DNA of 64,000 nucleotides from Gimesia aquarii (lineage in GTDB: Bacteria > Planctomycetota > Planctomycetia > Planctomycetales > Planctomycetaceae), in contig NZ_CP037422.1 of NCBI RefSeq assembly GCF_007748175.1, positions 5,968,334-6,032,333 on the forward strand, in the 5' to 3' direction. Of the stretch, positions 1-64,000 are shown in pieces. Numbering within the stretch: the stretch's first letter is position 1; every line of letters starts with the position of its first letter. The notes under the pieces were generated by a model. The model saw only the letters and a list, made by a program, of their open reading frames with translations, was not told the DNA's origin and searched no databases. The position numbers were made by a program, and so were the translations under genes.

Positions 1-1822
1 ATTGAATAGGTGGCAGTGACATCCGCTCTTGGAAATAACAATCCACTGCGCGTTTGTAATAAGAGCGAGCAGCAGCGTAATTCTTTTCTTCAATTTGAAA
101 CTCATAGCACCACCCGAGTCTCTCAAGAACAACTCGCTGAAGATCCATCCTTTCGGTTCGGAGGATCAGTTGAGCAGCTTCTTCAAGTAAGCTGATTGCC
201 TTCGCCGTATCAGCACGGTCTCGTTCTTCTTTGCCGATTAAAAGGTTAGCTTTTGCCAGCAGTATACGGGCCTGACCTGTCACGTTTTCTCCATCCCTGG
301 CAAGAGTCATTGCTCTGTCGAGATGCTCAGAATCGACATCGGATGCCTTCCTCAATAAACTTGATTCGACGAGACGCAATAGTGCTTCCAGTTCGTAGTC
401 GGGCAACTCAAGTTCGCGGCCGAGACTCCGGGCATCCTGAAACGTTGCATCTGCCTCCTTGAAGAGACCTTGCTCAAGTTCGGCATTGCCACGAATTAAC
501 AGAGACTCAGTCTCAGCAACATGTAGGCCTAGAGAAGAAAAAATAGCGATGGCCTGGGCAATCGTCTGCATTGCATCAGCGTATATCCCACATCTTGACA
601 ATGCTTCTGCGTAGTCTTTTAGGAGATGACCGGTGCCAATCTTCTGCTCACTTCTGTTAGCAACTTCTATGGCTGAATTAAAGCAGTCGCGGACATCGTC
701 ACCATTTCGCAACTGCCCGCTAATCACGCACAGTCGACGGTAGGAAAGCAGCACAGCTTCCTCGTCACCTGAATGTTTATGTCGTTCGAGAGCCTCCCGC
801 TCAACAATGAGCCAGTGTCTTAAATGTCCCAACCGTGCAAATGCAGCCAAGACGAAGTCCATACTTACACCGACAATCCCATCGTCAGGAAACTTAGAAA
901 TAATCTCTCGCGCCGAATCCAAATCACCACGTCGCAGATACAGACGGTACAGTTCTTCCAACGCAAGTTTATCTCCAAGTTCTGATGCGCAAGAAAATGC
1001 TTCTGCGGATTCAGTAATGCGCCCTTGAAGCAAATATTGTTCACCGAGTTGGCGTTGAGCGGCTGAGACAGAATCATTCCCGAGCCAAATCGACTCACTA
1101 CTGATAGCTTGCTTTGCATATTCCTCGGCTTCACCGAACTCCCCGCGTGCAGCATGTATTTCAGAAAGGAACAGTAGGACTTTTGTAAGTTCCGCCTTTG
1201 GACGAGACGTCCAGGACGTCGCACGTGACAAATCGTGCAGCGCACCATCTATATCTCCACGCCGATATCGCAGCTGTCCTAAAGAATAGAGCGAACGGAC
1301 TGCAGCTGCATCGTTACCAGCTAAGCAAGCAGCATCGAATGCCCGGCCAAAGGCTTCTGTCGCATTATCAAAGAAACCAGCCCGGGTTGCACGTTCAGCA
1401 AAGGACAACGCGGTAGTCAACTGCAGTCGTGTATCACCCACGGCCCGCGAAGCTGTGTCGTTCAGCATTGCCACGATTGCCAGCTTGCGATCTGACAAAT
1501 CCCAGTCGAGAAAACCGTCATGTTTGGTATCGTTGTTTCTGCCAGTCAACACAACGTCAATCGCCCTAATTCTTTCCTGAACAAGCAATGACCTGAGTGG
1601 TTCGGTCTTCAGAGCCTGCTGGGCATCGGAAATTGAGAGTATATTGGATTGTTGGTTTCCCGGAACATCCCCAACCACCTGATGCGCTAGCAACAAAACA
1701 GGATGATTGTACAACATTGTTTTTTGTTGCAGTACAGAGAGAATAATTGGGCGTACCAGGAACTCCGGAATACGAAGAGAAAATACAAGGACGCGACTAA
1801 GCGATTTGAATAGCAAACGCAA
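1..1822 (-). CDS. TPR-repeat protein, partial (C-terminus outside window)
   Basis: An open reading frame without stop runs from 1822 to the left edge (607 codons). Translation gives a long all-helical protein made of degenerate tetratricopeptide-like units (recurring A-x-x-x-Y/F-x-x-G pattern with acidic/alanine-rich helices), for example around 1000-1400 and 250-700. The N-terminus (about 30 residues, rich in L, V, F and R) and the following segment are not repeat-like. The start is inferred: an in-frame TAA lies just upstream, and TTG at 1822 has AAGGTG six bases before it; a second TTG follows at 1816. TPR proteins are protein-interaction scaffolds. In an island full of TIR, DUF4062 and PIN genes it may be the sensor part of a defence system, but no effector domain is visible in the part present. 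A palindromic repeat stands at 2167, upstream of the gene. Confidence 0.7.
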   Translation of the reverse strand, partial: MRLLFKSLSRVLVFSLRIPEFLVRPIILSVLQQKTMLYNHPVLLLAHQVVGDVPGNQQSNILSISDAQQALKTEPLRSLLVQERIRAIDVVLTGRNNDTKHDGFLDWDLSDRKLAIVAMLNDTASRAVGDTRLQLTTALSFAERATRAGFFDNATEAFGRAFDAACLAGNDAAAVRSLYSLGQLRYRRGDIDGALHDLSRATSWTSRPKAELTKVLLFLSEIHAARGEFGEAEEYAKQAISSESIWLGNDSVSAAQRQLGEQYLLQGRITESAEAFSCASELGDKLALEELYRLYLRRGDLDSAREIISKFPDDGIVGVSMDFVLAAFARLGHLRHWLIVEREALERHKHSGDEEAVLLSYRRLCVISGQLRNGDDVRDCFNSAIEVANRSEQKIGTGHLLKDYAEALSRCGIYADAMQTIAQAIAIFSSLGLHVAETESLLIRGNAELEQGLFKEADATFQDARSLGRELELPDYELEALLRLVESSLLRKASDVDSEHLDRAMTLARDGENVTGQARILLAKANLLIGKEERDRADTAKAISLLEEAAQLILRTERMDLQRVVLERLGWCYEFQIEEKNYAAARSYYKRAVDCYFQERMSLPPIQ

Positions 1823-2251
1823 TTGGCACCTTTATTGTTTTGAGACATGACAGTTAGGATGCATTAATCTATCTGACCACACAGAACTGTGCTCAAAAAT
1901 ACACACTGTCAATCAAAACACAAGATACAGAACTAATGCTCACTTGTCAAAACTTAGATTAGTTCAACAAAATTAGACAATCAAATATCCTTCCAGCAAT
2001 TTGGGGGAGAATTAGAAGTGTTTCAGTTGCTGAGAAGCTTATTAAACTTATCCCGAGCTATTTTGATCTCAAACCGTTTTCAACACAAAAACTAGATCGA
2101 GTAAATCGATTCCCATCTTTACTTCACCTCAAACACAACCCCCAAATGTACCTTCTTCTAAAAAAATGACCGGGTAAAAATAATTTCCCGGTCACTTACC
2201 TAGGTATCAGTTCAAACCCGAATACTGACTTTAATTAGAAATGATACTAGC
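1823..2251. other. Intergenic region between TPR gene and PIN gene
   Basis: No convincing ORF. AT-rich. It holds the first copy of the island palindrome (2167-2194), which lies beyond the 3' end of the PIN gene. The promoter of the TPR gene should lie between 1830 and 2160, but I see no clear -35/-10 pair. Confidence 0.6.
2167..2194. repeat. Island palindrome copy 1
   Basis: TGACCGGG / CCCGGTCA stem, preceded by an A-run. Leftmost visible copy; separates the TPR unit from the PIN/methyltransferase unit. Confidence 0.85.
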
Positions 2252-3295
2252 TCAGTCATCCTTAAAGAGTGAGCCCTGTTCGAACTGTTCATTAACGTGA
2301 GACTTAGGTTCGCTAGGTTTATTTGCTTTTCGCCTATTCAAAAGTGACCACGAAATATCTTTACACATTAAATAGACTCCATGTTTAATAGCATATTGAA
2401 TCTGAATTGCATCGATGGCTTTCGTGTAAGGGAGCTTGTCAATAGTTGGTTCGGTTAATTCATTTTTTTTAAAGTTCCAAATCCTATATTCTTTTTGTAC
2501 TTTAATTTCCTCCCATATTTTATTGAGCTCATCCTTTTCACTTTTTTTTAATGTAGAGTCACTTTTCTTTTGATAGCTTATTTTCGAATTCGGTAAAGGC
2601 CATCCTCCAAAAGCTATTTTCAGTTCAGAATCTGTTGCTTCACTGAGATTAATCACTTCAGGATAAATTTCATTGTTCCATTTAATTCCGAGTTTTTTTG
2701 CATTACTGGTAATACCTAGCTCTTCTGCTTTTTCATGTGATAGTTTTTTTGCCAATTTTGTAACTTTAGCCATTCTTGAATCGCCAGTAACGAGAATTAC
2801 TGAATCCTCTCCAAGACGGCTTGTAAGGTGAGTAGCCATTCCGATAATAACGCAGTCAGTTGCTCCCATCATGATGGTTTTATTACCTTCAGATTCATCA
2901 TTGAAATCGCAATTCACTGGTGAAATAACGCTAGACATCAGGGCGTGTTTAGGTTCATGCTCTAATTGTTCTAATACTCCGCTATTAACCATACTAAATA
3001 AAGTATCTCTTATTTCTTCGTAGTCATCTTGAGTTAGCAATATCGACGGGTCTGATCGAAATTCCCCCTTCCAAGATGCAAATCGATACTTATCAATAAT
3101 ACCTAATGTTTCAGCAATACAAATTGCCGGAGTATAAAGCTTTATACGAGGCCAATTTGACTTCATAACCGCTGCAATCAAATTATTACTTCGCGGGACT
3201 CTTTCTTGGGCTTTTGTGGATTTTTTGTACAAAAAATCTGAAAGTATGTTTGCGTCTAAAACAACATGTAATACTGAATCTGGCATATTTTTCAC
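2252..3295 (-). CDS. PIN-domain protein (putative nuclease)
   Basis: 347 residues. The N-terminal half has the layout of a PIN nuclease: VVLDANILSDF with Asp14, a Glu in an AICIAETLGI-like segment (Glu62), GATDCVIIGMA with Asp147, and VILVTGD with Asp172. These acidic residues are where PIN families bind metal. A charged linker follows, and the C-terminal third contains a second PIN-like pair of motifs, KAIDAIQIQYAI (Asp295) and YLMCKD (Asp313), suggesting a partial duplication. The start is GTG at 3295 with poor SD; ATG at 3286 is an alternative. It is divergent from the methyltransferase at 3428, with a 132-bp shared promoter region, and both sit between palindromes 1 and 2. PIN proteins are usually RNases or toxins; here it may act with the methyltransferase as one defence unit (inference). 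Confidence 0.65.
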   Translation of the reverse strand: MKNMPDSVLHVVLDANILSDFLYKKSTKAQERVPRSNNLIAAVMKSNWPRIKLYTPAICIAETLGIIDKYRFASWKGEFRSDPSILLTQDDYEEIRDTLFSMVNSGVLEQLEHEPKHALMSSVISPVNCDFNDESEGNKTIMMGATDCVIIGMATHLTSRLGEDSVILVTGDSRMAKVTKLAKKLSHEKAEELGITSNAKKLGIKWNNEIYPEVINLSEATDSELKIAFGGWPLPNSKISYQKKSDSTLKKSEKDELNKIWEEIKVQKEYRIWNFKKNELTEPTIDKLPYTKAIDAIQIQYAIKHGVYLMCKDISWSLLNRRKANKPSEPKSHVNEQFEQGSLFKDD

Positions 3296-3427
3296 ATAAT
3301 TAGAAAGAGTTGAAGATGTTCAGTTATTAAAAATATTTCTTATAAGGTCTATTATTAAAAAAATTCTCTTGCGCTTTCTGTGATCTAGAGATATTATAGG
3401 TTATCCACTAGAGAACAAGGATACATC

Positions 3428-5077
3428 ATGACAAAATGGACTGACAAACTCTACCTACAAGAATGTAATAATGGGCTTAAGAAATATAAGAACAAGATAG
3501 ATTTAATCTTTGCTGATCCCCCATATAACATAGGATTTTCCTATGACGTATATGATGACAATAAGGAATGCAGTGAGTATTTGAATTGGTCAGAACAATG
3601 GATTAAATCAAGTATCAATGCACTTAAACCCACCGGGGCACTCTGGATCGCAATTGGAGATGAATATGTTGCTGAGCTCAAGATGATCGCCCAAAAAAAT
3701 GGATTACACTTAAGGAATTGGGTGATCTGGTATTATACTTTTGGCGTTCACTGCAATAAAAAATTTGGAAGATCTCATACGCATCTACTTTATTTTGTAA
3801 AAGACCCAAACAAGTTCACTTTTAATGATGATGATATTAGAGTTCCATCTGCTCGGCAGCTCATATACAACGACAAAAGGGCAAATTCATCAGGCAAAGT
3901 TCCAGACAATACATGGATTCTTAGGCCACAAGATGCGTCTGAAACATTTAACCACGATCAAGATACTTGGTATTTCGCACGTATAGCTGGCACTTTTAAA
4001 GAGCGAGCTGGCTTTCACGGTTGCCAAATGCCGGAACAACTATTGGGAAGAATTATTCGTAGTTGTTCTAATCCAGATGATGTTGTATTAGACCCGTTCT
4101 CTGGATCGGGAAGTACGCTTTGTGTTGCCAAAAAACTTGGTAGACGTTGGCTGGGATTTGATATCTCTCCAGAATACATCCAGCTTGCACAAGCTCGTAT
4201 CGATTCTGTTCGATCTGGAGATCCTTTGGAGGGTCCTGAAGATCCTCTTAAAAGTGCACCATCTGTTGCTGTTAAGAAAAGAAAAAATGAGGGAATAAAT
4301 AATGAATTAATCATTAAAGCATTCAAGAAAGTTTCAAAAGGGAACTCCGTAGACAAAATTATTGCAGATCCAGTCTTAAATGCTTCGTTTGTTGATGAAT
4401 GTAGCCTACTAAAAGTGCGTGGACGACCTAGTGAATGGAATCTTACTCTTATGGGGATGAGAAAAACTGGCCACTTCCCAGAGATAAAAGCAACTAAAAG
4501 AGTACAAATGCCATTTCAGAAAATGGATCCGTTCGAGTATGCCAGTGAAATTGCATTACGTCGCATGTTAGATATGGGTTATCCTAGTTTGGATCACATT
4601 CTTTGTGATCCGTATGCTGCATCACGCTTTGACAGCTATGCTAGAAGCTTAGCTCCGGGTTTTCGCTCTTTTGATTACCGATGGGCTGCTTTAAGAATTA
4701 GAAAAGAAGCTAGAGCGTGGAAAAATTCATCAGAGCAATTGCCTAAAAATAAGCTTCGAAAAAAAATCAATTCTTTTGATTTAGCAGAAATAAGTTTGAA
4801 AAAAATCCCTGATTCTCCGGCCGTATATGCATTAAAAAGAGGAAGTGACACATCTCTTCCAGTTTATATTGGAGAAACATGGAACTTATTAGATCGAGTA
4901 GAACGTACCTTATCAACGATGTCCGCGCTGAACCAATTTGTACCAAACTCAGGTGATTGGGTTTTAGAGCATTATGAAAGCAGGAACTCAGATCATATTG
5001 AAAGAAGAGGACTTCAATCATATCTAATAGGCCAAACTAGACCTAAGATGAATTTTTTAGAGTTAGCAGCTTTATGA
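3428..5077 (+). CDS. DNA methyltransferase fused to GIY-YIG domain
   Basis: 549 residues. Motif IV DPPY is at 30-33 and the SAM-binding DPFSGSGST at 222-230, so the catalytic motif precedes the FxGxG motif: the beta-class order of N6-adenine/N4-cytosine methyltransferases. Residues about 285-440 form a middle region of unknown role (possibly target recognition). The last ~87 residues look like a GIY-YIG domain: SPAVYAL (463-469), VYIGET (YIG 480-482), an Arg at about 490 and a Glu at about 525 in an HIERR segment, ending in a PKMNF-like tail. This Tyr/Tyr/Arg/Glu set is the catalytic pattern of GIY-YIG nucleases. Methylation and cleavage could therefore reside in one chain. The ATG has an AAGG-type SD. 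The 3' end overlaps the next ORF by 4 bp. The gene is AT-rich compared with the chromosome to the right, consistent with transfer. Confidence 0.8.
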   Translation: MTKWTDKLYLQECNNGLKKYKNKIDLIFADPPYNIGFSYDVYDDNKECSEYLNWSEQWIKSSINALKPTGALWIAIGDEYVAELKMIAQKNGLHLRNWVIWYYTFGVHCNKKFGRSHTHLLYFVKDPNKFTFNDDDIRVPSARQLIYNDKRANSSGKVPDNTWILRPQDASETFNHDQDTWYFARIAGTFKERAGFHGCQMPEQLLGRIIRSCSNPDDVVLDPFSGSGSTLCVAKKLGRRWLGFDISPEYIQLAQARIDSVRSGDPLEGPEDPLKSAPSVAVKKRKNEGINNELIIKAFKKVSKGNSVDKIIADPVLNASFVDECSLLKVRGRPSEWNLTLMGMRKTGHFPEIKATKRVQMPFQKMDPFEYASEIALRRMLDMGYPSLDHILCDPYAASRFDSYARSLAPGFRSFDYRWAALRIRKEARAWKNSSEQLPKNKLRKKINSFDLAEISLKKIPDSPAVYALKRGSDTSLPVYIGETWNLLDRVERTLSTMSALNQFVPNSGDWVLEHYESRNSDHIERRGLQSYLIGQTRPKMNFLELAAL

Positions 5078-5433
5078 CTGATCACTCAATCGTAGAGAGA
5101 ACTATTGATTTTTCAGGTCTATTTGAATCTGAAGTTCTTACGGAGTTGCTTCTTCGTTATTATAAACATCCGCTTGCTGATGATAAAGAATTCCGGAATA
5201 ACCTCCTCGAAGCAGCTACAGGCGCACTTCGCCATGCTGCAGCTGGTATGAAACTAATAGATAGTTTACCAGCTATGAAAACCAATTTTATTGTTGCGAT
5301 TTGGTATTCTGAAGGCGTATCTATTTCAACAGATGATCAAGATATCCCGACTGAGATGATGCTAGAAAGAAAAGCATGGCTTGAACGGATTCAAAGGTTA
5401 ATTCCATCTTGTTTTCAGGAGCCTGAAGAATAG
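5074..5433 (+). CDS. Small protein coupled to the methyltransferase
   Basis: 119 residues. The start overlaps the methyltransferase stop (ATGA), so the two are translationally coupled. I do not recognise a family. The sequence is acidic, mostly helical in appearance, with no Cys/His metal motif and no membrane segment. Its position makes it an accessory or control subunit of the methyltransferase/GIY-YIG protein (inference from coupling only). Palindrome 2 follows 14 bp after the stop codon. Confidence 0.6.
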   Translation: MTDHSIVERTIDFSGLFESEVLTELLLRYYKHPLADDKEFRNNLLEAATGALRHAAAGMKLIDSLPAMKTNFIVAIWYSEGVSISTDDQDIPTEMMLERKAWLERIQRLIPSCFQEPEE

Positions 5434-5447
5434 TTTCTTGTAAATAA

Positions 5448-5475
5448 TGACCGGTAAAACATCGTTTATCGGTCA
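5448..5475. repeat. Island palindrome copy 2
   Basis: TGACCGGTAAA / TTTATCGGTCA. Lies 14 bp after the stop of the 119-aa gene and beyond the 3' end of the J-domain gene (convergent). A-rich before it. Confidence 0.85.
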
Positions 5476-5556
5476 TATCACAGTGATCCCACAGAAGAAT
5501 AATGTCCCGGAAATATAATTTACTATTCACTTCAGTTGGCACTTTGCCATTTCAGT

Positions 5557-6033
5557 TTATGCAAATATTATGTAGCCATTAATCATAAGGATTAAGGCAC
5601 ACAGAACACTAGCACTAGTTGTCAGGACGATAAAGATGAGCAAACACCCTATAGCTGAACTTGGAACATTATGAGCTGACAATAATCTGTCCAAGTAGGT
5701 CTTGGCTTCTTTGAACCCTGTTCCATGTGCCTGGCGATACATTTTTAGTGCTGCAATCTTTCCGCTGCGCTTGTACACGATCAAAATCTGGTAATCAAAA
5801 GGGGTAAGTTCGGGAGTTCCAGAGCGAAGAGTTTCGTCGTATGCCATACGCGATGCTGGATCGGAGAGGATATTGAATGCTTCGGTAATCTGTTTGAACT
5901 TGGCCGTTCCTTCGAAGCTTGGATCACGATCAGGATGGTACTTTGCGGATAATGTCTTGTAAGCGGCTTTAATAATAATATCACTGGCATCAGGTTGAAT
6001 TTGCAAGATTTCGTAATGGGACGTGTTGGTCAT
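5557..6033 (-). CDS. J-domain protein with L7/L12-like segment and C-terminal membrane helix
   Basis: 158 residues. Residues 5-68 are a J domain with the HPD motif at 33-35, the site that stimulates Hsp70 ATPase. Residues ~85-117 (GKIAALKMYRQAHGTGFKEA...) resemble the C-terminal domain of ribosomal protein L7/L12, a helix-helix module also found in other small bacterial proteins. A hydrophobic segment at ~125-155 is a probable membrane anchor. No Gly/Phe or zinc region, so not DnaJ itself; probably a membrane-tethered Hsp70 co-chaperone. It lies downstream, in the same direction, of the 176-aa gene and a degenerate attC-like site (6102-6180), so it may be the second gene of a two-gene unit. 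Confidence 0.8.
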   Translation of the reverse strand: MTNTSHYEILQIQPDASDIIIKAAYKTLSAKYHPDRDPSFEGTAKFKQITEAFNILSDPASRMAYDETLRSGTPELTPFDYQILIVYKRSGKIAALKMYRQAHGTGFKEAKTYLDRLLSAHNVPSSAIGCLLIFIVLTTSASVLCALILMINGYIIFA

Positions 6034-6101
6034 TCTTTTTTGCTATGCCTTTTAGTTCCTCAGTATTGAATAATATTTAGATATATCATATAGATCTGGC
6101 A

Positions 6102-6180
6102 TGGCAACCAGGCGGTGGCCAAGAAACATCGAGTTGAGAATCCGCCCGATTCGCCAGTTGGATTGTCCGTTTTGTTATGC
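6102..6180 (-). other. Degenerate attC-like site after the 176-aa gene
   Basis: Read on the minus strand it begins GCATAACAAAACGG, 3 bp after the stop codon of the 176-aa gene, and ends near a GTTGCCA core at 6102. The outer box GCATAAC matches the R'' box of many cassette recombination sites; the inner arms pair only partly and the far R' box is eroded. Total 79 bp, within the usual attC range. Recognised by eye only. Confidence 0.5.
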
Positions 6181-6183
6181 CAC

Positions 6184-6714
6184 TCAGAGGAGTTCTTGCT
6201 TGATCATCTTCTCCCCAGCTCGTCTAAGGTGCCGTTCAATGCAAGGCTCCAACTTGGGCTTTACATCGGAAACAGCAAAAGAACGCACCTTGAAATCGCG
6301 GTCATTTGGATAGTAACCGAAGCTGTATACCTTTCCGAGCGTTTCTGAGCAAATTTCATAGATTATGTCAACCTTTGGCCGAAAAAGCAGTAGCTTCTTG
6401 TGCGAAAATGTGATCTCCACTTTGCAGGTAATGTCGCCATTCGCGGGACGATGATTGAGCTTTGCCTCCGCCACGAACATTGGGAAGATACCGTCTTGTG
6501 CTGGCCCCTGCGTGGCATCCCATGATTCAACCGACTCCACCACAAGTTTAATGCCCAGTGGATCGGATACCTTGATAAATGTTGGGCACACATAGTCGGT
6601 CAGCGTAGCAACTGCGACCTTACTCCACGCCTCGAATGCGTCGTCATGCTGACTCTTGTCACTCTTCTTCGCGTCGAGGTGACTGGCAATTCGTTTTTCT
6701 AGGTCGTCGGTCAT
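6184..6714 (-). CDS. Cassette-borne protein of unknown function
   Basis: 176 residues, no recognised family. Soluble, with a charged N-terminus (lysine/aspartate-rich, ~1-25) and a central mixed region that may be a beta-rich fold (FVAEAKLN, CKVEITFSHKKLLLF). The ATG at 6714 follows a leader with a good promoter (6808-6836). The context is cassette-like: the leader ends at an eroded GTTRRRY-type position (ATTATGT) just upstream, and the 3' end abuts an attC-like site. The same leader family drives the genes at 9191 and 17835. Confidence 0.6.
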   Translation of the reverse strand: MTDDLEKRIASHLDAKKSDKSQHDDAFEAWSKVAVATLTDYVCPTFIKVSDPLGIKLVVESVESWDATQGPAQDGIFPMFVAEAKLNHRPANGDITCKVEITFSHKKLLLFRPKVDIIYEICSETLGKVYSFGYYPNDRDFKVRSFAVSDVKPKLEPCIERHLRRAGEKMIKQELL

Positions 6715-6732
6715 GGTTCTAATTTTGCGTTT

Positions 6733-6900
6733 CTTAAGGCCGTTATGACATAATTTGAATTACTCTGAATTATTTCGGTATAATCAATTAACGGCAGTGC
6801 TAATGAAATTTTGTTTAACCAGAAATGAAGTGTCAAGAGAAAATTGAGGAAGTTGCTATAAACAAAGAAATAAGTTTGAATGAATCAAATCGCACCATGA
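6733..6900 (-). repeat. Type A leader, copy 1
   Basis: About 165 bp upstream of the 176-aa gene, similar along its length to 9930-10093 and to the reverse complement of 17652-17817. Shared blocks include TCAAGAGAAAATTGAGGAAG, TTGCTAT and AATTCAAATTATGTC. Most diverged of the three copies. Confidence 0.7.
6808..6836 (-). promoter_or_regulatory. Promoter of type A leader, copy 1
   Basis: On the minus strand TTGACA, 17-bp spacer, CAAAAT. Same position and spacing as in the other two type A leaders. Confidence 0.65.
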
Positions 6901-6923
6901 TTTCCTTTCTAAAATTAAAAATG

Positions 6924-6952
6924 ATGGGTGGGAAATTACAGTTACCCGGTCA
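6924..6952. repeat. Island palindrome copy 3 (imperfect)
   Basis: Left arm ATGGGTGGGAAA, right arm TTACCCGGTCA. The preceding CTTTCTAAAATTAAAAATG flank is shared with copy 20. Confidence 0.65.
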
Positions 6953-7031
6953 ATCTTGGAAAACCCCTCAAAGTGAAACGGCGTCTCGCCATCATCCACG
7001 TGGTTCGGTATGAGATTCGAAGTTTGAGTGA

Positions 7032-7499
7032 TCATTTTTTCGGTCCCTCTTCGATCACAGATAACCGCTGCAATGTCTGCTCAATCATTGTTTGCATTTC
7101 TTTCACTTTTGACTGGCATTTTTTATAGAGATGACGCTGCATCTCCTTTGGTAGTGTCAACATCTGGTCGCGGGCTTCGATCACACATTCCGCGGCAAAC
7201 AACTCGTATTCTTCCCGACTGATCAGCTTCTCATCTGCGATTAAATCTTTACGCTCCAGGTCCTTCCGCTTCAATTTCTCCTGAAGCAGCTTCTCTTTTT
7301 TGAGTTCTTCGTTGAGCTTCTGGGATTCTCTGTCTGCTTTCTCATCGCGATAAGATGCCACCCACGCATCACACTCAGAAACATCAAAGACTCTCTTTCG
7401 TTGAGTTCCACTAACCGGAAGTCCTTTTTTGATCCAGTTCTGAATCGTCTTGTCGCTAACGTCCCATCGTTCGGCAGCAGCAGAAAACCAATGACACAA
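7032..7499 (-). CDS. Phage terminase small subunit-like protein
   Basis: 155 residues from a TTG start at 7499 with GGAG nine bases upstream. Residues 5-28 (AAAERWDVSDKTIQNWIKKG) form an Nu1-type winged-helix/HTH DNA-recognition motif, followed by a long charged coiled coil (~45-150), the domain order of phage terminase small subunits that bind pac/cos DNA. A lysine/serine/threonine-rich N-terminal extension is encoded just upstream in another frame (7618-7520, TTG start) and would join after a run of six A residues near 7520; see findings. No large terminase, portal or capsid gene follows, so this is a fragment of a phage packaging module or a satellite-type lone TerS. Confidence 0.65.
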   Translation of the reverse strand: MCHWFSAAAERWDVSDKTIQNWIKKGLPVSGTQRKRVFDVSECDAWVASYRDEKADRESQKLNEELKKEKLLQEKLKRKDLERKDLIADEKLISREEYELFAAECVIEARDQMLTLPKEMQRHLYKKCQSKVKEMQTMIEQTLQRLSVIEEGPKK

Positions 7500-7618
7500 T
7501 TGACCGGCTCCGTTTTTTGCATTGGAGCCTGTTTTTTAGCTGTTTTTTTCGTTTTTGACGTGGTGCGTTTTGAAGTGGCTCTTTGGGATGATCGCTTTGC
7601 TGATGTTTTGCCCCTCAA
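7500..7618 (-). pseudogene. Out-of-frame N-terminal extension of the terminase-like gene
   Basis: From a TTG at 7618 the first ~35 codons give a strongly basic segment (MRGKTSAKRSSQ..., many K, R, S, T) typical of a DNA-binding tail. A -1 shift at the A6 run joins it to the HTH coding frame through residues NGAGQLCHWF. The alternative reading beyond the run looks like non-coding translation. Either the gene is frameshifted or the tail is not translated. Confidence 0.4.
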
Positions 7619-7681
7619 TTTAATAGGAAGAAGAAGAAGTCACTTAAAATTTCGTTTTGAAACCAAAAAAGTGCGATTTAA

Positions 7682-7718
7682 GCACCGCGCACGGTGCCGG
7701 CCCCCCGCGGGAGGACCC
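7682..7718. other. GC-rich palindromic patch upstream of the terminase gene (cos-like)
   Basis: A perfect palindrome GCACCG-CGCA-CGGTGC (7682-7697) is followed by a G/C-only stretch with GCGGGAGGACCC (7707-7718), inside otherwise AT-rich DNA, about 65-100 bp before the terminase-like ORF. Packaging sites commonly lie just upstream of terS. Assignment as cos is inference from position and composition. Confidence 0.4.
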
Positions 7719-7807
7719 GAGAATTTTTTTAGCCAGGCTTGTACTCGGCTGACTGATCTTAAAAGCTTACCGAATCGTGTGGAAACGATTTGGTTTTCTT
7801 CTTTCCC

Positions 7808-8011
7808 TCAATCAAAATCATTATTTTGTTGTTCAGATTCCTGTTCGAGTTGCTCGATGTACCTGGTGCAAGTTTCATTGGTCGACTGATCAAACTCGTC
7901 CAGGTATGACAGCTCATTCAAAGCCTTGTCGAGATCTTCATCAGGCTGAATGATGGGATCAGCTCCCGGTAATTTATCAGCTGGACGATCATTTGAGCTA
8001 TGGCTTTTCAT
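7808..8011 (-). CDS. Small acidic protein in the phage-like segment
   Basis: 67 residues, very acidic with a glutamine/glutamate-rich C-terminus, no known domain. Its ATG (8011) overlaps the stop of a 55-codon ORF (8008-8175) by ATGA. Probably part of the same small phage-derived operon as the terminase-like gene. Confidence 0.45.
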   Translation of the reverse strand: MKSHSSNDRPADKLPGADPIIQPDEDLDKALNELSYLDEFDQSTNETCTRYIEQLEQESEQQNNDFD

Positions 8012-8175
8012 ATTTGATTCCTTTCAACAATTTCAATCCGAGATTGATCAGAGCAAATAAGGCAACGAAGACTACGAAACTTGTTCCCGTTGAGGCCCCT
8101 CTTGCCAATGTGGAACGTATTCATTAAAGAAAAGAGCGATCCATCATCGGGAGCTTGTGCACCTTGATCGATCAT
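8008..8175 (-). CDS. Possible 55-aa protein overlapping the 67-aa gene
   Basis: ATG at 8175 gives 55 residues ending in TGA that overlaps the next ATG (ATGA). Contains a CLIC pair. SD weak. Supported mainly by the coupled overlap. Confidence 0.35.
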   Translation of the reverse strand: MIDQGAQAPDDGSLFSLMNTFHIGKRGLNGNKFRSLRCLICSDQSRIEIVERNQI

Positions 8176-8445
8176 GTCTGGAATCCACGTAGGGAAAATA
8201 CAACTGCCAGAAATGTAGTGGGATAGGTTGTCTTACCATCAAGCGGTTTGAGAGGGAGTTTCTTCGAGTATTGATTCGGCTTCCTTGCCTGATTAAGAAA
8301 TGATATAAAGAGCGGTAATGCATCCATGCCCTACCACTCTCTGAAAATGACTGGCGTTTCATGTGATCCATCATTCTACACCAGTTTCTTTTCGCAGTTA
8401 CAATTTCGCATTAACTCGTTTAAAAAAGTCAAGGGCAGTTGGATT

Positions 8446-8640
8446 ATGAGAAGAAAAAAGACAATTACGATCGAGCTTGATCGGGATGACTGGTGGCCGC
8501 TATGTCGCTACGCGGCAAAAGAGAAGATCTCGATTCGAGGGCTCGCAAGAAAAACGTTGATGCCATTGATCGACGATCTGAAAAGACGGTATCCACGGCA
8601 ACCAGTCAATGAATCCCCGTCGATCGAAGATGTTCATTAA
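8446..8640 (+). CDS. Small ribbon-helix-helix-like protein
   Basis: 64 residues from ATG 8446, preceded by AAGGG eleven bases upstream. The layout is a basic start, a short beta strand (KTITIELDRDDW) and two helices (REGLARK-like and DDLKRRY), the size and pattern of a CopG/Arc ribbon-helix-helix DNA-binding protein. Opposite in orientation to the terminase-like gene. Longer in-frame starts up to 8326 exist but lack an SD. Confidence 0.45.
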   Translation: MRRKKTITIELDRDDWWPLCRYAAKEKISIRGLARKTLMPLIDDLKRRYPRQPVNESPSIEDVH

Positions 8641-8745
8641 TTGTACATTGATTTCGCCAATACGATCGCATTCGGCCCTGAGAGACATCAATTAGGGTTT
8701 AAATGAAATCGTATCGTATGATTGGGGCCACCCATTAATGAAAAG

Positions 8746-8772
8746 TGTCTGGTCATAGCTATTACCCGGTCA
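8746..8772. repeat. Island palindrome copy 4
   Basis: TGTCTGGTCA / TTACCCGGTCA. Its right flank (AAAGGGTGTCTTTTAAAACG) is shared with copies 5 and 6. Confidence 0.8.
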
Positions 8773-9189
8773 TTATTTTAAAGGGTGTCTTTTAAAACGG
8801 TGGTATTAAGGCACATACTGGAGTGCATAGGAGTTTGTGGAGCGATAAGTGACTGAGATGATTAAATAAAACTTGACGGCAAGTTCTGAATAATCCTGCA
8901 TTTACATGCCGTCTGATTTTTTTACCCTATTCTAACGAAAATCCACGCGGCTCGGACTTCGCATAACAACTAAGTGCCGTTGCGCGAAGCATATAGAACA
9001 CCTTGTCAACAACTCCGAATTCCCAGTCGTCGAATAGAAATATATTTAAAGTCCAAGTGAAGTCTTCGGCGAACAATTTTTTCCTGAGTCGAGTGCGTGA
9101 TCGAAACGTGCGGCTGTGGTTCAGATGATTTGTTCATAATTGTATAGACACAAAAATCAGCATCAACAACGCTGATTGCTACATGCCTT
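8773..9189. other. Non-coding 3' region of the SieB-like cassette
   Basis: No ORF. On the minus strand it starts with an attC-like arm after the stop codon (9190-9196 and on), contains a local hairpin AATCAGC/GCTGATT (9147-9169 area) and reaches a second R-box-like word GCATAAC at about 8961. A normal attC could not span the whole 235 bp, so this may be a fused or degraded site. Confidence 0.4.
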
Positions 9190-9196
9190 GTTAGGT
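9190..9196 (-). other. Cassette boundary box at the 3' end of the SieB-like gene
   Basis: On the minus strand ACCTAAC, followed by AAGGC, contains the stop codon TAA (9191-9193). It is the exact complement of the GTTAGGT box that precedes the start codon (9928-9934), as expected at the two ends of an integron cassette. Confidence 0.55.
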
Positions 9197-9913
9197 TGTC
9201 TGCTTGGAGGATTTTTGCTGCATAGCTCGGAAAAATCGTTCAGTCGCATAAGTTGGAAGCTCCTCTCTAAGTGCCGACCGGCCTTGCGCTCTGATCACAT
9301 CTTTTTCGGCATCAAGTTCTTGGGTAAGTCGAGGATCCCCTGCGATTGTAGCCTTATACACGTCGTAGAGCCGCTTGTGGACGAATACCAAGTCAGAATG
9401 ACTGTCACCGGTACGATGTAAGAGGCCGAGTTGAAGTAAGCTACGAGCACCCGCAAACTCCTCATCATGATGTGTGGTCCCGTAAGGCAGCAGGAACTCC
9501 AGGGGGGTACACTCTTTTCCTTCAAGGAACCAGAGAAACCAGCGGCGTTCTCGACATGGTGTGCGAAGAAGGTCTCGCAGGGTTTCCTCACTACCAGGCC
9601 GGACCCGGCCTGCCTTGCGCTTGCGAACAAACCATGTTAGTCGTTCAGCCACCCAGTTTCGACCAGTAGCCGCGCCGCGCACAAGGGAGTGATGTAGCTC
9701 AAGCGCGTTTAACCAGAGGCTCGCAATTACTACTAGGCTGACAGTGAGCCCGACGCGAGGTTCTGAAAGGACTTGGCTGATAGGGATCAAGCCTTCCGAA
9801 TCAGCCACAAGAAGGACAACGATGGCAACCCCGAGCCAGAACCAGAGAGCGGCATCTCTAAGGACTTTCTCGGTGAACTTCAGTCCCGAATCGACGATGT
9901 CTTTCCAGGTCAT
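9191..9913 (-). CDS. Membrane protein, superinfection-exclusion-like
   Basis: 240 residues. Two hydrophobic helices near the N-terminus (~22-40 and ~53-72), then a soluble C-terminal region (~90-240) with a mixed alpha/beta, possibly winged-helix character (FLLPYG, LLQLGLLHR, DLVFVHKRLYDVY). The layout of two N-terminal helices plus a cytosolic regulatory part resembles SieB-type superinfection-exclusion proteins; this is a weak match by shape. Start ATG 9913 with AAGGAG eight bases upstream. The gene is bounded by GTTAGGT and ACCTAAC boxes and preceded by a type A leader with promoter 9989-10017. GC is clearly higher than in its AT-rich neighbours. Confidence 0.6.
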   Translation of the reverse strand: MTWKDIVDSGLKFTEKVLRDAALWFWLGVAIVVLLVADSEGLIPISQVLSEPRVGLTVSLVVIASLWLNALELHHSLVRGAATGRNWVAERLTWFVRKRKAGRVRPGSEETLRDLLRTPCRERRWFLWFLEGKECTPLEFLLPYGTTHHDEEFAGARSLLQLGLLHRTGDSHSDLVFVHKRLYDVYKATIAGDPRLTQELDAEKDVIRAQGRSALREELPTYATERFFRAMQQKSSKQTT

Positions 9914-9927
9914 AATGCTCCTTAGGA

Positions 9928-9934
9928 ACCTAAC
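9928..9934 (-). other. Cassette boundary box at the 5' end of the SieB-like gene
   Basis: Minus strand GTTAGGT (GTTRRRY), 15 bp before the ATG, at the exact junction between the conserved type A leader and unique gene sequence. Position and sequence match the crossover point of an integron cassette. Confidence 0.55.
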
Positions 9935-10093
9935 TCGAATTAGGCTAAATATTTTTGATGTAACCCATTAAGAGTAGAACGAGTTATAATTCTGTTTAAC
10001 TAAGGATGAATTGTCAACAGAATATAGAGTAAGTTGCTATGATCAAAGGAACTAGGTTGAGTGACTCGAATCGGGAAAAGTGGAATTCTGAAC
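9930..10093 (-). repeat. Type A leader, copy 2
   Basis: Matches 17652-17817 (inverted) closely, for example CTCGAATCGGGAAAAG and GGAATTCTGAAC, and 6733-6900 more loosely. Ends at the cassette boundary box. Confidence 0.8.
9989..10017 (-). promoter_or_regulatory. Promoter of type A leader, copy 2
   Basis: Minus strand TTGACA, 17-bp spacer, CAGAAT; drives the SieB-like gene about 75 bp downstream. Confidence 0.7.
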
Positions 10094-10192
10094 TACGAAT
10101 CAAGGGTTAAAAGAATCATCATCGTAGCATTGTATTTTTGTTGATTCGCCCATCGTTTCACTTTCTAAAACTCGTTTATAATAAAGAAAAAG

Positions 10193-10220
10193 TGACCGGG
10201 TAACAGCTAATACCCGGACA
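10193..10220. repeat. Island palindrome copy 5
   Basis: TGACCGGGTAA / ATACCCGGACA with an A-run before and T5 after, the pattern of a terminator usable in both directions. The right flank is shared with copy 6 for ~45 bp. Confidence 0.9.
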
Positions 10221-10356
10221 ATCTTTTTGAGGGTGTCTTTTAAAGTCGTCATTTAAAAATGCTTTTGAGAAAAAGAATCCATGTAAGCCGTGTGTTCCTC
10301 GATCGCCAATACTGGTATCAAGGAGAACTGATTCTTAACTCACACACAAGGAGTAC

Positions 10357-11412
10357 ATGACAATGAAGATTCTTGCAATCGATCTAGGAAAGTTTAAGTC
10401 GGTCGCCTGTCGGTACATTACCGAAACCGGCAAGTCGGATTTTCTGATAGTGCAAACGCATGTGTTCTCTTTCGAGCAACTGTTAAGTAAGGAAAGTCCC
10501 GATCTGGTCGTCATCGAGACCTGCTCGATTGCAGGTTGGGTGCACGACTTGTGCTGTCACCATGGCGTGAGGTGCGACGTCGCCAATCCCAGCAACGAGG
10601 CCTGGAAGTTCAAAAACATCAAACGCAAAACGGATCGTGATGATGCACTCAAGCTGGCTCAACTAGCAGCATTGGAACAACTCCCAACAGTTTATGTCCC
10701 AACCCCAGAGATACGACAGCGGCGAGCGCTGCTGAAGTATCGTCAGTCATTGATTACTCGTTGGATTGCGATCCAGAATCACTTGCGAGCTCTCTTTCAA
10801 CAACAAGGAGTTCTACTTGACCGTGGCCATCGTGCGTGGACAGAAACGGGCTTGCTAGCAATCGAACAACATGTGAAACCATTAGAGCAATGTGGTCCGG
10901 ATGAACTTTGGTGTGGTGAAGTGGCCCTCGAACTCCAGGCGTTCAAGAGTATCTGCCAACAACTGCAGCAAGTGGAACGCAAGCTGGACGTATTTGCAAA
11001 GACGGACGCCAAAGTGAAACTGTTGCGGACCATCCCCGGCGTTGGACGTTGTACGGCCGAGGTCGTCGTTGCATACCTTGATGATCCACAGCGTTTCACC
11101 AACGGCCGTCAGGTCTCCGCCTATGCAGGACTAGTTCCCAAACAGTTTCAATCCGGTGAAACCGACCGTCGTGGACGGATTACTCGCCGAGGACCATCTT
11201 TGTTACGAAAGATGCTGGTTGAAGCGGGATGGATCTTGTTGCGGCACAACCTCTGGGCTCAGCGGTTGGTGAAGAGGCTTTCGCGTGGTCAGAAGACGCG
11301 CAGAAAACAGGCGATCGTGGCTTTGGCGCGAAAACTACTCGTGCGTTGTTGGGCAATGCTACGAGACGGCACGCCTTGGTGTGATTTTCTACCGCTGCCA
11401 GCAACCACCTGA
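10357..11412 (+). CDS. IS110-family transposase
   Basis: 351 residues, full length for the family. The N-terminal RuvC-like DEDD domain is visible: ILAIDLGK (first Asp), DLVVIETC (Glu), then KTDRDDALKLAQ with the paired Asp. The C-terminal transposase_20 part has RTIPGVGRCTAEVVVAYL, VSAYAGLVP and RRGPSLLRKMLVEAGW, including the region of the conserved serine. AAGGAG precedes the start by only three bases for ATG 10357 and by nine for ATG 10363, so 10363 may be the true start. No frameshift or stop: probably active. GC is higher than in the surrounding island. Confidence 0.92.
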   Translation: MTMKILAIDLGKFKSVACRYITETGKSDFLIVQTHVFSFEQLLSKESPDLVVIETCSIAGWVHDLCCHHGVRCDVANPSNEAWKFKNIKRKTDRDDALKLAQLAALEQLPTVYVPTPEIRQRRALLKYRQSLITRWIAIQNHLRALFQQQGVLLDRGHRAWTETGLLAIEQHVKPLEQCGPDELWCGEVALELQAFKSICQQLQQVERKLDVFAKTDAKVKLLRTIPGVGRCTAEVVVAYLDDPQRFTNGRQVSAYAGLVPKQFQSGETDRRGRITRRGPSLLRKMLVEAGWILLRHNLWAQRLVKRLSRGQKTRRKQAIVALARKLLVRCWAMLRDGTPWCDFLPLPATT

Positions 11413-11860
11413 CCATTGGGCCGAACAACATGATAATCAGACGCACTCGCCAGCATGATTCGCCAGAAACAAGGGAACTGTCCGCGTCAGCTCGATACTC
11501 AAACAGCGAGGTCGCTCCTGCGACAGAATCGCGTGAAAACGTATGAGCAGCGCGGCGTATTTGGATGAATGAGACTGTGCCGTTGTTGATGCACAGATAC
11601 CTCGAATAGTCGTATGAATTCCCAAAGCTGGTCAATTGCGTTTTGAAAAGGTAGAACAAAAATGATCATTATTTGGTTAAAGAGTCCCGCAATACCATTT
11701 GGTATTGCGGGACTCAGCGGATAGTTTTGCATCCTGACTTAACTATCTCTTGTGGGAGATTCACTAGCAGCAAAGGAAAGTAACATGTAATGCCAACCTT
11801 GACTCAAACACGGCTTCATAGTCGTTTGAATATATCGAATTTGGGATAGAGTATCGACAG
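11413..11860. other. 3' non-coding part of the IS110 element
   Basis: No credible ORF. Expected place of an IS1111-type bridge RNA (11413-11660). Contains the strong hairpin at 11682-11715. Confidence 0.45.
11682..11715. terminator. Strong hairpin downstream of the transposase
   Basis: Perfect 15-bp stem GAGTCCCGCAATACC with an ATTT loop. No T-run follows directly, so it may be a structural or protective terminator of the IS. Confidence 0.55.
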
Positions 11861-11938
11861 CCATAACTGGACGACTGCCAAAAGACGTTGGTTTCAAAAC
11901 CCGTGTTGTCGCCTGCTCCGGTTCACGGATTTTTAGGT
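11861..11938 (-). other. attC-like site after the 167-aa gene
   Basis: On the minus strand it starts ACCTAAA, 11 bp after the stop of the 167-aa gene, continues CCGTGAACCGGAGC, and ends CAGTTATGG. 78 bp long with partly paired arms. The R'' box is eroded (CCTAAA for CCTAAC); the R' box GTTATGG is close to consensus. Confidence 0.55.
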
Positions 11939-11948
11939 CTCTCGTTTG

Positions 11949-12452
11949 TCATTTCAAACCCGCCGTTTCAATGATTTTTGGCGCCAGAAGGCCCTCCGTC
12001 GAGGTGTCGGGATCAAGGGGTTCCATTCCCAAGTCTACGCGCATAGAGCTTACAATAGTATCGAGTTTCTTGGAAGTACGATCTTCGAGAAAACGAGCGA
12101 TAGCCGACGCCACTCGCCTTTCTCCTACGACGTACGCGTGCAAGACTGGAACGGCAAACTCATCTGCCTTGTCCCCATCGCTTCGTATGTATGGGACTAA
12201 GCCCTCGAGTATCGCAGCATAACGTTCCTGCTTCCGTCGAACCTGATCGGCCTCTCGTTCGCGCAGGGTAGTTAGGACATGGGTAAAGTATACCCCGATC
12301 AAAGCAAAGAGCCCGGTAAGTACGGCAACGATAATCTTTGATACAGGCTCCGCGATCACCTTGAGCCCTTCGACGATGTAATACCCTGTCGCTAAGAGAA
12401 TGGCTATCCATAAAATCGCGATCGCAATGTTTGAACGTGTGGACGTGCTCAT
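11949..12452 (-). CDS. Small membrane protein with cytosolic tail (cassette)
   Basis: 167 residues. Two hydrophobic helices at ~8-30 and ~38-60, then a long charged helix (LREREADQVRRKQERY) and a soluble tail. No known family. The architecture of two helices plus a cytosolic module is seen in SLATT-type and other membrane effectors of defence systems; that link is by shape only. ATG 12452 has GGAGG seven bases upstream. A type B leader precedes it, with a GTTAAGC box 30 bp before the ATG, and an attC-like site follows. Confidence 0.6.
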   Translation of the reverse strand: MSTSTRSNIAIAILWIAILLATGYYIVEGLKVIAEPVSKIIVAVLTGLFALIGVYFTHVLTTLREREADQVRRKQERYAAILEGLVPYIRSDGDKADEFAVPVLHAYVVGERRVASAIARFLEDRTSKKLDTIVSSMRVDLGMEPLDPDTSTEGLLAPKIIETAGLK

Positions 12453-12506
12453 TGTTCCTCCAATATCTGCCGCGAGGCTTAACTATTGACAGAATTTGGC
12501 TTCTTC

Positions 12507-12550
12507 TAAATCTATCAAGATTTCTGCCTATTATCAATTAACGCAGTATG
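12507..12550 (-). repeat. Type B leader, copy 1
   Basis: 44 bp almost identical to 14410-14453 (TATCAAGATTTCTGCCTATT and flanks). Carries the promoter of the 167-aa gene. Confidence 0.8.
12509..12537 (-). promoter_or_regulatory. Promoter of type B leader, copy 1
   Basis: Minus strand TTGATA, 17-bp spacer, TAGATT. Confidence 0.65.
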
Positions 12551-12573
12551 ATTTCGCATTTACATCAAATTAA

Positions 12574-12601
12574 TGATCGGGTAATCTCTATTACCCGGTC
12601 A
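12574..12601. repeat. Island palindrome copy 6
   Basis: TGATCGGGTAA / TTACCCGGTCA, followed by TTATTTTA and the shared right flank. Confidence 0.9.
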
Positions 12602-12681
12602 CTTATTTTAGAGGGGGTCTTTTAAAACGGTCTCTTAAAAACGCATTTGAGATTACGTTTGAGTATCTCCAACGAGGGCAA

Positions 12682-12776
12682 GAGTAACGCTTGTTTTCAC
12701 CGAGTGGCGGTGGTCGATATTGATTTCAGGAGCGACGGCGCCCGCCGCTCAGTGTGTTTGTATCTCATTGTTAGTC
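12682..12776 (-). other. attC site after the DUF4062 gene (best preserved)
   Basis: 95 bp. On the minus strand it starts GACTAAC and ends GCGTTACTC. The inner arms are clearly complementary (CACTGAGCGGCGG near one end, CCGCCACTCGGTG near the other), separated by a variable middle. The DUF4062 ORF runs into it and stops inside it (TGA at 12749), common for cassette genes. All expected parts (R'', L'', VTS, L', R') are present. Confidence 0.7.
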
Positions 12777-13819
12777 GACCTTCGCACGCAGAGATTCACA
12801 AGGGCCGTCCCTGTGTTATCTGCGCAGATTGCAACCGCTCGGCCAAGTGGTATTTGTCGCCTGTCGCCTAGCTGAGTGAGACTCCAGAAATAGTTAGCGT
12901 AGGTCTTATCAAGCTGAACATCAATTATTATTAGATTAACTGCTCGAAACAACGTGCCAATGTCCTTTAGGAAACGTTGTTCGAGCGATGTACTCTCCGG
13001 CATGTTGGGATGTAGCAACTTTAGAATATCCGCAACGTGGTCTTCGACCTCATACTCGTCGAGCGGTGCCATCAAATGCGGTGCGAGCATAATAAAGACG
13101 TCGCGGAGATTGAATGCTACTTTCCACGGAATTCGATCTTTTGAGTCAGATGAGTCCTTCGCTCTACCAGTACCTTCAATGACGTAGTCCTGCGGCAGAT
13201 GGCTATTCACCTTTTCGAATGATTCATTAGAGCGTGTCAGCTTCTCCAGTTGTTGTTTGAGTTCTCTGTTCTCAACCCGAATGCGGTTGTTATCTAACAG
13301 TAGTTCCTCAGTTGTAACGGAAGATGCACTTATCCATCCTTTCGATGGATACATCTTGATCGTCTTCTGCATGCTCAGCGCAACAAGACCAATCAGTTGC
13401 TCTGTGCTATTCCAGAACTTTACGAGTCGCCCATTTGCTACCTGCTGGCGAAACTCATCCAGCTTTGTCTTCAGTTCCGGGTCCGCTTCGACAAACTTTG
13501 CGGGCAGTTCCTCTGGTGATTGATGAAGGAGCGCGACAATTCGCAGCTTCTTGGACTTTGCATATTTGTATTCTTTCTCTGTAAAGCTGATGCCTTCGTT
13601 TGTAACCGACCCGTAACGCCCACCGATAATCAGAAGGTAGTAGTCGCAGTCGTCGATGATCCGCTTGATGAACTGCCATTGCTCCTCGTCTGCAGCGGGA
13701 AATAGCTCCATTCCAGCGGGAATGCAGTCCATTTCCATTAACGCCTGCATGACCTGCTGGCGTTCATCCTTCAGGTCGGTGTACATGGAACTCACAAATA
13801 CTTGATATCGCTTTTCCAT
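12749..13819 (-). CDS. DUF4062 domain protein
   Basis: 356 residues. Residues 1-160 are a typical DUF4062 domain: YQVFVSSMYTDLKDERQQV at the start, a PAGMELFPAADEEQW segment, then YYLLIIGGRYGS and ISFTEKEYKYA. The fold is TIR/nucleoside-binding-like, and the domain occurs in prokaryotic conflict systems. A coiled coil (~170-205, VENRELKQQLEKL) and an uncharacterised C-terminal domain (~225-345) follow, the latter perhaps sensing. The gene lies directly downstream of the zinc-ribbon gene in the same direction, 65 bp apart across a partial attC, so both may use the promoter at 14412. The C-terminus is encoded within the attC site at 12682-12776. Confidence 0.8.
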   Translation of the reverse strand: MEKRYQVFVSSMYTDLKDERQQVMQALMEMDCIPAGMELFPAADEEQWQFIKRIIDDCDYYLLIIGGRYGSVTNEGISFTEKEYKYAKSKKLRIVALLHQSPEELPAKFVEADPELKTKLDEFRQQVANGRLVKFWNSTEQLIGLVALSMQKTIKMYPSKGWISASSVTTEELLLDNNRIRVENRELKQQLEKLTRSNESFEKVNSHLPQDYVIEGTGRAKDSSDSKDRIPWKVAFNLRDVFIMLAPHLMAPLDEYEVEDHVADILKLLHPNMPESTSLEQRFLKDIGTLFRAVNLIIIDVQLDKTYANYFWSLTQLGDRRQIPLGRAVAICADNTGTALVNLCVRRSTNNEIQTH

Positions 13820-13849
13820 ATGTGGCAGCTCTCAATGCTGTCTTGTTAA

Positions 13850-13892
13850 CTAATGTTCAAAGTCACCGTGTTGCATCGTTTTGTTATGCATC
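13850..13892 (-). other. Partial attC-like site between zinc-ribbon and DUF4062 genes
   Basis: On the minus strand GCATAAC (overlapping the TAA stop of the zinc-ribbon gene), then AAAACGATGCAACACGG, ending at TTAGTTAACA about 30 bp before the DUF4062 ATG. The first arm is typical of environmental attC sites; the second arm is missing, so it is truncated. Confidence 0.5.
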
Positions 13893-14360
13893 TTGAACGC
13901 TCTTGGCACTATCTTTACACAAGGTACTACAGAACTTTCCCGACAGTCCGCGAAATAAAGTGCCGCATCGTTTGCAGTAACGATATTCATTGAGGTCACA
14001 TCCATTGGAACACGTCCACTCCTTTTGGCTGTAGATCGCAGATTCGAGATGGCAGATTGGACAAAGAGCAGTTGCATTAAATCTGTCACAATCAGCAACT
14101 TCGTCGCCCACGAATATGAAGTGCTTTGAGATTGCTAAGGGGCGTTCACGCACTTCGCGTTGGTCTGTATCTGACTCAAGTACAAATGAGATGTACGGAT
14201 TCAATCCCTGGTCGATGCCTACATGTCGAATGACCGCGACGTCACCGACCCGAACCCTGTACTCGAACCCGCCGTGTTGGTCGATAATAAGGCCACTGTC
14301 TCTTTGGCGAGCAATTATGCGTGTGCCAGGTGTTAGGCTGAAGACATCTTCAATCAGCAT
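13884..14360 (-). CDS. Zinc-ribbon protein (cassette)
   Basis: 158 residues from ATG 14360 (AAGG eight bases upstream); a TTG at 14396 would add 12 residues but has no SD. The N-terminal half looks like a small beta-barrel (DVFSLTPGTRIIARQ..., VRVGDVAVIRHVG). The C-terminus has two cysteine clusters: CPICH with CSNGC, and YCKRCG with FCSTLC, consistent with one or two zinc ribbons. No known family recognised; nucleic-acid or protein binding is likely. First gene after the type B leader and followed by the DUF4062 gene. Confidence 0.6.
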   Translation of the reverse strand: MLIEDVFSLTPGTRIIARQRDSGLIIDQHGGFEYRVRVGDVAVIRHVGIDQGLNPYISFVLESDTDQREVRERPLAISKHFIFVGDEVADCDRFNATALCPICHLESAIYSQKEWTCSNGCDLNEYRYCKRCGTLFRGLSGKFCSTLCKDSAKSVQDA

Positions 14361-14409
14361 TCCAATGACCTTTGATACATAATAACTGATAGACAAAACA
14401 TCACATATC

Positions 14410-14453
14410 TAAATGTATCAAGATTTCTGCCTATTATCAATCGACACAAAATG
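14410..14453 (-). repeat. Type B leader, copy 2
   Basis: Near-identical to 12507-12550. Between it and the zinc-ribbon start lies TCTATCAGTTATTA, aligning with TGTCAATAGTTAAGC of copy 1: both leaders end at a GTTRRRY-like word. Confidence 0.8.
14412..14440 (-). promoter_or_regulatory. Promoter of type B leader, copy 2
   Basis: Minus strand TTGATA, 17-bp spacer, TACATT. Confidence 0.65.
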
Positions 14454-14732
14454 GCTTTATGTCAGAAATTGTTCAGGGAAGGCCGAGTAGAATTACGAGT
14501 TGTGGATCGAGAGGTTCTTGCGTTTTCATTATGAACGCAATCGGAAACGGTTGAGGCATCCTCTGTTAGATTGGAAAAATGGACATCGAACAATATCTAA
14601 CATATTTGGCGGTCAACAAAGATATGGAAACTTCAACTCAAAATCAGCCCCTCTCGGCAATCCAATCATGATCGAGACGAGGGACTGAGTTACGTTCTTT
14701 TGCCGAATTTAAAATCTACAATCGCAGAAAAG
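14454..14732. other. Non-coding spacer upstream of the type B leader
   Basis: No gene visible. Ends at palindrome 7. Confidence 0.5.
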
Positions 14733-14760
14733 TGACCGGGTAACTCTTATTACCCGGTCA
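14733..14760. repeat. Island palindrome copy 7
   Basis: TGACCGGGTAA / TTACCCGGTCA, perfect 11-bp arms, AAAAG before and ATTGTTTT after: terminator-like in both directions. Confidence 0.92.
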
Positions 14761-14860
14761 TTGTTTTGATGTTACTTTATCCTTGCATTGAACAGTAGAA
14801 ATAAAGACCGTATTGTTGAGGATGAACTAGAGTGAATCTAAAATAAATAATCAATCAATA

Positions 14861-15715
14861 TTGGAACATCAACTCCGCTGGCTTCGTGATGCGAAACTTT
14901 ATGCGGCAAGTTATGGACTCCTATCAAAAGAGCTTATCCAGGGAACACTCGTAATAACAGAAAAGCATATTAGAATGAGTTTTGACCGCGCTGTTTCCCT
15001 CGCTCGATATAATTGGCCGCTTTATCTCACCTGCTTTCTAGGGGCAGCCGTTGGATTCACTATTTGGACGATCCAACTAGTTCCGTCGCCCATCAGATAC
15101 TTAGGTTTCCTTGGTGCCCTTGTTGCAACCTGGTACGCAATCTCATCTTTCGTAGCGTTTTACGTCATGTTTGACCGTTCCGATTTTCTTTCCGGTGAAT
15201 GGCTTACTCATTGTGTCGAACAGTCTCCACAAACATGTGTTCAACTGAGTGTCTGCGTCGAAGAAACTACACTCCCAATTTCTAAAGTATTCCCCAGTAC
15301 CGATTACATAGAATTGGACCTATTTGACAAATCTTTTATGACCGAACCGGCAATTGCCAGAGCAAAGCAGAATTCGGGTGATTCACCGTCCATCGCCGCA
15401 AAACCAGATGCACTTCCGCTGTCAGATAACACTTCTGAAATGACTGTGGTAACTCTCGCTGCCCACGAAATCCGTGACGCGTCACAGCGCGAAGTACTTT
15501 TCCGAGAGCTATCACGAATCACCGCACCAAGAGGTCGACTGATTGTTGCCGAACACCTCCGCAACCTTTCTGCAGCTGCAGCTTTTGGGCCGGGATTTTT
15601 CCATTTCTACCCGCGGTCCACATGGACGACTCTGGCACAAAAAACAGAACTCCGGATAGAATCAGAATTCGACATCACGCCATTTTTTCATGTATTTGTG
15701 TTGCGTCATGCGTGA
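14861..15715 (+). CDS. Membrane-anchored SAM-dependent methyltransferase
   Basis: 284 residues. Two membrane helices near ~48-70 and ~78-102 precede a class I methyltransferase part. Recognisable motifs of this family: TEPAIARAK, ALPLSDN, TLAAHEIRDASQREVLF, RGRLIVAEHLRN and GPGFFHFYPRSTW. The usual glycine-rich SAM loop is replaced by the family's own QLSVCVEETTLP segment. The substrate is unknown. The only in-frame start after the upstream stop is TTG 14861, with no SD. The unit lies alone between palindromes 7 and 8. Confidence 0.7.
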   Translation: MEHQLRWLRDAKLYAASYGLLSKELIQGTLVITEKHIRMSFDRAVSLARYNWPLYLTCFLGAAVGFTIWTIQLVPSPIRYLGFLGALVATWYAISSFVAFYVMFDRSDFLSGEWLTHCVEQSPQTCVQLSVCVEETTLPISKVFPSTDYIELDLFDKSFMTEPAIARAKQNSGDSPSIAAKPDALPLSDNTSEMTVVTLAAHEIRDASQREVLFRELSRITAPRGRLIVAEHLRNLSAAAAFGPGFFHFYPRSTWTTLAQKTELRIESEFDITPFFHVFVLRHA

Positions 15716-15799
15716 TGATGAGCGAACAACGCCACAAACTAATACTTACTACATTACATGCCTTTATACCCACCGTTTGAAAATCAACTTCTAGATTAA

Positions 15800-15827
15800 T
15801 GACTTGGTAAAGCACGTTGCCCGGTCA
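15800..15827. repeat. Island palindrome copy 8
   Basis: TGACTTGGTAA / TTGCCCGGTCA, 84 bp after the methyltransferase stop. Confidence 0.8.
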
Positions 15828-15864
15828 TTTTAACTTTGTAGTGCTACTATCTCATAATGAAAAG

Positions 15865-15892
15865 TGTCTGGTAAATACCTATTACCCAGACA
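15865..15892. repeat. Island palindrome copy 9
   Basis: TGTCTGGTAAA / TTACCCAGACA, A-run before. Copies 8 and 9 are back to back, one for each of two convergent genes. Confidence 0.88.
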
Positions 15893-15946
15893 CTATCGGA
15901 GAAGTCGTTTGATCCGGTTCACGTTTTTGCTATGTTTTTTTCAGGC

Positions 15947-17425
15947 TTAACGATAACCTCCAATGTGTAGACGACGCATCGCGACGCGTACGTTGCTAAG
16001 AGTTCCTGTCATCAAGTACGTCTTTGACGTGTGTTCTCCAGGACGGGCTCGGTTACCAAGGCGTCGAGCTAGTGCAAACTTATGAGTATCTCCGTATCGT
16101 GCAAAGTAATAATTATTCACATCGCCACCGTCGTCACGATGTGCTCCGTATGCCCCCATAGCGTACTTGAGATCTTCCGTTGCGAGAATCAACCCAGTAC
16201 AGCCACGCATGCGACGCAACCCATTTGGGTTGGCGCGCATAAACTCCGTCACCTCTTTTAGGCCACGATTGATATCCGGCTCTCGGGCGTCAAAGGTAAA
16301 CCATCGATTGAACTCTGTATTCAGATAACCGGTCGGAATTTCCCAATCGATGTTACCTGGGACAGTTTCGGGCAAGTGTAAGACGGTAGTATATTCAACG
16401 ATCTGATGACGTCGTTGTGAATGCCCCGCGCCAAGTGAAAGGTCCGGCGAGAGTCGGATATTTTTGCCAAGCTGCCAGTCCTTGTATACAACTAGGTGCT
16501 TCTTTGTGTTGAGTGAAGGGTATTTATATTTAGACCACTCAACAGGCACTGCGCGCGTAACCTGAGTCAATGCATCCACATTCTTTGCCGAAACTAGTGG
16601 AGAGCCATGTCCGTAAACTGATTGGTCAGAACCTTTGTTGTGGTCGTTACCTCCCTCTGTTGGAAGTGCGACTTCACCAGCGATCCCAAGTGAACTCTGA
16701 ATTAATCTCCCATAGTCCGCTTGGTTGATGAACTGTTTTCCGTTCCACCACCATTCCCAAATTGCTCCTCCGGCCACCCGATTGGATACGACACGGATTA
16801 CCCCATTATCGATTTTCAGTGGGGAAACACCGGTTCCTGTGAATCGCGGGAATGCGTAATGCGTGAAGGTGTGCCGGTTCGGATAAAGGCTGCGTCCGAT
16901 CAGTGCAAATGGGCTGTGGATCGCGTAGTCATCCGTTGCCGGGCGATGTGTATATCGGATTTTCTGCGTACCAAGCGGGTTAGCGGTTGCCCAAGCATAT
17001 CCAATATTTACTTCCTGGTCATAACCAGGGATACGTTTGTGAGAGACACGATGGTCTGAACCATTGTAGTGCCGGAAATATGCGGCAGTTCCATTCTCAG
17101 GAAAATTCGCGAAGTAATAGGTTTGGCCTTCTCGCGGAAAGCGTCTTATTTCGCTGACTGCTGAAGTAGCCATGCGGTCGCCCCTGTTGACAACGACTCG
17201 ATTGCAGACTCGAAGTACGAGCTGGTGGCGTTTAATGAAAGTTTCCAGATCGGAGCCGTTCTCGGTGAGATTCAGTCCTTCTGAAGGTGATCGTCGCATT
17301 TCTGGGGTCAATGTCGTGGCGGGCTCTTCCGCTACGACATTGGATGCGTACACACATAGCGCCGTAATCAGAAATATAAACCGAGAAGATATGACAGATC
17401 TATTCATGGCACAGACTTTCATCAC
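15947..17425 (-). CDS. Secreted protein of unknown function
   Basis: 492 residues. N-terminal signal peptide (SSRFIFLITALCVYASN, cleavage probably after VVA near residue 32). The mature part is soluble and beta-rich, with many aromatic residues; a GGAIWEWWWNGKQFINQ segment followed by DYGRLIQSSL recalls carbohydrate-active or galactose-mutarotase-like folds, but I cannot name a family. No membrane anchor at the C-terminus. GTG 17425 or ATG 17422 start; ATG 17407 is also possible and fits the signal peptide best. It is out of place among intracellular defence-type genes and lies alone between palindromes 9 and 10. Confidence 0.65.
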   Translation of the reverse strand: MMKVCAMNRSVISSRFIFLITALCVYASNVVAEEPATTLTPEMRRSPSEGLNLTENGSDLETFIKRHQLVLRVCNRVVVNRGDRMATSAVSEIRRFPREGQTYYFANFPENGTAAYFRHYNGSDHRVSHKRIPGYDQEVNIGYAWATANPLGTQKIRYTHRPATDDYAIHSPFALIGRSLYPNRHTFTHYAFPRFTGTGVSPLKIDNGVIRVVSNRVAGGAIWEWWWNGKQFINQADYGRLIQSSLGIAGEVALPTEGGNDHNKGSDQSVYGHGSPLVSAKNVDALTQVTRAVPVEWSKYKYPSLNTKKHLVVYKDWQLGKNIRLSPDLSLGAGHSQRRHQIVEYTTVLHLPETVPGNIDWEIPTGYLNTEFNRWFTFDAREPDINRGLKEVTEFMRANPNGLRRMRGCTGLILATEDLKYAMGAYGAHRDDGGDVNNYYFARYGDTHKFALARRLGNRARPGEHTSKTYLMTGTLSNVRVAMRRLHIGGYR

Positions 17426-17575
17426 ATAGGGTTATAGAAGTAAATTCATGTACCTATGGGGAAAGTGCCTGCTTATCCAATTTGATTATGAGTTCAACTT
17501 GAGTAAAACAGCCAGTCTCTTAATCTAGAAAATGGAAATATCTTCTAGATTTAAGGTTGGAAAGATCTGCATTAG

Positions 17576-17603
17576 TGACCGGGTAATGTGTATTACCCGG
17601 ACA
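17576..17603. repeat. Island palindrome copy 10
   Basis: TGACCGGGTAA / TTACCCGGACA. Confidence 0.9.
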
Positions 17604-17727
17604 CTAATTTAAATCATACTGATAAGGGTGTGAGAATGAGTTTAGATCACCGTTCAGAATTCCGCTTTTCCCGATTCGAGTCATTCAACCTAATTCCGAG
17701 GATCATAGCGACTTCCTCAATTTTCGC

Positions 17728-17756
17728 TTGACTATTCATCCCTGTTTAAACAGTAT
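17728..17756 (+). promoter_or_regulatory. Promoter of type A leader, copy 3
   Basis: TTGACT, 17-bp spacer, CAGTAT. Confidence 0.7.
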
Positions 17757-17810
17757 TTGATTAAGTTCTACCCTTAATGGGTTATTCTGAAATAATTCAG
17801 TCTAATTCAA

Positions 17811-17817
17811 GTTAGCC
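17811..17817 (+). other. Cassette boundary box at the 5' end of the 217-aa gene
   Basis: GTTAGCC, exact complement of GGCTAAC at 18483-18489 that contains the gene's stop codon. Confidence 0.6.
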
Positions 17818-17834
17818 AGTAGAAAGCTGAGACC

Positions 17835-18488
17835 TTGGAAGATCGTCGCCGTTCTTGGTTACGCCATTGGTATAGCATCATTGATGCTGAAGTTGGCACA
17901 GATTCATCTTTCGACTTCGAAGCCGCATATGACGATCCCCACAGCGACTTTCGGATGCACTTTTTGACTTGGGATTTGTCGGATGATGCTCTACATCGAT
18001 GCTTCGAAGTGTTGCCGGTCGGTCGGCAGATGGCTAATCGCGCAATTGAAATGCGGTCCCTAAACCGTGCAGACACACCGAAACTCTCTGAAGAATCTGC
18101 TGTCGACCTATTCCAGACAGGGCTCGATGCATATTCCAAGTTCAGCGATGATCCAGAATTGAAGAAACCAATTCGCGTGCGGCAGGTTTCCTGGGACGAT
18201 CTCAATTCGGCAACGGCGAACACCGACCGTGTGGCTGTACTCCTTGAACACATCGACTGGCAGATCCCTACCGAAAACAGTGGGGTGGGATCATTCCTTC
18301 GCGAAACACTATATCGCCTAGCTCACTCATACGACGTAGTCGATTATATTGAATGGCCGTTGATCGGTGATACACAATCGGTCGAACCATATCGATCGTT
18401 CGCTATACTTGCGATTACAGACATTTATTTCCCATTGTTGGACGAGGCTGGCCCTGTGCTGTTCGTGACCAACAACAAAACTGGCTAA
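17835..18488 (+). CDS. Cassette-borne protein of unknown function
   Basis: 217 residues, soluble, acidic, no family recognised. The central part has a FEVLPVGRQMANRAIEM helix and a VRQVSWDDLNSA segment. TTG start at 17835 with a weak GAG four bases upstream. The gene is framed by GTTAGCC and GGCTAAC and preceded by a type A leader, the clearest cassette unit on the plus strand. Confidence 0.6.
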   Translation: MEDRRRSWLRHWYSIIDAEVGTDSSFDFEAAYDDPHSDFRMHFLTWDLSDDALHRCFEVLPVGRQMANRAIEMRSLNRADTPKLSEESAVDLFQTGLDAYSKFSDDPELKKPIRVRQVSWDDLNSATANTDRVAVLLEHIDWQIPTENSGVGSFLRETLYRLAHSYDVVDYIEWPLIGDTQSVEPYRSFAILAITDIYFPLLDEAGPVLFVTNNKTG

Positions 18489-18530
18489 CAATCGCATGTA
18501 CTGGAGACACGTCCGCTAGGCCTTAAATGA
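18483..18530 (+). other. Partial attC-like site after the 217-aa gene
   Basis: GGCTAACAATCGCATGTACT followed by GGAGACACGTCCGC: R'' box, with TAA as stop codon, and an L''-type arm typical of environmental attC sites. The second arm is absent; AT-rich DNA and palindrome 11 follow. Confidence 0.55.
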
Positions 18531-18568
18531 AAAAATATTGTGTGATATCGCGAGCCAAGAATAAAAAG

Positions 18569-18596
18569 TGTCCGGTAAATAACCATTTACCGGACA
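18569..18596. repeat. Island palindrome copy 11
   Basis: TGTCCGGTAAA / TTTACCGGACA, perfect arms, A5 before, TTGTTGTTTT after. Confidence 0.92.
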
Positions 18597-18611
18597 CTTG
18601 TTGTTTTCTGA

Positions 18612-18639
18612 TCTCCGGGTAACTACCGTTACCCAGACA
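18612..18639. repeat. Island palindrome copy 12
   Basis: TCTCCGGGTAA / TTACCCAGACA, directly adjoining the stop codon of the 114-aa gene. Confidence 0.85.
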
Positions 18640-18984
18640 TTAGCATTTTTTAGCAATATATTCCCGAATGTACCGTAGGAAATCGTCCGTTTCCCTCTCC
18701 AAGATATCACCAAACATGATTCCTATGATGAATAAAATCCGGCTTGTATGGTGATACACCGACACCGCCGTTCCATCACCAACCGGCTTCAGAATGACCT
18801 GCATAATTCGTTTGGTTTGTTGGTCTGTAAATCCAAATCCTGAGCCTCGGAATGTGGAAATTTGGGTGGAATTCACGAGTGGATCGATTCTGTAATCATT
18901 GGCCTGCCACCACTCTTTGGCTGCTGCAGCAACCACTCTTTCAGATGCTCCAAAATATTCCAGACGGTGGCAGAATGTTTTCAT
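18640..18984 (-). CDS. Small protein with hydrophobic C-terminal segment
   Basis: 114 residues. A compact fold with a WWQANDYRIDP segment and beta-like pieces (MQVILKPVGDGTAVSVYHH), then a hydrophobic stretch ILFIIGIMFGDIL. It may be a small steroidogenic-type (START-like) domain or a membrane-associated protein; no family assigned. The stop codon lies against palindrome 12. Confidence 0.5.
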   Translation of the reverse strand: MKTFCHRLEYFGASERVVAAAAKEWWQANDYRIDPLVNSTQISTFRGSGFGFTDQQTKRIMQVILKPVGDGTAVSVYHHTSRILFIIGIMFGDILERETDDFLRYIREYIAKKC

Positions 18985-19028
18985 GTTGCTAGCTTATTAT
19001 CAAACTTAAAATGATCTCGTAAATAAAG

Positions 19029-19056
19029 TGTCCGAGTAACATTTATTTACCGGACA
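19029..19056. repeat. Island palindrome copy 13
   Basis: TGTCCGAGTAA / TTTACCGGACA. The TIR gene reads into it and takes its stop codon from it. Confidence 0.88.
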
Positions 19057-19871
19057 CTATCCAGGTGGGGCGTGTTACTTGCGGCATTCAAATGATTAAA
19101 GTGCTCTTGCATAAGTTTATGTGCTCTAATGGGTGCAACACCGTTCTTTCTGAAAAAATGTAGAATATCACCTTTAGTCATGCCATCCTTCGGTGACTTT
19201 GTGGACAACAAGAATAATTCTTTTAATAATTCTTCTTCAAATACATTTAGAGATTCCTGCATATCTGGATCATCTCGTATTTCACGACTCTCTAAACGTC
19301 TAAGCCGCGATTGCATACCTCTCGTATTCTCCAAAATCTCTACAAGAATGTCACCATCCGGTCGAGGTGGAATGGTTTCTGTTTGTGGGTTATCTTCAAT
19401 GATTTTTGCAAACGATTTTTCAAATTGCCCCCAGTATGTATCGAACACTTGATCCAGAACAATATCATCGAGCGATTCATTTGAAAGGCTTTTATTTAAA
19501 GTTCGAACCAACTCCCAAACACTGTCACGATTGGGTATCGTATGATTGAACTGTGCCAAAGGGTCTACAATGTCAGATGGTTCTAAGTCTATCAAAAACG
19601 TACAAACTCGACTTGACGACAACCCCTTTGCAAGAGCTCCCGACTCAAATAAGATCCAAGGGCGATTTTGATTCTCTTTAGTCAAGCAGACAATTCCGAC
19701 AGCAGTATCCTTTAATTGGTCATGTATTTCACTAAACCAAAGGGCTCCACGGTCAATATCACGAGTAGATAACCAAGGTCTAGTGGCTTGTAACACACAT
19801 TTAATCCAAGTTTTGAGCATCTCTGCAACGGCTCGGCTGCGATTCCCTGACCAACTGATAAAGACCTTCAT
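19047..19871 (-). CDS. TIR-domain protein
   Basis: 274 residues. Residues 1-130 are a TIR-type domain: MKVFISWSGNRSR, WLSTRDIDRGALWFSEI, GIVCLTKENQNRPWILFESGALAK. TIR proteins of bacteria commonly cleave NAD or act in nucleotide signalling during phage defence. The C-terminal half contains a coiled coil (MQSRLRRLESREI) and a small helical region (MTKGDILHFFRKNG) that may be a sensor or oligomerisation part. ATG 19871 has AGGA eight bases upstream. The last four residues (DSVR) and the stop are encoded by palindrome 13. Confidence 0.82.
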   Translation of the reverse strand: MKVFISWSGNRSRAVAEMLKTWIKCVLQATRPWLSTRDIDRGALWFSEIHDQLKDTAVGIVCLTKENQNRPWILFESGALAKGLSSSRVCTFLIDLEPSDIVDPLAQFNHTIPNRDSVWELVRTLNKSLSNESLDDIVLDQVFDTYWGQFEKSFAKIIEDNPQTETIPPRPDGDILVEILENTRGMQSRLRRLESREIRDDPDMQESLNVFEEELLKELFLLSTKSPKDGMTKGDILHFFRKNGVAPIRAHKLMQEHFNHLNAASNTPHLDSVR

Positions 19872-20029
19872 TAGAATTTCCTCGTATAGAATAATATTGC
19901 CAGAAGCATCTCTCTATTCAGGGTACACTAGAGCAATGTACTGCAACAGGGAACCGGCAAAATTTAATGAAAAATGAATGGGCAGCTATTGTTTCCCAAC
20001 CATCAACCAAGGATTCCACAAAAGAAAAG

Positions 20030-20057
20030 TGTCTGGTAAATCATTATTTACCAGACA
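20030..20057. repeat. Island palindrome copy 14
   Basis: TGTCTGGTAAA / TTTACCAGACA, perfect arms, A-run before, CTTTATT after. Confidence 0.92.
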
Positions 20058-20089
20058 CTTTATTAGTATTGAGATCTTGCCAAAGAAAG

Positions 20090-20117
20090 TGACCAGTAAA
20101 ACATCGTTACCGGGACA
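20090..20117. repeat. Island palindrome copy 15
   Basis: TGACCAGTAAA / GTTACCGGGACA; 12 bp after the stop of the pentapeptide-TIR gene. Confidence 0.82.
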
Positions 20118-20129
20118 CTTTTGCATGAT

Positions 20130-21674
20130 TTAGAGCTTTGGAATGGGATCAAGTTCTCTGCCTGAATCATTGGTTTGAAGAGCTTTAACAACTCGCTCGA
20201 ATTGGACTTCGAACTTTGTATTATCAGATTCCCAATTAGTGAAATCAGGAGCAAGACGTTCAAGAATTTGATTACATTTGGGATGTTGCCATTCTGAAAA
20301 AAGATAACCATCCAAGTTCAGTGGTATCAAAGACAAAACCTCACGTCCTCTTTGTTTGAACAGCTGCTTTTCTTTCGCAAACGCATGCTTAATCTCATCA
20401 TCAACCCAGCCACTGGTCAGTGAATGTTTTGAAGTACATAACAGTACTTTATCCCACACACGAATTCCATGATCAACACGATCGTAGATATTGTCTCCTG
20501 GTAATAGCTGATGTTCATCGAGCCAACAGCGAATTCCTCTGCCTTGCAAAGCGTCATGTAACCGACGAGCAAACGATTTATCCTCATGGCTGTAACTGAT
20601 AAAGCAGGAATAGAAATCAATCGCTGGATTTGCAAAATGGCTTGGAATGTAGGAAATAAAATCATCAGTTAAACCACAACCACGAAGAAATCTCTCTGGA
20701 ATCTTACCGTTTGATTTCATCAAGGTGTCAACACCGAGAGAACTTCGTCCTCGATGTATGACTGATTCCAAACCAATTGATTGCGATAAATCTAGATCAG
20801 TCCATCGTGTTTCCTTTGAAGAAGCATTACTCAAATTGGCCCCGCTCAAATCGGCCCAGCTCAAATCGGCCTCGCTCAAATCAACATCGCTCATGTCGGC
20901 CTTTCTCAAATCGGCCCCGCCCAAATCGGTCCGACTCAAATTGGCCCGACTCAAATTAGCATTTCTCAAATTAGTTCTCCAGTAATGAGTCCTGCTCAAA
21001 TCAGCCCCATCCAAATCGGTCCCACTCAAATTAGCCCCAATCAATTTAGCCCCGCTCATTTTGGCATGTGTTAAATTGGCATTTTCCAAATTGGCATTTT
21101 TCATTCTAACCCCGCAAAAATTGGCCCAGCCCAAAGTAGCCCCGCTCAAATCAGTACCGTTCAAATTACCCCCGGAAAAATTGGCATTGCTCAAATTGGC
21201 CCCGCTTAAATTGGCCTCACTAAAATCAATACCGCACAATATGGCCCTTACCCAACGAGCCCCGCTCAAATCGACATCGCTCATTTTGGCATTACTCAAA
21301 TCGGCACTCTCCAAATTGGCATTAGTCAAATTAGCACTAGTCAAATTAGCATTACGCAAATTAGCATTACGCAAATTAGCATTACGCAAATTAGCATTAC
21401 GCAAATTAGCATTTTGCAAATTAGCATTACTAAAATTAGCATTACTCAAATTGGTAACTTCAAAAATGGCCTCGCTCAAATCGGCATTACTCAAATCGGC
21501 ATTACTCAAATCGGCATTACTCAAATCGGCATTACTCAAATCGGCATTACTCAAATCGGCATTACTCAAATCGGTCCGACTCAAATCTAACGTAAAATGT
21601 GGGTTCTTTTTTCTCCAATTTGTTATTGATTGAGCTCCTTTTTTGACAATTTTCACATGCGCGGGATTAGCCAC
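20130..21674 (-). CDS. Pentapeptide-repeat protein with C-terminal TIR domain
   Basis: 514 residues. After ~25 basic residues, residues ~28-295 consist of A(D/N)LS(N/G)-type pentapeptides, which fold into a right-handed quadrilateral beta helix. Residues ~355-500 are a TIR domain: YSCFISYSHEDKSF, GIRCWLDEHQLLPGD, KVLLCTSKHSL, SGWVDDEI. A beta-helix scaffold joined to a TIR effector suggests sensing or polymerisation by the repeat part and NAD-type signalling by the TIR part (inference). GTG start at 21674 with AAGGAG nine bases upstream. DNA repeats inside the gene make the pentapeptide number prone to change. Unit between palindromes 15 and 16. Confidence 0.88.
   Translation of the reverse strand: MANPAHVKIVKKGAQSITNWRKKNPHFTLDLSRTDLSNADLSNADLSNADLSNADLSNADLSNADLSEAIFEVTNLSNANFSNANLQNANLRNANLRNANLRNANLRNANLTSANLTNANLESADLSNAKMSDVDLSGARWVRAILCGIDFSEANLSGANLSNANFSGGNLNGTDLSGATLGWANFCGVRMKNANLENANLTHAKMSGAKLIGANLSGTDLDGADLSRTHYWRTNLRNANLSRANLSRTDLGGADLRKADMSDVDLSEADLSWADLSGANLSNASSKETRWTDLDLSQSIGLESVIHRGRSSLGVDTLMKSNGKIPERFLRGCGLTDDFISYIPSHFANPAIDFYSCFISYSHEDKSFARRLHDALQGRGIRCWLDEHQLLPGDNIYDRVDHGIRVWDKVLLCTSKHSLTSGWVDDEIKHAFAKEKQLFKQRGREVLSLIPLNLDGYLFSEWQHPKCNQILERLAPDFTNWESDNTKFEVQFERVVKALQTNDSGRELDPIPKL
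21355..21580 (-). repeat. In-gene tandem 15-bp repeats encoding pentapeptides
   Basis: Two arrays of identical 15-bp units: GCAAATTAGCATTAC-type at about 21355-21425 and CTCAAATCGGCATTA-type, six perfect copies, at about 21474-21575. Perfect identity at nucleotide level indicates recent slippage expansion. Confidence 0.85.
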
Positions 21675-21815
21675 TGCTGTGTCTCCTTAAAAGAATAAAT
21701 CACCAGATCCTAACCGAACCTTAGATTATGAGTGTCTGGCATCAGAAATGCAAATAAGTTTGATGTCACCAAAATTGAAACCATCGTTAAGAAGGTTAGC
21801 TGTACTGAAGAAGAA

Positions 21816-21843
21816 TGTCGGAGTAATGACTGTTACCCTGTCA
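21816..21843. repeat. Island palindrome copy 16
   Basis: TGTCGGAGTAA / TTACCCTGTCA. Supplies the TGA stop of the next minus-strand gene (21841-21843). Confidence 0.75.
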
Positions 21844-22227
21844 TTGCAATGCCGGTAGCGTGCTGATCAAATCATCGAGATTGACATACCATTCGACCTC
21901 ACTCCAATCAGTCTGGCATAGCTCCCCCGATGATGAAGCCAACGTGCAATAACCATCAGCATCAGGTAGAAAGATTACAGACACTGAATCAATCTGCCAT
22001 TCTTTAGGATGATATGATTTCAAGGCAACGACCATGCTATCCCCTACTTTCCAAGTTGTTTTTGATTCTGCCGACTTCCAAGGCAAATAGGGGCTTTGTG
22101 GCATAGTCCCTATTCCTGATCCTCGGCGTGGATCTACAAACGCTTTCGGTTTTGCTTTGCTTGATCGTTTTGTAAACAGGGCAGCCAAAGCAGCAAATCC
22201 AACTTGTATAAAATTACGTCGTTGCAT
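21841..22227 (-). CDS. Small exported protein, TAT-like N-terminus
   Basis: 128 residues. N-terminus MQRRNFIQVGFAALAALFT is an RR-x-F signal typical of Tat substrates in this phylum. The mature part has no recognised domain (KSYHPKEWQIDSVSVIF, a beta-rich look). ATG 22227 with AAGG eight bases upstream. Stop codon within palindrome 16. Confidence 0.65.
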   Translation of the reverse strand: MQRRNFIQVGFAALAALFTKRSSKAKPKAFVDPRRGSGIGTMPQSPYLPWKSAESKTTWKVGDSMVVALKSYHPKEWQIDSVSVIFLPDADGYCTLASSSGELCQTDWSEVEWYVNLDDLISTLPALQ

Positions 22228-22259
22228 CCCATTTACCTTTCTTAATTTGATTTAAAATA

Positions 22260-22288
22260 ATGGGTGGGTAACAACGGTTTCCCAGACA
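22260..22288. repeat. Island palindrome copy 17 (imperfect)
   Basis: ATGGGTGGGTAA / TTTCCCAGACA. Left flank TTAAAATA similar to copies 3 and 20. Confidence 0.7.
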
Positions 22289-22403
22289 CTTTGTTTAATT
22301 CCAAACAACCTCGCTTTGAAGATAACTAAGATTCCTGATTACTTTTCGCCTTCAATCATTTAAACTGTGCGTGTTGGATTCCTGCAATTCCAAGGTAGTT
22401 CGC

Positions 22404-22652
22404 ATGACTGAAAGAAAAGAATCAAAATTTATTCGATTCCTAAGCTATGCAATTCCAATATTGTTAGTGATTTATGTATTGGGTGTTGGTCCTATCGCCG
22501 GAGTTATAACTCAACCTGATGGATCCGTTAATCCTGAACATAGGAGCTGGGCAATTTCTTTCTATGCTCCTCTGTTTTTTGTGGTAAAAAGTAATGCGTC
22601 ATTGGAATCTATTGTTGAAGAATACGTACAATTCTGGGTTGACATTATTTGA
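22404..22652 (+). CDS. Small membrane protein
   Basis: 82 residues from ATG 22404 (AAGG eight bases upstream); a TTG at 22371 lacks an SD. One clear membrane helix (IPILLVIYVLGVGPIAGVI) near residues 18-36 and a second weaker hydrophobic segment (FYAPLFFVV). Function unknown. Confidence 0.55.
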   Translation: MTERKESKFIRFLSYAIPILLVIYVLGVGPIAGVITQPDGSVNPEHRSWAISFYAPLFFVVKSNASLESIVEEYVQFWVDII

Positions 22653-22706
22653 ACACTTTCCCGCAAACGCTGAGAATTCGAGCTGATATGACCAGTACAT
22701 ATAAAG

Positions 22707-22734
22707 TGTCTGGTAAACAACCTTTTACCGGTCA
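22707..22734. repeat. Island palindrome copy 18
   Basis: TGTCTGGTAAA / TTTACCGGTCA. Supplies the stop codon of the minus-strand zinc-ribbon gene. Confidence 0.88.
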
Positions 22735-23151
22735 CTTACTGGCTGGAATTTCAAAACACTTTCCACTCCAAGCCATTTTTTTGATTCGTTCCAAACCAGA
22801 GACAGACCAGCGCTCTATGATCATAGAGTTGACCTTTTTCCAATCGGTCGGATAATCTGATTTCAGAGCCAGTGCATAAGTCATAGCAATCTGTCTCTGT
22901 GTGCATTTCTGTTTGATTTCGTTTTCGATGACCATTTCGACACACATAATATGGGAACTAAAACCATTAACAATTTCTTCGTCTGACCGGATATAGCCTC
23001 TTTTTCCGCATGCGGTGCAGATATTGATTAACCGATCTCCATCCTCGTGCGGTTCATAAAATGCCTGAACTGTGGGATATCCTCGATCGCATATTGGGCA
23101 ATTAATAACTTTGTCTTTTGGTGCTGGTTTCCATCCTAAATCTGTAACCAT
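22732..23151 (-). CDS. Zinc-ribbon protein of unknown function
   Basis: 139 residues from ATG 23151 (AAGGA seven bases upstream); the longer in-frame start at 23214 lies in palindrome 19 and is unlikely. CPIC (~18-21) and CTAC (~46-49) form a zinc ribbon; the rest is helical. Ends SK-stop, with the stop in palindrome 18. Confidence 0.6.
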   Translation of the reverse strand: MVTDLGWKPAPKDKVINCPICDRGYPTVQAFYEPHEDGDRLINICTACGKRGYIRSDEEIVNGFSSHIMCVEMVIENEIKQKCTQRQIAMTYALALKSDYPTDWKKVNSMIIERWSVSGLERIKKMAWSGKCFEIPASK

Positions 23152-23185
23152 TGAATTATCCTTTTCTAAAAATGATTTAAAATGT

Positions 23186-23213
23186 TGTCTGGTAAATAAC
23201 ATTTTCCCAGACA
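23186..23213. repeat. Island palindrome copy 19
   Basis: TGTCTGGTAAA / TTTCCCAGACA, one base from the stop codon of the 85-aa gene. Confidence 0.85.
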
Positions 23214-23471
23214 CTATGAAATCTGCTGGATCAAGTCGCCAAGAAATTCCTTCATATTCGCACGGAAATTCATGTCTTCTTCACCCGGCTTTTTTACTGT
23301 GATTAAAAGCCACGGCGAACCCAGGCCAGCACCACAATCCATAGAGAATTCAAGATCTTCTCCTTCCCCTGAAATCCAGTTTTGCCGTAGTCCACATTCA
23401 AGCATTCCACCTACATCAACCTGCTGAATATTGAGCTGACTTTCAAACTCGTTTATTAGTGTTGCAGTCAT
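23214..23471 (-). CDS. Small acidic protein
   Basis: 85 residues, acidic, no family recognised (immunity-protein-like size and charge, but no partner toxin seen). AAAGG about 12 bases before ATG 23471. Unit between palindromes 19 and 20. Confidence 0.5.
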   Translation of the reverse strand: MTATLINEFESQLNIQQVDVGGMLECGLRQNWISGEGEDLEFSMDCGAGLGSPWLLITVKKPGEEDMNFRANMKEFLGDLIQQIS

Positions 23472-23502
23472 TGCATGTCATTCCTTTCTAAAATTAAAAA
23501 TA

Positions 23503-23531
23503 ATGGGTGGGTAACAGTCTTTTACAAGACA
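23503..23531. repeat. Island palindrome copy 20 (degenerate), last copy
   Basis: ATGGGTGGGTAA / TTTACAAGACA. Rightmost copy; marks the border between cargo array and element backbone. Confidence 0.6.
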
Positions 23532-23538
23532 TAGTGGT

Positions 23539-23658
23539 TTATCTAAACACTTCGACGATCAATAAAATGAAGCCACCAAAAGCAAGTAGAAATTTCGCAC
23601 AACCGCAATCTCCACCACCTTTGGTAACTCTTTCACCTGAATTATCAAGATCGTGCAT
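23539..23658 (-). CDS. 39-aa membrane peptide
   Basis: Short ORF with GGAG eleven bases before ATG 23658. Hydrophilic start, a CGC cysteine pair, then a single membrane helix (FLLAFGGFILLIVEVF). Function unknown. Confidence 0.45.
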   Translation of the reverse strand: MHDLDNSGERVTKGGGDCGCAKFLLAFGGFILLIVEVFR

Positions 23659-23679
23659 CTGCCAATAGACTCCTTTCAT

Positions 23680-24354
23680 TCAAACATAAGAAAATTCAAT
23701 GCGTGTGACTTTGGTTGAGGGAACGACACGCATCTTTTTACAAAACATGGCGACAAACTCTTCACCAGTCATTTCCGGAAAGCCTTCACGCGTCGCTTCC
23801 TGATTTCCATAATCACGATCAAAAACCAGTTTGCTCAACGGTTCCTTGTAGACGGAAACAACGCGGATCACACAAATGACTTCCCTCTTTTCACCGCGTT
23901 TGAGTCCCATACATTTCACGCAGGCCTTTAACAACGTGCCTGGCTGTAAATCGTGCCAACCGAGACGACGCGTTACGTCTTTGCGTTTCATCCTGGTCTG
24001 ATCGGTTGTGATCGAAAACGAAATCCCAGGTAAACGCCAGGCTTTGAGCTTCGCATTCGTAAATCGGTGATCGACACTCACTGCTCCCTGTTTAATCGCC
24101 AATTGACGTTTTGACTTCGTCAAATCGTAATGCGGAATCGTTGATTGATTTTGAAACCAGCCCCTCATCAATCCGATGCGAGTCGCGAAGTCATGTAGCA
24201 CGTCGAGAGACGTTTCCGGAGAAACAAACATGTGGCAGGCCTCGTTGTATCTCCAGTTTGGATTTCTGGCACAGCCTGACATCGGATCCACATAAACAGA
24301 ATTCATAGCAGGCTCGTCGGGGGTATTAAAAAAGTCGAGTTGAACTTGTGACAT
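23680..24354 (-). CDS. DUF4031-ASCH fusion protein
   Basis: 224 residues. Residues ~15-95 match the DUF4031 pattern: VYVDPMSG..., VLHDFATRIGLMRGWFQ, HYDLTKSKRQLAIKQGAV. Residues ~100-224 resemble an ASCH domain, a PUA-like RNA-binding fold: GISFSITTDQTRMKRKD, WHDLQPGTLLKAC, ICVIRVVSV, EFVAMFCKKM. ASCH proteins act in RNA metabolism or control. AGGA precedes ATG 24354. Often found in phage-like and mobile elements. Confidence 0.75.
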   Translation of the reverse strand: MSQVQLDFFNTPDEPAMNSVYVDPMSGCARNPNWRYNEACHMFVSPETSLDVLHDFATRIGLMRGWFQNQSTIPHYDLTKSKRQLAIKQGAVSVDHRFTNAKLKAWRLPGISFSITTDQTRMKRKDVTRRLGWHDLQPGTLLKACVKCMGLKRGEKREVICVIRVVSVYKEPLSKLVFDRDYGNQEATREGFPEMTGEEFVAMFCKKMRVVPSTKVTRIEFSYV

Positions 24355-24366
24355 GAGATTCGCGTC

Positions 24367-24762
24367 CTAAGAAAGCATGAGATCAGCAAGAGTTCCAAGT
24401 GCGATCGAGATTAAGAGAAGTACCAGAATCGGAATGATCATTTCTTTGAATGGTGTTGGATTATGTACCGAACCGGAGCTGCTATTTAGGTCGTGTTTGT
24501 TTTTATTTTGTGACCACTTACGTTGTTGAACACCTTCGATCTTTTCCAACGTTAATGCGTATTTGCAATGAACCTGTTGGTAAACGTAGGCTTGTCGTTT
24601 GTACTCGACGTTTTGAAATTTCTCATTCATCTTTTGGCTTTCGATTTCCATATGTCGGGAAAATGAAATGAGATCTTTGGCTCGAATAAAGACTTCACCT
24701 TCGGAAGATGTAATGGTTTTGATTTCTCCCGGATATTCCTTTTTGATGTTTAACGTGGTCAT
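24367..24762 (-). CDS. Coiled-coil protein with C-terminal membrane anchor
   Basis: 131 residues, charged helical middle and a C-terminal hydrophobic helix (MIIPILVLLLISIALGTLA). AAGGAG precedes ATG 24762. Function unknown; lies in the backbone operon between the DUF4031-ASCH and replication-like genes. Confidence 0.6.
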   Translation of the reverse strand: MTTLNIKKEYPGEIKTITSSEGEVFIRAKDLISFSRHMEIESQKMNEKFQNVEYKRQAYVYQQVHCKYALTLEKIEGVQQRKWSQNKNKHDLNSSSGSVHNPTPFKEMIIPILVLLLISIALGTLADLMLS

Positions 24763-24842
24763 GAACTCTCCTTGATTAAAAAATCCAATTCGTATCGGTT
24801 GAAAAAGGATTCCGCGATCGCCATTCCGTCAGCGATCGCGGA

Positions 24843-25922
24843 TTAAACTTCACCAGGCAATCCGGTTGCCTGGTCTCGAAGTGCCTCCAGCAATGTGACG
24901 CGATAGAAACCGGGTGAACGATGAACATCCGGATTTTGGGCCAGTGCCCGGACAATGACCGGTTCACAATGAGCTTTCACGAAGTTGAGGAGCTCGTCTC
25001 GTTTCAATCTGTCCAGCTGGGGGCCGTATTCACGCTCCAGCTCTTGCAGGGCGCGTTGATTCGCTTTTCGTTTTGCCCGTCGATCTGATATCTCTTGTGC
25101 AGATCGTTGACGTTCGCGATCTGCCTGCGCTTGCCTCTGACCCTTGTGGTATTTTTCATCCTCCGGAGGCCAACCCGCGGCGGGATTGTCGCCGGGTAGC
25201 GCGTTTCTGACTCGCGTGTAGATCGCTCCTGGGCCGTAGGCTCCCGGTTTTGATCGAGCAAATTCGATCAACTGCAAAATTTCTGCGGGAACACAACCAC
25301 GAGACCTGGCTGACTCAACGGCAGGTGACGCCCGGCCCACTCCTTCTGAAATTAAAATCTCCTCCACCACCGACCAGGCGGGCACACTGGTAACGAGCGC
25401 CTGGTGGGAGGGGGGAGGAGTATTAATCGGTTTTAACGGCGGATATAAGAGGGCCTGATCACTGTGATCAGGGGGGGCCTGATCATGGTGAGCAGGGGGG
25501 TAGTCACTGTGATCAGGGGGGTGCTCATGGTGATCACCCCCTACTTTAAGGACTTGCGTCGATTTTTCCGGAACAGGAGCCGGATCATCGAGCGGTTCAC
25601 CGTTGGCAATCGCATCAAGATTCGGCCATACAATGCGATAGGAGTTCGCTTGCTGGCCACGTGCGTTAATGGTTGAATCTTTGATTAACAAACCGTAACG
25701 ACAGAGATCTTCGATTCCCCGGCGAACGGTGGGGACACTCATGCCGTCATAGGCGCTGATTTCACGATGTGTGAGCGAGACTTTGGATTCATTACGGGCG
25801 ACATCATCGATTGCCCGGAGGACTCGTGCCATACGGGAAAACGGCATGAGGGGCGATATTTGATGTAAAATCCAAAGTTTCCGGCCTCGATTAAAATCGA
25901 GATCCAGTTGTTTGCGACTCAT
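24843..25922 (-). CDS. Helix-turn-helix replication/regulatory protein
   Basis: 359 residues. N-terminal winged helix (~30-95): LTHREISAYDGMSVPTVRRG then DLCRYGLLIKDS, as in replication initiators and phage replication proteins. A His/Pro/Asp-rich linker (~125-155) is encoded by TGATCA-rich DNA. The C-terminus is charged and helical (RERQRSAQEISDRRAKRKAN...). It may be the replication initiator of the element, comparable to the replication protein of phages and plasmids; not certain. First ATG 25922, 23 bp after csrA. Confidence 0.6.
   Translation of the reverse strand: MSRKQLDLDFNRGRKLWILHQISPLMPFSRMARVLRAIDDVARNESKVSLTHREISAYDGMSVPTVRRGIEDLCRYGLLIKDSTINARGQQANSYRIVWPNLDAIANGEPLDDPAPVPEKSTQVLKVGGDHHEHPPDHSDYPPAHHDQAPPDHSDQALLYPPLKPINTPPPSHQALVTSVPAWSVVEEILISEGVGRASPAVESARSRGCVPAEILQLIEFARSKPGAYGPGAIYTRVRNALPGDNPAAGWPPEDEKYHKGQRQAQADRERQRSAQEISDRRAKRKANQRALQELEREYGPQLDRLKRDELLNFVKAHCEPVIVRALAQNPDVHRSPGFYRVTLLEALRDQATGLPGEV
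25453..25540. repeat. TGATCA-rich repeats inside the replication-like gene
   Basis: Several CTGTGATCAGGGGGG-type units in about 90 bp, alternating with ATGGTGATCA/AGCAGGGGGG variants. Iteron-like, or simply the coding of a His/Pro-rich linker. Confidence 0.6.
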
Positions 25923-25945
25923 CCGAACATTCCTTGTTCGCGCCT

Positions 25946-26128
25946 TTAGGCGACTTGTGGTTGTGGTGCCTCTTCGGTCGATTCTTTCAGTTCCTCTCGA
26001 ACAATGGGGACTTCAGAAGGCGCGACAATTCCGATCTTGACCTTACCTGGTTTTAATTCCGTAACCAGAATTTCGATGTTCTCTCCAATTAATATTTTTT
26101 GATTTACCTTTCGACTCAAAACTAACAT
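25946..26128 (-). CDS. csrA: CsrA-family RNA-binding regulator
   Basis: 60 residues. Starts MLVLSRKVNQKILIGENIEI, then KVKIGIVAPSEVPIVREEL: the full CsrA core with both RNA-binding edges. C-terminal tail ESTEEAPQPQVA is short and acidic. AAAGGAG precedes the ATG. Located inside the element backbone, hence probably an element-borne paralogue that may control element translation. Confidence 0.93.
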   Translation of the reverse strand: MLVLSRKVNQKILIGENIEILVTELKPGKVKIGIVAPSEVPIVREELKESTEEAPQPQVA

Positions 26129-26164
26129 ATCAGACTCCTTTCAAACGGTTGATAAAAATCATTT

Positions 26165-26416
26165 TCAAACCACTTCGATCCGTGAAAGCGGGACCGGCCA
26201 TTGTTCACCTTCAACGAAGACGGCTGCCACTTCGAGAAACGCGATCGCTTTCCATGTCGTCTTACTCAGTCCGTCCGGATCCGTGTTGAGATCGCGTCCC
26301 TCGGACCAATAAAAGACTTCCGTACCAGGAGGATGATGCGCGTTGAATTCCTGAATGGCTTTCAGAGCTTTCGCTCGTTTTTTTCGATAAAATTCGATTG
26401 CGAGTAAATCAGCCAT
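26165..26416 (-). CDS. Small protein of element backbone
   Basis: 83 residues, no family. Basic helical N-terminus (FYRKKRAKALKAIQEF) and a beta-like C-terminus. Same direction as csrA, 36 bp upstream of it. Confidence 0.55.
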   Translation of the reverse strand: MADLLAIEFYRKKRAKALKAIQEFNAHHPPGTEVFYWSEGRDLNTDPDGLSKTTWKAIAFLEVAAVFVEGEQWPVPLSRIEVV

Positions 26417-26425
26417 CGCATGACC

Positions 26426-26647
26426 TCATTCAGTAACCACAAATTTTTGCGCGCCAGCCACAAAATGCTGTTCTTCACAAGTCAGGATCGCCCAGCCATC
26501 AGGACTGTGTTCCTGATGAACGATCATGACAGCGGCTTCATAATCCACGGCTTTGATTTCGACAGTTTTCAGATCTCCAAGTTCCGTAAATGTTTTTTCG
26601 TTTTCGAGATCTGTTTTCCGGCAGAGCAAAACGTTGAATGTTTTCAT
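26426..26647 (-). CDS. Small protein of element backbone
   Basis: 73 residues from ATG 26647 with AGGAG five bases upstream; the longer frame from 26671 includes the SD itself and is rejected. No family recognised. Confidence 0.6.
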   Translation of the reverse strand: MKTFNVLLCRKTDLENEKTFTELGDLKTVEIKAVDYEAAVMIVHQEHSPDGWAILTCEEQHFVAGAQKFVVTE

Positions 26648-26837
26648 GACTTCTCCTTTGAAAAGAAACATACAAACGCAATACGCCCGCCGACCGAGTA
26701 ATCGATCGACGGGCGGTTAGTTAGGGACAACGTGCCTACGTTGGTTGAAACACGACGCGGCCACACGTTTGAGATCAATGAGTTAACCAGGTAATAACGT
26801 GTGACGTGAGGATGAACGACCTCCGCGTCGTTGGAAT

Positions 26838-27869
26838 CTATTCCAGAATCGAATAAAACGAATCTGGTTGTTCGAGATTTTCGACGGCTTGAATGACTTC
26901 CGGACTCGGATTGAGATAATAAACTTCGTTCACTCCGCGTCCGCCATGTCCCAAAACCCATTTCCCGGCTTTTGCACCGGGGTTTGCAGCATCTAAACGC
27001 GAACTGCAGGTCTCTCTCAGATCCCGAAATTCGATGTATTCTTTGATGCCCGCGGAATCTTGAATTGCTTTCCACTGATCGTAAAGCGTTCTCTTGCATT
27101 TGGTGCTTCGAAAGACACGATCGGTCTTCTTCTGATTTTGAAACACAGACTCGAAATGCAAACCGACGATTTCTTGAAAGGGAACGCCTTGGAGTTTTGA
27201 CGTTTTTTGAGCAACAAAGGAAACACGCCTCATTTTCAGATCGACGTTTTCCCATAGAAGTTGAAAAAAGTCTTGAGTCCGTGGTCCACAATTGAAAAAT
27301 ACAACGAGTGCCAATCTCCAGAGTAGGGGAGGGCAATCTGAAGTATAGGGCCATTTGGCAACATCGCAGGCATGGTAAACCGCATTTATCTCTTCGTCCG
27401 TCACAAGCCGGGGAAATTTTCGAAATCGTTTTTTGGGTGGTGCCATGTATGGAACACGTTCGATAATCGATTCTCCGAGTGGATTGCCCTGGATAGGAGG
27501 ACCAACACGACGAAGAATGCGTCTGATGTGTCGCCAATATTTTTTGATCGATTCCGGAGAATATTTTTCGAGTTCGAAAGTCTCCTTGAACTCGCGTAGA
27601 CTTTCGTTTGTGATTTCCCCGACATTGGGATTGGAAGTTCTGGCTTCCCAATGATTCAACGCCGTTCGATAAACAGACAAGGTTCCTTCTGGAGAATCTT
27701 TCATATCGGGTAGAACATATTTTTCGTAACAATCTCGTAATTTCAAATGATTTTTTAAATCGTTTGAATTTGAAATCAATTGAGATGGAAACGGAAAAAT
27801 ATCGTCTTTTCTTAGGGGTGAAGAAATCATATATGCAGGTCTCCCTGATAATTTTTTTGCAGCGCCCAA
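26838..27869 (-). CDS. Tyrosine recombinase (integrase)
   Basis: 343 residues. SAM-like N-terminal part (~60-150) followed by the catalytic domain: NCGPRTQDFFQLLW (first Arg), EFRDLRETCSSRLDA (second Arg region), VLGHGGRGVNEVYYLNP with the tyrosine nucleophile near residue 317. The TTG at 27869 gives the longest protein; ATG 27830 is an alternative and probably better start. It lacks the extra helix region typical of integron integrases as far as I can see. About 1.3 kb from tRNA-Phe, pointing away from it, so it is most likely the integrase of this island. Confidence 0.88.
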   Translation of the reverse strand: MGAAKKLSGRPAYMISSPLRKDDIFPFPSQLISNSNDLKNHLKLRDCYEKYVLPDMKDSPEGTLSVYRTALNHWEARTSNPNVGEITNESLREFKETFELEKYSPESIKKYWRHIRRILRRVGPPIQGNPLGESIIERVPYMAPPKKRFRKFPRLVTDEEINAVYHACDVAKWPYTSDCPPLLWRLALVVFFNCGPRTQDFFQLLWENVDLKMRRVSFVAQKTSKLQGVPFQEIVGLHFESVFQNQKKTDRVFRSTKCKRTLYDQWKAIQDSAGIKEYIEFRDLRETCSSRLDAANPGAKAGKWVLGHGGRGVNEVYYLNPSPEVIQAVENLEQPDSFYSILE

Positions 27870-28029
27870 ACGGGAAAATAGTGCCTGCTAAATGCTTCCC
27901 GCCCTTACTCCGTTGTGCCTCCATGTAGGCATATTTTGTTAGCTCCTGAATCTTGAATGAACAAACGCGATCCTTCTCTGAGAAAACTATCCAGTTTTCA
28001 ACCCAAACTTCAAAACAAAAAACCATCAT

Positions 28030-28445
28030 TCACCTCCCCACAATCAAAAGTGCGTACGTTTAGCGCAACGATTCTGATCGTGTTTTTTTTGGGGGTTGAA
28101 TAAAGCGGGCCGGTTGATCAGCGTATAACGCGCACGATCAACCGGCTGAAATAGTTCTGGATATGTGCAAGCAAAGCAGCAAAGAACCCCGCATCAAACT
28201 CAACTCCAAAGATCGGCTAATGCCCAAGTGACAAGGGCCGACTATACGAATCCTAATTGTTTGTAATTAGACGTTCGTAAGGTCTCGATCTTTAAGCTGA
28301 GATAACCGGCTTAAAAGAAGGTTGGTGAGAAATCTCACGAGCGTCACTTTTGTTTAGCGAGAGTCAGTTTGCGCACGGTGATTTGAAAAAGTCAAGTGAG
28401 AACAGAAAAAAATTGAAAAAAGGAGGGTAAGCAAATTCGAGATAT
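28030..28445. other. Non-coding region upstream of the integrase
   Basis: No gene seen. Contains the inverted repeat at 28109-28146 and several short direct words; likely promoter or regulatory region of the integrase. Confidence 0.5.
28109..28146. repeat. 11-bp perfect inverted repeat upstream of the integrase
   Basis: GCCGGTTGATC, 16-bp loop, GATCAACCGGC. No T-run. Operator, integrase arm site or terminator are all possible. Confidence 0.6.
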
Positions 28446-28790
28446 TTATTCGCTTCTGTAATTCTTATGTCCTAATTGAATCGCTTCGTTGATTTCGTTA
28501 TCCCTCAAAATGAAATCTAATTCACTCCAACTTAGTTCTTTGATTTGTTGCGGAAGCCAGGAATATTTATCCATGATCCATTTGTGAATGGCATCTTCAC
28601 CAGCATACAAATCATAGTGTTTATATTCTGCGAGATAGTCGCCAAGTTGTTTCACGGTAAAATCTTTACGGAACTGGATCACTTCTTCAGAGAGGGGGTA
28701 ATCGTCATCGAACAGATGTTCGAATAACCCGAAAAGAAAGGGATCGGATTCTTCCATACCGTCATCGTCATCGCGATGATCATCGGACAT
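28446..28790 (-). CDS. Acidic protein of unknown function
   Basis: 114 residues, with an aspartate/glutamate-rich start (DDHRDDDDGMEESDP). Otherwise helical with several Trp and Tyr. AAGG eight bases before ATG 28790. Last ORF before the tandem repeats and tRNA; may be an early-acting or anti-defence protein by its acidity (speculative). Confidence 0.6.
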   Translation of the reverse strand: MSDDHRDDDDGMEESDPFLFGLFEHLFDDDYPLSEEVIQFRKDFTVKQLGDYLAEYKHYDLYAGEDAIHKWIMDKYSWLPQQIKELSWSELDFILRDNEINEAIQLGHKNYRSE

Positions 28791-28890
28791 AATTGCTGCC
28801 TTTTAAATTGGTTGAGATGGAGTAAGGCAAGCAGTCATTGAGTTAATCTAAAAATAGAAACTCAAATAGTTGCAGGCCATTTTAAAAAAA

Positions 28891-28977
28891 GTTGGAGCGA
28901 GAGAAGGTGCAACAATCTAACAGACGTCGAACAGCTAGAAGCTGTCTTAGTAAAGAGATTTATCCCCTCGCTCCAAC
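28891..28977. ncRNA. Structured repeat unit 1 (candidate RNA)
   Basis: 87 bp with complementary ends GTTGGAGCGAG / CTCGCTCCAAC and an inner hairpin ACAGCT-AGA-AGCTGT. Similar in layout to unit 2 at 29026. Strand unknown because ends and hairpin pair on either strand. Confidence 0.5.
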
Positions 28978-29025
28978 TAATTTCCAATTACACGAGGATA
29001 GAGACACGGAACAAAAAACAAAAAC

Positions 29026-29110
29026 GTTGAAGCGAGAAGTTGCTAAACAAACAGTGACGTCAAACAGCTCAGGAAAGAGCTGGCTTCGTAATATTTCTCC
29101 CCGCTCCAAC
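29026..29110. ncRNA. Structured repeat unit 2 (candidate RNA)
   Basis: 85 bp: ends GTTGAAGCGAG / CCGCTCCAAC, inner hairpin CAGCTC-AGGAAA-GAGCTG, shared GACGTC word before the hairpin. Sequence between stems diverges while stems persist. Confidence 0.5.
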
Positions 29111-29183
29111 GTTAATTTTGATTTGTACCGGGACTCGTAGTCCTGGTATAAACGTTCCAAAAGGCCTGCTTATTAAGGAGCAA

Positions 29184-29256
29184 TGGGCACGGGCGGGATC
29201 GAACCGCCGACACCAGGATTTTCAGTCCTGTGCTCTACCAACTGAGCTACATGCCC
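29184..29256 (-). tRNA. tRNA-Phe (anticodon GAA)
   Basis: Minus strand: acceptor GGGCATG pairs with the 3' CGTGCCC, D loop AGCTCAGTTGGTAGAGC, anticodon loop CTGAAAA (GAA), T loop GGTTCGATCCC. Discriminator A at 29184; CCA is not encoded. Its 3' end faces the island, the usual orientation for an integrase target. Confidence 0.97.
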
Positions 29257-29484
29257 TTTTCGTTTCCTACTGTGATTTCAATAACGTTAACCCCATATGA
29301 AATCATTGTTTAATAGAAGCGAGATGGGAATATAAGCCATTCTCCATTCAGTTTCAAGCAAAACCGGCATTTCCTGAAAAGGATTCGGGAGTTTTCCTGG
29401 TTCTGAGTCGACTCCCTGGCAATTACAGGTTTAAGAACCAATGTAAGTTCAGAAGAATCAGCAGATTATAACGATTAAATGAGC

Positions 29485-30837
29485 TTAGACTTGACCGTCG
29501 AAGAGTTCGGAAGAGAGGTCAATCTCATCTTTCCCGGGAGTCGGTAAGGCTTGATCGATCTGCAGTTCATTCTGATCGAGATCAATAATATTATCTGGAT
29601 CCGCAGGATCAGCCCGTTTTCCATCAGCAGATTGGATGATTTGCACAATCGGGCTGGTATATAAATTTTGATTCCGTCTGATGACTCGCGCCGCGCTTCC
29701 ATCAGTTAAAGTGACAAAACTACCAACGGGAAAGAGCGACAGCAAGTTTAATAAAGCTCGCATTGCTGCTGAATCAATCGTTTTATCATTTGTTTGTCTG
29801 AGCAGATATTCCATTGCAGCATAAGGCATCAGAGCAGGGCGGTCTTCTCTGGATGTTGTTAAAGAAACATAAGAATGAGCGACATTCAAAATTCGAGCAA
29901 ACATGTGGATCATTTTATGTGTACGATTACGAGGGTAGCCTTGACCATTAGGTTGCTCATGAACCTGATAGCAAACGACGGGAACAATACTGGGAATTCC
30001 AGCAACATTTTCGAGCATTTCCAGCGAAAATATCGGATGCTTTTGAATTTCCATGAGCTCAAGCGGGTTAAGCTTGCGACGCCATGTGCCAATTTTGTCC
30101 TGCACACGCACCATTCCCCAGTCATGTACGAGTCCACACAAACCAATATTTCGCACATTATTTTCATCCAAATTCAGTTCTGCCCCAATCGCCATTCCTA
30201 GCAGTGACATCTGTAAACAATGCTGAGAAAGCGTTTCATCTTGTCCTGCTTCTGCTGCAGTTGAAATCACACTATCTGCATCAGCCGTCAATTGCGTCAG
30301 ATAATTAGCGGCCATGCCGGCAATATCCGCTCCTTTGGGAGTTTCGCCTTTCAAGGCACCACGCATCATATCATCCAGCGATTCACCATATTCCTGCTGT
30401 TGTGCAAACAGCTTATCGCGACTTTCCTGGTCATAACCTTTACAACCATGCACGACCATCGAATCTCGAAGAGCTGGTCCGGTGTTAGCCACAAACATCG
30501 ATCCAGATTCGATGAGAGTATCCAGCTTCTCGGTTAATACAGTCGAATAAATGCCACCATCAGAATCATCGATGTCTGCAAAAGCACTTAAACTCACTGA
30601 CGCGGCATCATCACTATGAATTTCGACATTAGACATGTTCCGATCACGCAGTAGTTGTTTGAACCGTGAATTAACGACTGATCCCGCAGCTAATAACAAA
30701 ACTCCATTGGAATCATGAATCGCATTGTTAATTGTTCTGCCGACAATCAAATCTTCAACACGTACGGAAACTGTCTGCTGATCATCTGCAGATGATTCGG
30801 CGGCCTGATCTATTTTTTCATTGATCTCAGTCGTCAT
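29485..30837 (-). CDS. HD-GYP domain protein
   Basis: 450 residues. N-terminal region ~20-75 (VRVEDLIVGRTINNAI... SRFKQLLRDRNM) resembles the DUF3391-like module found before HD-GYP domains. The catalytic part has SQHCLQMS..., GLCGLVHDWGMV, KHPIFSLEML and the QVHEQPNGQGYPR signature, so it probably degrades cyclic di-GMP. A 60-residue tail with VGSFVTLTDGSAARV follows. Single gene, opposite to nothing nearby. Confidence 0.85.
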   Translation of the reverse strand: MTTEINEKIDQAAESSADDQQTVSVRVEDLIVGRTINNAIHDSNGVLLLAAGSVVNSRFKQLLRDRNMSNVEIHSDDAASVSLSAFADIDDSDGGIYSTVLTEKLDTLIESGSMFVANTGPALRDSMVVHGCKGYDQESRDKLFAQQQEYGESLDDMMRGALKGETPKGADIAGMAANYLTQLTADADSVISTAAEAGQDETLSQHCLQMSLLGMAIGAELNLDENNVRNIGLCGLVHDWGMVRVQDKIGTWRRKLNPLELMEIQKHPIFSLEMLENVAGIPSIVPVVCYQVHEQPNGQGYPRNRTHKMIHMFARILNVAHSYVSLTTSREDRPALMPYAAMEYLLRQTNDKTIDSAAMRALLNLLSLFPVGSFVTLTDGSAARVIRRNQNLYTSPIVQIIQSADGKRADPADPDNIIDLDQNELQIDQALPTPGKDEIDLSSELFDGQV

Positions 30838-31080
30838 TTTTACTACCTGTATCGAAACTGATTCCTAATTTTGCATCAAGGAAAACAGATTATGTCTTGT
30901 TTTAAATTGGAATACAGTTCTCTGATCCCATGAGCTAAAACTCATTAAAAACTTAGGTTAAAAACAAACTAAGGTTTTACGATGGAGGGGAATCCGATGA
31001 AAATTCCAATTCCAATCCTAACGATTGGTTTGAATAACCGGACCGACTGAGAATCCAAGGAGGCGAAACACTGTCTTTAA

Positions 31081-32328
31081 TTATACTGGAGTCTGTTTTA
31101 AGATTGATGTGATGTCAGTCAAGACATCTGCCTCACTGAGAAGATTGGTGGAAACAAGACCACGTAAAGGGAGGGGTGTTCCATCAATTCGATAAATGGA
31201 ACCTGGAAAGTGAATGCCGTAAACACCTGTTGGAATATACACATTCAAATCTAAGTCATCAATATTAGCAGGCCCGACTAAGATGGTGGAAACTTCTGTC
31301 AAATACTTCTGCGCTTCTGTTGATAAACTCGAAAGGGGTTGCGCTCCTACTAAAACACAAAGATCGATTTCACCCCGTTGTATTAATTGACTGGCTGAAA
31401 ACTCGATGGGAAAGTAGCGTGGATACCCAGCTGCAAAATTCACGTTAGCGGCATAACCTGTTTGCCATGCCAACACATGCTCTACGCCTTTGGTATCGCT
31501 CGCAGGCGGTACACTGATTGTGTGACATCGGCGATCAGCTTGAATCTCTCGTACCAATATTGATAAAGCTTCGATCTCACGATGTGACAAATGACCTTGT
31601 TTAAATTCTGGACCAAAAAAGAAAACAATATATTTGCTCTGTTGGATGAGACTGACTAATTCCTTCAAATCAGATATAGAAGCCCCTGCTGACTCACCTT
31701 CATGGAAATCAATTCCTTTTAACAGTCCTCTCAAGTACCAGATCACCTCAAACGTGTTTTGTGCTTCCACCTGAATCGATTTATCGACATCTTCAGAAGA
31801 TCCAGGAGTTTTCGTTCCCATTGACACAATCGTTCGTGGAAACTCTTCGTGCCCAGCAAGAAGAGTTTCCCGGTGACAATGATTTGTGAGCAATGCATCT
31901 GCTCCCCAATAAATAATCAAATCGGCACGACTGCGAACTTCTCCCAGCGTACAAGAGGCCTCGCCCACCTGTTGTAATGCCCTTACGTTAGAGGACGCAG
32001 CGGTATCTATGGTAGCTCCAATTTGATCTGCCAGACCGACTGCCGCTCGATTTGAATCAGTAGAGGATTGTGACATCCCCCAAATTAGAGGTGCTTTCGA
32101 AAGATGAATCAGATCGACTGCCTGTTGGACAGCGTCGGAATGAGAAACCGTACGACCATCAATCAGGGGCAACAATGGGTCCGTCTGTCCAAATTGTTCA
32201 AACCAAGATCTTCCTTGCGAACAAATTGTCTGAACATTGAGAATTTGGGTTCCATCAGTTGTGATTTGAATATTATCACATACGCAACAACATCCTGCAC
32301 AAGTCACATCTTCAATCACATTCGCCAC
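31081..32328 (-). CDS. fhcB: Formylmethanofuran dehydrogenase subunit B-like protein (FhcB)
   Basis: 415 residues. Starts with a cysteine-rich CAGCCCVCDNI segment (residues 10-20), then a molybdopterin-oxidoreductase-like fold (LIWGMSQSSTDSNRAAV, YWGADALLTN). In methylotrophs and planctomycetes FhcB belongs to the formyltransferase/hydrolase complex that releases formate from formyl-tetrahydromethanopterin carrier. The other subunits (FhcA, C, D) are not in this window. A gene for a TIM-barrel epimerase lies 53 bp upstream in the same direction. Confidence 0.8.
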   Translation of the reverse strand: MANVIEDVTCAGCCCVCDNIQITTDGTQILNVQTICSQGRSWFEQFGQTDPLLPLIDGRTVSHSDAVQQAVDLIHLSKAPLIWGMSQSSTDSNRAAVGLADQIGATIDTAASSNVRALQQVGEASCTLGEVRSRADLIIYWGADALLTNHCHRETLLAGHEEFPRTIVSMGTKTPGSSEDVDKSIQVEAQNTFEVIWYLRGLLKGIDFHEGESAGASISDLKELVSLIQQSKYIVFFFGPEFKQGHLSHREIEALSILVREIQADRRCHTISVPPASDTKGVEHVLAWQTGYAANVNFAAGYPRYFPIEFSASQLIQRGEIDLCVLVGAQPLSSLSTEAQKYLTEVSTILVGPANIDDLDLNVYIPTGVYGIHFPGSIYRIDGTPLPLRGLVSTNLLSEADVLTDITSILKQTPV

Positions 32329-32381
32329 AAACGGACTCCAAAACCACGCATAAAATGAAAGCAGTAAACAGGCAGGACACC

Positions 32382-33230
32382 TTAGCCAATTTGTTCTTTC
32401 AATTCATTTAGCAGTGCTACGGCTTTCCCAATATCGGCTTTTTGTTGTTCTCGATCTTCCGGTATTTCTCGTTCAATAGTCAGAGGACCGGTATATTCAA
32501 TGTCGTTGAGAGCACGTAAATATGTTCCCATACCAACATCGCCTTCACCGAGAGGGACTTCCGCCCCCCATTCAATTCCACGTTTGCCTTCTGCAGCCCA
32601 AGTCGCATCTTTACAATGAACACTGGCTACAAGGTGGCCAACGCGTTTCAAGGCAGCAATGGGGTCGCCTGTTCCGTAAAGAATCATATTAGCAGGATCA
32701 AAATTAATTTTCAGATTATCACGGCCGACATCACTAATGAAATCAAGCAAATGATCTGCGGTTTCCTGTCCAGTTTCCAGATTCAGAGTCTGGCCATTCA
32801 CTTTTGCATGGTCGAGTAAATTCTGAGTCACAGAAACCAGCTCTTTATAATCCTCCGAATTCCGATCTTCAGTGACAAATCCAATATGCAAGGCAATTGT
32901 GTTGCACCCTAACAACCTGGCGAAATCGGAGATTTCTTTCATTTCTTCAACACGAGCGGCACGTGTCGCTTGGGGAACCAGCCCAACCGTTTGTTTCGTT
33001 GTGGGAATATCAGCATAGCTTTCTCCATCAAACCCACCAAAAACACACGTAATGGTAATGCCTGCTGCATTGCACCGTTCTAGAAATGCTGCTGCTGCCT
33101 CTGGAGTCCGTGTTTCTTTATGTGGAGCATGAACTTGGATCGTGGGAATTCCTAGTTCCTGAGCTACATCAAGATGAACCCCCAAACCTGCATCAACCGA
33201 AGCAAATACACCAATGGGCCATTTTTCCAT
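32382..33230 (-). CDS. Sugar phosphate isomerase/epimerase (xylose isomerase-like TIM barrel)
   Basis: 282 residues. Metal-site pattern of the AP-endonuclease-2/epimerase family: NLETGQE (Glu), INFDPANMI (Asp), VHCKDA (His), IEREIPEDRE (Glu). Intracellular, no signal peptide. Probably forms an operon with the downstream fhcB-like gene. Substrate unknown. Confidence 0.85.
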   Translation of the reverse strand: MEKWPIGVFASVDAGLGVHLDVAQELGIPTIQVHAPHKETRTPEAAAAFLERCNAAGITITCVFGGFDGESYADIPTTKQTVGLVPQATRAARVEEMKEISDFARLLGCNTIALHIGFVTEDRNSEDYKELVSVTQNLLDHAKVNGQTLNLETGQETADHLLDFISDVGRDNLKINFDPANMILYGTGDPIAALKRVGHLVASVHCKDATWAAEGKRGIEWGAEVPLGEGDVGMGTYLRALNDIEYTGPLTIEREIPEDREQQKADIGKAVALLNELKEQIG

Positions 33231-33508
33231 AATTCTATCTCCAGAAACTGATCTTTTTGTGATTCTTTAGATGATCCAATTCAAAAACTGATAGAACCCT
33301 AAAACAATTGGGAACTTGTCTGTTATCATAAAAAGAATTCGCTGGTTTCACAAATGAGCACCTTGTTTTCTTTACAATTTAAAGAAACACACAACTTAAT
33401 GCTATTTTACAACTTGCCCCGTCTATTGTTTCCAGACAGAGTCGTCCTATAATGGAAGCTTATCAGGAAGATCAAAACAAACTGACCAAACAAAAGAGGT
33501 AATTTGCC

Positions 33509-33985
33509 ATGATTGAAATCAATAAAATTCTCATACCAACCGATTTTAGTGAAACAGCACAAGCTGCTACCCAATATGCTGTCGAACTGGCAAAAAAATT
33601 CGATGCAAAATTACATTTACTACATGTCATCGAAGACCCGGTCGTCTACATGCCGATGTTTGAAAGCTATGCGCTACCTCCTAAAGAAGATTTTGAGAAC
33701 TTCGCTGAAACACGATTAGAGAACTGGATTCTGGACGAAGATAAAGAGGGGCTTACTATTGAAACAGAGTGGGTTCATGGCAATCCGTTCGTCGACATCC
33801 TGAAATGCGCTAAACGTGAAGATGCAGATTTAATCGTTGTTGGGACTCACGGACGTTCCTTTACTGCCCATTTATTATTGGGGAGTGTTGCGGAAAAAGT
33901 AGTTCGCAAGGCAAAATGCCCCGTATTAACAGTTCGTCCGCAAGGGCATCAATTTATCCATCCAGGTATGGCAGATGATGAGTGA
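33509..33985 (+). CDS. Universal stress protein UspA family
   Basis: 158 residues. KILIPTDFSETAQAA at the start, LIVVGTHGRS and LLGSVAEKVVRKAKCPVLTV near the end: the ATP-binding G-2x-G-9x-G(S/T) motif is present. AGAGGT precedes the ATG. Followed by a transporter gene 78 bp downstream. Confidence 0.93.
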   Translation: MIEINKILIPTDFSETAQAATQYAVELAKKFDAKLHLLHVIEDPVVYMPMFESYALPPKEDFENFAETRLENWILDEDKEGLTIETEWVHGNPFVDILKCAKREDADLIVVGTHGRSFTAHLLLGSVAEKVVRKAKCPVLTVRPQGHQFIHPGMADDE

Positions 33986-34063
33986 GCAATCTCTTTGTCT
34001 TTTCAATTCCTTTTTCCTCTCTGGTTGAATGATTCACTCAGATAAATCAGGTATTTCAGATTT

Positions 34064-35671
34064 GTGATTGGCGACTCATCACATTCAGCAGAAAGCCGAA
34101 TTCCCTTTTATGGGAAGCTATTCAGTATTATCGCTTTATTGATCATACTGAATCTACCAACCCCACAAGATATGTCAGCCGCTGCACAACGCCTGGCTGC
34201 TGTGACAGCTTTGATGGCAATTCTCTGGATGACGCAGGCGCTCCCCATCGCAGTGACGAGCCTGGTTCCTTTAGTGGCATTTCCCATCTTTGGGATTCAA
34301 GACCCCAAAACAGTCAGCCAAGCCTATATTAATCAAAACATTTTTCTTTATATGGGCGGTTTTATCATTGCGCTCGGAATTGAAAAATGGGGCGTTCATC
34401 GACGTATCGCCCTACATATCATCAATGTGATCGGCTCAAGTCCACGGCGTGTGATACTGGGCTTTTTGTTCGCCACGGCATTCTTATCCATGTGGATTAG
34501 CAACACGGCATCCACATTACTAATGCTGCCAATTGGTATGGCTATCATTGGTTCAATCACAGAATTAACAACACTGGAATCTCCAGAAGCATCTTCAAAG
34601 GCGATACACCATTTCTCAGTCGCACTACTGCTGGGGATAGCATATTCAGCCAGCATTGGAGGTGTGACAACTCTGATTGGAACTCCTACTAACATTGCCT
34701 TTCAGCAGATCTGGCTCGCCCAATTCCCCCAGGGGCCTCAACTGTCCGCTGGGGAGTGGATGGTGATGGTTGTCCCTTTTGGAATCACCTTTTTATTTTT
34801 GACCTGGGTAGTTCTCTGCTGGAAAATGCCAAGTTTATCTAAATCGCAAGATTCTTCTCAGGCAATTATCCGTGAGCACATACATAAACTGGGGCGTGCT
34901 TCGCGACCTGAAATTCTGATGCTGATCATCTTTGTAATGACCGCGATTTTGTGGGTGACACGTAAGCCTCTAAAATTTGGGGCTTATGAACTCCTTGCCG
35001 GTTGGGAGCAGTTTCCAATTTACTTTCTCACAAAGTGGGGGATTCCAGTGGAAAATGTTTCTGGCTGGGTTCATGACTCCACGGTTGCCATGGGAATGGC
35101 CATCTTAATGTTCGCGATTCCCGCACAAAAGTCAGAGCAGGCTGAGACAGAATATCTCATGGATTGGGAAACAGCAGAACGACTTCCCTGGGGCGTGTTG
35201 TTATTGATCGGTGGTGGCTTTGCTATCGCGGGCGCATTTCAAACGACAGGTTTATCAATTTGGGTTGGTCAAATATTCTCTGAAATTGTGACTGGCTGGC
35301 CTCCCTGGGCGCTCATCTTTACTGCCTGTCTGATGCTGACATTTCTGACCGAGTTCACATCTAATATTGCAACAGTCAACACTGTCCTTCCCATTCTGGC
35401 TGCCACTGCCATCAGTCTGAATGTGGACCCAAGAATCATCATGATCCCTGCGGCGATTTCAGCCAGTTGTGCGTTTACAATGCCCATTGCAACTCCTCCC
35501 AACGCGATTGTCTTTGCTTCCGGGCAGATTAAGATTTCCGATATGCTAAAGTACGGAATCATCTTGAATCTGATTGGAGTCTTCCTGTTAACCGCATTTA
35601 TGTTATTCTACTTCATCCCACAAATGGGTATTGAACTTGGAAAAGTTCCAGATTGGATCTATCAACCTTAG
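34064..35671 (+). CDS. SLC13/DASS family sodium-dependent anion transporter
   Basis: 535 residues, about 12 membrane helices. Family signatures SNTASTLLMLPIGMAI and, near the C-terminus, TEFTSNIATVNTVLPIL and ASCAFTMPIATPPNAIVFASG. Imports di- or tricarboxylates or sulphate with sodium. GTG start at 34064. Possibly co-transcribed with the usp gene. Confidence 0.9.
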   Translation: MIGDSSHSAESRIPFYGKLFSIIALLIILNLPTPQDMSAAAQRLAAVTALMAILWMTQALPIAVTSLVPLVAFPIFGIQDPKTVSQAYINQNIFLYMGGFIIALGIEKWGVHRRIALHIINVIGSSPRRVILGFLFATAFLSMWISNTASTLLMLPIGMAIIGSITELTTLESPEASSKAIHHFSVALLLGIAYSASIGGVTTLIGTPTNIAFQQIWLAQFPQGPQLSAGEWMVMVVPFGITFLFLTWVVLCWKMPSLSKSQDSSQAIIREHIHKLGRASRPEILMLIIFVMTAILWVTRKPLKFGAYELLAGWEQFPIYFLTKWGIPVENVSGWVHDSTVAMGMAILMFAIPAQKSEQAETEYLMDWETAERLPWGVLLLIGGGFAIAGAFQTTGLSIWVGQIFSEIVTGWPPWALIFTACLMLTFLTEFTSNIATVNTVLPILAATAISLNVDPRIIMIPAAISASCAFTMPIATPPNAIVFASGQIKISDMLKYGIILNLIGVFLLTAFMLFYFIPQMGIELGKVPDWIYQP

Positions 35672-35679
35672 CTTAATCT

Positions 35680-37062
35680 TTATTTCCCAATACAGAATTT
35701 ACTGAAAATACGATCAAGGATGTCATCGGTATATACTTGCCCGACAATTTGACCAAGGTGCTGTAAAGCATCACAAATTTCGATCGCAACCAGTTCTTCA
35801 CCCATTCGTAATGTGGCTGCTTCTTCCGCCGCCTGCATTGATTGACTGGCAGACCGCAAACTTTCTCGGCAGCGCGAAGCAGTGGAACCAATCAGAAACT
35901 TGCTGCCACGGTGGTATTCTGTCAAACGTGTTAAAATCAGATTCTTGAGTGCTTCAATTCCCACACCCTGCGTAGCACTTAACATGACATCACAATCAGG
36001 AAATGATGTATTTTTGAGTGGTTCAGAGGAGAGGTCACTCTTGGTTTTTACAATGATGACATTTTGCTCTGCAGATAATTGATCACGTTGTATCTGGTCT
36101 TTACTTTTCAGCTCTGAGTCAATATCTGCCGCAGTACACCAGATTACTAAGTCTGCTTGCGCGATTTGTTCTCGTCGAAAATCCTGAGCACTAAGCGATA
36201 CTCCATGTTTTCCTGATTCCATCCCGGCCGTATCGATCAGGTGAATTGATTGGCCTTCCCATTCTAAAGAAGTCACCAGATAATCCCTTGTCGTTCCTGC
36301 CACATCTGAAACCAACGCAGCTTGAGCATCACCAACTAAGGTATTATATAGCGTACTTTTCCCCGCATTTGGCAGACCTGCCAGGACTACAGTAAGCGTG
36401 CCCGTTGATTCCATGCGATGAGAAGAATCGTCATAAAGTTTTTCACAAAACGTGCGAATATCATGTAAGCGGGAAACGAGTGTATCACGATCAATAAATT
36501 CGATGTCTTCTTCTACAAAGTCCAAGCCTGCTTCCAATTCGGAGAGCAATTCGAGTAGATTCATTCGAGCCTGCGCAATACGAGTAGAGACGCCTCCTGC
36601 GAGCTGACTGAGGGCTAAATTCAGTTCTTCGTGATCATAGGCATCAATCACACCCAAGATTGCTTCTGCCTGCACTAAGTCAACACGCCCGGCGAGAAAT
36701 GCTCGTAATGTGAATTCTCCGGGCCGGGCCATCCTCGCACCATGCGAACCGAGATTCTCAATCGCAGATTCCAGCAATGGTGGAGCACTGACCGTGTGAA
36801 ACTCAGCTAATGGCTGCCCCGTGAAACTGCGCGCTGTCGGCCAATAGTATAAAGTCCCAGGGAGACACAAGTCCGAATCAGTTAACCGTAATTGCCCAGA
36901 ATGGCGTTCCGATCGTCGGGAACTTTGCCATTCGCTGGTTGATTCAAAACAAGTTGATAAGCATGGTACTATATCGTCCCCACTAATTCGAATGATTCCA
37001 GCTGCACTACTTCCTGGAGCAGAGGCAAGAGCAACGATCGTGTCGTCAAATTGAAGATTCAT
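35680..37062 (-). CDS. mnmE: tRNA modification GTPase MnmE
   Basis: 460 residues. N-terminal folate-binding domain, helical domain, inserted G domain with GLPNAGKSTLYN (G1), DVAGTTRDY (G2), DTAGMES (G3), KTKSD (G4), and the C-terminal CIGK. With MnmG it modifies U34 of several tRNAs. 24 bp after yidC, a common arrangement. Confidence 0.96.
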   Translation of the reverse strand: MNLQFDDTIVALASAPGSSAAGIIRISGDDIVPCLSTCFESTSEWQSSRRSERHSGQLRLTDSDLCLPGTLYYWPTARSFTGQPLAEFHTVSAPPLLESAIENLGSHGARMARPGEFTLRAFLAGRVDLVQAEAILGVIDAYDHEELNLALSQLAGGVSTRIAQARMNLLELLSELEAGLDFVEEDIEFIDRDTLVSRLHDIRTFCEKLYDDSSHRMESTGTLTVVLAGLPNAGKSTLYNTLVGDAQAALVSDVAGTTRDYLVTSLEWEGQSIHLIDTAGMESGKHGVSLSAQDFRREQIAQADLVIWCTAADIDSELKSKDQIQRDQLSAEQNVIIVKTKSDLSSEPLKNTSFPDCDVMLSATQGVGIEALKNLILTRLTEYHRGSKFLIGSTASRCRESLRSASQSMQAAEEAATLRMGEELVAIEICDALQHLGQIVGQVYTDDILDRIFSKFCIGK

Positions 37063-37086
37063 GCCGAGTCTCTTAGGGAATCATCG

Positions 37087-39222
37087 TTATCGACGTTTTT
37101 TGGACTTTTTACCTGCCCCTTTTAGACGAGAACTTTGCTGTTTCTTCTTTTCATTCAAAGCAGCCTGCTCCTGTGCTTGATCAGCAATTTCCTGTAAACG
37201 AGCGAACCATCCTTTTTTCTCAGGCTTATCATTATTGGAAGCGTCTTTTTTAGGAGCTTGATTTTTTTTAGATTCCGCTTTGACTTCTATTGTTTTTGAG
37301 TCCGTCGCTGCGGCAGGAGAAGGATGTCGTTTTGATTGAAAATCAAGTAGTTTACGCTCACAAATCCCCCATAAGCTGGAAGCAATAAAGTAAACACAAA
37401 GACCAGCGGGGACTCGATAAAACATGAATCCCATCGCGATCATCATGTAATTCATAATCTTGTGTTGTAACTCCTGATCTTTATCGGTCGGTGGTGGCAT
37501 GAACAACTTCTGCTGCACAACAAATAAACCGACTGTAACGATCGGTAACAGATTAAAGTAATCACCCAGAAACGGAATTGCGAAGGGAAGCTGAAACAAC
37601 TCATCAGGTGCGGCTAAATTATCAATCCAGAGGAATGGTGTTCCCCGTAGCTGGACCGCATTATTTAACGCAGTATACAAGCCAAAAAAGATTGGCAACT
37701 GCAAGAAAATGGGGAGACAACCTGCTAACGGATTGTAATTGTTTTTGCTGAACAACTCCATTTGCGCTCTACCGAGCTTCTCGCGATCATCGCCATATTT
37801 CTTTTTGAGCTCTGCGATCTGGGGCTGGAGCTCTTTCATCTTTTGAGCTCCGACTGCCTGCTTTCGAGAAAGCGGATAAAGACTACCACGGACCATAATT
37901 GTCAAACCAATAATGGCAAGCCCGTAAGACAGACCGATGCTGTGCAATGTAGTCAACAACCACAACATCAGTTTGGCAACCGGACCAAAAAAACCGAAGT
38001 CCATAATTTCGGTCGCCTGCAAAGGGGGGCCGAGCAATGACTCTCGTTTAGGTCCGACATACATGGCATAGGTATGTGTTTCTTCAGCACCAGCCGCCAG
38101 TTCCATATCAACCGAATTGATTTTAACAGATATGCTGCTTTGCGATACATCTTTCAATGAACGGCTGATCAAAACAGGTTCAATGCTCTTATAATAGTTT
38201 GACCGCATCTCACCATTGACAAGTTCTGGCTTGTAATTTTTGCCGTCTGGTGTCAGAAGAGCGGCAAAATATTGAATATCAACCCCGGCAAATTGAAATG
38301 CGCGAGTTAACTTCTCAACATTACCAGCATCGATTTCTTCAACAATGTCGGGAGCATACAAGGTAACCGTATCGATTTCCAAATCATCTTGAAGAAATCC
38401 AATCCGTACATCGCGAAATTTACGCGTATTATCGGCATTTTCGAGTGGAACTCCAACAGGGCCTAAAAGCTGATAATCCAGTTTCTGTAATGCATCGCCG
38501 TGATTGATCACGTTAATTTTAAAATGGACTAGATAGCCAGCCTGATCTGTATCACGAAACTCACGAAAGGTTTTACCTTCAGGTACTGGATATTTCTTGA
38601 GACTATACTGCTTTTGAACTTCAATGCTGCCATCAGGGGCTGTCAGTCCCATGCGAACCGACTGGATGATTTTGGGGTCAAGCGGATCTTTGACCTGTTC
38701 CAGTATTTTCCAGTTTGCGCTCTTCGAATTTGTTTTTAATGGTGCCAATTTCTCATTTAATTGTTTAATGTCCAAGTCCAACGAACGCCTGACATCTTTC
38801 CCCGCGGTAAATTCATCCAAAACTTTTAATGGCTGCTTATTTGCCTTTAACTCCTGATAGAGTGGATCATTTAAATGAGCATCAATCAGCGATGCACCTT
38901 CAGTCGTAACAGACACCTGCAAAAAATAGCCTGACTGGGGATCAAGTGAACCCAGAACTATCTTTTGACGAGGATTGTTGAGAAGGTCTGCTTGTTTAAC
39001 AGCTTGTTGCGTAGGCTTATTCTTTTCAACTTCCTCAGCCTCTCCTGGTTTTTTCGCAGCCAGAGGGGCCTCTGCTTCAGGCTTCGCCTGCGCAGCGTTT
39101 TCAGGTGCCTTTTTCACCGCTGGTTTTTGGGGAGGGGCAATGAGGGGGACGACGAAAAGTTGCCAGGCAAACAAAACAGTCGCAGACAGAGTGACGAATA
39201 GTAAGAGTCTTTTTTGTTCCAT
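37087..39222 (-). CDS. yidC: Membrane protein insertase YidC
   Basis: 711 residues, longer than the E. coli protein. First membrane helix (LLLFVTLSATVLFAWQLFVV), a linker of Ala/Lys/Glu, a large periplasmic domain, then the insertase core: LSYGLAIIGLTIMVRG, MKELQPQIAELKKKYGDD, NPLAGCLPIFLQLPIFFGLY. Very basic C-terminal tail (KKSKKRR) that may bind ribosomes. Overlaps the operon metallophosphoesterase-yidC-mnmE. Confidence 0.95.
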   Translation of the reverse strand: MEQKRLLLFVTLSATVLFAWQLFVVPLIAPPQKPAVKKAPENAAQAKPEAEAPLAAKKPGEAEEVEKNKPTQQAVKQADLLNNPRQKIVLGSLDPQSGYFLQVSVTTEGASLIDAHLNDPLYQELKANKQPLKVLDEFTAGKDVRRSLDLDIKQLNEKLAPLKTNSKSANWKILEQVKDPLDPKIIQSVRMGLTAPDGSIEVQKQYSLKKYPVPEGKTFREFRDTDQAGYLVHFKINVINHGDALQKLDYQLLGPVGVPLENADNTRKFRDVRIGFLQDDLEIDTVTLYAPDIVEEIDAGNVEKLTRAFQFAGVDIQYFAALLTPDGKNYKPELVNGEMRSNYYKSIEPVLISRSLKDVSQSSISVKINSVDMELAAGAEETHTYAMYVGPKRESLLGPPLQATEIMDFGFFGPVAKLMLWLLTTLHSIGLSYGLAIIGLTIMVRGSLYPLSRKQAVGAQKMKELQPQIAELKKKYGDDREKLGRAQMELFSKNNYNPLAGCLPIFLQLPIFFGLYTALNNAVQLRGTPFLWIDNLAAPDELFQLPFAIPFLGDYFNLLPIVTVGLFVVQQKLFMPPPTDKDQELQHKIMNYMMIAMGFMFYRVPAGLCVYFIASSLWGICERKLLDFQSKRHPSPAAATDSKTIEVKAESKKNQAPKKDASNNDKPEKKGWFARLQEIADQAQEQAALNEKKKQQSSRLKGAGKKSKKRR

Positions 39223-39224
39223 TG

Positions 39225-40019
39225 TTATCGACCATCACGCAGACGGTCGCCCAAGAAGTTATCTAAATCAGGAATGTCGTAAATTTTTTCTGCGGTGGCA
39301 TTGAAATCGTATTCGACTCGGCAGAAAGTTAACTTTTCATCATCAAGAATTATGTAGGAAGATCTGTTGTCAGTATCACGAGGTTGCCCAACCGAACCAA
39401 CATTCACCAGAAATTTTTCCGCTCCAAAGTCGTAAACGTAATCTACTTCGTCTGGTGCAAGGAAATTCATACTTTCTGTGAAAATTCCCGGAATGTGCGT
39501 GTGACCTTGAAAACAATATTGATCTACCAGTCCAAAAATACGTTCCATTTTTCTCTGGTTGTAAATGTCTTCCGGAAAGACATATTCATTCAATGGATTT
39601 CGTGCTGATCCATGAACGAACAAGAGTTTTTCTTCGCGAATCATACGGGGAAGTTCGCCCAAAAAATCCCATCGATCCTGATTTTTTGATGCATCACCCG
39701 TTTCCAACATACGTCGCGTCCAGAAAATGGCACGTTCCGCACCAGCATTGAAACCTTCGGGATCAAACAGAGCAGCTTGATCATGATTTCCCAGGAGGGA
39801 CTTTTGACAGCGTTTACGAACTAGATCAATACACTCGCGCGGGTTGGGACCATATCCAATGATGTCTCCCAGGCAATAAATCTCGCTGATTTCACGGCGG
39901 TCTATGTCAGCCAGAACTGCTTCCAACGCTTCAAGGTTTCCGTGAATATCACTTATTATTGCTCTTAACAACGGATAACTCCCATTATCTGTTACCGGAG
40001 CCTCATAACAAACAGGCAA
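39225..40019 (-). CDS. Metallophosphoesterase
   Basis: 264 residues. Calcineurin-like signature in order: [39 protein letters not shown]. Possibly a YfcE/Ser-Thr phosphatase-like enzyme. Two bp upstream of yidC, so likely first gene of that operon. Confidence 0.9.
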
Positions 40020-41026
40020 ATCTCCCGGTAATAATCATTGAAGACACCTCAATCTAAGAGGCGACCTTCGGTAAGTAAAACACCCTGCATTCGAATGGTA
40101 AATTGATACCGCGTACATAGAATCCTGTCTGTTCCTAACAGGATGTTTGAGAGTCGACTGCAAAGCCCTTTGAGCTATTTGATACGATTATTTATAACCC
40201 CAGACCACTATACATTCGAAACCTAGATCTGGATTATTTCAATTCAGCACCAATAGTAGCAGTACACGGGTACCATCTCAAGGCTCTGTTTGCAGTTGTC
40301 ATTCGCTATTAGTTGGTAATTCTTTCGTATTTCGTAATAAATTCCAGTAGGAATTCGGCCTCAACTTGTAAAACAATGACCAAAAAGGATCTAGATCATA
40401 GAAAAGTCATTAGCCACTTCAAATTTATCTGCTCTCAAGCTCCCTCAAGATTGAATTCTCTCTCTTATTTCTTGTTAATTCAGGTGATTTACCGTAGATC
40501 GAATCAAATGTACCTTCATTTCACATTGTAGGAATTATACACATCTTAACAGAATAGGATACACCATTACGAAGGTCTCAAAACCGGCACAATTGACAAT
40601 ATTGTTTTTCTAGTAGTGTTGCAGGGGCACAAATGTTGCTTTTTTGCAACAGCCACACCTCGGATTTCAGGTACAGATCTCGTTCTGATTCTCAAAAACA
40701 ACAGACGTCATAGGAGCATGTTGCCAGTTTGAAACTTATGCCCTATGTTTTCAATATCCCTTCATTACTGTTTGCTCCCCAGTTTGATTGTTAGACAAAA
40801 GTTCCTCCAATCAGGTAACTATATGTCTGCATGAAACTTAATTTGATTTGCTCATTCGTTTTGAGGAAATCGAATACCAGCGCGCTCTGCATTTGAAATC
40901 AATGATTGATTTTAAATCGAGCAACAAACAGATTTTCAATTTCAAATTGTGAATCCAAGAGAAACATCCTATGTAACTTCACAATCAGATTCAGCTGTAC
41001 GATGATTACAGCATAACTAACACACT
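40020..41026. other. 1-kb intergenic region
   Basis: No coding sequence that I can support. Contains a candidate sigma-54 promoter at 40624-40640. Confidence 0.6.
40624..40640 (+). promoter_or_regulatory. Candidate sigma-54 promoter
   Basis: GGGGCACAAATGTTGCT: GG and GC elements separated by 10 bp, as in the -24/-12 consensus. About 400 bp before the sigma-54 response regulator. Confidence 0.5.
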
Positions 41027-41044
41027 TTGGGTGAGACAAATTCA

Positions 41045-42439
41045 ATGAAGACAAATTCTGGTTCATTACTGGTAGTTGACGACGATCAAAATATTCTGGA
41101 AGCGATGGCTGACTATTTACGAAGTCTCGGCCACCGTACAGAAACATCATTAACCTGTCTGGACGCCATTGAACGTCTGAAGGAATTTCCATTCCAAGTG
41201 GTCGTGTGCGATGTCAATTTACCAGACCAGGACGGCTTTCAATTACTGGAATGGGTGAGAGAGAACTCACCTGAAACTGCCGTTATTATGTTGACGGGAT
41301 TCGGAACTATCGAAAGTGCTGTAGAGGCGATCCGGCTTGGTGCTTTCGAATATTTGACCAAACCGGTCATTGATGAAGAACTAAGTCTGACCATTGAACG
41401 ATGTTTGGAACAGAGGCAGGTTGTAGAAGAAAACAAGTCACTAAAAGCCCAACTCGATCAGCGTTTTGGTCTGGCAAATATCGTGGGCCAAGACTACAAA
41501 ATGCAGAAAATGTTTGATTTGATCGAAAGTGTAGCAGATACTCGGACGACGGTCTTAATTCTGGGTGAAAATGGTACGGGAAAAACGATGACTGCACGTG
41601 CGATTCACCAGCTTAGCGATCGCTGCAGTAAACCATTTGTTGAAGTTGCCTGTGGCGCGCTTCCAGATACTTTACTGGAGAGTGAGCTTTTCGGTCATAA
41701 AGCCGGCGCCTTTACGGGAGCAACTCACGACAAAGTTGGTAAGTTTCTACAGGCGGATGGTGGTACATTGTTCCTGGATGAAATTGCTACGTCTTCTCCC
41801 AGTCTGCAGGTAAAATTGTTGCGGGTTTTGCAGGATCGTGAATTCGAAGCAGTTGGTGATAATAAAACTCATTCTGTTGATATTCGTCTCATTTTGGCAA
41901 CCAATCAAAATTTGGAAGAGATGGTAGCCAAAGGAGAATTCAGACAGGATTTATATTATCGCATTAACGTAATTACATTGACTCAGCCTGCACTTAGAGA
42001 ACGCATCAGTGACATTCCGCTGCTGATCGAACACTATCTCAAAATTTATAACGAACAAGTTGGCAAATCCATCAAAGGTTTTGATGCTTCTGCAGTTCAA
42101 GCCATGTTAAAATATTCCTGGCCAGGTAATGTTCGAGAACTCATTAATGTCATTGAGCGGTCGGTTGTGTTAACAAAAGGTGATTACATTCGAATTCATG
42201 ATCTTCCCGAACAAATTCGTCAGGAACAATCATTTTTGGCCTCTTCTAGCAATCGAGTGGGAAATGCCTCATTAAAGAGTGCTTTAGCAAACCCTGAACG
42301 TCAAATCATTATCGAAGCCCTTGAGGCCAATGGCTGGAATCGACAAAACACGGCCAAAGCCTTGGGAATCAATCGCACAACACTATATAAGAAAATGAAG
42401 AAGTACGAAATCGATTTCGAAAAGCAACTAATGCACTAA
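41045..42439 (+). CDS. Sigma-54 dependent response regulator (NtrC family)
   Basis: 464 residues from ATG 41045 (TTG 41027 is an alternative start). Receiver domain with acceptor Asp in [15 protein letters not shown]+ domain with GENGTGKT (Walker A), [13 protein letters not shown] (sigma-54 contact loop) and GGTLFLDEI (Walker B); Fis-type HTH at the C-terminus ([20 protein letters not shown]). Activates sigma-54 promoters when phosphorylated. Cognate kinase not adjacent. Confidence 0.95.
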
Positions 42440-42467
42440 TCATTAACCTTACTTTGCTCTACTTATC

Positions 42468-42502
42468 AAGGATGCACGTCGTTCAAACGTGCATCCTTTT
42501 TG
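42468..42502 (+). terminator. Rho-independent terminator of the response regulator
   Basis: AGGATGCACG, 9-bp loop, CGTGCATCCT followed by TTTT. Confidence 0.88.
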
Positions 42503-42678
42503 CATTCTGAAACCATTCACATGCAGTATTACCATTCATTTAGGTAAAACAGATCAGGTTTGTTTTATCCCTTCATCTCACGAAATAAAATGGCCGATAC
42601 TTTTGAGAGAATAAAACAATCTAATTACGTATTTAGCGAACAAACGCTCCATCATCTCATTTCCAGGAGGGGGGAAAC

Positions 42679-43833
42679 ATGAGATTCTCGCTGATTATGA
42701 TCGTCACGATTTCGTGTACTCTTACCAGTTCGGCAATTTATGCCGAAGAGGCGGTTCAACCACAAACCTTAGCAGATGTATTATCTCAAGGAGTCCTCGA
42801 ACAAGATGCGGCACCAGCACCTCCTGTCTTGGATGACGATGATGATTCTACTCTTCCACCAGACTCGAAAACAGAACTGATTCATACGCCTAGCGGTGAA
42901 CCAGCACTGAGCCAACCCGCGCACGGATATTGTTCTTCCTCTGTCTGCAACGATCAATCTTCTGTTTGTGACTGCCCAATATGCAATTGTAGCTCATGTT
43001 GTACAATATGTGATCGAATACCGTTATTGAATAAATTTCCCAGCGATCGCTGTTTTGATGACTTTATTATGCCGGTAAGTAATCCCGTTTGGGCGATTGA
43101 TCCACGCTCGCTGACCTATGTACGCGGTGTTTTCATCAATCAAATGATTGACGCTCAGACCCCCGTGCTTGGAGCAGGGGACTTGCAAGTCTACGCTCTC
43201 CAAATCGGAATTGCCTTGAACGAACGACTCTCCTTTCTGGCAATCAAAGATGGGTATAATACTTTACAAACACGTGGTGTGGGAAATAGAACAGGCTGGT
43301 CAGACCTTGGACTTGGCCTGAAATATGTCTTTATCAGAGATGTAGAGAATCAATTTTTACTCTCTGGTGGACTGATTTATGAAACAACCAATGGAAGTAC
43401 ACGCGTGTTTCAAGGAAATGGTGATGGAGTATGGACACCCTATGTTTCTCTGGGTAAGCAAATTGGCAGTGGTCATGTCATCGCCTCAGCAGGCTATCAT
43501 ATTCCTGGTGACACGTCAGAAGAATCACAATCGATTTATTACAGTGTGCATTATGACCATCCCATTACCAATAAACTCTCGGCAATCGCAGAATTGAACG
43601 GAATTGTTTATACCAAAAGTGGTCAGGCTTTGCCGCTAAGTATTGAAGGGGGAGACTGGATCAATCTTGGTTCTTCCAGCGTAGCAGGAAATAATGTTGT
43701 GACGACCGCCTTTGGAGCCAACTACCGCGTTAATCGCTGCTTGTCTCTCGCAGGCGTTTGGGAATTCCCGCTTTCTAATCGAAAAGATCTTCTTGACAGC
43801 CGTACGACGATTACTTTGACGCTGACTTTCTAA
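42679..43833 (+). CDS. Exported cysteine-rich protein, probable outer-membrane barrel
   Basis: 384 residues. Signal peptide (MRFSLIMIVTISCTLTSSA). A Cys-rich stretch (CSSSVCNDQSSVCDCPICNC region, ~75-115) precedes a C-terminal beta-rich domain with alternating hydrophobic strands ending in TLTF, as in outer-membrane barrels. GGAGG precedes the ATG. The function may be porin-like; the cysteines are unusual for that. Confidence 0.65.
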   Translation: MRFSLIMIVTISCTLTSSAIYAEEAVQPQTLADVLSQGVLEQDAAPAPPVLDDDDDSTLPPDSKTELIHTPSGEPALSQPAHGYCSSSVCNDQSSVCDCPICNCSSCCTICDRIPLLNKFPSDRCFDDFIMPVSNPVWAIDPRSLTYVRGVFINQMIDAQTPVLGAGDLQVYALQIGIALNERLSFLAIKDGYNTLQTRGVGNRTGWSDLGLGLKYVFIRDVENQFLLSGGLIYETTNGSTRVFQGNGDGVWTPYVSLGKQIGSGHVIASAGYHIPGDTSEESQSIYYSVHYDHPITNKLSAIAELNGIVYTKSGQALPLSIEGGDWINLGSSSVAGNNVVTTAFGANYRVNRCLSLAGVWEFPLSNRKDLLDSRTTITLTLTF

Positions 43834-43854
43834 TCCAAAATCAATCGATTCGGT

Positions 43855-44520
43855 TTAGTGAGGTTTGGAACTCATTCGTGATCTGACAATTTGTTCCAAT
43901 TGATCTAAAACCTCTTCAATTGTCAAAGTCGAAGTATTGAATTCCACCGCATCGTCGGCCGGTACTAACGGGGCGACGGTGCGTTGTTCATCACGTTGGT
44001 CGCGTTGATCAATTTGCTGCAATATCTCTGCAACCGACATGTTTTTCCCTTGAGTTCGAAGTTCTGCCTGTCTGCGTCGGGCTCGCTCTTGCGGATCGGC
44101 GATCAGAAAAAACTTGCAGAACGCTTCAGGAAAAACCACCGTTCCCTGATCTCGACCTTCGCTGACGATATCAATTCCTTCAGCTGCTTGACGCTGCAAA
44201 CGTACCAGCTCTGTTCTCACTACCGGGTATTGTGCAATCAGAGAAGCAACTTCCGTCACTTCAGGGGTACGGATTGCCTCTGAAACATTCCGTCCATCAA
44301 CCAGCACTTGGGCATCAGAAAATGAAATTTTAATTTGCTGGCTAATTACTTCAACCGCTTCCTCATCAGTTGGATCAACGTTTTGATCAAGCACACTCCA
44401 GGCAACACATCGATACATTGCCCCTGTATCAAGAAACTCGAAGCCTAAACGCTGCGATAAACCTCGTGCTGCAGTACTTTTCCCAGATCCTGCCGGACCA
44501 TCTATCGTCACGATCATCAA
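43855..44520 (-). CDS. cmk: Cytidylate kinase
   Basis: 221 residues. P-loop GPAGSGKSTAARGL, FLDTGAMYR, IVSEGRDQGTVVFP, and the KFFLIADPQERARRR lid region. Phosphorylates CMP/dCMP. Directly adjacent (0 bp) to the GH38-like gene upstream. Confidence 0.96.
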   Translation of the reverse strand: MMIVTIDGPAGSGKSTAARGLSQRLGFEFLDTGAMYRCVAWSVLDQNVDPTDEEAVEVISQQIKISFSDAQVLVDGRNVSEAIRTPEVTEVASLIAQYPVVRTELVRLQRQAAEGIDIVSEGRDQGTVVFPEAFCKFFLIADPQERARRRQAELRTQGKNMSVAEILQQIDQRDQRDEQRTVAPLVPADDAVEFNTSTLTIEEVLDQLEQIVRSRMSSKPH

Positions 44521-47418
44521 CTAGGATTGCTCCTCAAACTGGATTTCAATCTCAGCAATTTCATACTGAGACATTTCAATTAGAACAGCGTCGTCTTCAA
44601 TCGGAAGTTCCACTATTGTTTTACCGTGAAAATCACGTTGTCTGGCGCTGACGGGTGATTTCCAACATCGCAATTTGACAGAACGATGTATCCCTTCGGT
44701 CTCAATCAAACGCACTGCAAAACCAGTCGATACACCAAACGTATGTTGCGAGGAACCTTCTTCGTGGTTTACCAGATCCAAAATTCGTGTTAGTTGTACA
44801 TTACTGGCTGAAACATGAAATAACCAACCACTGTCTCCCATACGGGGAGGTCCAACCGGACTTGAAAATTGACCTGCGGGAACCATGACATTCTTGGCTG
44901 TTTGCATGGGAAAGCTCTGGTTGACAGCAATCGAGAATCTAAATTCGCGTTTGGTTTCTCCTTCAACAACCAACATACTATCCAGCATGCGAGGCCCTGT
45001 TTTACGATGAAATGGTAAACCATGATTGAGAATCGTTACCCGTTCTTCACCTTCTGCAATCTCAAAATAGTGAGGACTTTCAAACCGTTCTCCCTGAAAT
45101 GCATGCGCACTCTCTAATAACGATCTTGTCAGAGAAGCCGTGCTATCTCCCCATGCAAATCGAGCTGCAAAATAATTGTCCCAGGGATTTCCATCCGGCA
45201 TTGTCTGAATATCAAGCTCAATCTTCACATCAAGAATAGGCCGCCCGCGCCAAAGCTGGAAAATCTGACGAAATGTTGCCAGCGTGCTCTCACTCACCTG
45301 ATCAAATATTTCACCAGTTGTGACAATTTCTCCCATGCCTGGACCATCGCATGTCAGCTCTACTTTCACTTCTCGTATCTCGGAATAAGGAGTTTTATTG
45401 TCCCAACTCCCTAAGGGGCCTGTTGTAGAAATATTTCGCTGGTAGGGAAATCGAAATGCTAATTGCTGGCTTAAACGATTCGGCTTGCGACCATATTCTT
45501 TAATTTGAGCAATGCCACCCGTCTCTTCGTGTATATGAACTTCAAAAAATTCATTTCTAAGCAAGAGTGGCTCCGCAATTGGCACATTCACTTTAGGATG
45601 CTCTGGCGGGGACTGGGCTGGCTGCAGCCAGACAAAACCCGCCCCCGGGATCTCAACAACGGCTTTCTTTTGTCGATCATCAAATTGTGTTGCTTTGACT
45701 GAATCACTTAGCTCTGGTGCATTAGGAAACTCAGATAGATCGACAACAACAGTCCGATTAAACGATAAGGAGTTCAACAATAAAACTCCATACTGTTGTT
45801 GTTCCGTGCCTTGAAGAATCACATCAGCCAACTTAGCTATGCCCGCTTCACAAAAACCTTTCAGCGACGTAACAGCGTTTTGAAGATGTTCTTCGCTCGC
45901 ATCGGGATGGCCGCTTTCGATAGCTTGTTCTATTTTGAAAAGCGAGGCATCTTGTATCGTTTGTCCATAGATGGCTTTGGAAATTGTGTGAAACCAGAGC
46001 CCGGCAGTAAACTCATCATACCTTTGGAAATGATCAATAAAGCGGCTAAGAGGGTTGGGTATTCGCATCGCCACAAGTTGACTCAGGAAAGGCGATAAGT
46101 ATTCCCGGGCATCATAAGAGGAATGTCGTCCCGATGACTCCGTGTTTTGAAAGAAATCATTCAACAGCACAAAGCTCCCCAACACGGGGGCATAATGATG
46201 GATGCGTTTAAAATCTTCAAAGAAGGGGGACTTTACATCAGGCCAATGAGCAAACATCAAAGCCCCGACCTGATCTTCTTCCATCGACTCCGCCATCCGC
46301 TGCGGAAATCGAAGATAACTGGCGGCACCTTCAGCAGACATGGGAATTCGAGAAAAGGCATCTAAGATCGTTCCATCTGCGCCTTCCCAGTGAATTTTAC
46401 TTTGTTCATAATCGGGATAAACGCCATCATCTAATACGATATGCAAGGCAGAATGAAATCCAAATCGATGCAGTAACATAGGTAGGAGAGAGGCCAGGCC
46501 AAAACGCCGCCTGGCCCACGTCGTAGGTGCACGTCCTGTCCGCTCCTGAATTTTGTTCGTTCCCGATTGCAACTGCCAGATGACAGACTCAACTGGCACA
46601 ACCGGAATGGCAATCTGCTCTTGGTCCCCTCCGATCACTTCCGTTTCCTGACTTTGACAGCTCCTTTTCAGGTGTGCTATTAAGTCAGGATCTTTTTCAG
46701 CGATGGTTTCAAGATCATCTGCGGTGATCAACAAATTTAAGGGCCGCTCAGCGGCGATGGACTGCTTGAGTGAATCGTCAACCGACTCCGGCGTCAACAG
46801 GCACAAGTCGAGCAAATAACAATCAATGGGATAAAAACGTTCCCGATTTTCCAGAAGGACTTCAAAACATCCTTTGAGATGCGCGCGGGCTGCTTCAATA
46901 TCATTGGCTAACGCTGCATCAGCAGCGGCAATGGCCTCCCGCTGAATGGTTGCCTCATCTAAGCTACTAAAATGGTGCATACAGCGGGTTAATAATTCTA
47001 ATTGAATATAACAGAGCCCCAATGCATAAAAATCAGCAACCAAATCATCCGACAAGACCTCATGAGCCGAATCTTCCTGTTCAGAGTTGAGTGGCTGAAG
47101 AGCTGCTTCTGCCATTTCATCTCGCTCAATCTTGCCACTGACAACAGTTGCGCCATTTGACTCAGCCTCTTCAATCCAACCGTAAGGCAGCCAATCTTCA
47201 GAAGTCTTGGGAATGAGCAGCAAACGATCTGTCAAAAACTGCGGAGGTTCATCGGAACGATGCCAACTGGGAATCACTCGTGATGAGGCCAAAAGTTCAG
47301 GATGCCAGGCCACCGCAAAAGCGTTGAGCAGGCTCTCTGCGTCTTTTTCATCCAGTTCCGTTGGAAAATCTTCAAGACTATGACAAGGGATCAATATTAC
47401 AATATCATTGTATGTCAT
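44521..47418 (-). CDS. Glycoside hydrolase family 38-like protein
   Basis: 965 residues. N-terminal catalytic-like region (~1-470) with IPCHSLEDFPTELD, then a helical part, and a large C-terminal beta-sandwich region (~560-960) as in alpha-mannosidases. No signal peptide. Usual nucleophile motif not confidently identified, so the enzyme activity is uncertain. Likely co-transcribed with cmk. Confidence 0.65.
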   Translation of the reverse strand: MTYNDIVILIPCHSLEDFPTELDEKDAESLLNAFAVAWHPELLASSRVIPSWHRSDEPPQFLTDRLLLIPKTSEDWLPYGWIEEAESNGATVVSGKIERDEMAEAALQPLNSEQEDSAHEVLSDDLVADFYALGLCYIQLELLTRCMHHFSSLDEATIQREAIAAADAALANDIEAARAHLKGCFEVLLENRERFYPIDCYLLDLCLLTPESVDDSLKQSIAAERPLNLLITADDLETIAEKDPDLIAHLKRSCQSQETEVIGGDQEQIAIPVVPVESVIWQLQSGTNKIQERTGRAPTTWARRRFGLASLLPMLLHRFGFHSALHIVLDDGVYPDYEQSKIHWEGADGTILDAFSRIPMSAEGAASYLRFPQRMAESMEEDQVGALMFAHWPDVKSPFFEDFKRIHHYAPVLGSFVLLNDFFQNTESSGRHSSYDAREYLSPFLSQLVAMRIPNPLSRFIDHFQRYDEFTAGLWFHTISKAIYGQTIQDASLFKIEQAIESGHPDASEEHLQNAVTSLKGFCEAGIAKLADVILQGTEQQQYGVLLLNSLSFNRTVVVDLSEFPNAPELSDSVKATQFDDRQKKAVVEIPGAGFVWLQPAQSPPEHPKVNVPIAEPLLLRNEFFEVHIHEETGGIAQIKEYGRKPNRLSQQLAFRFPYQRNISTTGPLGSWDNKTPYSEIREVKVELTCDGPGMGEIVTTGEIFDQVSESTLATFRQIFQLWRGRPILDVKIELDIQTMPDGNPWDNYFAARFAWGDSTASLTRSLLESAHAFQGERFESPHYFEIAEGEERVTILNHGLPFHRKTGPRMLDSMLVVEGETKREFRFSIAVNQSFPMQTAKNVMVPAGQFSSPVGPPRMGDSGWLFHVSASNVQLTRILDLVNHEEGSSQHTFGVSTGFAVRLIETEGIHRSVKLRCWKSPVSARQRDFHGKTIVELPIEDDAVLIEMSQYEIAEIEIQFEEQS

Positions 47419-48071
47419 TATATTGCAATGCTTTACGAACGTTGTGTCATTCTGTTATTTTACAGGGAAAGCTCTCATTTTCGACGCTGACTACGATTAG
47501 CATAAGCAAACCGCCAATGATGATCCATAGAACCGTCTTCCACAGACTTGATAATTCACAAATGTATGATGAACTTATACTTAAATCAGCCCTATTTTAA
47601 ACCTCGAACGATCAGCGACACGCCAAAATCGACTAAAATCTTTTTAGAGAATCCATCAGAAAAACGACAAAATCGTATTAAATGATAGGATTTGCGGGAA
47701 CTATACTCAGTAAGCTCTCATCTAACAAAATGAAAGCATCATTACTAAAAGATATCTGCCTTAAGTTTGTTACTTCATTTTAGTTCCATTTAAGCAGTAA
47801 AATATACAGAGCATGTTTATTAATTTTCATGAAGTCGTTTTCAAACATCCTTTATTTCATTGACTTTAGACGAAATCCTGTGATAGCCTTATGTTAGGGA
47901 ATTCTTTGCTCTCAAAAGTGATTCTCGAACCTTTCTTGACACGAAACTAATTTAGATGATTCTCATTTCGCACTTCTGAGCAATTTGATTCAGCAAGCGG
48001 AATTTCACCTCGTTATTGATTCTGGTAACCACTGAGACAAGCCGTTCCAGAAAGTAGGAGTAATCGGACAC
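47419..48071. other. Intergenic region upstream of the pilM-like operon
   Basis: About 650 bp without a supportable gene; divergent promoter region of the GH38-like and pilM genes. Confidence 0.6.
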
Positions 48072-50207
48072 ATGGCAGATAATCAAGCTGTTTGGGGCAT
48101 TGAGATTGGACAAGCTGGTTTAAAAGCCATCCGTCTTCGCTATGCGGAAGCCGCCGATCAAGTGATTGCCGTTGCCTTCGATTATATTCCGCATCCTAAA
48201 ATTCTTAGCCAACCAGATGCGGTTCCCGATGAATTGATTAGCCAGGCTTTGGAAACGTTTCTGTCTCGTAACGAAATTAAAGGGGATCTGATCGCAATCA
48301 GTGTTCCAGGGCAGGCCTCTTTGGCTCGGTTCATTCAATTACCACCGGTTCAATCGAATCGTGTTCCTGAAATTGTGAAATATGAAGCGAAACAACAAAT
48401 CCCCTTTGCTCTCGAAGATGTCATCTGGGATTATCAGCCTCTGGGTGGAGGTGTAGAAGAAAGCGGCTACATGCTGGATGCCGAAGTCGGTATTTTTGCG
48501 ATGAAACGCGATCAGGTCTTACAAACACTACAACCGTTTGTTGATCGAAAACTCGAAGTCGAGCTGATCCAAATTGCCCCACTGGGTCTTTACAACACTC
48601 TTTGTTATGACTCACTAGGCATGCGAGTTGGCCAGGACTACGAGGGGAATCCTGAAGAGTCTTCCATTGTGGTCGATATGGGTGCCGACAGTACCACACT
48701 GATGGTAACTAATGGCAGTAAGATCTGGATTCGTAACGTACCCATTGGTGGAAACCACTTTACGCGTGCCCTCACCAAAGAGATGAAACTCACATTTGCC
48801 AAAGCCGAGCATCTCAAATGCAATGCAACACGATCAGAAGACCCAAGAGCAGTGTTCCAAGCCTTGCGTCCTGTCTTTAACGATTATGTCGCGGAAATCC
48901 AAAGATCTATTGGATATTTTTCCAGTGTTAACCGTGATGCGAAAATTTCCAAAGTCTATGGGACAGGTAATGGATTTAAACTTGCTGGTTTACAAAAATT
49001 CTTACAACAAAACCTACAATACGAAGTGGAACGGCTTGATGACTTTCAGGCATTGGTTGGTGATGCGGTCCTTAACGAACCACTGTTCCAGGACAATATC
49101 CTGACGTTTACTGTTCCTTATGGAATTGCGTTGCAGGCCTTGCAACAGACATCTATTCGCACTTCACTACTACCACCTGAAATTGCAACAGCTCGTAAGA
49201 TTCGGCGTAAAAAACCTTGGGCCGTTGTTACAGCCGCAGCCTTATTAGTGGGACTTTGTATTTCAGCAGTAGGGTATAGCAATGTTGCCAACTCAGTTAG
49301 CACCGAACGTTTTGGTAGTGCAGAAGGTAAAGTCAAAAATTTGACAACTCAAGTGAGCGGATATAAGTCTAGCTATGATAGCGCAGAAAGTGAATTTACT
49401 TCTCTCATTGAGACAGGGAACAAGCTTGTTTGGAACCTGGAAACAAGGGACGACTGGTTAGAGGTGTTCAAAGCCATAAATGAATGCCTTCCTCGCGACA
49501 TTGGCGACGAACTTGATAATGAAAAAATTGAGCAAAGTAAGCGGATCAAGTTACCTGGAATTACAGTAAAGCATTATGCCGACTTGAATGAGTGGTTTGA
49601 GAAACTACCTAAGCAAGCGAAGTCAATTATGCTAAAAGAAGATCAGGATAAAGCACCTGAAGGAGAAGGCTTTGTCTTCACCTTACATGGTTTGCATTAT
49701 CACCACGACGAATCAAAGCCAACGACCGATATTGGTGCTCTATATGTCCATGAAACGTTACTCAAAAACCTTCAATCGTGGACAGTGAAAAATCCAAATT
49801 CTCCCATGGTCGATGTACGCAAAATGGGTATTTCACATGCCATTATTCTTTCGGATGAACGAAGCCCGTTCGAATTTTATCCCAAAGGTCGTCCACGGGG
49901 AATGCAACCAGGTGGCGAAGGAGGAGCCTTTGCCCGCGGTGGATTTGGAGGCTTTGGGGCTCGTGGTGGAGTCGGAGGCGTCCTACCGGGAGAAGACGCC
50001 ATAGGTATCCCCGGTGGTGGTTTGGGCGGCGTCGGACGACCGCGCCCTGGTAGAAATCGTGTTGAAAAAGAAGTCAAACCAATGCGAATTCACCAAACAA
50101 AATTCACATTAGAATTTGTCTGGAAACCGATTCCGGTACTTGAACGGCTGGAAACGCAACCAGAGTCCTCTTCAAGTGAAGGGGAAGAAACCGCAGAAGC
50201 AGGTTAA
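48072..50207 (+). CDS. pilM: PilM-PilN fusion protein, type IV pilus-like system
   Basis: 711 residues. Residues ~5-370 are PilM (FtsA-like actin fold): VWGIEIGQAGLKAIRL, AISVPGQASLARFIQLPP, SIVVDMGADSTTLM, GTGNGFKLAGL. A single membrane helix (WAVVTAAALLVGLCISAVGY, ~388-407) is followed by a periplasmic PilN-like part with coiled coil and a low-complexity GGFGGFGARGGVGGV insert. PilM and PilN are normally separate proteins that bind each other, so this is a natural fusion. Followed by two large membrane-anchored proteins in an operon. Confidence 0.85.
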   Translation: MADNQAVWGIEIGQAGLKAIRLRYAEAADQVIAVAFDYIPHPKILSQPDAVPDELISQALETFLSRNEIKGDLIAISVPGQASLARFIQLPPVQSNRVPEIVKYEAKQQIPFALEDVIWDYQPLGGGVEESGYMLDAEVGIFAMKRDQVLQTLQPFVDRKLEVELIQIAPLGLYNTLCYDSLGMRVGQDYEGNPEESSIVVDMGADSTTLMVTNGSKIWIRNVPIGGNHFTRALTKEMKLTFAKAEHLKCNATRSEDPRAVFQALRPVFNDYVAEIQRSIGYFSSVNRDAKISKVYGTGNGFKLAGLQKFLQQNLQYEVERLDDFQALVGDAVLNEPLFQDNILTFTVPYGIALQALQQTSIRTSLLPPEIATARKIRRKKPWAVVTAAALLVGLCISAVGYSNVANSVSTERFGSAEGKVKNLTTQVSGYKSSYDSAESEFTSLIETGNKLVWNLETRDDWLEVFKAINECLPRDIGDELDNEKIEQSKRIKLPGITVKHYADLNEWFEKLPKQAKSIMLKEDQDKAPEGEGFVFTLHGLHYHHDESKPTTDIGALYVHETLLKNLQSWTVKNPNSPMVDVRKMGISHAIILSDERSPFEFYPKGRPRGMQPGGEGGAFARGGFGGFGARGGVGGVLPGEDAIGIPGGGLGGVGRPRPGRNRVEKEVKPMRIHQTKFTLEFVWKPIPVLERLETQPESSSSEGEETAEAG

Positions 50208-50302
50208 TCAACGTTTTACTTTCAAATTAAATACTGTGATAAAGTGATCAAAATTACTGAATTTGAGTCAATAAATCTCTGCGGAGAATCGAGGACAAAC
50301 TC

Positions 50303-51994
50303 ATGGACAAACTAAAACCGATTCTTGCTCATAAATTCTGGATTATTCTGTTTATCGCACTGCTACTGCCTGTTATTGGTTGGAGCATGGCGACAGGTGG
50401 CCTTGCCAAAGAAATCGAAGAACGAAAAACGGCTATTGATAAAGCGTTTACCGACGCGCAAATCTCTCCGAATCCTCCTAATGAAACATGGTCAACCGCA
50501 CTCAAACAAATCAACAAAGAAAAAGAGAATTACATTGGACAATCACATAAATATCTTTGGGACAAACAAAAGAGCTTGTTTGTATGGCCAACAAATATTG
50601 CTCCTTTGATGAAAGATACACCTTATCGTGGTGAGATATCTCGTGTACCACGAAACCTGTATCGTAGCGCTTACAAATTTGAAATTTTACGTGTACATAA
50701 GCTGGCAAATCCCTTTGACCTGAGAGAGGGGACCGGAACAGTCGATCTCTCTCCCAATGTAATTCCCCATGTTCCTTTAGACAAATGGAAAACGCTACCA
50801 CCAACTCCAAAAGAAATGTGGGACGCCCAGGAAGATATCTGGCTCGTGACCTCCATTCTGAAAGCAATTGCAGATGTCAATAAAGGTGCGGCCAATATCA
50901 GTGAGTCTGCCGTTCGACAGATTTCTGTACTTGAATTGCGGGGGGGAACAGTTGGCGATGACGGCAGCGCCCCTGCTGGTGGTGATGGCATGGATCCAGG
51001 CATGAGTATGGAAGGAGATTTTGCAGGTGGTGGTGGACTATTTGGTGGCGGTGGCCCCCAACCTGGCATGGCAGGTGGCAAGGATGGAATGCAGAGTATC
51101 AGCGTTGACATGGATTTGAAAGAAATCTTTGGGAATGATGTTGATGGCTCTGCTGGAGGAGGGGACGAGTCAGGTGAGATGATGGAATCTGCAGATGCTA
51201 TGGTTCCTGGAGGGCTCGGCGGTGGTTTTGGTGCAAGGGGTGCGCAAAACCTCAAACGGTACTATCATGAAGAAGAAGAGCTTCCTTATAAAACTCGTGC
51301 CTTCTATTTAAAAGTTGTCGTTCAATCAACAAAACTACCACATTTACTCGCAGAGCTGACAAAAATGCCTTGGCCCGTCGAAATTAAGCGTGTTCAAATC
51401 GCAGATATGTTTGATGATAATCTCAGCCCGCTTGGTCAAATGGGCGGTGGCATGGCTGGCCGTAGACCAGGTAGAGGCGGAGCTATGGCAGGTGGAGACG
51501 AATTTGATCTGGAAAGTAGTTTAGATGGAGGTTTAGGTCGTCCAGGCGCCGGCTTTGAAGCAGATGGACTCCCTGGAGCAGGACGTGATCAAGGGCTCGA
51601 AAACAAAAGCTTACTTGATGCCGCTCTCAATGACCCGGAACTAGCTGTTGTTACGATCGCAGGCCTGATGACACTCTACAAACCCTACACACCTCCAGAA
51701 GGAGACGTCGTTGCTCAATCAGAGGGAGGGGAAATGGATGCAAATCAGCAACCAGTGACTGGCGCAGAGCCACAACCTGCAGATTCTTCAACAACACCCC
51801 CTGTAGAAAACCCAGCAAACCCTGTTGAACTGACTGCTCCAGCAGAAAATTCAGAAAAGCAACCTGATGATTCGACTACTGGAGAACAACCAAAACAACC
51901 AACGGAGTCTACTCAGCCGCAACCAGCAGGCTCCGATTCTAATAATCCACAGCTACCAAAGACTGAACCCAAGTCAGAGGAAGCTGTAAAATAA
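50303..51994 (+). CDS. Membrane-anchored pilus-associated protein (PilO-like position)
   Basis: 563 residues. N-terminal membrane helix (FWIILFIALLLPVIGWSM, ~12-30), then a periplasmic region with Gly/Met-rich low-complexity inserts (~210-300 and ~370-440) and a Pro/Glu/Gln/Thr-rich tail (~475-563). By order in the operon it should be the PilO counterpart, but the sequence is not clearly homologous. Confidence 0.6.
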   Translation: MDKLKPILAHKFWIILFIALLLPVIGWSMATGGLAKEIEERKTAIDKAFTDAQISPNPPNETWSTALKQINKEKENYIGQSHKYLWDKQKSLFVWPTNIAPLMKDTPYRGEISRVPRNLYRSAYKFEILRVHKLANPFDLREGTGTVDLSPNVIPHVPLDKWKTLPPTPKEMWDAQEDIWLVTSILKAIADVNKGAANISESAVRQISVLELRGGTVGDDGSAPAGGDGMDPGMSMEGDFAGGGGLFGGGGPQPGMAGGKDGMQSISVDMDLKEIFGNDVDGSAGGGDESGEMMESADAMVPGGLGGGFGARGAQNLKRYYHEEEELPYKTRAFYLKVVVQSTKLPHLLAELTKMPWPVEIKRVQIADMFDDNLSPLGQMGGGMAGRRPGRGGAMAGGDEFDLESSLDGGLGRPGAGFEADGLPGAGRDQGLENKSLLDAALNDPELAVVTIAGLMTLYKPYTPPEGDVVAQSEGGEMDANQQPVTGAEPQPADSSTTPPVENPANPVELTAPAENSEKQPDDSTTGEQPKQPTESTQPQPAGSDSNNPQLPKTEPKSEEAVK

Positions 51995-52065
51995 TAAAAC
52001 CTGTTTACCTCAAAACTAAGTTTGACTAATTACAGTAAAAAACTTAACCAAACGGAGAAGGTCCC

Positions 52066-54261
52066 GTGAAAAACTTGATGTCCAATCTCAAAGGAATGAA
52101 CTACAAAGAATTTGCAGTAAATCACGGTGAAAAAATTGTCCTGTGTTTTGTTGTGCTATTCATTGTATTTGCTGTCTTTACTTCAAAGTGGACAACAGAA
52201 AAACGCACTCCAGTTGAACTAAACCAAAAAGTAGATACTGCACAAACACTGGTCAAAAATAGTCAATGGCCGGAAGAAAAACGTAATGAATTTCTTAAAG
52301 AAGACGACTTGTTCGAAAATGTAAAAGATGTGATTGATAACGGAGTCGAGGTCTCCAAGTTTACATTTTCTACTCCAATCTCCTGGCAAATATATCGTAA
52401 AAAAGAAAAAGCTAAAGAAGTAGTCTGGCTCCCCGTCGAAGATTTGAAAGCTGATTACGGCCGTTTCATTATGATGATACGCCCTCCTGAACTTGCCATG
52501 GATGGAGAAGGCGACGGATCTGAAATTGAAGGATCGGAAACAACCAAGCCTGACGAACCAGAATACGATGAATTCAAACGACGTAGAACTGGCGCTGGTA
52601 TGGCGGGTGCCGGAGATTCTGCTATGGCGGGTTTAACCTTTGGGAATATGTCAGCAATGGCAATGACTGAATCCGCGGAAATGATGGCTGCCGGTGGTGG
52701 TCTTGATCCTAGTTTTGCTTCTCCAGACAGTATGGAGTCGGCTTTTGCTGAAGACGGAATGATGGGAATGGGAGGCATGGCAGGCCCCGCGCGTGAAGGC
52801 CGTGGTTTGCGATATGTCGCCGTTCGAGGTGTGTTTGATCTCGCGACGCAGCAAGATAAGCTGGAGCGTTCCTTGGGTGATGCGTTCTCACTCCAGAATA
52901 TGCAGGCAGGCAGGATTCTTGAGTTCCTTGATTTTGAATTGCAACGTAAAAAGGCAATTCCTGGTAACGATCCCTGGTCTGGCCCTTGGGAAAAAGTAGA
53001 TATCGAAACTTCAATTGAAGTTTTAAAAGAAAGTGCCGACTTTGATCCGCCCGTTGTCAATACCAGCATCACTGATCGTGTCTTTACGATGCCACTTCCC
53101 AGTCGTATTGCCGGGTTCTGGTATAAAGTAGCGACTCATCCTCGGGTCGAAAATTTCACACTGAGTCAAGAAGAAATTGAACAAGAACTGGAAGTCAACC
53201 GACTTCTTCTGGAGCGCTACCAAAAGACTCATGCAGGTGAAAAAGTCTTCAAAGAAAAACAAAAGGGGTTTTCACAACTCCAGATTGGTATGCGGCAAAT
53301 TCGCACTGACATCATGATGGGTGATGAATCTTCAGAAATGGATGCTGCTTTCAGGGGCATGGCTGCAAATATGATGGGTCCCCAAGCGTCTAGAGAACCT
53401 TTGGATGAAAAAAAGTTTGTCGAGAAATTGAGAACTAATGCCTCAGCAGCTGGACGTTTGCTTTTATTCCGTTACTTTGATTTTGATCTGAATCCTGGTG
53501 AAACTTATAAATATCGAGTGCGACTCGTTGTGAGAAATCCTAACTTCCAGCGTCCGATTGAAGAAGTAGTTCTCCCTTCTGTTGCTGAAGGAGAAACACG
53601 CACAACTCCCTGGAGCAATGACACGGCAGCCGTTACCGCGGAGCAGGACGTCTATTATTTTCTTCAAAATGTCAAACCTCCGCGTGGTGTCAATGGGACC
53701 ACAGCCTACTTTGAAGTCTTCCAATGGTATCCCAAAACGGGAACAACCATTCATTCTACTCTCAAAACTGCCGTTGGTGAAGAAATCGGCGGCGAACAAA
53801 TTACTGAACTCTATGATGTAGCAAAAGAAGAATTTGATGATAAAGCTGCTGTTGAATTTGATACACAAAACTATCTCGTCGATGCGATTCCATCACCAAC
53901 AATCATTGCAGACGAACATCCAGATTTGAATTTGCCTGCGAAATTACGCGGACACCTGCCTGTCGACGCAGAAGCAATCATCGTTGATAGCTTTGGCAAC
54001 CTAAAACCGTCTCTGACTCCTGAGGCGTCACCAACCTATGATAAAGCTAAAGCAAAGCTTGACCGGGAACGAAAAAGTCTTGCCTGGGTTAAAGAAGCAA
54101 TGGAGGCACGAACGGCTGCACCGACAGATGGCTTTGATGCAGCAGGTTTCGAGGGCATCAGTGCCCTTGGTCTTGAAGGCATGGAGGGAGAGATGCTTGG
54201 CCCACCGAAAAAAGGAAAGAAAAGCAAACGTAGAAAAAATCCGATTCGAGTAGGGCCCTAA
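52066..54261 (+). CDS. Membrane-anchored pilus-associated protein, large
   Basis: 731 residues. One N-terminal membrane helix (IVLCFVVLFIVFAVFT, ~25-42) and a long periplasmic part with a Gly/Met-rich insert (~185-250). Very charged. Third gene of the operon; may be a PilP-like or platform component. No known family. Confidence 0.55.
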   Translation: MKNLMSNLKGMNYKEFAVNHGEKIVLCFVVLFIVFAVFTSKWTTEKRTPVELNQKVDTAQTLVKNSQWPEEKRNEFLKEDDLFENVKDVIDNGVEVSKFTFSTPISWQIYRKKEKAKEVVWLPVEDLKADYGRFIMMIRPPELAMDGEGDGSEIEGSETTKPDEPEYDEFKRRRTGAGMAGAGDSAMAGLTFGNMSAMAMTESAEMMAAGGGLDPSFASPDSMESAFAEDGMMGMGGMAGPAREGRGLRYVAVRGVFDLATQQDKLERSLGDAFSLQNMQAGRILEFLDFELQRKKAIPGNDPWSGPWEKVDIETSIEVLKESADFDPPVVNTSITDRVFTMPLPSRIAGFWYKVATHPRVENFTLSQEEIEQELEVNRLLLERYQKTHAGEKVFKEKQKGFSQLQIGMRQIRTDIMMGDESSEMDAAFRGMAANMMGPQASREPLDEKKFVEKLRTNASAAGRLLLFRYFDFDLNPGETYKYRVRLVVRNPNFQRPIEEVVLPSVAEGETRTTPWSNDTAAVTAEQDVYYFLQNVKPPRGVNGTTAYFEVFQWYPKTGTTIHSTLKTAVGEEIGGEQITELYDVAKEEFDDKAAVEFDTQNYLVDAIPSPTIIADEHPDLNLPAKLRGHLPVDAEAIIVDSFGNLKPSLTPEASPTYDKAKAKLDRERKSLAWVKEAMEARTAAPTDGFDAAGFEGISALGLEGMEGEMLGPPKKGKKSKRRKNPIRVGP

Positions 54262-54284
54262 CCTAATAATTCACTAATATAAAA

Positions 54285-54320
54285 GGGGCAGGGTAAGCTT
54301 CATTATCCTGCTCCTATTTT
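54285..54320 (+). terminator. Terminator of the pilM operon
   Basis: GGGGCAGGGTAA paired with TTATCCTGCTCC, followed by TATTTTA. Confidence 0.75.
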
Positions 54321-54407
54321 AATGCGCATTACACTCTTCTGAATTCGAATCTAAAACGAACTTACCAATTTCTAATCAAATTGCAGAGGTAATCTAATTC
54401 TTGCAAG

Positions 54408-55832
54408 TTAGCAAGATTCTGAAACGAGGATTTCATCAGTCGTCCCGAGAAGAAGCTCCCGCATTTCAGCAGCAATGAAAAAAGACCCCGTCACACAAGT
54501 TAAAGTATCAGGCGTCGAACATGCTTTTGCTCTTAACCAGGCATCGTCTGGGCTTGTAGTGACAATCATCTCAGCAGTATTTTTTGTTTCACATTGAATC
54601 GATTGCATTAACTCGAGTAATTCATCTACGAGAACACGCCGCGGGTTTGATAAATATTGAGTTAAAATGACTGTCTGGAAATGTGGTAACAGAGTGATCA
54701 GCATTTCTTTGATGTCTTTATCTCGCGAAGCGGCAAAAATCAATAAACGATTCTGGTATCCAAAACTTTCCTCGAGTGTTTTGATTAGTGCCTGAATCGA
54801 AGCATCATTGTGAGCAGTGTCAACAATCACAGGAGGGCTTTTTTGAACAACTTCAATTCGCGCGGGCCATTTGACAGAAGCCATACCTGCACGCATTTGT
54901 TGAAGCTCAATCGGAGTTTCCTGATGTCGAAGATAATCTAATATCGTTACCGCCAGTGCAGCATTGGCCGCTTGATGTGTTCCCAAAAGATTTACTGGCA
55001 TTTCATCAATCACAGACCAGGGAGTTTTGACCTGAATTTTTTGAGTTGGAATCTGTTCTTGGGTTTTCCTGAGTCCAGGCACATGTAACTGATTCTCTGT
55101 TTCACAACGCAGTTCCCAAAAATAATCCCGGTTCAGTAGATACAATGGTACTTGTTTCTCAGCACAGACTTCTTCTAAAACCTCGATGGCCTCTGGTTGG
55201 GTAACTCCGCTAAAAACAGGAACTCCTGGCTTGATGATCCCCGCTTTTTCACGTGTAATCTTCGCAATCGTATTTCCTAAAAGAGCCATGTGGTCATAGC
55301 TGATATTTGTGATTACACAAACAAGCGGTTCACAGACATTAGTCGAATCCAAACGACCTCCCAGTCCTACTTCCATTACTGCAAAATTGACTTGCTGCTG
55401 ATTAAAATGCATCCAGGCCAAAGCAGTTGTTAACTCAAAAAAAGTAGGGCTTGATGTATCCTGATCGTATTTGACCTGTGCAGCAATTTCACTCACAATG
55501 TCAATCAGTTGCTCAGGTTGGATCTGATGACCATCAATGAGAATTCGTTCTTCATATTTTGTCACATGCGGTGAAGTAAACAAACCTGTTTGATATCCTG
55601 CAGCAGAAAGCATGTCCGCGATCATCACTGAAGTGGAGCCTTTTCCTTTTGTACCTGCCACATGAATAGCAGGCACTTCGGATTGAGGATTACCTAAAAT
55701 CCGCAAAAGCTCTTGCATGCGTTCCAATTTAAAATCTTTGGTAGAATACTTACTACTCCCCATTCGTTCATAATTGAGACGACCAAAGAGGTAATCCAGA
55801 CTTTGTTGATACTGTTCTGCCGAGACTCCCAT
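54408..55832 (-). CDS. folC: Folylpolyglutamate synthase/dihydrofolate synthase
   Basis: 474 residues. VAGTKGKGSTSVMIADML (ATP loop), TGLFTSPHV, VMEVGLGGRLDSTNV, and C-terminal PPVIVDTAHNDAS: all family signatures. Adds glutamates to folate. Opposite to the DinB gene. Confidence 0.96.
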   Translation of the reverse strand: MGVSAEQYQQSLDYLFGRLNYERMGSSKYSTKDFKLERMQELLRILGNPQSEVPAIHVAGTKGKGSTSVMIADMLSAAGYQTGLFTSPHVTKYEERILIDGHQIQPEQLIDIVSEIAAQVKYDQDTSSPTFFELTTALAWMHFNQQQVNFAVMEVGLGGRLDSTNVCEPLVCVITNISYDHMALLGNTIAKITREKAGIIKPGVPVFSGVTQPEAIEVLEEVCAEKQVPLYLLNRDYFWELRCETENQLHVPGLRKTQEQIPTQKIQVKTPWSVIDEMPVNLLGTHQAANAALAVTILDYLRHQETPIELQQMRAGMASVKWPARIEVVQKSPPVIVDTAHNDASIQALIKTLEESFGYQNRLLIFAASRDKDIKEMLITLLPHFQTVILTQYLSNPRRVLVDELLELMQSIQCETKNTAEMIVTTSPDDAWLRAKACSTPDTLTCVTGSFFIAAEMRELLLGTTDEILVSESC

Positions 55833-56034
55833 GTCAGGCAGTTCCTTCTATATAATTGTCAATAAAATATATTGAGGTTGATTAAGTGTTGACCTTGATA
55901 CGCTAACAGGAACGCCAATAAATATCACACTATTATAGCTAAGCACTTTTCTGATGTAGACTGTGAGATATACAATCAAACTGAGAAATTTACAACTGTC
56001 AAATTCAGTTAGAACTTTAAGGTAAACAAGTAAA

Positions 56035-56523
56035 ATGAGTGATTACATTGCTACAATACAGCAACTTTTAGAATTTAATCGAAATATGACATTAAAATTA
56101 TTGGAAGAAATATCACAATTAGACGATCCACTTAGTGCTTTGATATACCAGCCAGGCCCCCAAAGAGCACATATCGCCTGGCAGATAATGCATATTGCTA
56201 TTACAGAAGAATTATTTGCAACGAACCGTCTAAGAAAAACGACATCTCATTTGTCGTCCTGGTTCCCTCAATTTCAAAAGGGGAGTGTTGCTGATCAGAA
56301 CATTCCCTCTATGAATGAAATACGAGATATTCTTGCCAAATCACGTCAAAATTTGCTTGAAACACTCTTAACAATTCATGAATCAGATTTAGACCAAATT
56401 CCGGAAGGACTTAAAGAGCGAGGCTGGACAAATCGTCTGGCATTGCAAGTCATTTGCTGGCATGAGGCCCATCATCAAGGACAAGCCCATCTATTGCTAA
56501 ATTCATGGAAGGCGGGGCACTGA
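56035..56523 (+). CDS. DinB-family protein
   Basis: 162 residues, four-helix bundle with conserved His positions HIAWQIMHIA (helix 2) and WHEAHHQGQAHLLL (helix 4), the metal site of DinB/YfiT proteins. Often thiol-dependent transferases or stress proteins. Confidence 0.88.
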   Translation: MSDYIATIQQLLEFNRNMTLKLLEEISQLDDPLSALIYQPGPQRAHIAWQIMHIAITEELFATNRLRKTTSHLSSWFPQFQKGSVADQNIPSMNEIRDILAKSRQNLLETLLTIHESDLDQIPEGLKERGWTNRLALQVICWHEAHHQGQAHLLLNSWKAGH

Positions 56524-56665
56524 CTCCTTGGTCACAATCAAATCCCTCTTGACATTTTTGAGGCATCGTTGAAAATTATGCTTTAGTGGCGATATGCAAA
56601 TCGCATCCTCTGATGTGCAGCCTGATCTTGGTAGCTTGCAAAACGTGGTTAAAGGATCAGTCATT

Positions 56666-56992
56666 ATGAGTTCGATCAACCCGAGTGCGTCTAATTTACA
56701 AAGTTCTTTTGCTGGCGCACAGAAAAGCGAGGCGAATGTAGATAAGCAGAAAGCAGAAGCTGCTCAACAAAACATGTCTATCGACAAGAAAGCGATGACC
56801 GAACATCAACTACAGGACGTTGGTAATGCCGACAAATCAGGCGACCGTGATGCCGATGGTCGTATGCCATTCGGATTTGATGGCGAAGAGGAGCAGACTA
56901 AGTCTCAGGACTCCAAATCTGAAGAAAATCATTCTGTAAGAGCCCCAGATGCTGAGGGAGAACTCGGTACACAGCTTGATTTGGATGCTTAA
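56666..56992 (+). CDS. Small hydrophilic protein
   Basis: 108 residues from ATG 56666 with AAGGA nine bases upstream; the longer frame from 56594 lacks an SD. Rich in D, E, K, Q and S, likely disordered. No family. Confidence 0.55.
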   Translation: MSSINPSASNLQSSFAGAQKSEANVDKQKAEAAQQNMSIDKKAMTEHQLQDVGNADKSGDRDADGRMPFGFDGEEEQTKSQDSKSEENHSVRAPDAEGELGTQLDLDA

Positions 56993-57018
56993 TTCTTTAG
57001 GTTACTGACTCACAGTTT

Positions 57019-58230
57019 CTATTTTGAGTTATTTAAAAAACCAAAGAGACTTTTTTTCTTTTTCGCTGTTGAGTCTTCATCAACAGCAGAAACATCGCCT
57101 CCAATACTAACTGCTAAATCCATAATCGTCCTGGTCAACTTCGCTTTGGGCGACTGTAAGGCAAGAGGAACCCCATTGTTTCTTGATTCAACCATTGTGG
57201 CGTAATCATTTGGTATCTGACAAAAGATATCACGACCAATGGTTTCCAGCGCTTTACCGATACTGATTTGTGTGTCTTCCAATCCCAAACGATTCATTAC
57301 AACTTTGATTTTGTCTGAAAGATGTTCGTTCATATCAAAAAATTGTGACAAACGCACCACATTTCGCAAGCATGGCAAATCCAACTGAGCCGTCAATAAG
57401 ACCGTATCAGAGAGTTCCATCGCTGCCATATCAAGGCTGTTATATGATTTGCTGATATCGATCACCAGATGCGTAAACGTGGCTCTTAAAAGTGCAATAA
57501 TACGCTTTAACACTTCGGTGGTGATTTGCATCGACTGATCCATTTGTACTGGTCGAGGCAATAAAAATGCACCGCAATCATGTTTAGTTAAAGATCGCTT
57601 CAATAATGAATAATCCAGCCTGGCAATATTTTCAGCAACATCCTGAATGGTGTAATCGGGAATAATATCCAACCAGACATCAGTATCACCCAATGCTAAA
57701 TCAAGATCGATTACCGCCACGCTATTTCTCTCATTGCTTGCCAGACAACAGGCCAGGTTGATGGCAAGAGATGTACAGCCAACACCTCCACTCACTCCCG
57801 CTACCGTGATCACTTGACTTGAGCGGGGCGCACTCTGCTCACCCTCGGATTTCCCAGAGGTAAGCTGTATCCGATTGAGGGCAGAGAGAAAATCTTCCAA
57901 GACCAAAGGGAAACCTAAAAATTCTTTGGCACCATTACGCATTGCCTTTAAGATCAAGCTGCCTTCTTGCGAACTACTCACCACGATGACATTACAAGAT
58001 GGTAAATCTCGCGTGACTTGAGCAATGAGATTGAGTGCCATCTCAGGATTCGCATCCAACGATATCAAAGCAATGTCTGGCTGAGTCTGTGAAACAACAT
58101 CCGAAAAAAATTCGTAACGGCTACACTCTGCTTCAAGCCAAACCATATCAACGCCAATCAGCATATTTTTCAGCTCATTGCGTGTTGTCTCGTTAGGATC
58201 GATTATGGATAATCGAACAACTCCACTCAT
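57019..58230 (-). CDS. cpaE: CpaE-like ATPase of Tad/Flp pilus
   Basis: 403 residues. Receiver-like N-terminus (RLSIIDPNETTRNELKNML, ~1-120) and MinD/ParA-type ATPase with degenerate P-loop VAGVSGGVGCTSLAINL. CpaE places Flp pili at the pole. Last gene of the minus-strand Tad cluster. Confidence 0.88.
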   Translation of the reverse strand: MSGVVRLSIIDPNETTRNELKNMLIGVDMVWLEAECSRYEFFSDVVSQTQPDIALISLDANPEMALNLIAQVTRDLPSCNVIVVSSSQEGSLILKAMRNGAKEFLGFPLVLEDFLSALNRIQLTSGKSEGEQSAPRSSQVITVAGVSGGVGCTSLAINLACCLASNERNSVAVIDLDLALGDTDVWLDIIPDYTIQDVAENIARLDYSLLKRSLTKHDCGAFLLPRPVQMDQSMQITTEVLKRIIALLRATFTHLVIDISKSYNSLDMAAMELSDTVLLTAQLDLPCLRNVVRLSQFFDMNEHLSDKIKVVMNRLGLEDTQISIGKALETIGRDIFCQIPNDYATMVESRNNGVPLALQSPKAKLTRTIMDLAVSIGGDVSAVDEDSTAKKKKSLFGFLNNSK

Positions 58231-58313
58231 TTCATGATCACTTATTCTTAAGGTTACGTACTCATAAGTAACTTTTACGGTTATCGAGTCAGATCATACT
58301 TTTATAATAGTTC

Positions 58314-60095
58314 CTATTTACTTCCGGGACCGATTAAACCAGGACGCTTATTGGAAGGCGGACTGCTCAAGCTGCTGGGAGCTTTTTTCGGATTCGAATT
58401 TGATGTATTTTGCTTTGCTTTCCATTTACCAGCTGATGAGTTATTAAGAGTTGGTACCTTTGAACTGGCAGGAGCTTTCGGTGCAGCTCGTTTCAATTTT
58501 TGTTGTTGCTGTAAATTTTTAATATTTTCTGGTGACAGAGTTGATTTCTTAATCACTTCAGATTGAACCGAAGGTGCTGCCGGTACAGGTGGTACTTGTG
58601 AAGCAGATGCAGGAGGTAATACATGGTCTGAAGAATACATCATTGATTCAGGACTGATTGGTCCAGGCACAGAATAACGGCATTCAGGACAATCATCACC
58701 ATAATTTGGTACTTCAAGCACTCCATCCAGGTACAGCTCTCGATCCGTGGGTGTCGCTGTAAATAAACCAGGACCTCCCGGAGGCACCTGTCCCGATTTT
58801 AGTGGCGAGACCAACTCCGGTGTTACCATAATGACCAACTCCGTCTCGCCTTCATTATATCTCACTCTGCGGAAGGCTGCTCCTATCACAGGAAGCTCAC
58901 CCAAAAAAGGAGTCTTCGAAGTTTCAGCTGTTCTTCGACTGGAAATTAACCCGGCAATCACCATCGTTTCCCCGAAATTCATTTCCACTGCTGTATTCGC
59001 TCTGCGAACTGTTAAACCAGGTACTGTTGTTCCAGCGACCTGAACCGCATTAGAAAAGTCTCGTTCACTGACTTCCGGCTGTACTTCCAATCGTAAACGA
59101 CCGTTGCCGAGAACAATGGGAACCGCCTCCATTCGAACACCAAACTCGCGCCACTCAATCGTGACAGTACCCAAACTTTGTGGTACCAGAATTGGAAATT
59201 CACCACCAGAAAGTAAGTTAGCGGGACGACCACTGGTCGTTACTAATTCAGGTTCCGCCAGAATCTTAAGTAATGCTTCCTGTTTTAATGCTTCAATAAA
59301 CGCCTGGAAGATGCTTGAGCTGTCTACCAGTCCAAACCCCAGTGAAGTTCCACTGAGCAAATTCTGTGAAGCAGTCAGTGCAGGGGGGCCACCAAAGGGA
59401 ACTGTAATTCCTGTAATTGGAACAAGAGAGCCAGGCGTACTATAAACATAGGACGATTGGTTTAAAAATAACCAGTTCACACCCAACTGTCGTATCTTCG
59501 AGCGTTGGACTTCCATTATCTTGACTTTGAGCAAAACCTGCTGTACTCCAGCCAGTTTCATCTGGTTCAACACACCATTGGGAAAGAACTGTTCTGCGAT
59601 TTCGACCATCTCAGTAATGGCCTCTGGTTCGGTAACCCAGCCACGCAAAACAACAGAGTCTTGTACTTTGATCGCAGTGACAGAAGAACTGGGAAACAGT
59701 TCACGGAGATAGGCCTGTAAATGCCGAGCGTCTCCACTGACAAAAGTCTCAACAGAAAAGACTTTTTTGTTTTCATCAGTGATGACCAGAGTTGTAACCC
59801 CCGGTATGATGGCTTGAACCCGAATTTCATTCGGAGTTAAAGCAGTCACCCCCAGCACAGTCGGATCAAATCCGTCGACGCGTTTGATTTTGCCTGGAAA
59901 CTTAAGAATCTTGGAGAATTTCTCTGTAATCTCCAGCTTCATTTTGGGGGCAGTGACTTGAACAATTGGTTCGCTTGCTCCGGGAACCGCGGTTTGTTCT
60001 TTCTGCGAGTATCCCTTTACAGTGGTAACACCACATACCAATAATACAATTAAAGGTAGTCTAATCATTCTTAATTGTTTTTTTAAGGCCAGCAT
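58314..60095 (-). CDS. cpaC: Tad/Flp pilus secretin (CpaC/RcpA)
   Basis: 593 residues. Signal peptide, N-terminal pilus-specific domain (VTAPKMKLEITEKFSKI), BON-like segment, secretin domain with TGLTVRRANTAVEMNFGETM and GLISSRR. Long Pro/Ser/Lys-rich tail (~500-593). Forms the outer-membrane channel. Confidence 0.9.
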   Translation of the reverse strand: MLALKKQLRMIRLPLIVLLVCGVTTVKGYSQKEQTAVPGASEPIVQVTAPKMKLEITEKFSKILKFPGKIKRVDGFDPTVLGVTALTPNEIRVQAIIPGVTTLVITDENKKVFSVETFVSGDARHLQAYLRELFPSSSVTAIKVQDSVVLRGWVTEPEAITEMVEIAEQFFPNGVLNQMKLAGVQQVLLKVKIMEVQRSKIRQLGVNWLFLNQSSYVYSTPGSLVPITGITVPFGGPPALTASQNLLSGTSLGFGLVDSSSIFQAFIEALKQEALLKILAEPELVTTSGRPANLLSGGEFPILVPQSLGTVTIEWREFGVRMEAVPIVLGNGRLRLEVQPEVSERDFSNAVQVAGTTVPGLTVRRANTAVEMNFGETMVIAGLISSRRTAETSKTPFLGELPVIGAAFRRVRYNEGETELVIMVTPELVSPLKSGQVPPGGPGLFTATPTDRELYLDGVLEVPNYGDDCPECRYSVPGPISPESMMYSSDHVLPPASASQVPPVPAAPSVQSEVIKKSTLSPENIKNLQQQQKLKRAAPKAPASSKVPTLNNSSAGKWKAKQNTSNSNPKKAPSSLSSPPSNKRPGLIGPGSK

Positions 60096-60255
60096 CCGTG
60101 CCCCTTACTTTTTAAACAGTTGAGCCATCTAAACCAGGTGAAACCCAGACTTCGAATCACTCTTTGAAATAATCCAATTCCCAATCGGGATACTCTTTAC
60201 TTGGCCCAGAAATCATTATCCCCTGTATCTGATCAAAAGGCTGGGAATAATCAAA

Positions 60256-61314
60256 CTAATTTATTTTTTCATTTTGTTTCTTAGTAAATACTTCCCACAA
60301 GCCTTTCAAAGCTGCGGTTTTATCTTCCAGTTCTTCTTCCAGAAGTTCAACTTCTTGAATTGTTTTTTGTTCTCCTGAAAAGATTTCGACTTGCCACATT
60401 TTTTTGGCTTCTTCTAACTCTGCCTCGACTTCTGCCCCCACAGATGTCATCTCCTGTGGTTGTTGCTCTTCGTCTAAAAACTGTTTGGCTGAAGTTGTTT
60501 TGTCAGATTTTTGTGCCAGTTCTTTTGAAGAGTCTTCTTCGTTTGTATCACCTTTTGTTTCGTTTGGATCCGTGTACTCACCACCTTCAATCGAAAATAC
60601 TTCGGCTAAATCATCTTCATTAAACTGAATATCCTCTGTATCCGACGTGTCAGATTGTGCTCTCAATGCGAGATGAACTTCCCCTTTCCGCTCAGCCATT
60701 TTCAGGATCGCACCTTCTTTGGGTGACAGTAATATCGAAATATTTTTTGACTTTACTTGATTGCTATCAGCTCCACCAACATCAGTAAGATGATCCGTTG
60801 CGAAGATCTTGACACGTTCCAGAATCACTTTCGTAATTGTGGTTAAGCCTCCCTCTGGTTTACGCGCTGAAAAAGTTACATAAACATCAACAAAGTCACC
60901 TGGAAGTATTAAACCACTGTGTGTTTTGGTCATATCAACCGATGTTGTAAAAACTCGTTTTCCAACTGGAATTTCTACAGATGCTCCACGCGCTCCCTGC
61001 TCACTGAGCTTTGCCTTCATCACGATTTCACCAGGAACCGCTCGGGTTTTGATGGAACGATCTTTATAATCCTCCAATTTTGTAACAGAGCCTTCTGGTA
61101 TCTGATCAATTGGCCATGACTTAAACTTTACATTCGACTCATTCAAAGGAGTACCAGGAGCAATTTCAGCAATTGTCACCAAAACATTTGCAGTCTCAAC
61201 TTCTTGCTTCTGATCATCTCGATTGAGCACCTGTCTTACACCTAACATCGCAACCAATCCACAACCGACTGCGACGACCAACATCATCAATGACTTTATT
61301 TTCATGTCTGTCAC
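60256..61314 (-). CDS. cpaB: Tad/Flp pilus protein CpaB
   Basis: 352 residues. N-terminal membrane helix, SAF domain (~40-110, TVAEIAPGTPLNESN-like), RcpC region (~115-220). Acidic coiled-coil tail after ~240 is longer than usual for CpaB. Confidence 0.9.
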   Translation of the reverse strand: MTDMKIKSLMMLVVAVGCGLVAMLGVRQVLNRDDQKQEVETANVLVTIAEIAPGTPLNESNVKFKSWPIDQIPEGSVTKLEDYKDRSIKTRAVPGEIVMKAKLSEQGARGASVEIPVGKRVFTTSVDMTKTHSGLILPGDFVDVYVTFSARKPEGGLTTITKVILERVKIFATDHLTDVGGADSNQVKSKNISILLSPKEGAILKMAERKGEVHLALRAQSDTSDTEDIQFNEDDLAEVFSIEGGEYTDPNETKGDTNEEDSSKELAQKSDKTTSAKQFLDEEQQPQEMTSVGAEVEAELEEAKKMWQVEIFSGEQKTIQEVELLEEELEDKTAALKGLWEVFTKKQNEKIN

Positions 61315-61612
61315 CCATCAAAGAGAAACAAATCAAGTGACTCCCGTAACTAGAACAGACTCGATACTGATTCGTGTCTATTTCTGAAGTGTCAAACTTG
61401 ATTTGATCCTGCTTTCACAGGTTAACAGAAAGAAAACTCTGTCATCATTCTCAATATCGGCACTTCGAGAGTACTTGCTTCAATTTATAACGATTTTATC
61501 GTTTGAAATAATAATCCTGGTTAAGTAGCCTTGCCCGAAGGCTTTCACCCAAAACACACACTCAACACAAACTATCTATTTTAACTTTTGATACCTGATC
61601 TAAATGCCAACT
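61315..61612. other. Intergenic, no features seen
   Basis: About 300 bp between cpaB and the prepilin peptidase gene; no ORF. Confidence 0.6.
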
Positions 61613-62167
61613 TTAAAGTAAGCCGGCATAAAAGAAGTAAGCAATTGAACCAATGCAAATTGGAATTCCGTAGGGAAGGAGAAACATCGTCGGCTTTCGC
61701 TCTTTTGCAATTCGTGATAATTCACGTGGATTTTTAACAGAACGCCATTCGTCGAGAATCACCATGGCCTGTGCCAAGTGCGTATAAAATTTCTTGCGAT
61801 AGAGCACCATAGCAATGGCCATGATTGCCCCTACAATTGTTGTGACACAAAATGCATAGAATGTGATTTTCACACCTAACCAGGCTCCTATACCTGCCAT
61901 CAATTTAACGTCACCAGCTCCCATTCCTCCAACGCTGTATAAAGGAAGTAGGGTAGCCAGACCAACAAGCATCCCGAGTAATCCCCAACCAAGACCGGCC
62001 AATCCACCCGTCCAAGTCATATAGACCAAACCAGAAAGCACCATTGGATATGTGATCCAGTTTGGAACTCGAAGTTCTTTTCCATCAATGTAAGCTGCAT
62101 AGATCAAAACGATGGATACAAATTTTACGTGCCAATTCTCTAGAAGTAACTGTTGCCAATCCATCAA
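61613..62167 (-). CDS. cpaA: Prepilin peptidase (A24 family, CpaA/TadV)
   Basis: 184 residues, six hydrophobic helices. Catalytic aspartates in AAYIDGKELRVPNW and GMGAGDVKLMAGIG. Processes the Flp pilin. Confidence 0.92.
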   Translation of the reverse strand: MMDWQQLLLENWHVKFVSIVLIYAAYIDGKELRVPNWITYPMVLSGLVYMTWTGGLAGLGWGLLGMLVGLATLLPLYSVGGMGAGDVKLMAGIGAWLGVKITFYAFCVTTIVGAIMAIAMVLYRKKFYTHLAQAMVILDEWRSVKNPRELSRIAKERKPTMFLLPYGIPICIGSIAYFFYAGLL

Positions 62168-62439
62168 TATGGCCTTTCTTATTAGTCTTATTGAAATACT
62201 TTTTTCGTATTTCGTTGGGGATGTTTATGTCATTCAAATTCACAAATCAGGACTGTTGCCACTTGATGAAAGCGCTCAAATCCCCTGATATTGGTCATTT
62301 AACTTTTGTATTCTTATTATTAATTTAGGTCACAGGCAGAGCGGTGAGGTGATTATCTTGAAAAATATTGCTGTTTTTTCACAACCAGATTAAAGCACAC
62401 CGGTTGCCAGCAATACTGTCGTCTCCTTGTCCCGACCAG

Positions 62440-62550
62440 TTAGCAACGGCTGCACATCAGAAGGGAGGTGAACCAAACAATTACTGGAACGATCAGCAGG
62501 ATTAACTCCATAACCGCTCCCACCTGGGGATCTATGAAGTAAGGAAACAT
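62440..62550 (-). CDS. 36-aa membrane peptide in the Tad cluster
   Basis: ATG 62550 with GAGGAG eight bases upstream. Sequence: hydrophilic start with a DPQVG stretch, then one strong helix (ELILLIVPVIVWFTSLLM), ending CSRC. Too short for standard gene calls; good SD and helix support it. May be a minor pilin-like or regulatory peptide. Confidence 0.6.
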   Translation of the reverse strand: MFPYFIDPQVGAVMELILLIVPVIVWFTSLLMCSRC

Positions 62551-62645
62551 GCTGCTTTCTCCTCGGGTTAAAGACTTATTTTTTTGTTATTCACTAAATC
62601 AAATTGTTTGAAAACAAAGATTCGCGTTTTGAGAATCTGATACGC

Positions 62646-62679
62646 AATAAAACGCTCAGCCGAAAAGTTCGACTGAGCG
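62646..62679 (-). terminator. Terminator of the Flp pilin gene
   Basis: Minus strand CGCTCAGTCGAA-loop-TTCGGCTGAGCG followed by TTTTATT. Confidence 0.88.
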
Positions 62680-62717
62680 ATTCACTCGTACTCGCGTTGT
62701 AATACGATTGACTGCTA

Positions 62718-62891
62718 TTAGGTCAACGCATCACGAACTTGTTCGAACTTCGCGTTAGCGTTTGTTCCGACAGCCTGAATTGCTGTTAAACAAACAATCA
62801 CAATCAGAGCAAGCATCACAGCGTATTCAACAGCTGTAGGACCATCTTCTGAAACCAGGAAATTCTTGATGCTCTTTGTCAGATTCTTCAT
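62718..62891 (-). CDS. flp: Flp-type pilin
   Basis: 57 residues from ATG 62891 (start MKNLTKSIKNFL); upstream in-frame starts to 62939 lie in the leader. Short basic leader, then VSEDGPTAVEYAVMLALIVIVCLTAIQAVG: prepilin cleavage around the G/A position followed by Glu+5-type residue and a hydrophobic helix. Abundant single-gene transcript expected. Confidence 0.92.
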   Translation of the reverse strand: MKNLTKSIKNFLVSEDGPTAVEYAVMLALIVIVCLTAIQAVGTNANAKFEQVRDALT

Positions 62892-63484
62892 TGTTGTTGC
62901 TCTCTTTCTTTCCAATTGGAGTCGATTCATGAACCACATTCACCGACACTAAACAACTAAGTTATGAGAAATATGAGATTTCTCACAACTCACCCGAAAC
63001 AATTGCTTCTCTGAGTCACATCCTCAGGTGAAGCATCCCAATATGCCCCCTCTTTTGAAGAGCAAAATCTCTACACTCAAAAACTGAACTGCAGAAATGG
63101 TATTGGACTATTCATAAATTACAATTTATCGAAAAACTAATTCCGAAATGATGTCACTCAATTTGTTCTCACTGATTGGCCCGTTGAGTTACAGATCAAA
63201 GTGTCAACACTCAAAAGTAGGTCACAGGAAATAACAGTCAAGCAGTGAACCAAAAGATTTTTTTGAAAAAACAAAGGTCTTTCAAAAGAAACATTAAAGC
63301 GGCCGTAAGGTCTATCTAATCAAACAATTAGAACGATGATGACAAAAAACAACGGCATATTTTTTTTGTGGGGCAGAGAAAACTGAGTCTGATTTCGTTC
63401 AGAATTTCGAAATCTGACCAGGCCCAACCAGTGAAAGAGGGGTATTCACGTAATGCTTCATGTAGAATTATTGTTGTTTGACCA
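62892..63484. other. Intergenic region upstream of the Flp pilin gene
   Basis: About 590 bp without a gene; promoter region of the pilin gene. Confidence 0.6.
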
Positions 63485-64000
63485 TTATCTAAGCCGCTCC
63501 CATTCCTGAAGCTTTTGTTCCATTCTCTGGCGGTCCAGTTCATCAGGTGTTGTACTCTCAATTGCCCGTTTGATAATCGCAATCGCCTCTGCATGTTGCC
63601 CCTGGTTGTGATAGCTATTAGCTAACTGGATCTGGACAACCGGTATTTGAGGTACTTGCTGTGCAGTATATTGCCACAATGAGAGGCCATCTTTCCAGAC
63701 AGAGAGATATTGTTCAGTCTGCAGGTTGTACCTGGTAAGCAATGGCAATACCAATCCACCAAAAACTGCAGGAACCAGATAACCAGAAACCGGTTTCCCA
63801 TTTCGCAAAGGTACAATTACCTGTAGTCGCATTTTCTCCAATAAATTCATAATGGCACTAAAAACGAGAGCAAAGAAAGGAATACAGGGCAGGTATAAAT
63901 AACGATCATTCATCAACGTCGTAATGGGAAATAAATTGAGAACAGGTAACAGAAGTAAGAGAAAAGTAACACCTGCAAATGGAATTAATGGCTGATGTTT
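63485..64000 (-). CDS. Membrane/TPR protein, partial (N-terminus outside window)
   Basis: Open frame continues to the right edge. Visible part: membrane helix (LLLLLPVLNLFPI), MNDRYLYLPCIPFFALV, another helix (FGGLVLPLLTRY), then a TPR unit (ANSYHNQGQHAEAIAIIKRAI). This order is typical of ArnT/PMT-like membrane glycosyltransferases with a TPR tail in this phylum. Confidence 0.75.
   Translation of the reverse strand, partial: KHQPLIPFAGVTFLLLLLPVLNLFPITTLMNDRYLYLPCIPFFALVFSAIMNLLEKMRLQVIVPLRNGKPVSGYLVPAVFGGLVLPLLTRYNLQTEQYLSVWKDGLSLWQYTAQQVPQIPVVQIQLANSYHNQGQHAEAIAIIKRAIESTTPDELDRQRMEQKLQEWERLR

What the first reader, a model, noticed from the sequence alone, without database searches (positions are those of the whole stretch)
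2167..23531. Cargo island in which every gene unit is bounded by a ~28-bp palindrome (20 copies)
A palindrome of consensus TGWCCGGGTAA-N6-TTACCCGGWCA occurs 20 times from 2167 to 23531, and I found none in 23.6-64 kb. Between successive copies (sometimes paired) lie one to three genes of unrelated type, orientation and base composition: PIN/methyltransferase, J-domain, terminase fragment, SieB-like, IS110 plus membrane protein, zinc ribbon plus DUF4062, methyltransferase, secreted protein, TIR, pentapeptide-TIR and small ORFs. Convergent neighbours have two palindromes back to back (15800/15865, 18569/18612). Compensatory changes keep the arms paired while sequences vary (TGACC/GGTCA, TGTCC/GGACA, TGTCTGG/CCAGACA). 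This looks like a modular array in which palindromes are terminators, recombination sites, or both. I know no described system with this arrangement.
Basis: partly seen in the sequence, partly recalled or inferred. Interest (0 to 1): 0.88.

Follow-up and report, generated by a model that had tools for sequence, protein, structure and literature searches.

The report
Phage-borne gene cassettes between dif-like sites
Prophages of one planctomycete genus carry long rows of interchangeable accessory genes, each between copies of a 28-bp two-armed site that looks and evolves like a site-specific recombination site, so this may be an unrecognised gene-shuffling system resembling integrons or dif modules.

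Summary
In detail: 20 clear copies (plus two decayed) of a 28-bp palindrome separate the genes at 2167-23531; one weak match lies elsewhere in the window. The island is the cargo zone of a 43-kb phage-like element at tRNA-Phe, with integrase, CsrA and an O-like replication gene on one side, Gam and small terminase on the other. The site is matched in 13 of 17 genomes of this genus and in 0 of 42 others; one array lies in a complete prophage. Whole site-to-site units recur in different arrays with changed neighbours and in both orientations. The site is 11+6+11 bp, the Xer/dif geometry, but its arms are symmetrical and unlike the host dif. Identical 6-bp centres recur between unrelated flanks four times more than expected, one-mismatch centres do not, and arm linkage falls off near the centre. 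Sites are as frequent between divergent as convergent genes, so they are not simply terminators, though T-tracts and position lean towards gene 3' ends. Best reading: a dif-module-like cassette array shuffled by a tyrosine recombinase needing matching centres. That recombinase is not identified; short-homology recombination at terminator hairpins (PeSL-like) is the main rival.

The parts
2167..2194 (.). site TGACCGGGTAA.AAATAA.TTTCCCGGTCA
5448..5475 (.). site, centre ACATCG (same centre as 20090)
5503..5530 (.). decayed second site after a 27-bp spacer (TATCACAGTGATCCC...)
   Evidence: by eye; weak model match 14 bits
6925..6952 (.). site, centre TTACAG
8746..8772 (.). site, one base short
10193..10220 (.). 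site, centre CAGCTA
12574..12601 (.). site, centre TCTCTA
14733..14760 (.). site, centre CTCTTA; lies between divergent genes
15800..15827 (.). site, centre AGCACG
15865..15892 (.). site, centre TACCTA
17576..17603 (.). site, centre TGTGTA; lies between divergent genes; followed by a module of about 220 bp shared with other cassettes
18569..18596 (.). site, centre TAACCA
18612..18639 (.). site, centre CTACCG; 15-bp spacer from the previous site
19029..19056 (.). site, centre CATTTA
19975..20002 (.). decayed site
20030..20057 (.). site, centre TCATTA
20090..20117 (.). site, centre ACATCG
21816..21843 (.). site, centre TGACTG
22261..22288 (.). site, centre CAACGG
22707..22734 (.). site, centre CAACCT
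23186..23213 (.). site, centre TAACAT
23504..23531 (.). site, centre CAGTCT; last of the array
2252..3295 (-). cassette gene, weak PIN match (E 0.004)
3428..5077 (+). cassette gene, N6/N4 DNA methyltransferase
5557..6033 (-). cassette gene, J-domain protein
6953..8745 (.). cassette made of a copy of phage packaging-module DNA (TerS end and Gam region), related copies in L016, L019, L022, L024
10357..11412 (+).
   Evidence: reader; ORF
12749..13819 (-). cassette gene, DUF4062
14861..15715 (+). cassette gene, methyltransferase-like (borderline)
19047..19871 (-). cassette gene, TIR protein (PADLOC TIR-TM)
20130..21674 (-). cassette gene, pentapeptide repeats + TIR; relative in L024 8485-9930
23680..24354 (-). 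phage module 1: DUF4031 protein
24367..24762 (-). phage module 1: conserved 131-aa protein
24843..25922 (-). phage module 1: O-like replication initiation protein
25946..26128 (-). phage module 1: CsrA
26165..26416 (-). phage module 1: conserved 83-aa protein
26838..27869 (-). phage integrase (tyrosine recombinase, TTG start)
29106..29230 (.). attachment repeat in tRNA-Phe (29184-29256); other copy at L011 6112-6236

Best explanation
The palindrome is a two-armed recombination site (TGWCCGGGTAA - YRNNYR - TTACCCGGWCA: two inverted copies of one 11-bp binding motif around a 6-bp overlap). Each interval between sites is a mobile cassette, usually one gene with its own upstream region. Cassettes are exchanged between arrays carried by prophages and phage-like islands of this genus when two sites with the same 6-bp centre recombine: the inner arm stays with the cassette and the outer arm is swapped, as in dif modules. 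Because the arms are alike, a cassette can sit in either orientation. Shown: anatomy, array context, block movement, recurring exact centres, loss of linkage just outside the centre. Inferred: that a tyrosine recombinase of Xer type does it, that centre identity is required, that exchange goes through cointegrates or co-infecting phages, and that many sites also terminate transcription. Not known: which recombinase; host XerC/XerD are possible but the arms do not resemble the host dif.
For: (1) Geometry 11-6-11 with TAA/TTA at the edges of the centre, in 268 sites. (2) Homology between arrays can end at sites at both ends: 745 bp at 99.5%, 710 bp at 98.9%, 1027 bp at 90%. Of 22 full-length cassette pairs (16 cassette families) 13 have unrelated DNA beyond both sites, 9 beyond one, 0 share both outer flanks; 15 agree in length within 2 bp; 5 of 17 with known direction are inverted relative to the element. 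(3) In 15 recent switches (inner flank >=94% identical, outer flank <=68%) the centre is identical in 10 and within one base in 13; random pairs 96 of 20,000 identical; inner arm identical in 13, outer arm in 3. (4) Pairs of sites in different elements without flank homology share exactly the same centre 378 times of 31,765, against 89 expected from a Markov null, while one-mismatch pairs are not in excess (2.8% vs 3.0%). (5) In 362 same-centre pairs arm identity is near background: 17.9 of 22 against 16.8; by my arithmetic about a third of full linkage 3-4 bases from the centre (a quarter without the ATGATG type) and little in the outermost bases. (6) Sites are about equally common in gaps of all four gene orientations. 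(7) Arrays are bracketed by phage modules; G002_b is a full prophage with TerL, portal, head and tail genes.
Against: No recombinase is linked to the sites: the integrases beside arrays belong to two families without detectable similarity, and other arrays (L027, L029, L030) have neither; no integron integrase passes the cut-off in 17 genomes; the host dif (ACGTCCGATAA TGTCCG TTATGTTAART) scores -29.6 with the site matrix. Two of the 15 recent switches have different centres (L028 12411/L094 2896; L099 6095/L105 8261, where the centre is reversed), and older pairs mostly differ in the centre. The 15 pairs are not all independent: some are the two ends of one cassette; the pairs also overlap in sites. 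Residual arm linkage is significant (17.90 against a permuted maximum of 17.33). Three solitary sites (L106, L107, L097) keep the arms but vary the centre and have A/T runs beside them, as in a terminator. Sites lie nearer gene 3' ends (72 vs 142 bp) and T-tracts follow gene direction (p = 3e-7). Within an element equal centres are not avoided (13 direct, 4 inverted of 2020 pairs), although direct pairs should delete what lies between.
Confidence: 0.58

Rival explanations
1. The palindromes are intrinsic terminators that insulate each accessory phage gene, and genes are shuffled by general or phage-encoded homologous recombination at these short repeats, as proposed for the PeSLs of T4-like phages.
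For: RNA folding median -12.9 kcal/mol; 137 of 263 sites have a run of four A before or four T after; T-tract side follows gene direction and sites are nearer 3' ends. Cassettes share upstream modules, e.g. 17652-17815 with 9930-10093 and 17672-17814 with 6751-6892. A Gam-like protein is encoded. Solitary host-context sites look like terminators.
Against: Divergent gaps hold sites as often as others (29 of 46). Freely drifting loops would not give an excess of exact 6-mers without an excess of one-mismatch 6-mers. Breakpoints spread evenly through the arms would leave more arm linkage than seen. Arm pairing covaries only weakly.
Confidence: 0.27
2. True dif modules: host XerC/XerD act on these sites.
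For: Same 28-bp 11-6-11 layout and TAA-N6-TTA core; similar centre behaviour to that described for Acinetobacter (passages of PMC13141974 and PMC11705084). At least two strong Xer-like PF00589 proteins stand out in each of the seven genomes searched (the label XerC/XerD is mine).
Against: Both arms are the same motif; it does not resemble the host XerD arm TTATGTTAART, and only about 5 of 11 positions agree with the host XerC arm (compared by eye).
Confidence: 0.12
3. Chromosomal integron with attC sites.
For: Platform (module 1) with a tyrosine recombinase followed by an array of cassettes with hairpin-like sites.
Against: No integron integrase over the curated cut-off in 17 genomes; the site lacks the attC core GTTRRRY/RYYYAAC (attC definition recalled), and cassettes sit in both orientations.
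Confidence: 0.02
4. Serine resolvase/invertase site with a 2-bp crossover (28-bp res-I-like, outer TGTC; likeness recalled).
For: Outer TG.C is strongly conserved.
Against: All six centre bases, including the two next to the swapped outer arm, stay together in 10 of 15 switches and in the recurring exact centres; a 2-bp overlap does not predict that.
Confidence: 0.01

Closest known systems
dif (pdif, Re27) modules of Acinetobacter plasmids
   Same: 28-bp sites with 11-bp arms and 6-bp spacer; accessory genes between sites; module shuffling and inversion; the two sites of one module often have unlike spacers; [quoted passage not shown]
   Different: Here the arms are symmetrical (no C/D alternation) and unlike the host dif, and the carriers are prophages and phage-like islands of a planctomycete genus with up to 33 sites in one stretch, not Rep_3 plasmids.
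PeSL elements of T4-like phages (Arbiol 2010, Comeau 2014; not held, known from a passage of PMC4503421 and recall)
   Same: Hairpins between phage genes that are thought to mediate modular shuffling.
   Different: PeSLs combine an early promoter with a terminator (title in that reference list; shuffling by homology is recalled); here a defined two-armed site with recurring exact 6-bp centres, at all gene orientations.
Integrons / chromosomal superintegrons
   Same: Array of unrelated cassettes at one end of a conserved platform that has a tyrosine recombinase.
   Different: No IntI over the cut-off, no attC core, cassettes in both orientations, phage setting.
Phage morons and prophage defence hotspots (recalled)
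   Same: Accessory genes, several defence-like, at a fixed place in a temperate phage genome.
   Different: Tens of units, each bounded by a common site, exchanged between elements with integrases of different families.

Membership tests
dif (pdif) module | 28-bp site, 11-6-11 | tested here: met
   268 aligned sites
dif (pdif) module | arms are the host's XerC and XerD arms | tested here: not met
   host dif found in 15 of 17 genomes; scores -29.6 on the site matrix
dif (pdif) module | C and D modules alternate (asymmetric sites) | tested here: not met
   both arms carry the same motif
dif (pdif) module | exchange between sites with identical spacers | tested here: inconclusive
   10 of 15 identical, 13 of 15 within one base; excess of exact centres; exceptions
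dif (pdif) module | depends on XerC/XerD | not testable with these tools
   needs deletion or plasmid assay
integron | integron integrase | tested here: not met
   TIGR02249 over cut-off in 0 of 17 genomes
integron | attC sites | tested here: not met
   site consensus lacks the attC core (core recalled; no attC model was run)
PeSL / terminator-bounded moron | hairpin terminator at gene 3' ends, absent between divergent genes | tested here: inconclusive
   3' bias and T-tract bias present; divergent gaps not depleted
PeSL / terminator-bounded moron | early promoter within the element | not tested
   shared upstream modules seen, promoter activity not tested
temperate phage / prophage | integrase, replication, packaging and structural genes | tested here: met
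   complete in G002_b. The window's own element has integrase, O-like, Gam and TerS; less than 1 kb lies between TerS and the attachment repeat in L011, so TerL does not follow TerS there; its remaining genes were not all searched

The most novel reading that the evidence does not exclude
A third kind of natural cassette system beside integrons and dif modules: phages of one planctomycete genus share a pool of largely unknown and defence-like genes as cassettes with homotypic 11-6-11 sites, whose 6-bp centres act as address codes deciding which sites may recombine, worked by a recombinase not yet recognised, and with sites doubling as terminators so that a cassette can be dropped into many places and in either orientation.
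Probability: 0.45. Interest if true: 0.9.

Novelty: new variant of a known kind. Interest (0 to 1): 0.77.

Why it matters
Integrons and dif modules are two known ways in which bacteria shuffle single genes by site-specific recombination; the dif-module papers I saw concern Acinetobacter. A phage-borne array with the same logic but different sites would suggest that spacer-coded cassette shuffling arose more than once, would explain how temperate phages of this genus build large cargo zones, and gives a simple way (search for site-bounded intervals) to find new accessory and defence genes. It also makes a testable question out of an old one: whether repeated hairpins between phage accessory genes are terminators or recombination sites.

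Tried and rejected
Terminator-only reading: rejected as the sole reading because divergent gaps hold sites as often as others. Operator reading: rejected because convergent gaps hold them too. Integron: no IntI over the cut-off. Phage integrase as the array recombinase: two unrelated families beside arrays, and some arrays with neither. Host XerC/XerD: arms unlike dif. Serine recombinase: centre behaves as a 6-bp block. The 457-461-aa ORF of module 1 was first taken as a recombinase; it is a spurious frame over the integrase. A conserved module-2 protein (A5) looked like a membrane lipoprotein, not a recombinase, by eye. My first breakpoint profile (31 pairs, looser cut-offs) mixed old and recent pairs: centre identity 0.53, inner arm no better than background, the two innermost centre bases most conserved; I count it against the simple model and used stricter pairs. 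My first count of shared neighbours missed the phage modules as neighbours; one search replaces it (13 of 22 pairs with both sides changed, not 20).

Searches outside the genus: a strict pattern in genome contigs gave 6 stretches, two of them contigs of genome G005 itself (identical) and four single hits, one of which the site matrix does not score; viral contigs gave five single hits; the O-like protein found no relative there. Such strict patterns would miss most sites even in this window. Literature searches: I saw no report of such arrays in planctomycetes or phages in the listings shown; most subscription papers are not held. Papers: passages of PMC13141974, PMC11705084, PMC4503421; otherwise listings and abstract beginnings only. 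Structure prediction was not used.
Full report
OBSERVATION. The palindrome is real and far beyond chance (12 matches, 11 of them in the island, against 0.11 expected). The window holds 20 clear copies between 2167 and 23531, two decayed ones (about 5503, and 19975), and one weak match outside. In the own genome the matches form four clusters plus a few weak single places. The window's array begins 6-8 kb before the window.

SETTING. The island is not a loose cargo island but the variable zone of an integrated phage-like element. At its right end lies a conserved module pointing into it: integrase (26838-27869), CsrA, an O-like replication initiator, DUF4031. At the other end (locus L011, left of the window) lie a Gam-like protein and a small terminase subunit. 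The element is bounded by a repeat of 127 bp (89%) that at the right includes the 3' part of tRNA-Phe; the two copies lie about 43 kb apart. ARAGORN finds no tRNA in L011, so that copy is partial. In genome G002 one such element (L018 and L047) is a complete prophage with large terminase, portal, head maturation protease, major head and tail proteins. In the six elements where one search shows families of both modules (G000_A, G002_a, b, d, e, G016_c) an array lies between them; in G002_e further sites follow beyond the packaging side. Three further clusters of the own genome (L012-L014) share no module family.

DISTRIBUTION. A covariance model of the site finds matches in 13 of 59 genomes at E <= 0.01, all in this genus (13 of 17, two of them with a single match), 0 of 42 outside it; that search used stricter filters. 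At E <= 0.05 two more genus members have one weak match each. One genus member, G005, is a MAG named Planctomycetaceae bacterium HKST-UBA69 (identical contigs). Genome size suggests Gimesia, but that name is my guess.

UNITS MOVE AS BLOCKS. 32 fetched stretches with 274 sites (1 to 33 each) give 195 intervals of 60-9000 bp, median 765 bp. Alignments between arrays can start and stop at sites, for example L029/L030 (745 bp, 99.5%), L015/L019 (710 bp, 98.9%), L015/L021 (1027 bp, 90%). 22 pairs of intervals, in 16 families, match over at least 80% of both lengths; 15 agree in length within 2 bp; beyond the bounding sites 13 pairs have unrelated DNA on both sides, 9 on one side, none is homologous on both; 5 of 17 with known direction are inverted with respect to the element. 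Choosing full-length pairs favours matches ending at sites; the alignments (output cut in the middle) do not have that bias, and many of them end elsewhere, chiefly those in the phage modules and in shared upstream regions.

WHAT THE SITE IS. Consensus TGWCCGGGTAA-YRNNYR-TTACCCGGWCA (268 sites). Pairing between arms exceeds shuffled arms only slightly (8.87 vs 8.41 of 11), so the site reads as two inverted copies of one binding motif rather than as a stem under strong pairing constraint. In 15 recent changes of neighbour the inner arm (13 of 15 identical) and centre (10 of 15 identical, 13 within one base) go with the cassette and the outer arm (3 of 15 identical) mostly does not. Across different elements, sites without flank homology share exact centres 378 times of 31,765 pairs against 89 expected, with no excess at one mismatch: for instance ACATCG occurs in 12 sites with mostly unlike flanks and arms. 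In such pairs arm identity is close to background and fades outwards. Together this points to exchange at the edges of a 6-bp overlap, the behaviour of Xer-type tyrosine recombinases, and resembles the rule described for pdif sites (passages read: PMC13141974, PMC11705084).

WHAT SPEAKS AGAINST. No recombinase is tied to the sites. The host dif was found (ACGTCCGATAA TGTCCG TTATGTTAART in 15 of 17 genomes) and its arms differ. Two recent switches have unlike centres, one of them reversed; older switches mostly differ. The comparisons are not independent. Equal centres are not avoided within an element (13 direct and 4 inverted of 2020 pairs). Sites also carry terminator features: nearer to 3' ends (72 vs 142 bp, p = 5e-10, n = 136), T-tracts on the downstream side of codirectional genes (p = 3e-7), median RNA folding energy -12.9 kcal/mol. 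I read this as a second role, because sites are as common between divergent genes (29 of 46) as between convergent (33 of 51) or codirectional ones (103 of 172) (stretches with at least five sites). Gene calls there are simple longest-ORF calls and will contain errors.

CARGO. In the window: DNA methyltransferase, J-domain protein, DUF4062, TIR (PADLOC TIR-TM), pentapeptide-TIR, and many genes without any family match. Over 150 non-redundant cassette proteins (of 176 collected) the families matched by most members are TPR (4), TIR (4), SUKH-1 (3) and DUF4062 (2) in Pfam and TIR-type proteins (up to 3) in PADLOC (only the first 25 families of each are shown); I give no overall fraction of defence genes.

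VERDICT. A confirmed and unusual feature: a cassette array in phages, working like dif modules but failing two of their defining features. I file it as a new variant of a known kind, with the recombinase and the required centre identity still to be shown. The recount weakened one number but not the reading, so I left the odds as they were.

Noticed in passing
window 6953-8745; L016 8634-9848; L019 12971-14488; L022 1980-3654; L024 4711-6227: Related cassettes, copies of phage packaging-module DNA with a terminase-small-subunit end and Gam region, sit in five arrays; they could be a packaging signal or an interference device.
   Followed up: partly
window 18597-18611; L016 8591-8605; L022 10074-10088; L024 4668-4682: Pairs of sites separated by a recurring 15-bp spacer (TCAGGAAACAGCAAG-like); a 27-bp spacer family (TATCACAGTGATCCCATAAAAGAAAAG-like) recurs too. 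46 gaps are under 60 bp, 12 of them exactly 27 bp.
   Followed up: partly
window 6751-6892, 9930-10093, 17590-17814: A shared upstream module of 140-220 bp lies between site and gene start of unlike genes, also in L016, L019, L021, L022; perhaps a common promoter.
   Followed up: no
L106 7365, L107 7152, L097 3652: Solitary sites between host genes in three genomes with identical arms, different centres and A or T runs beside them; they look like terminators.
   Followed up: partly
L108 5281, L017 7952, L129 5467: Solitary sites in unlike places of two genomes all have centre TAGCTG.
   Followed up: no
L011 5634-6236 and window 28446-29230: Beside the attachment repeat a 359-bp stretch is also duplicated (85%), as if a related element had once been integrated in tandem.
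   Followed up: no
G000:C1:3561737 (L070): The chromosomal dif of the genus, near half of the contig length from its start.
   Followed up: yes
   Followed up: no
G012:C1:5358975, G001:C1:5012484 and others: 298-aa tyrosine recombinases that match the integron integrase model at both ends but not in its middle, in several copies in some genomes.
   Followed up: no
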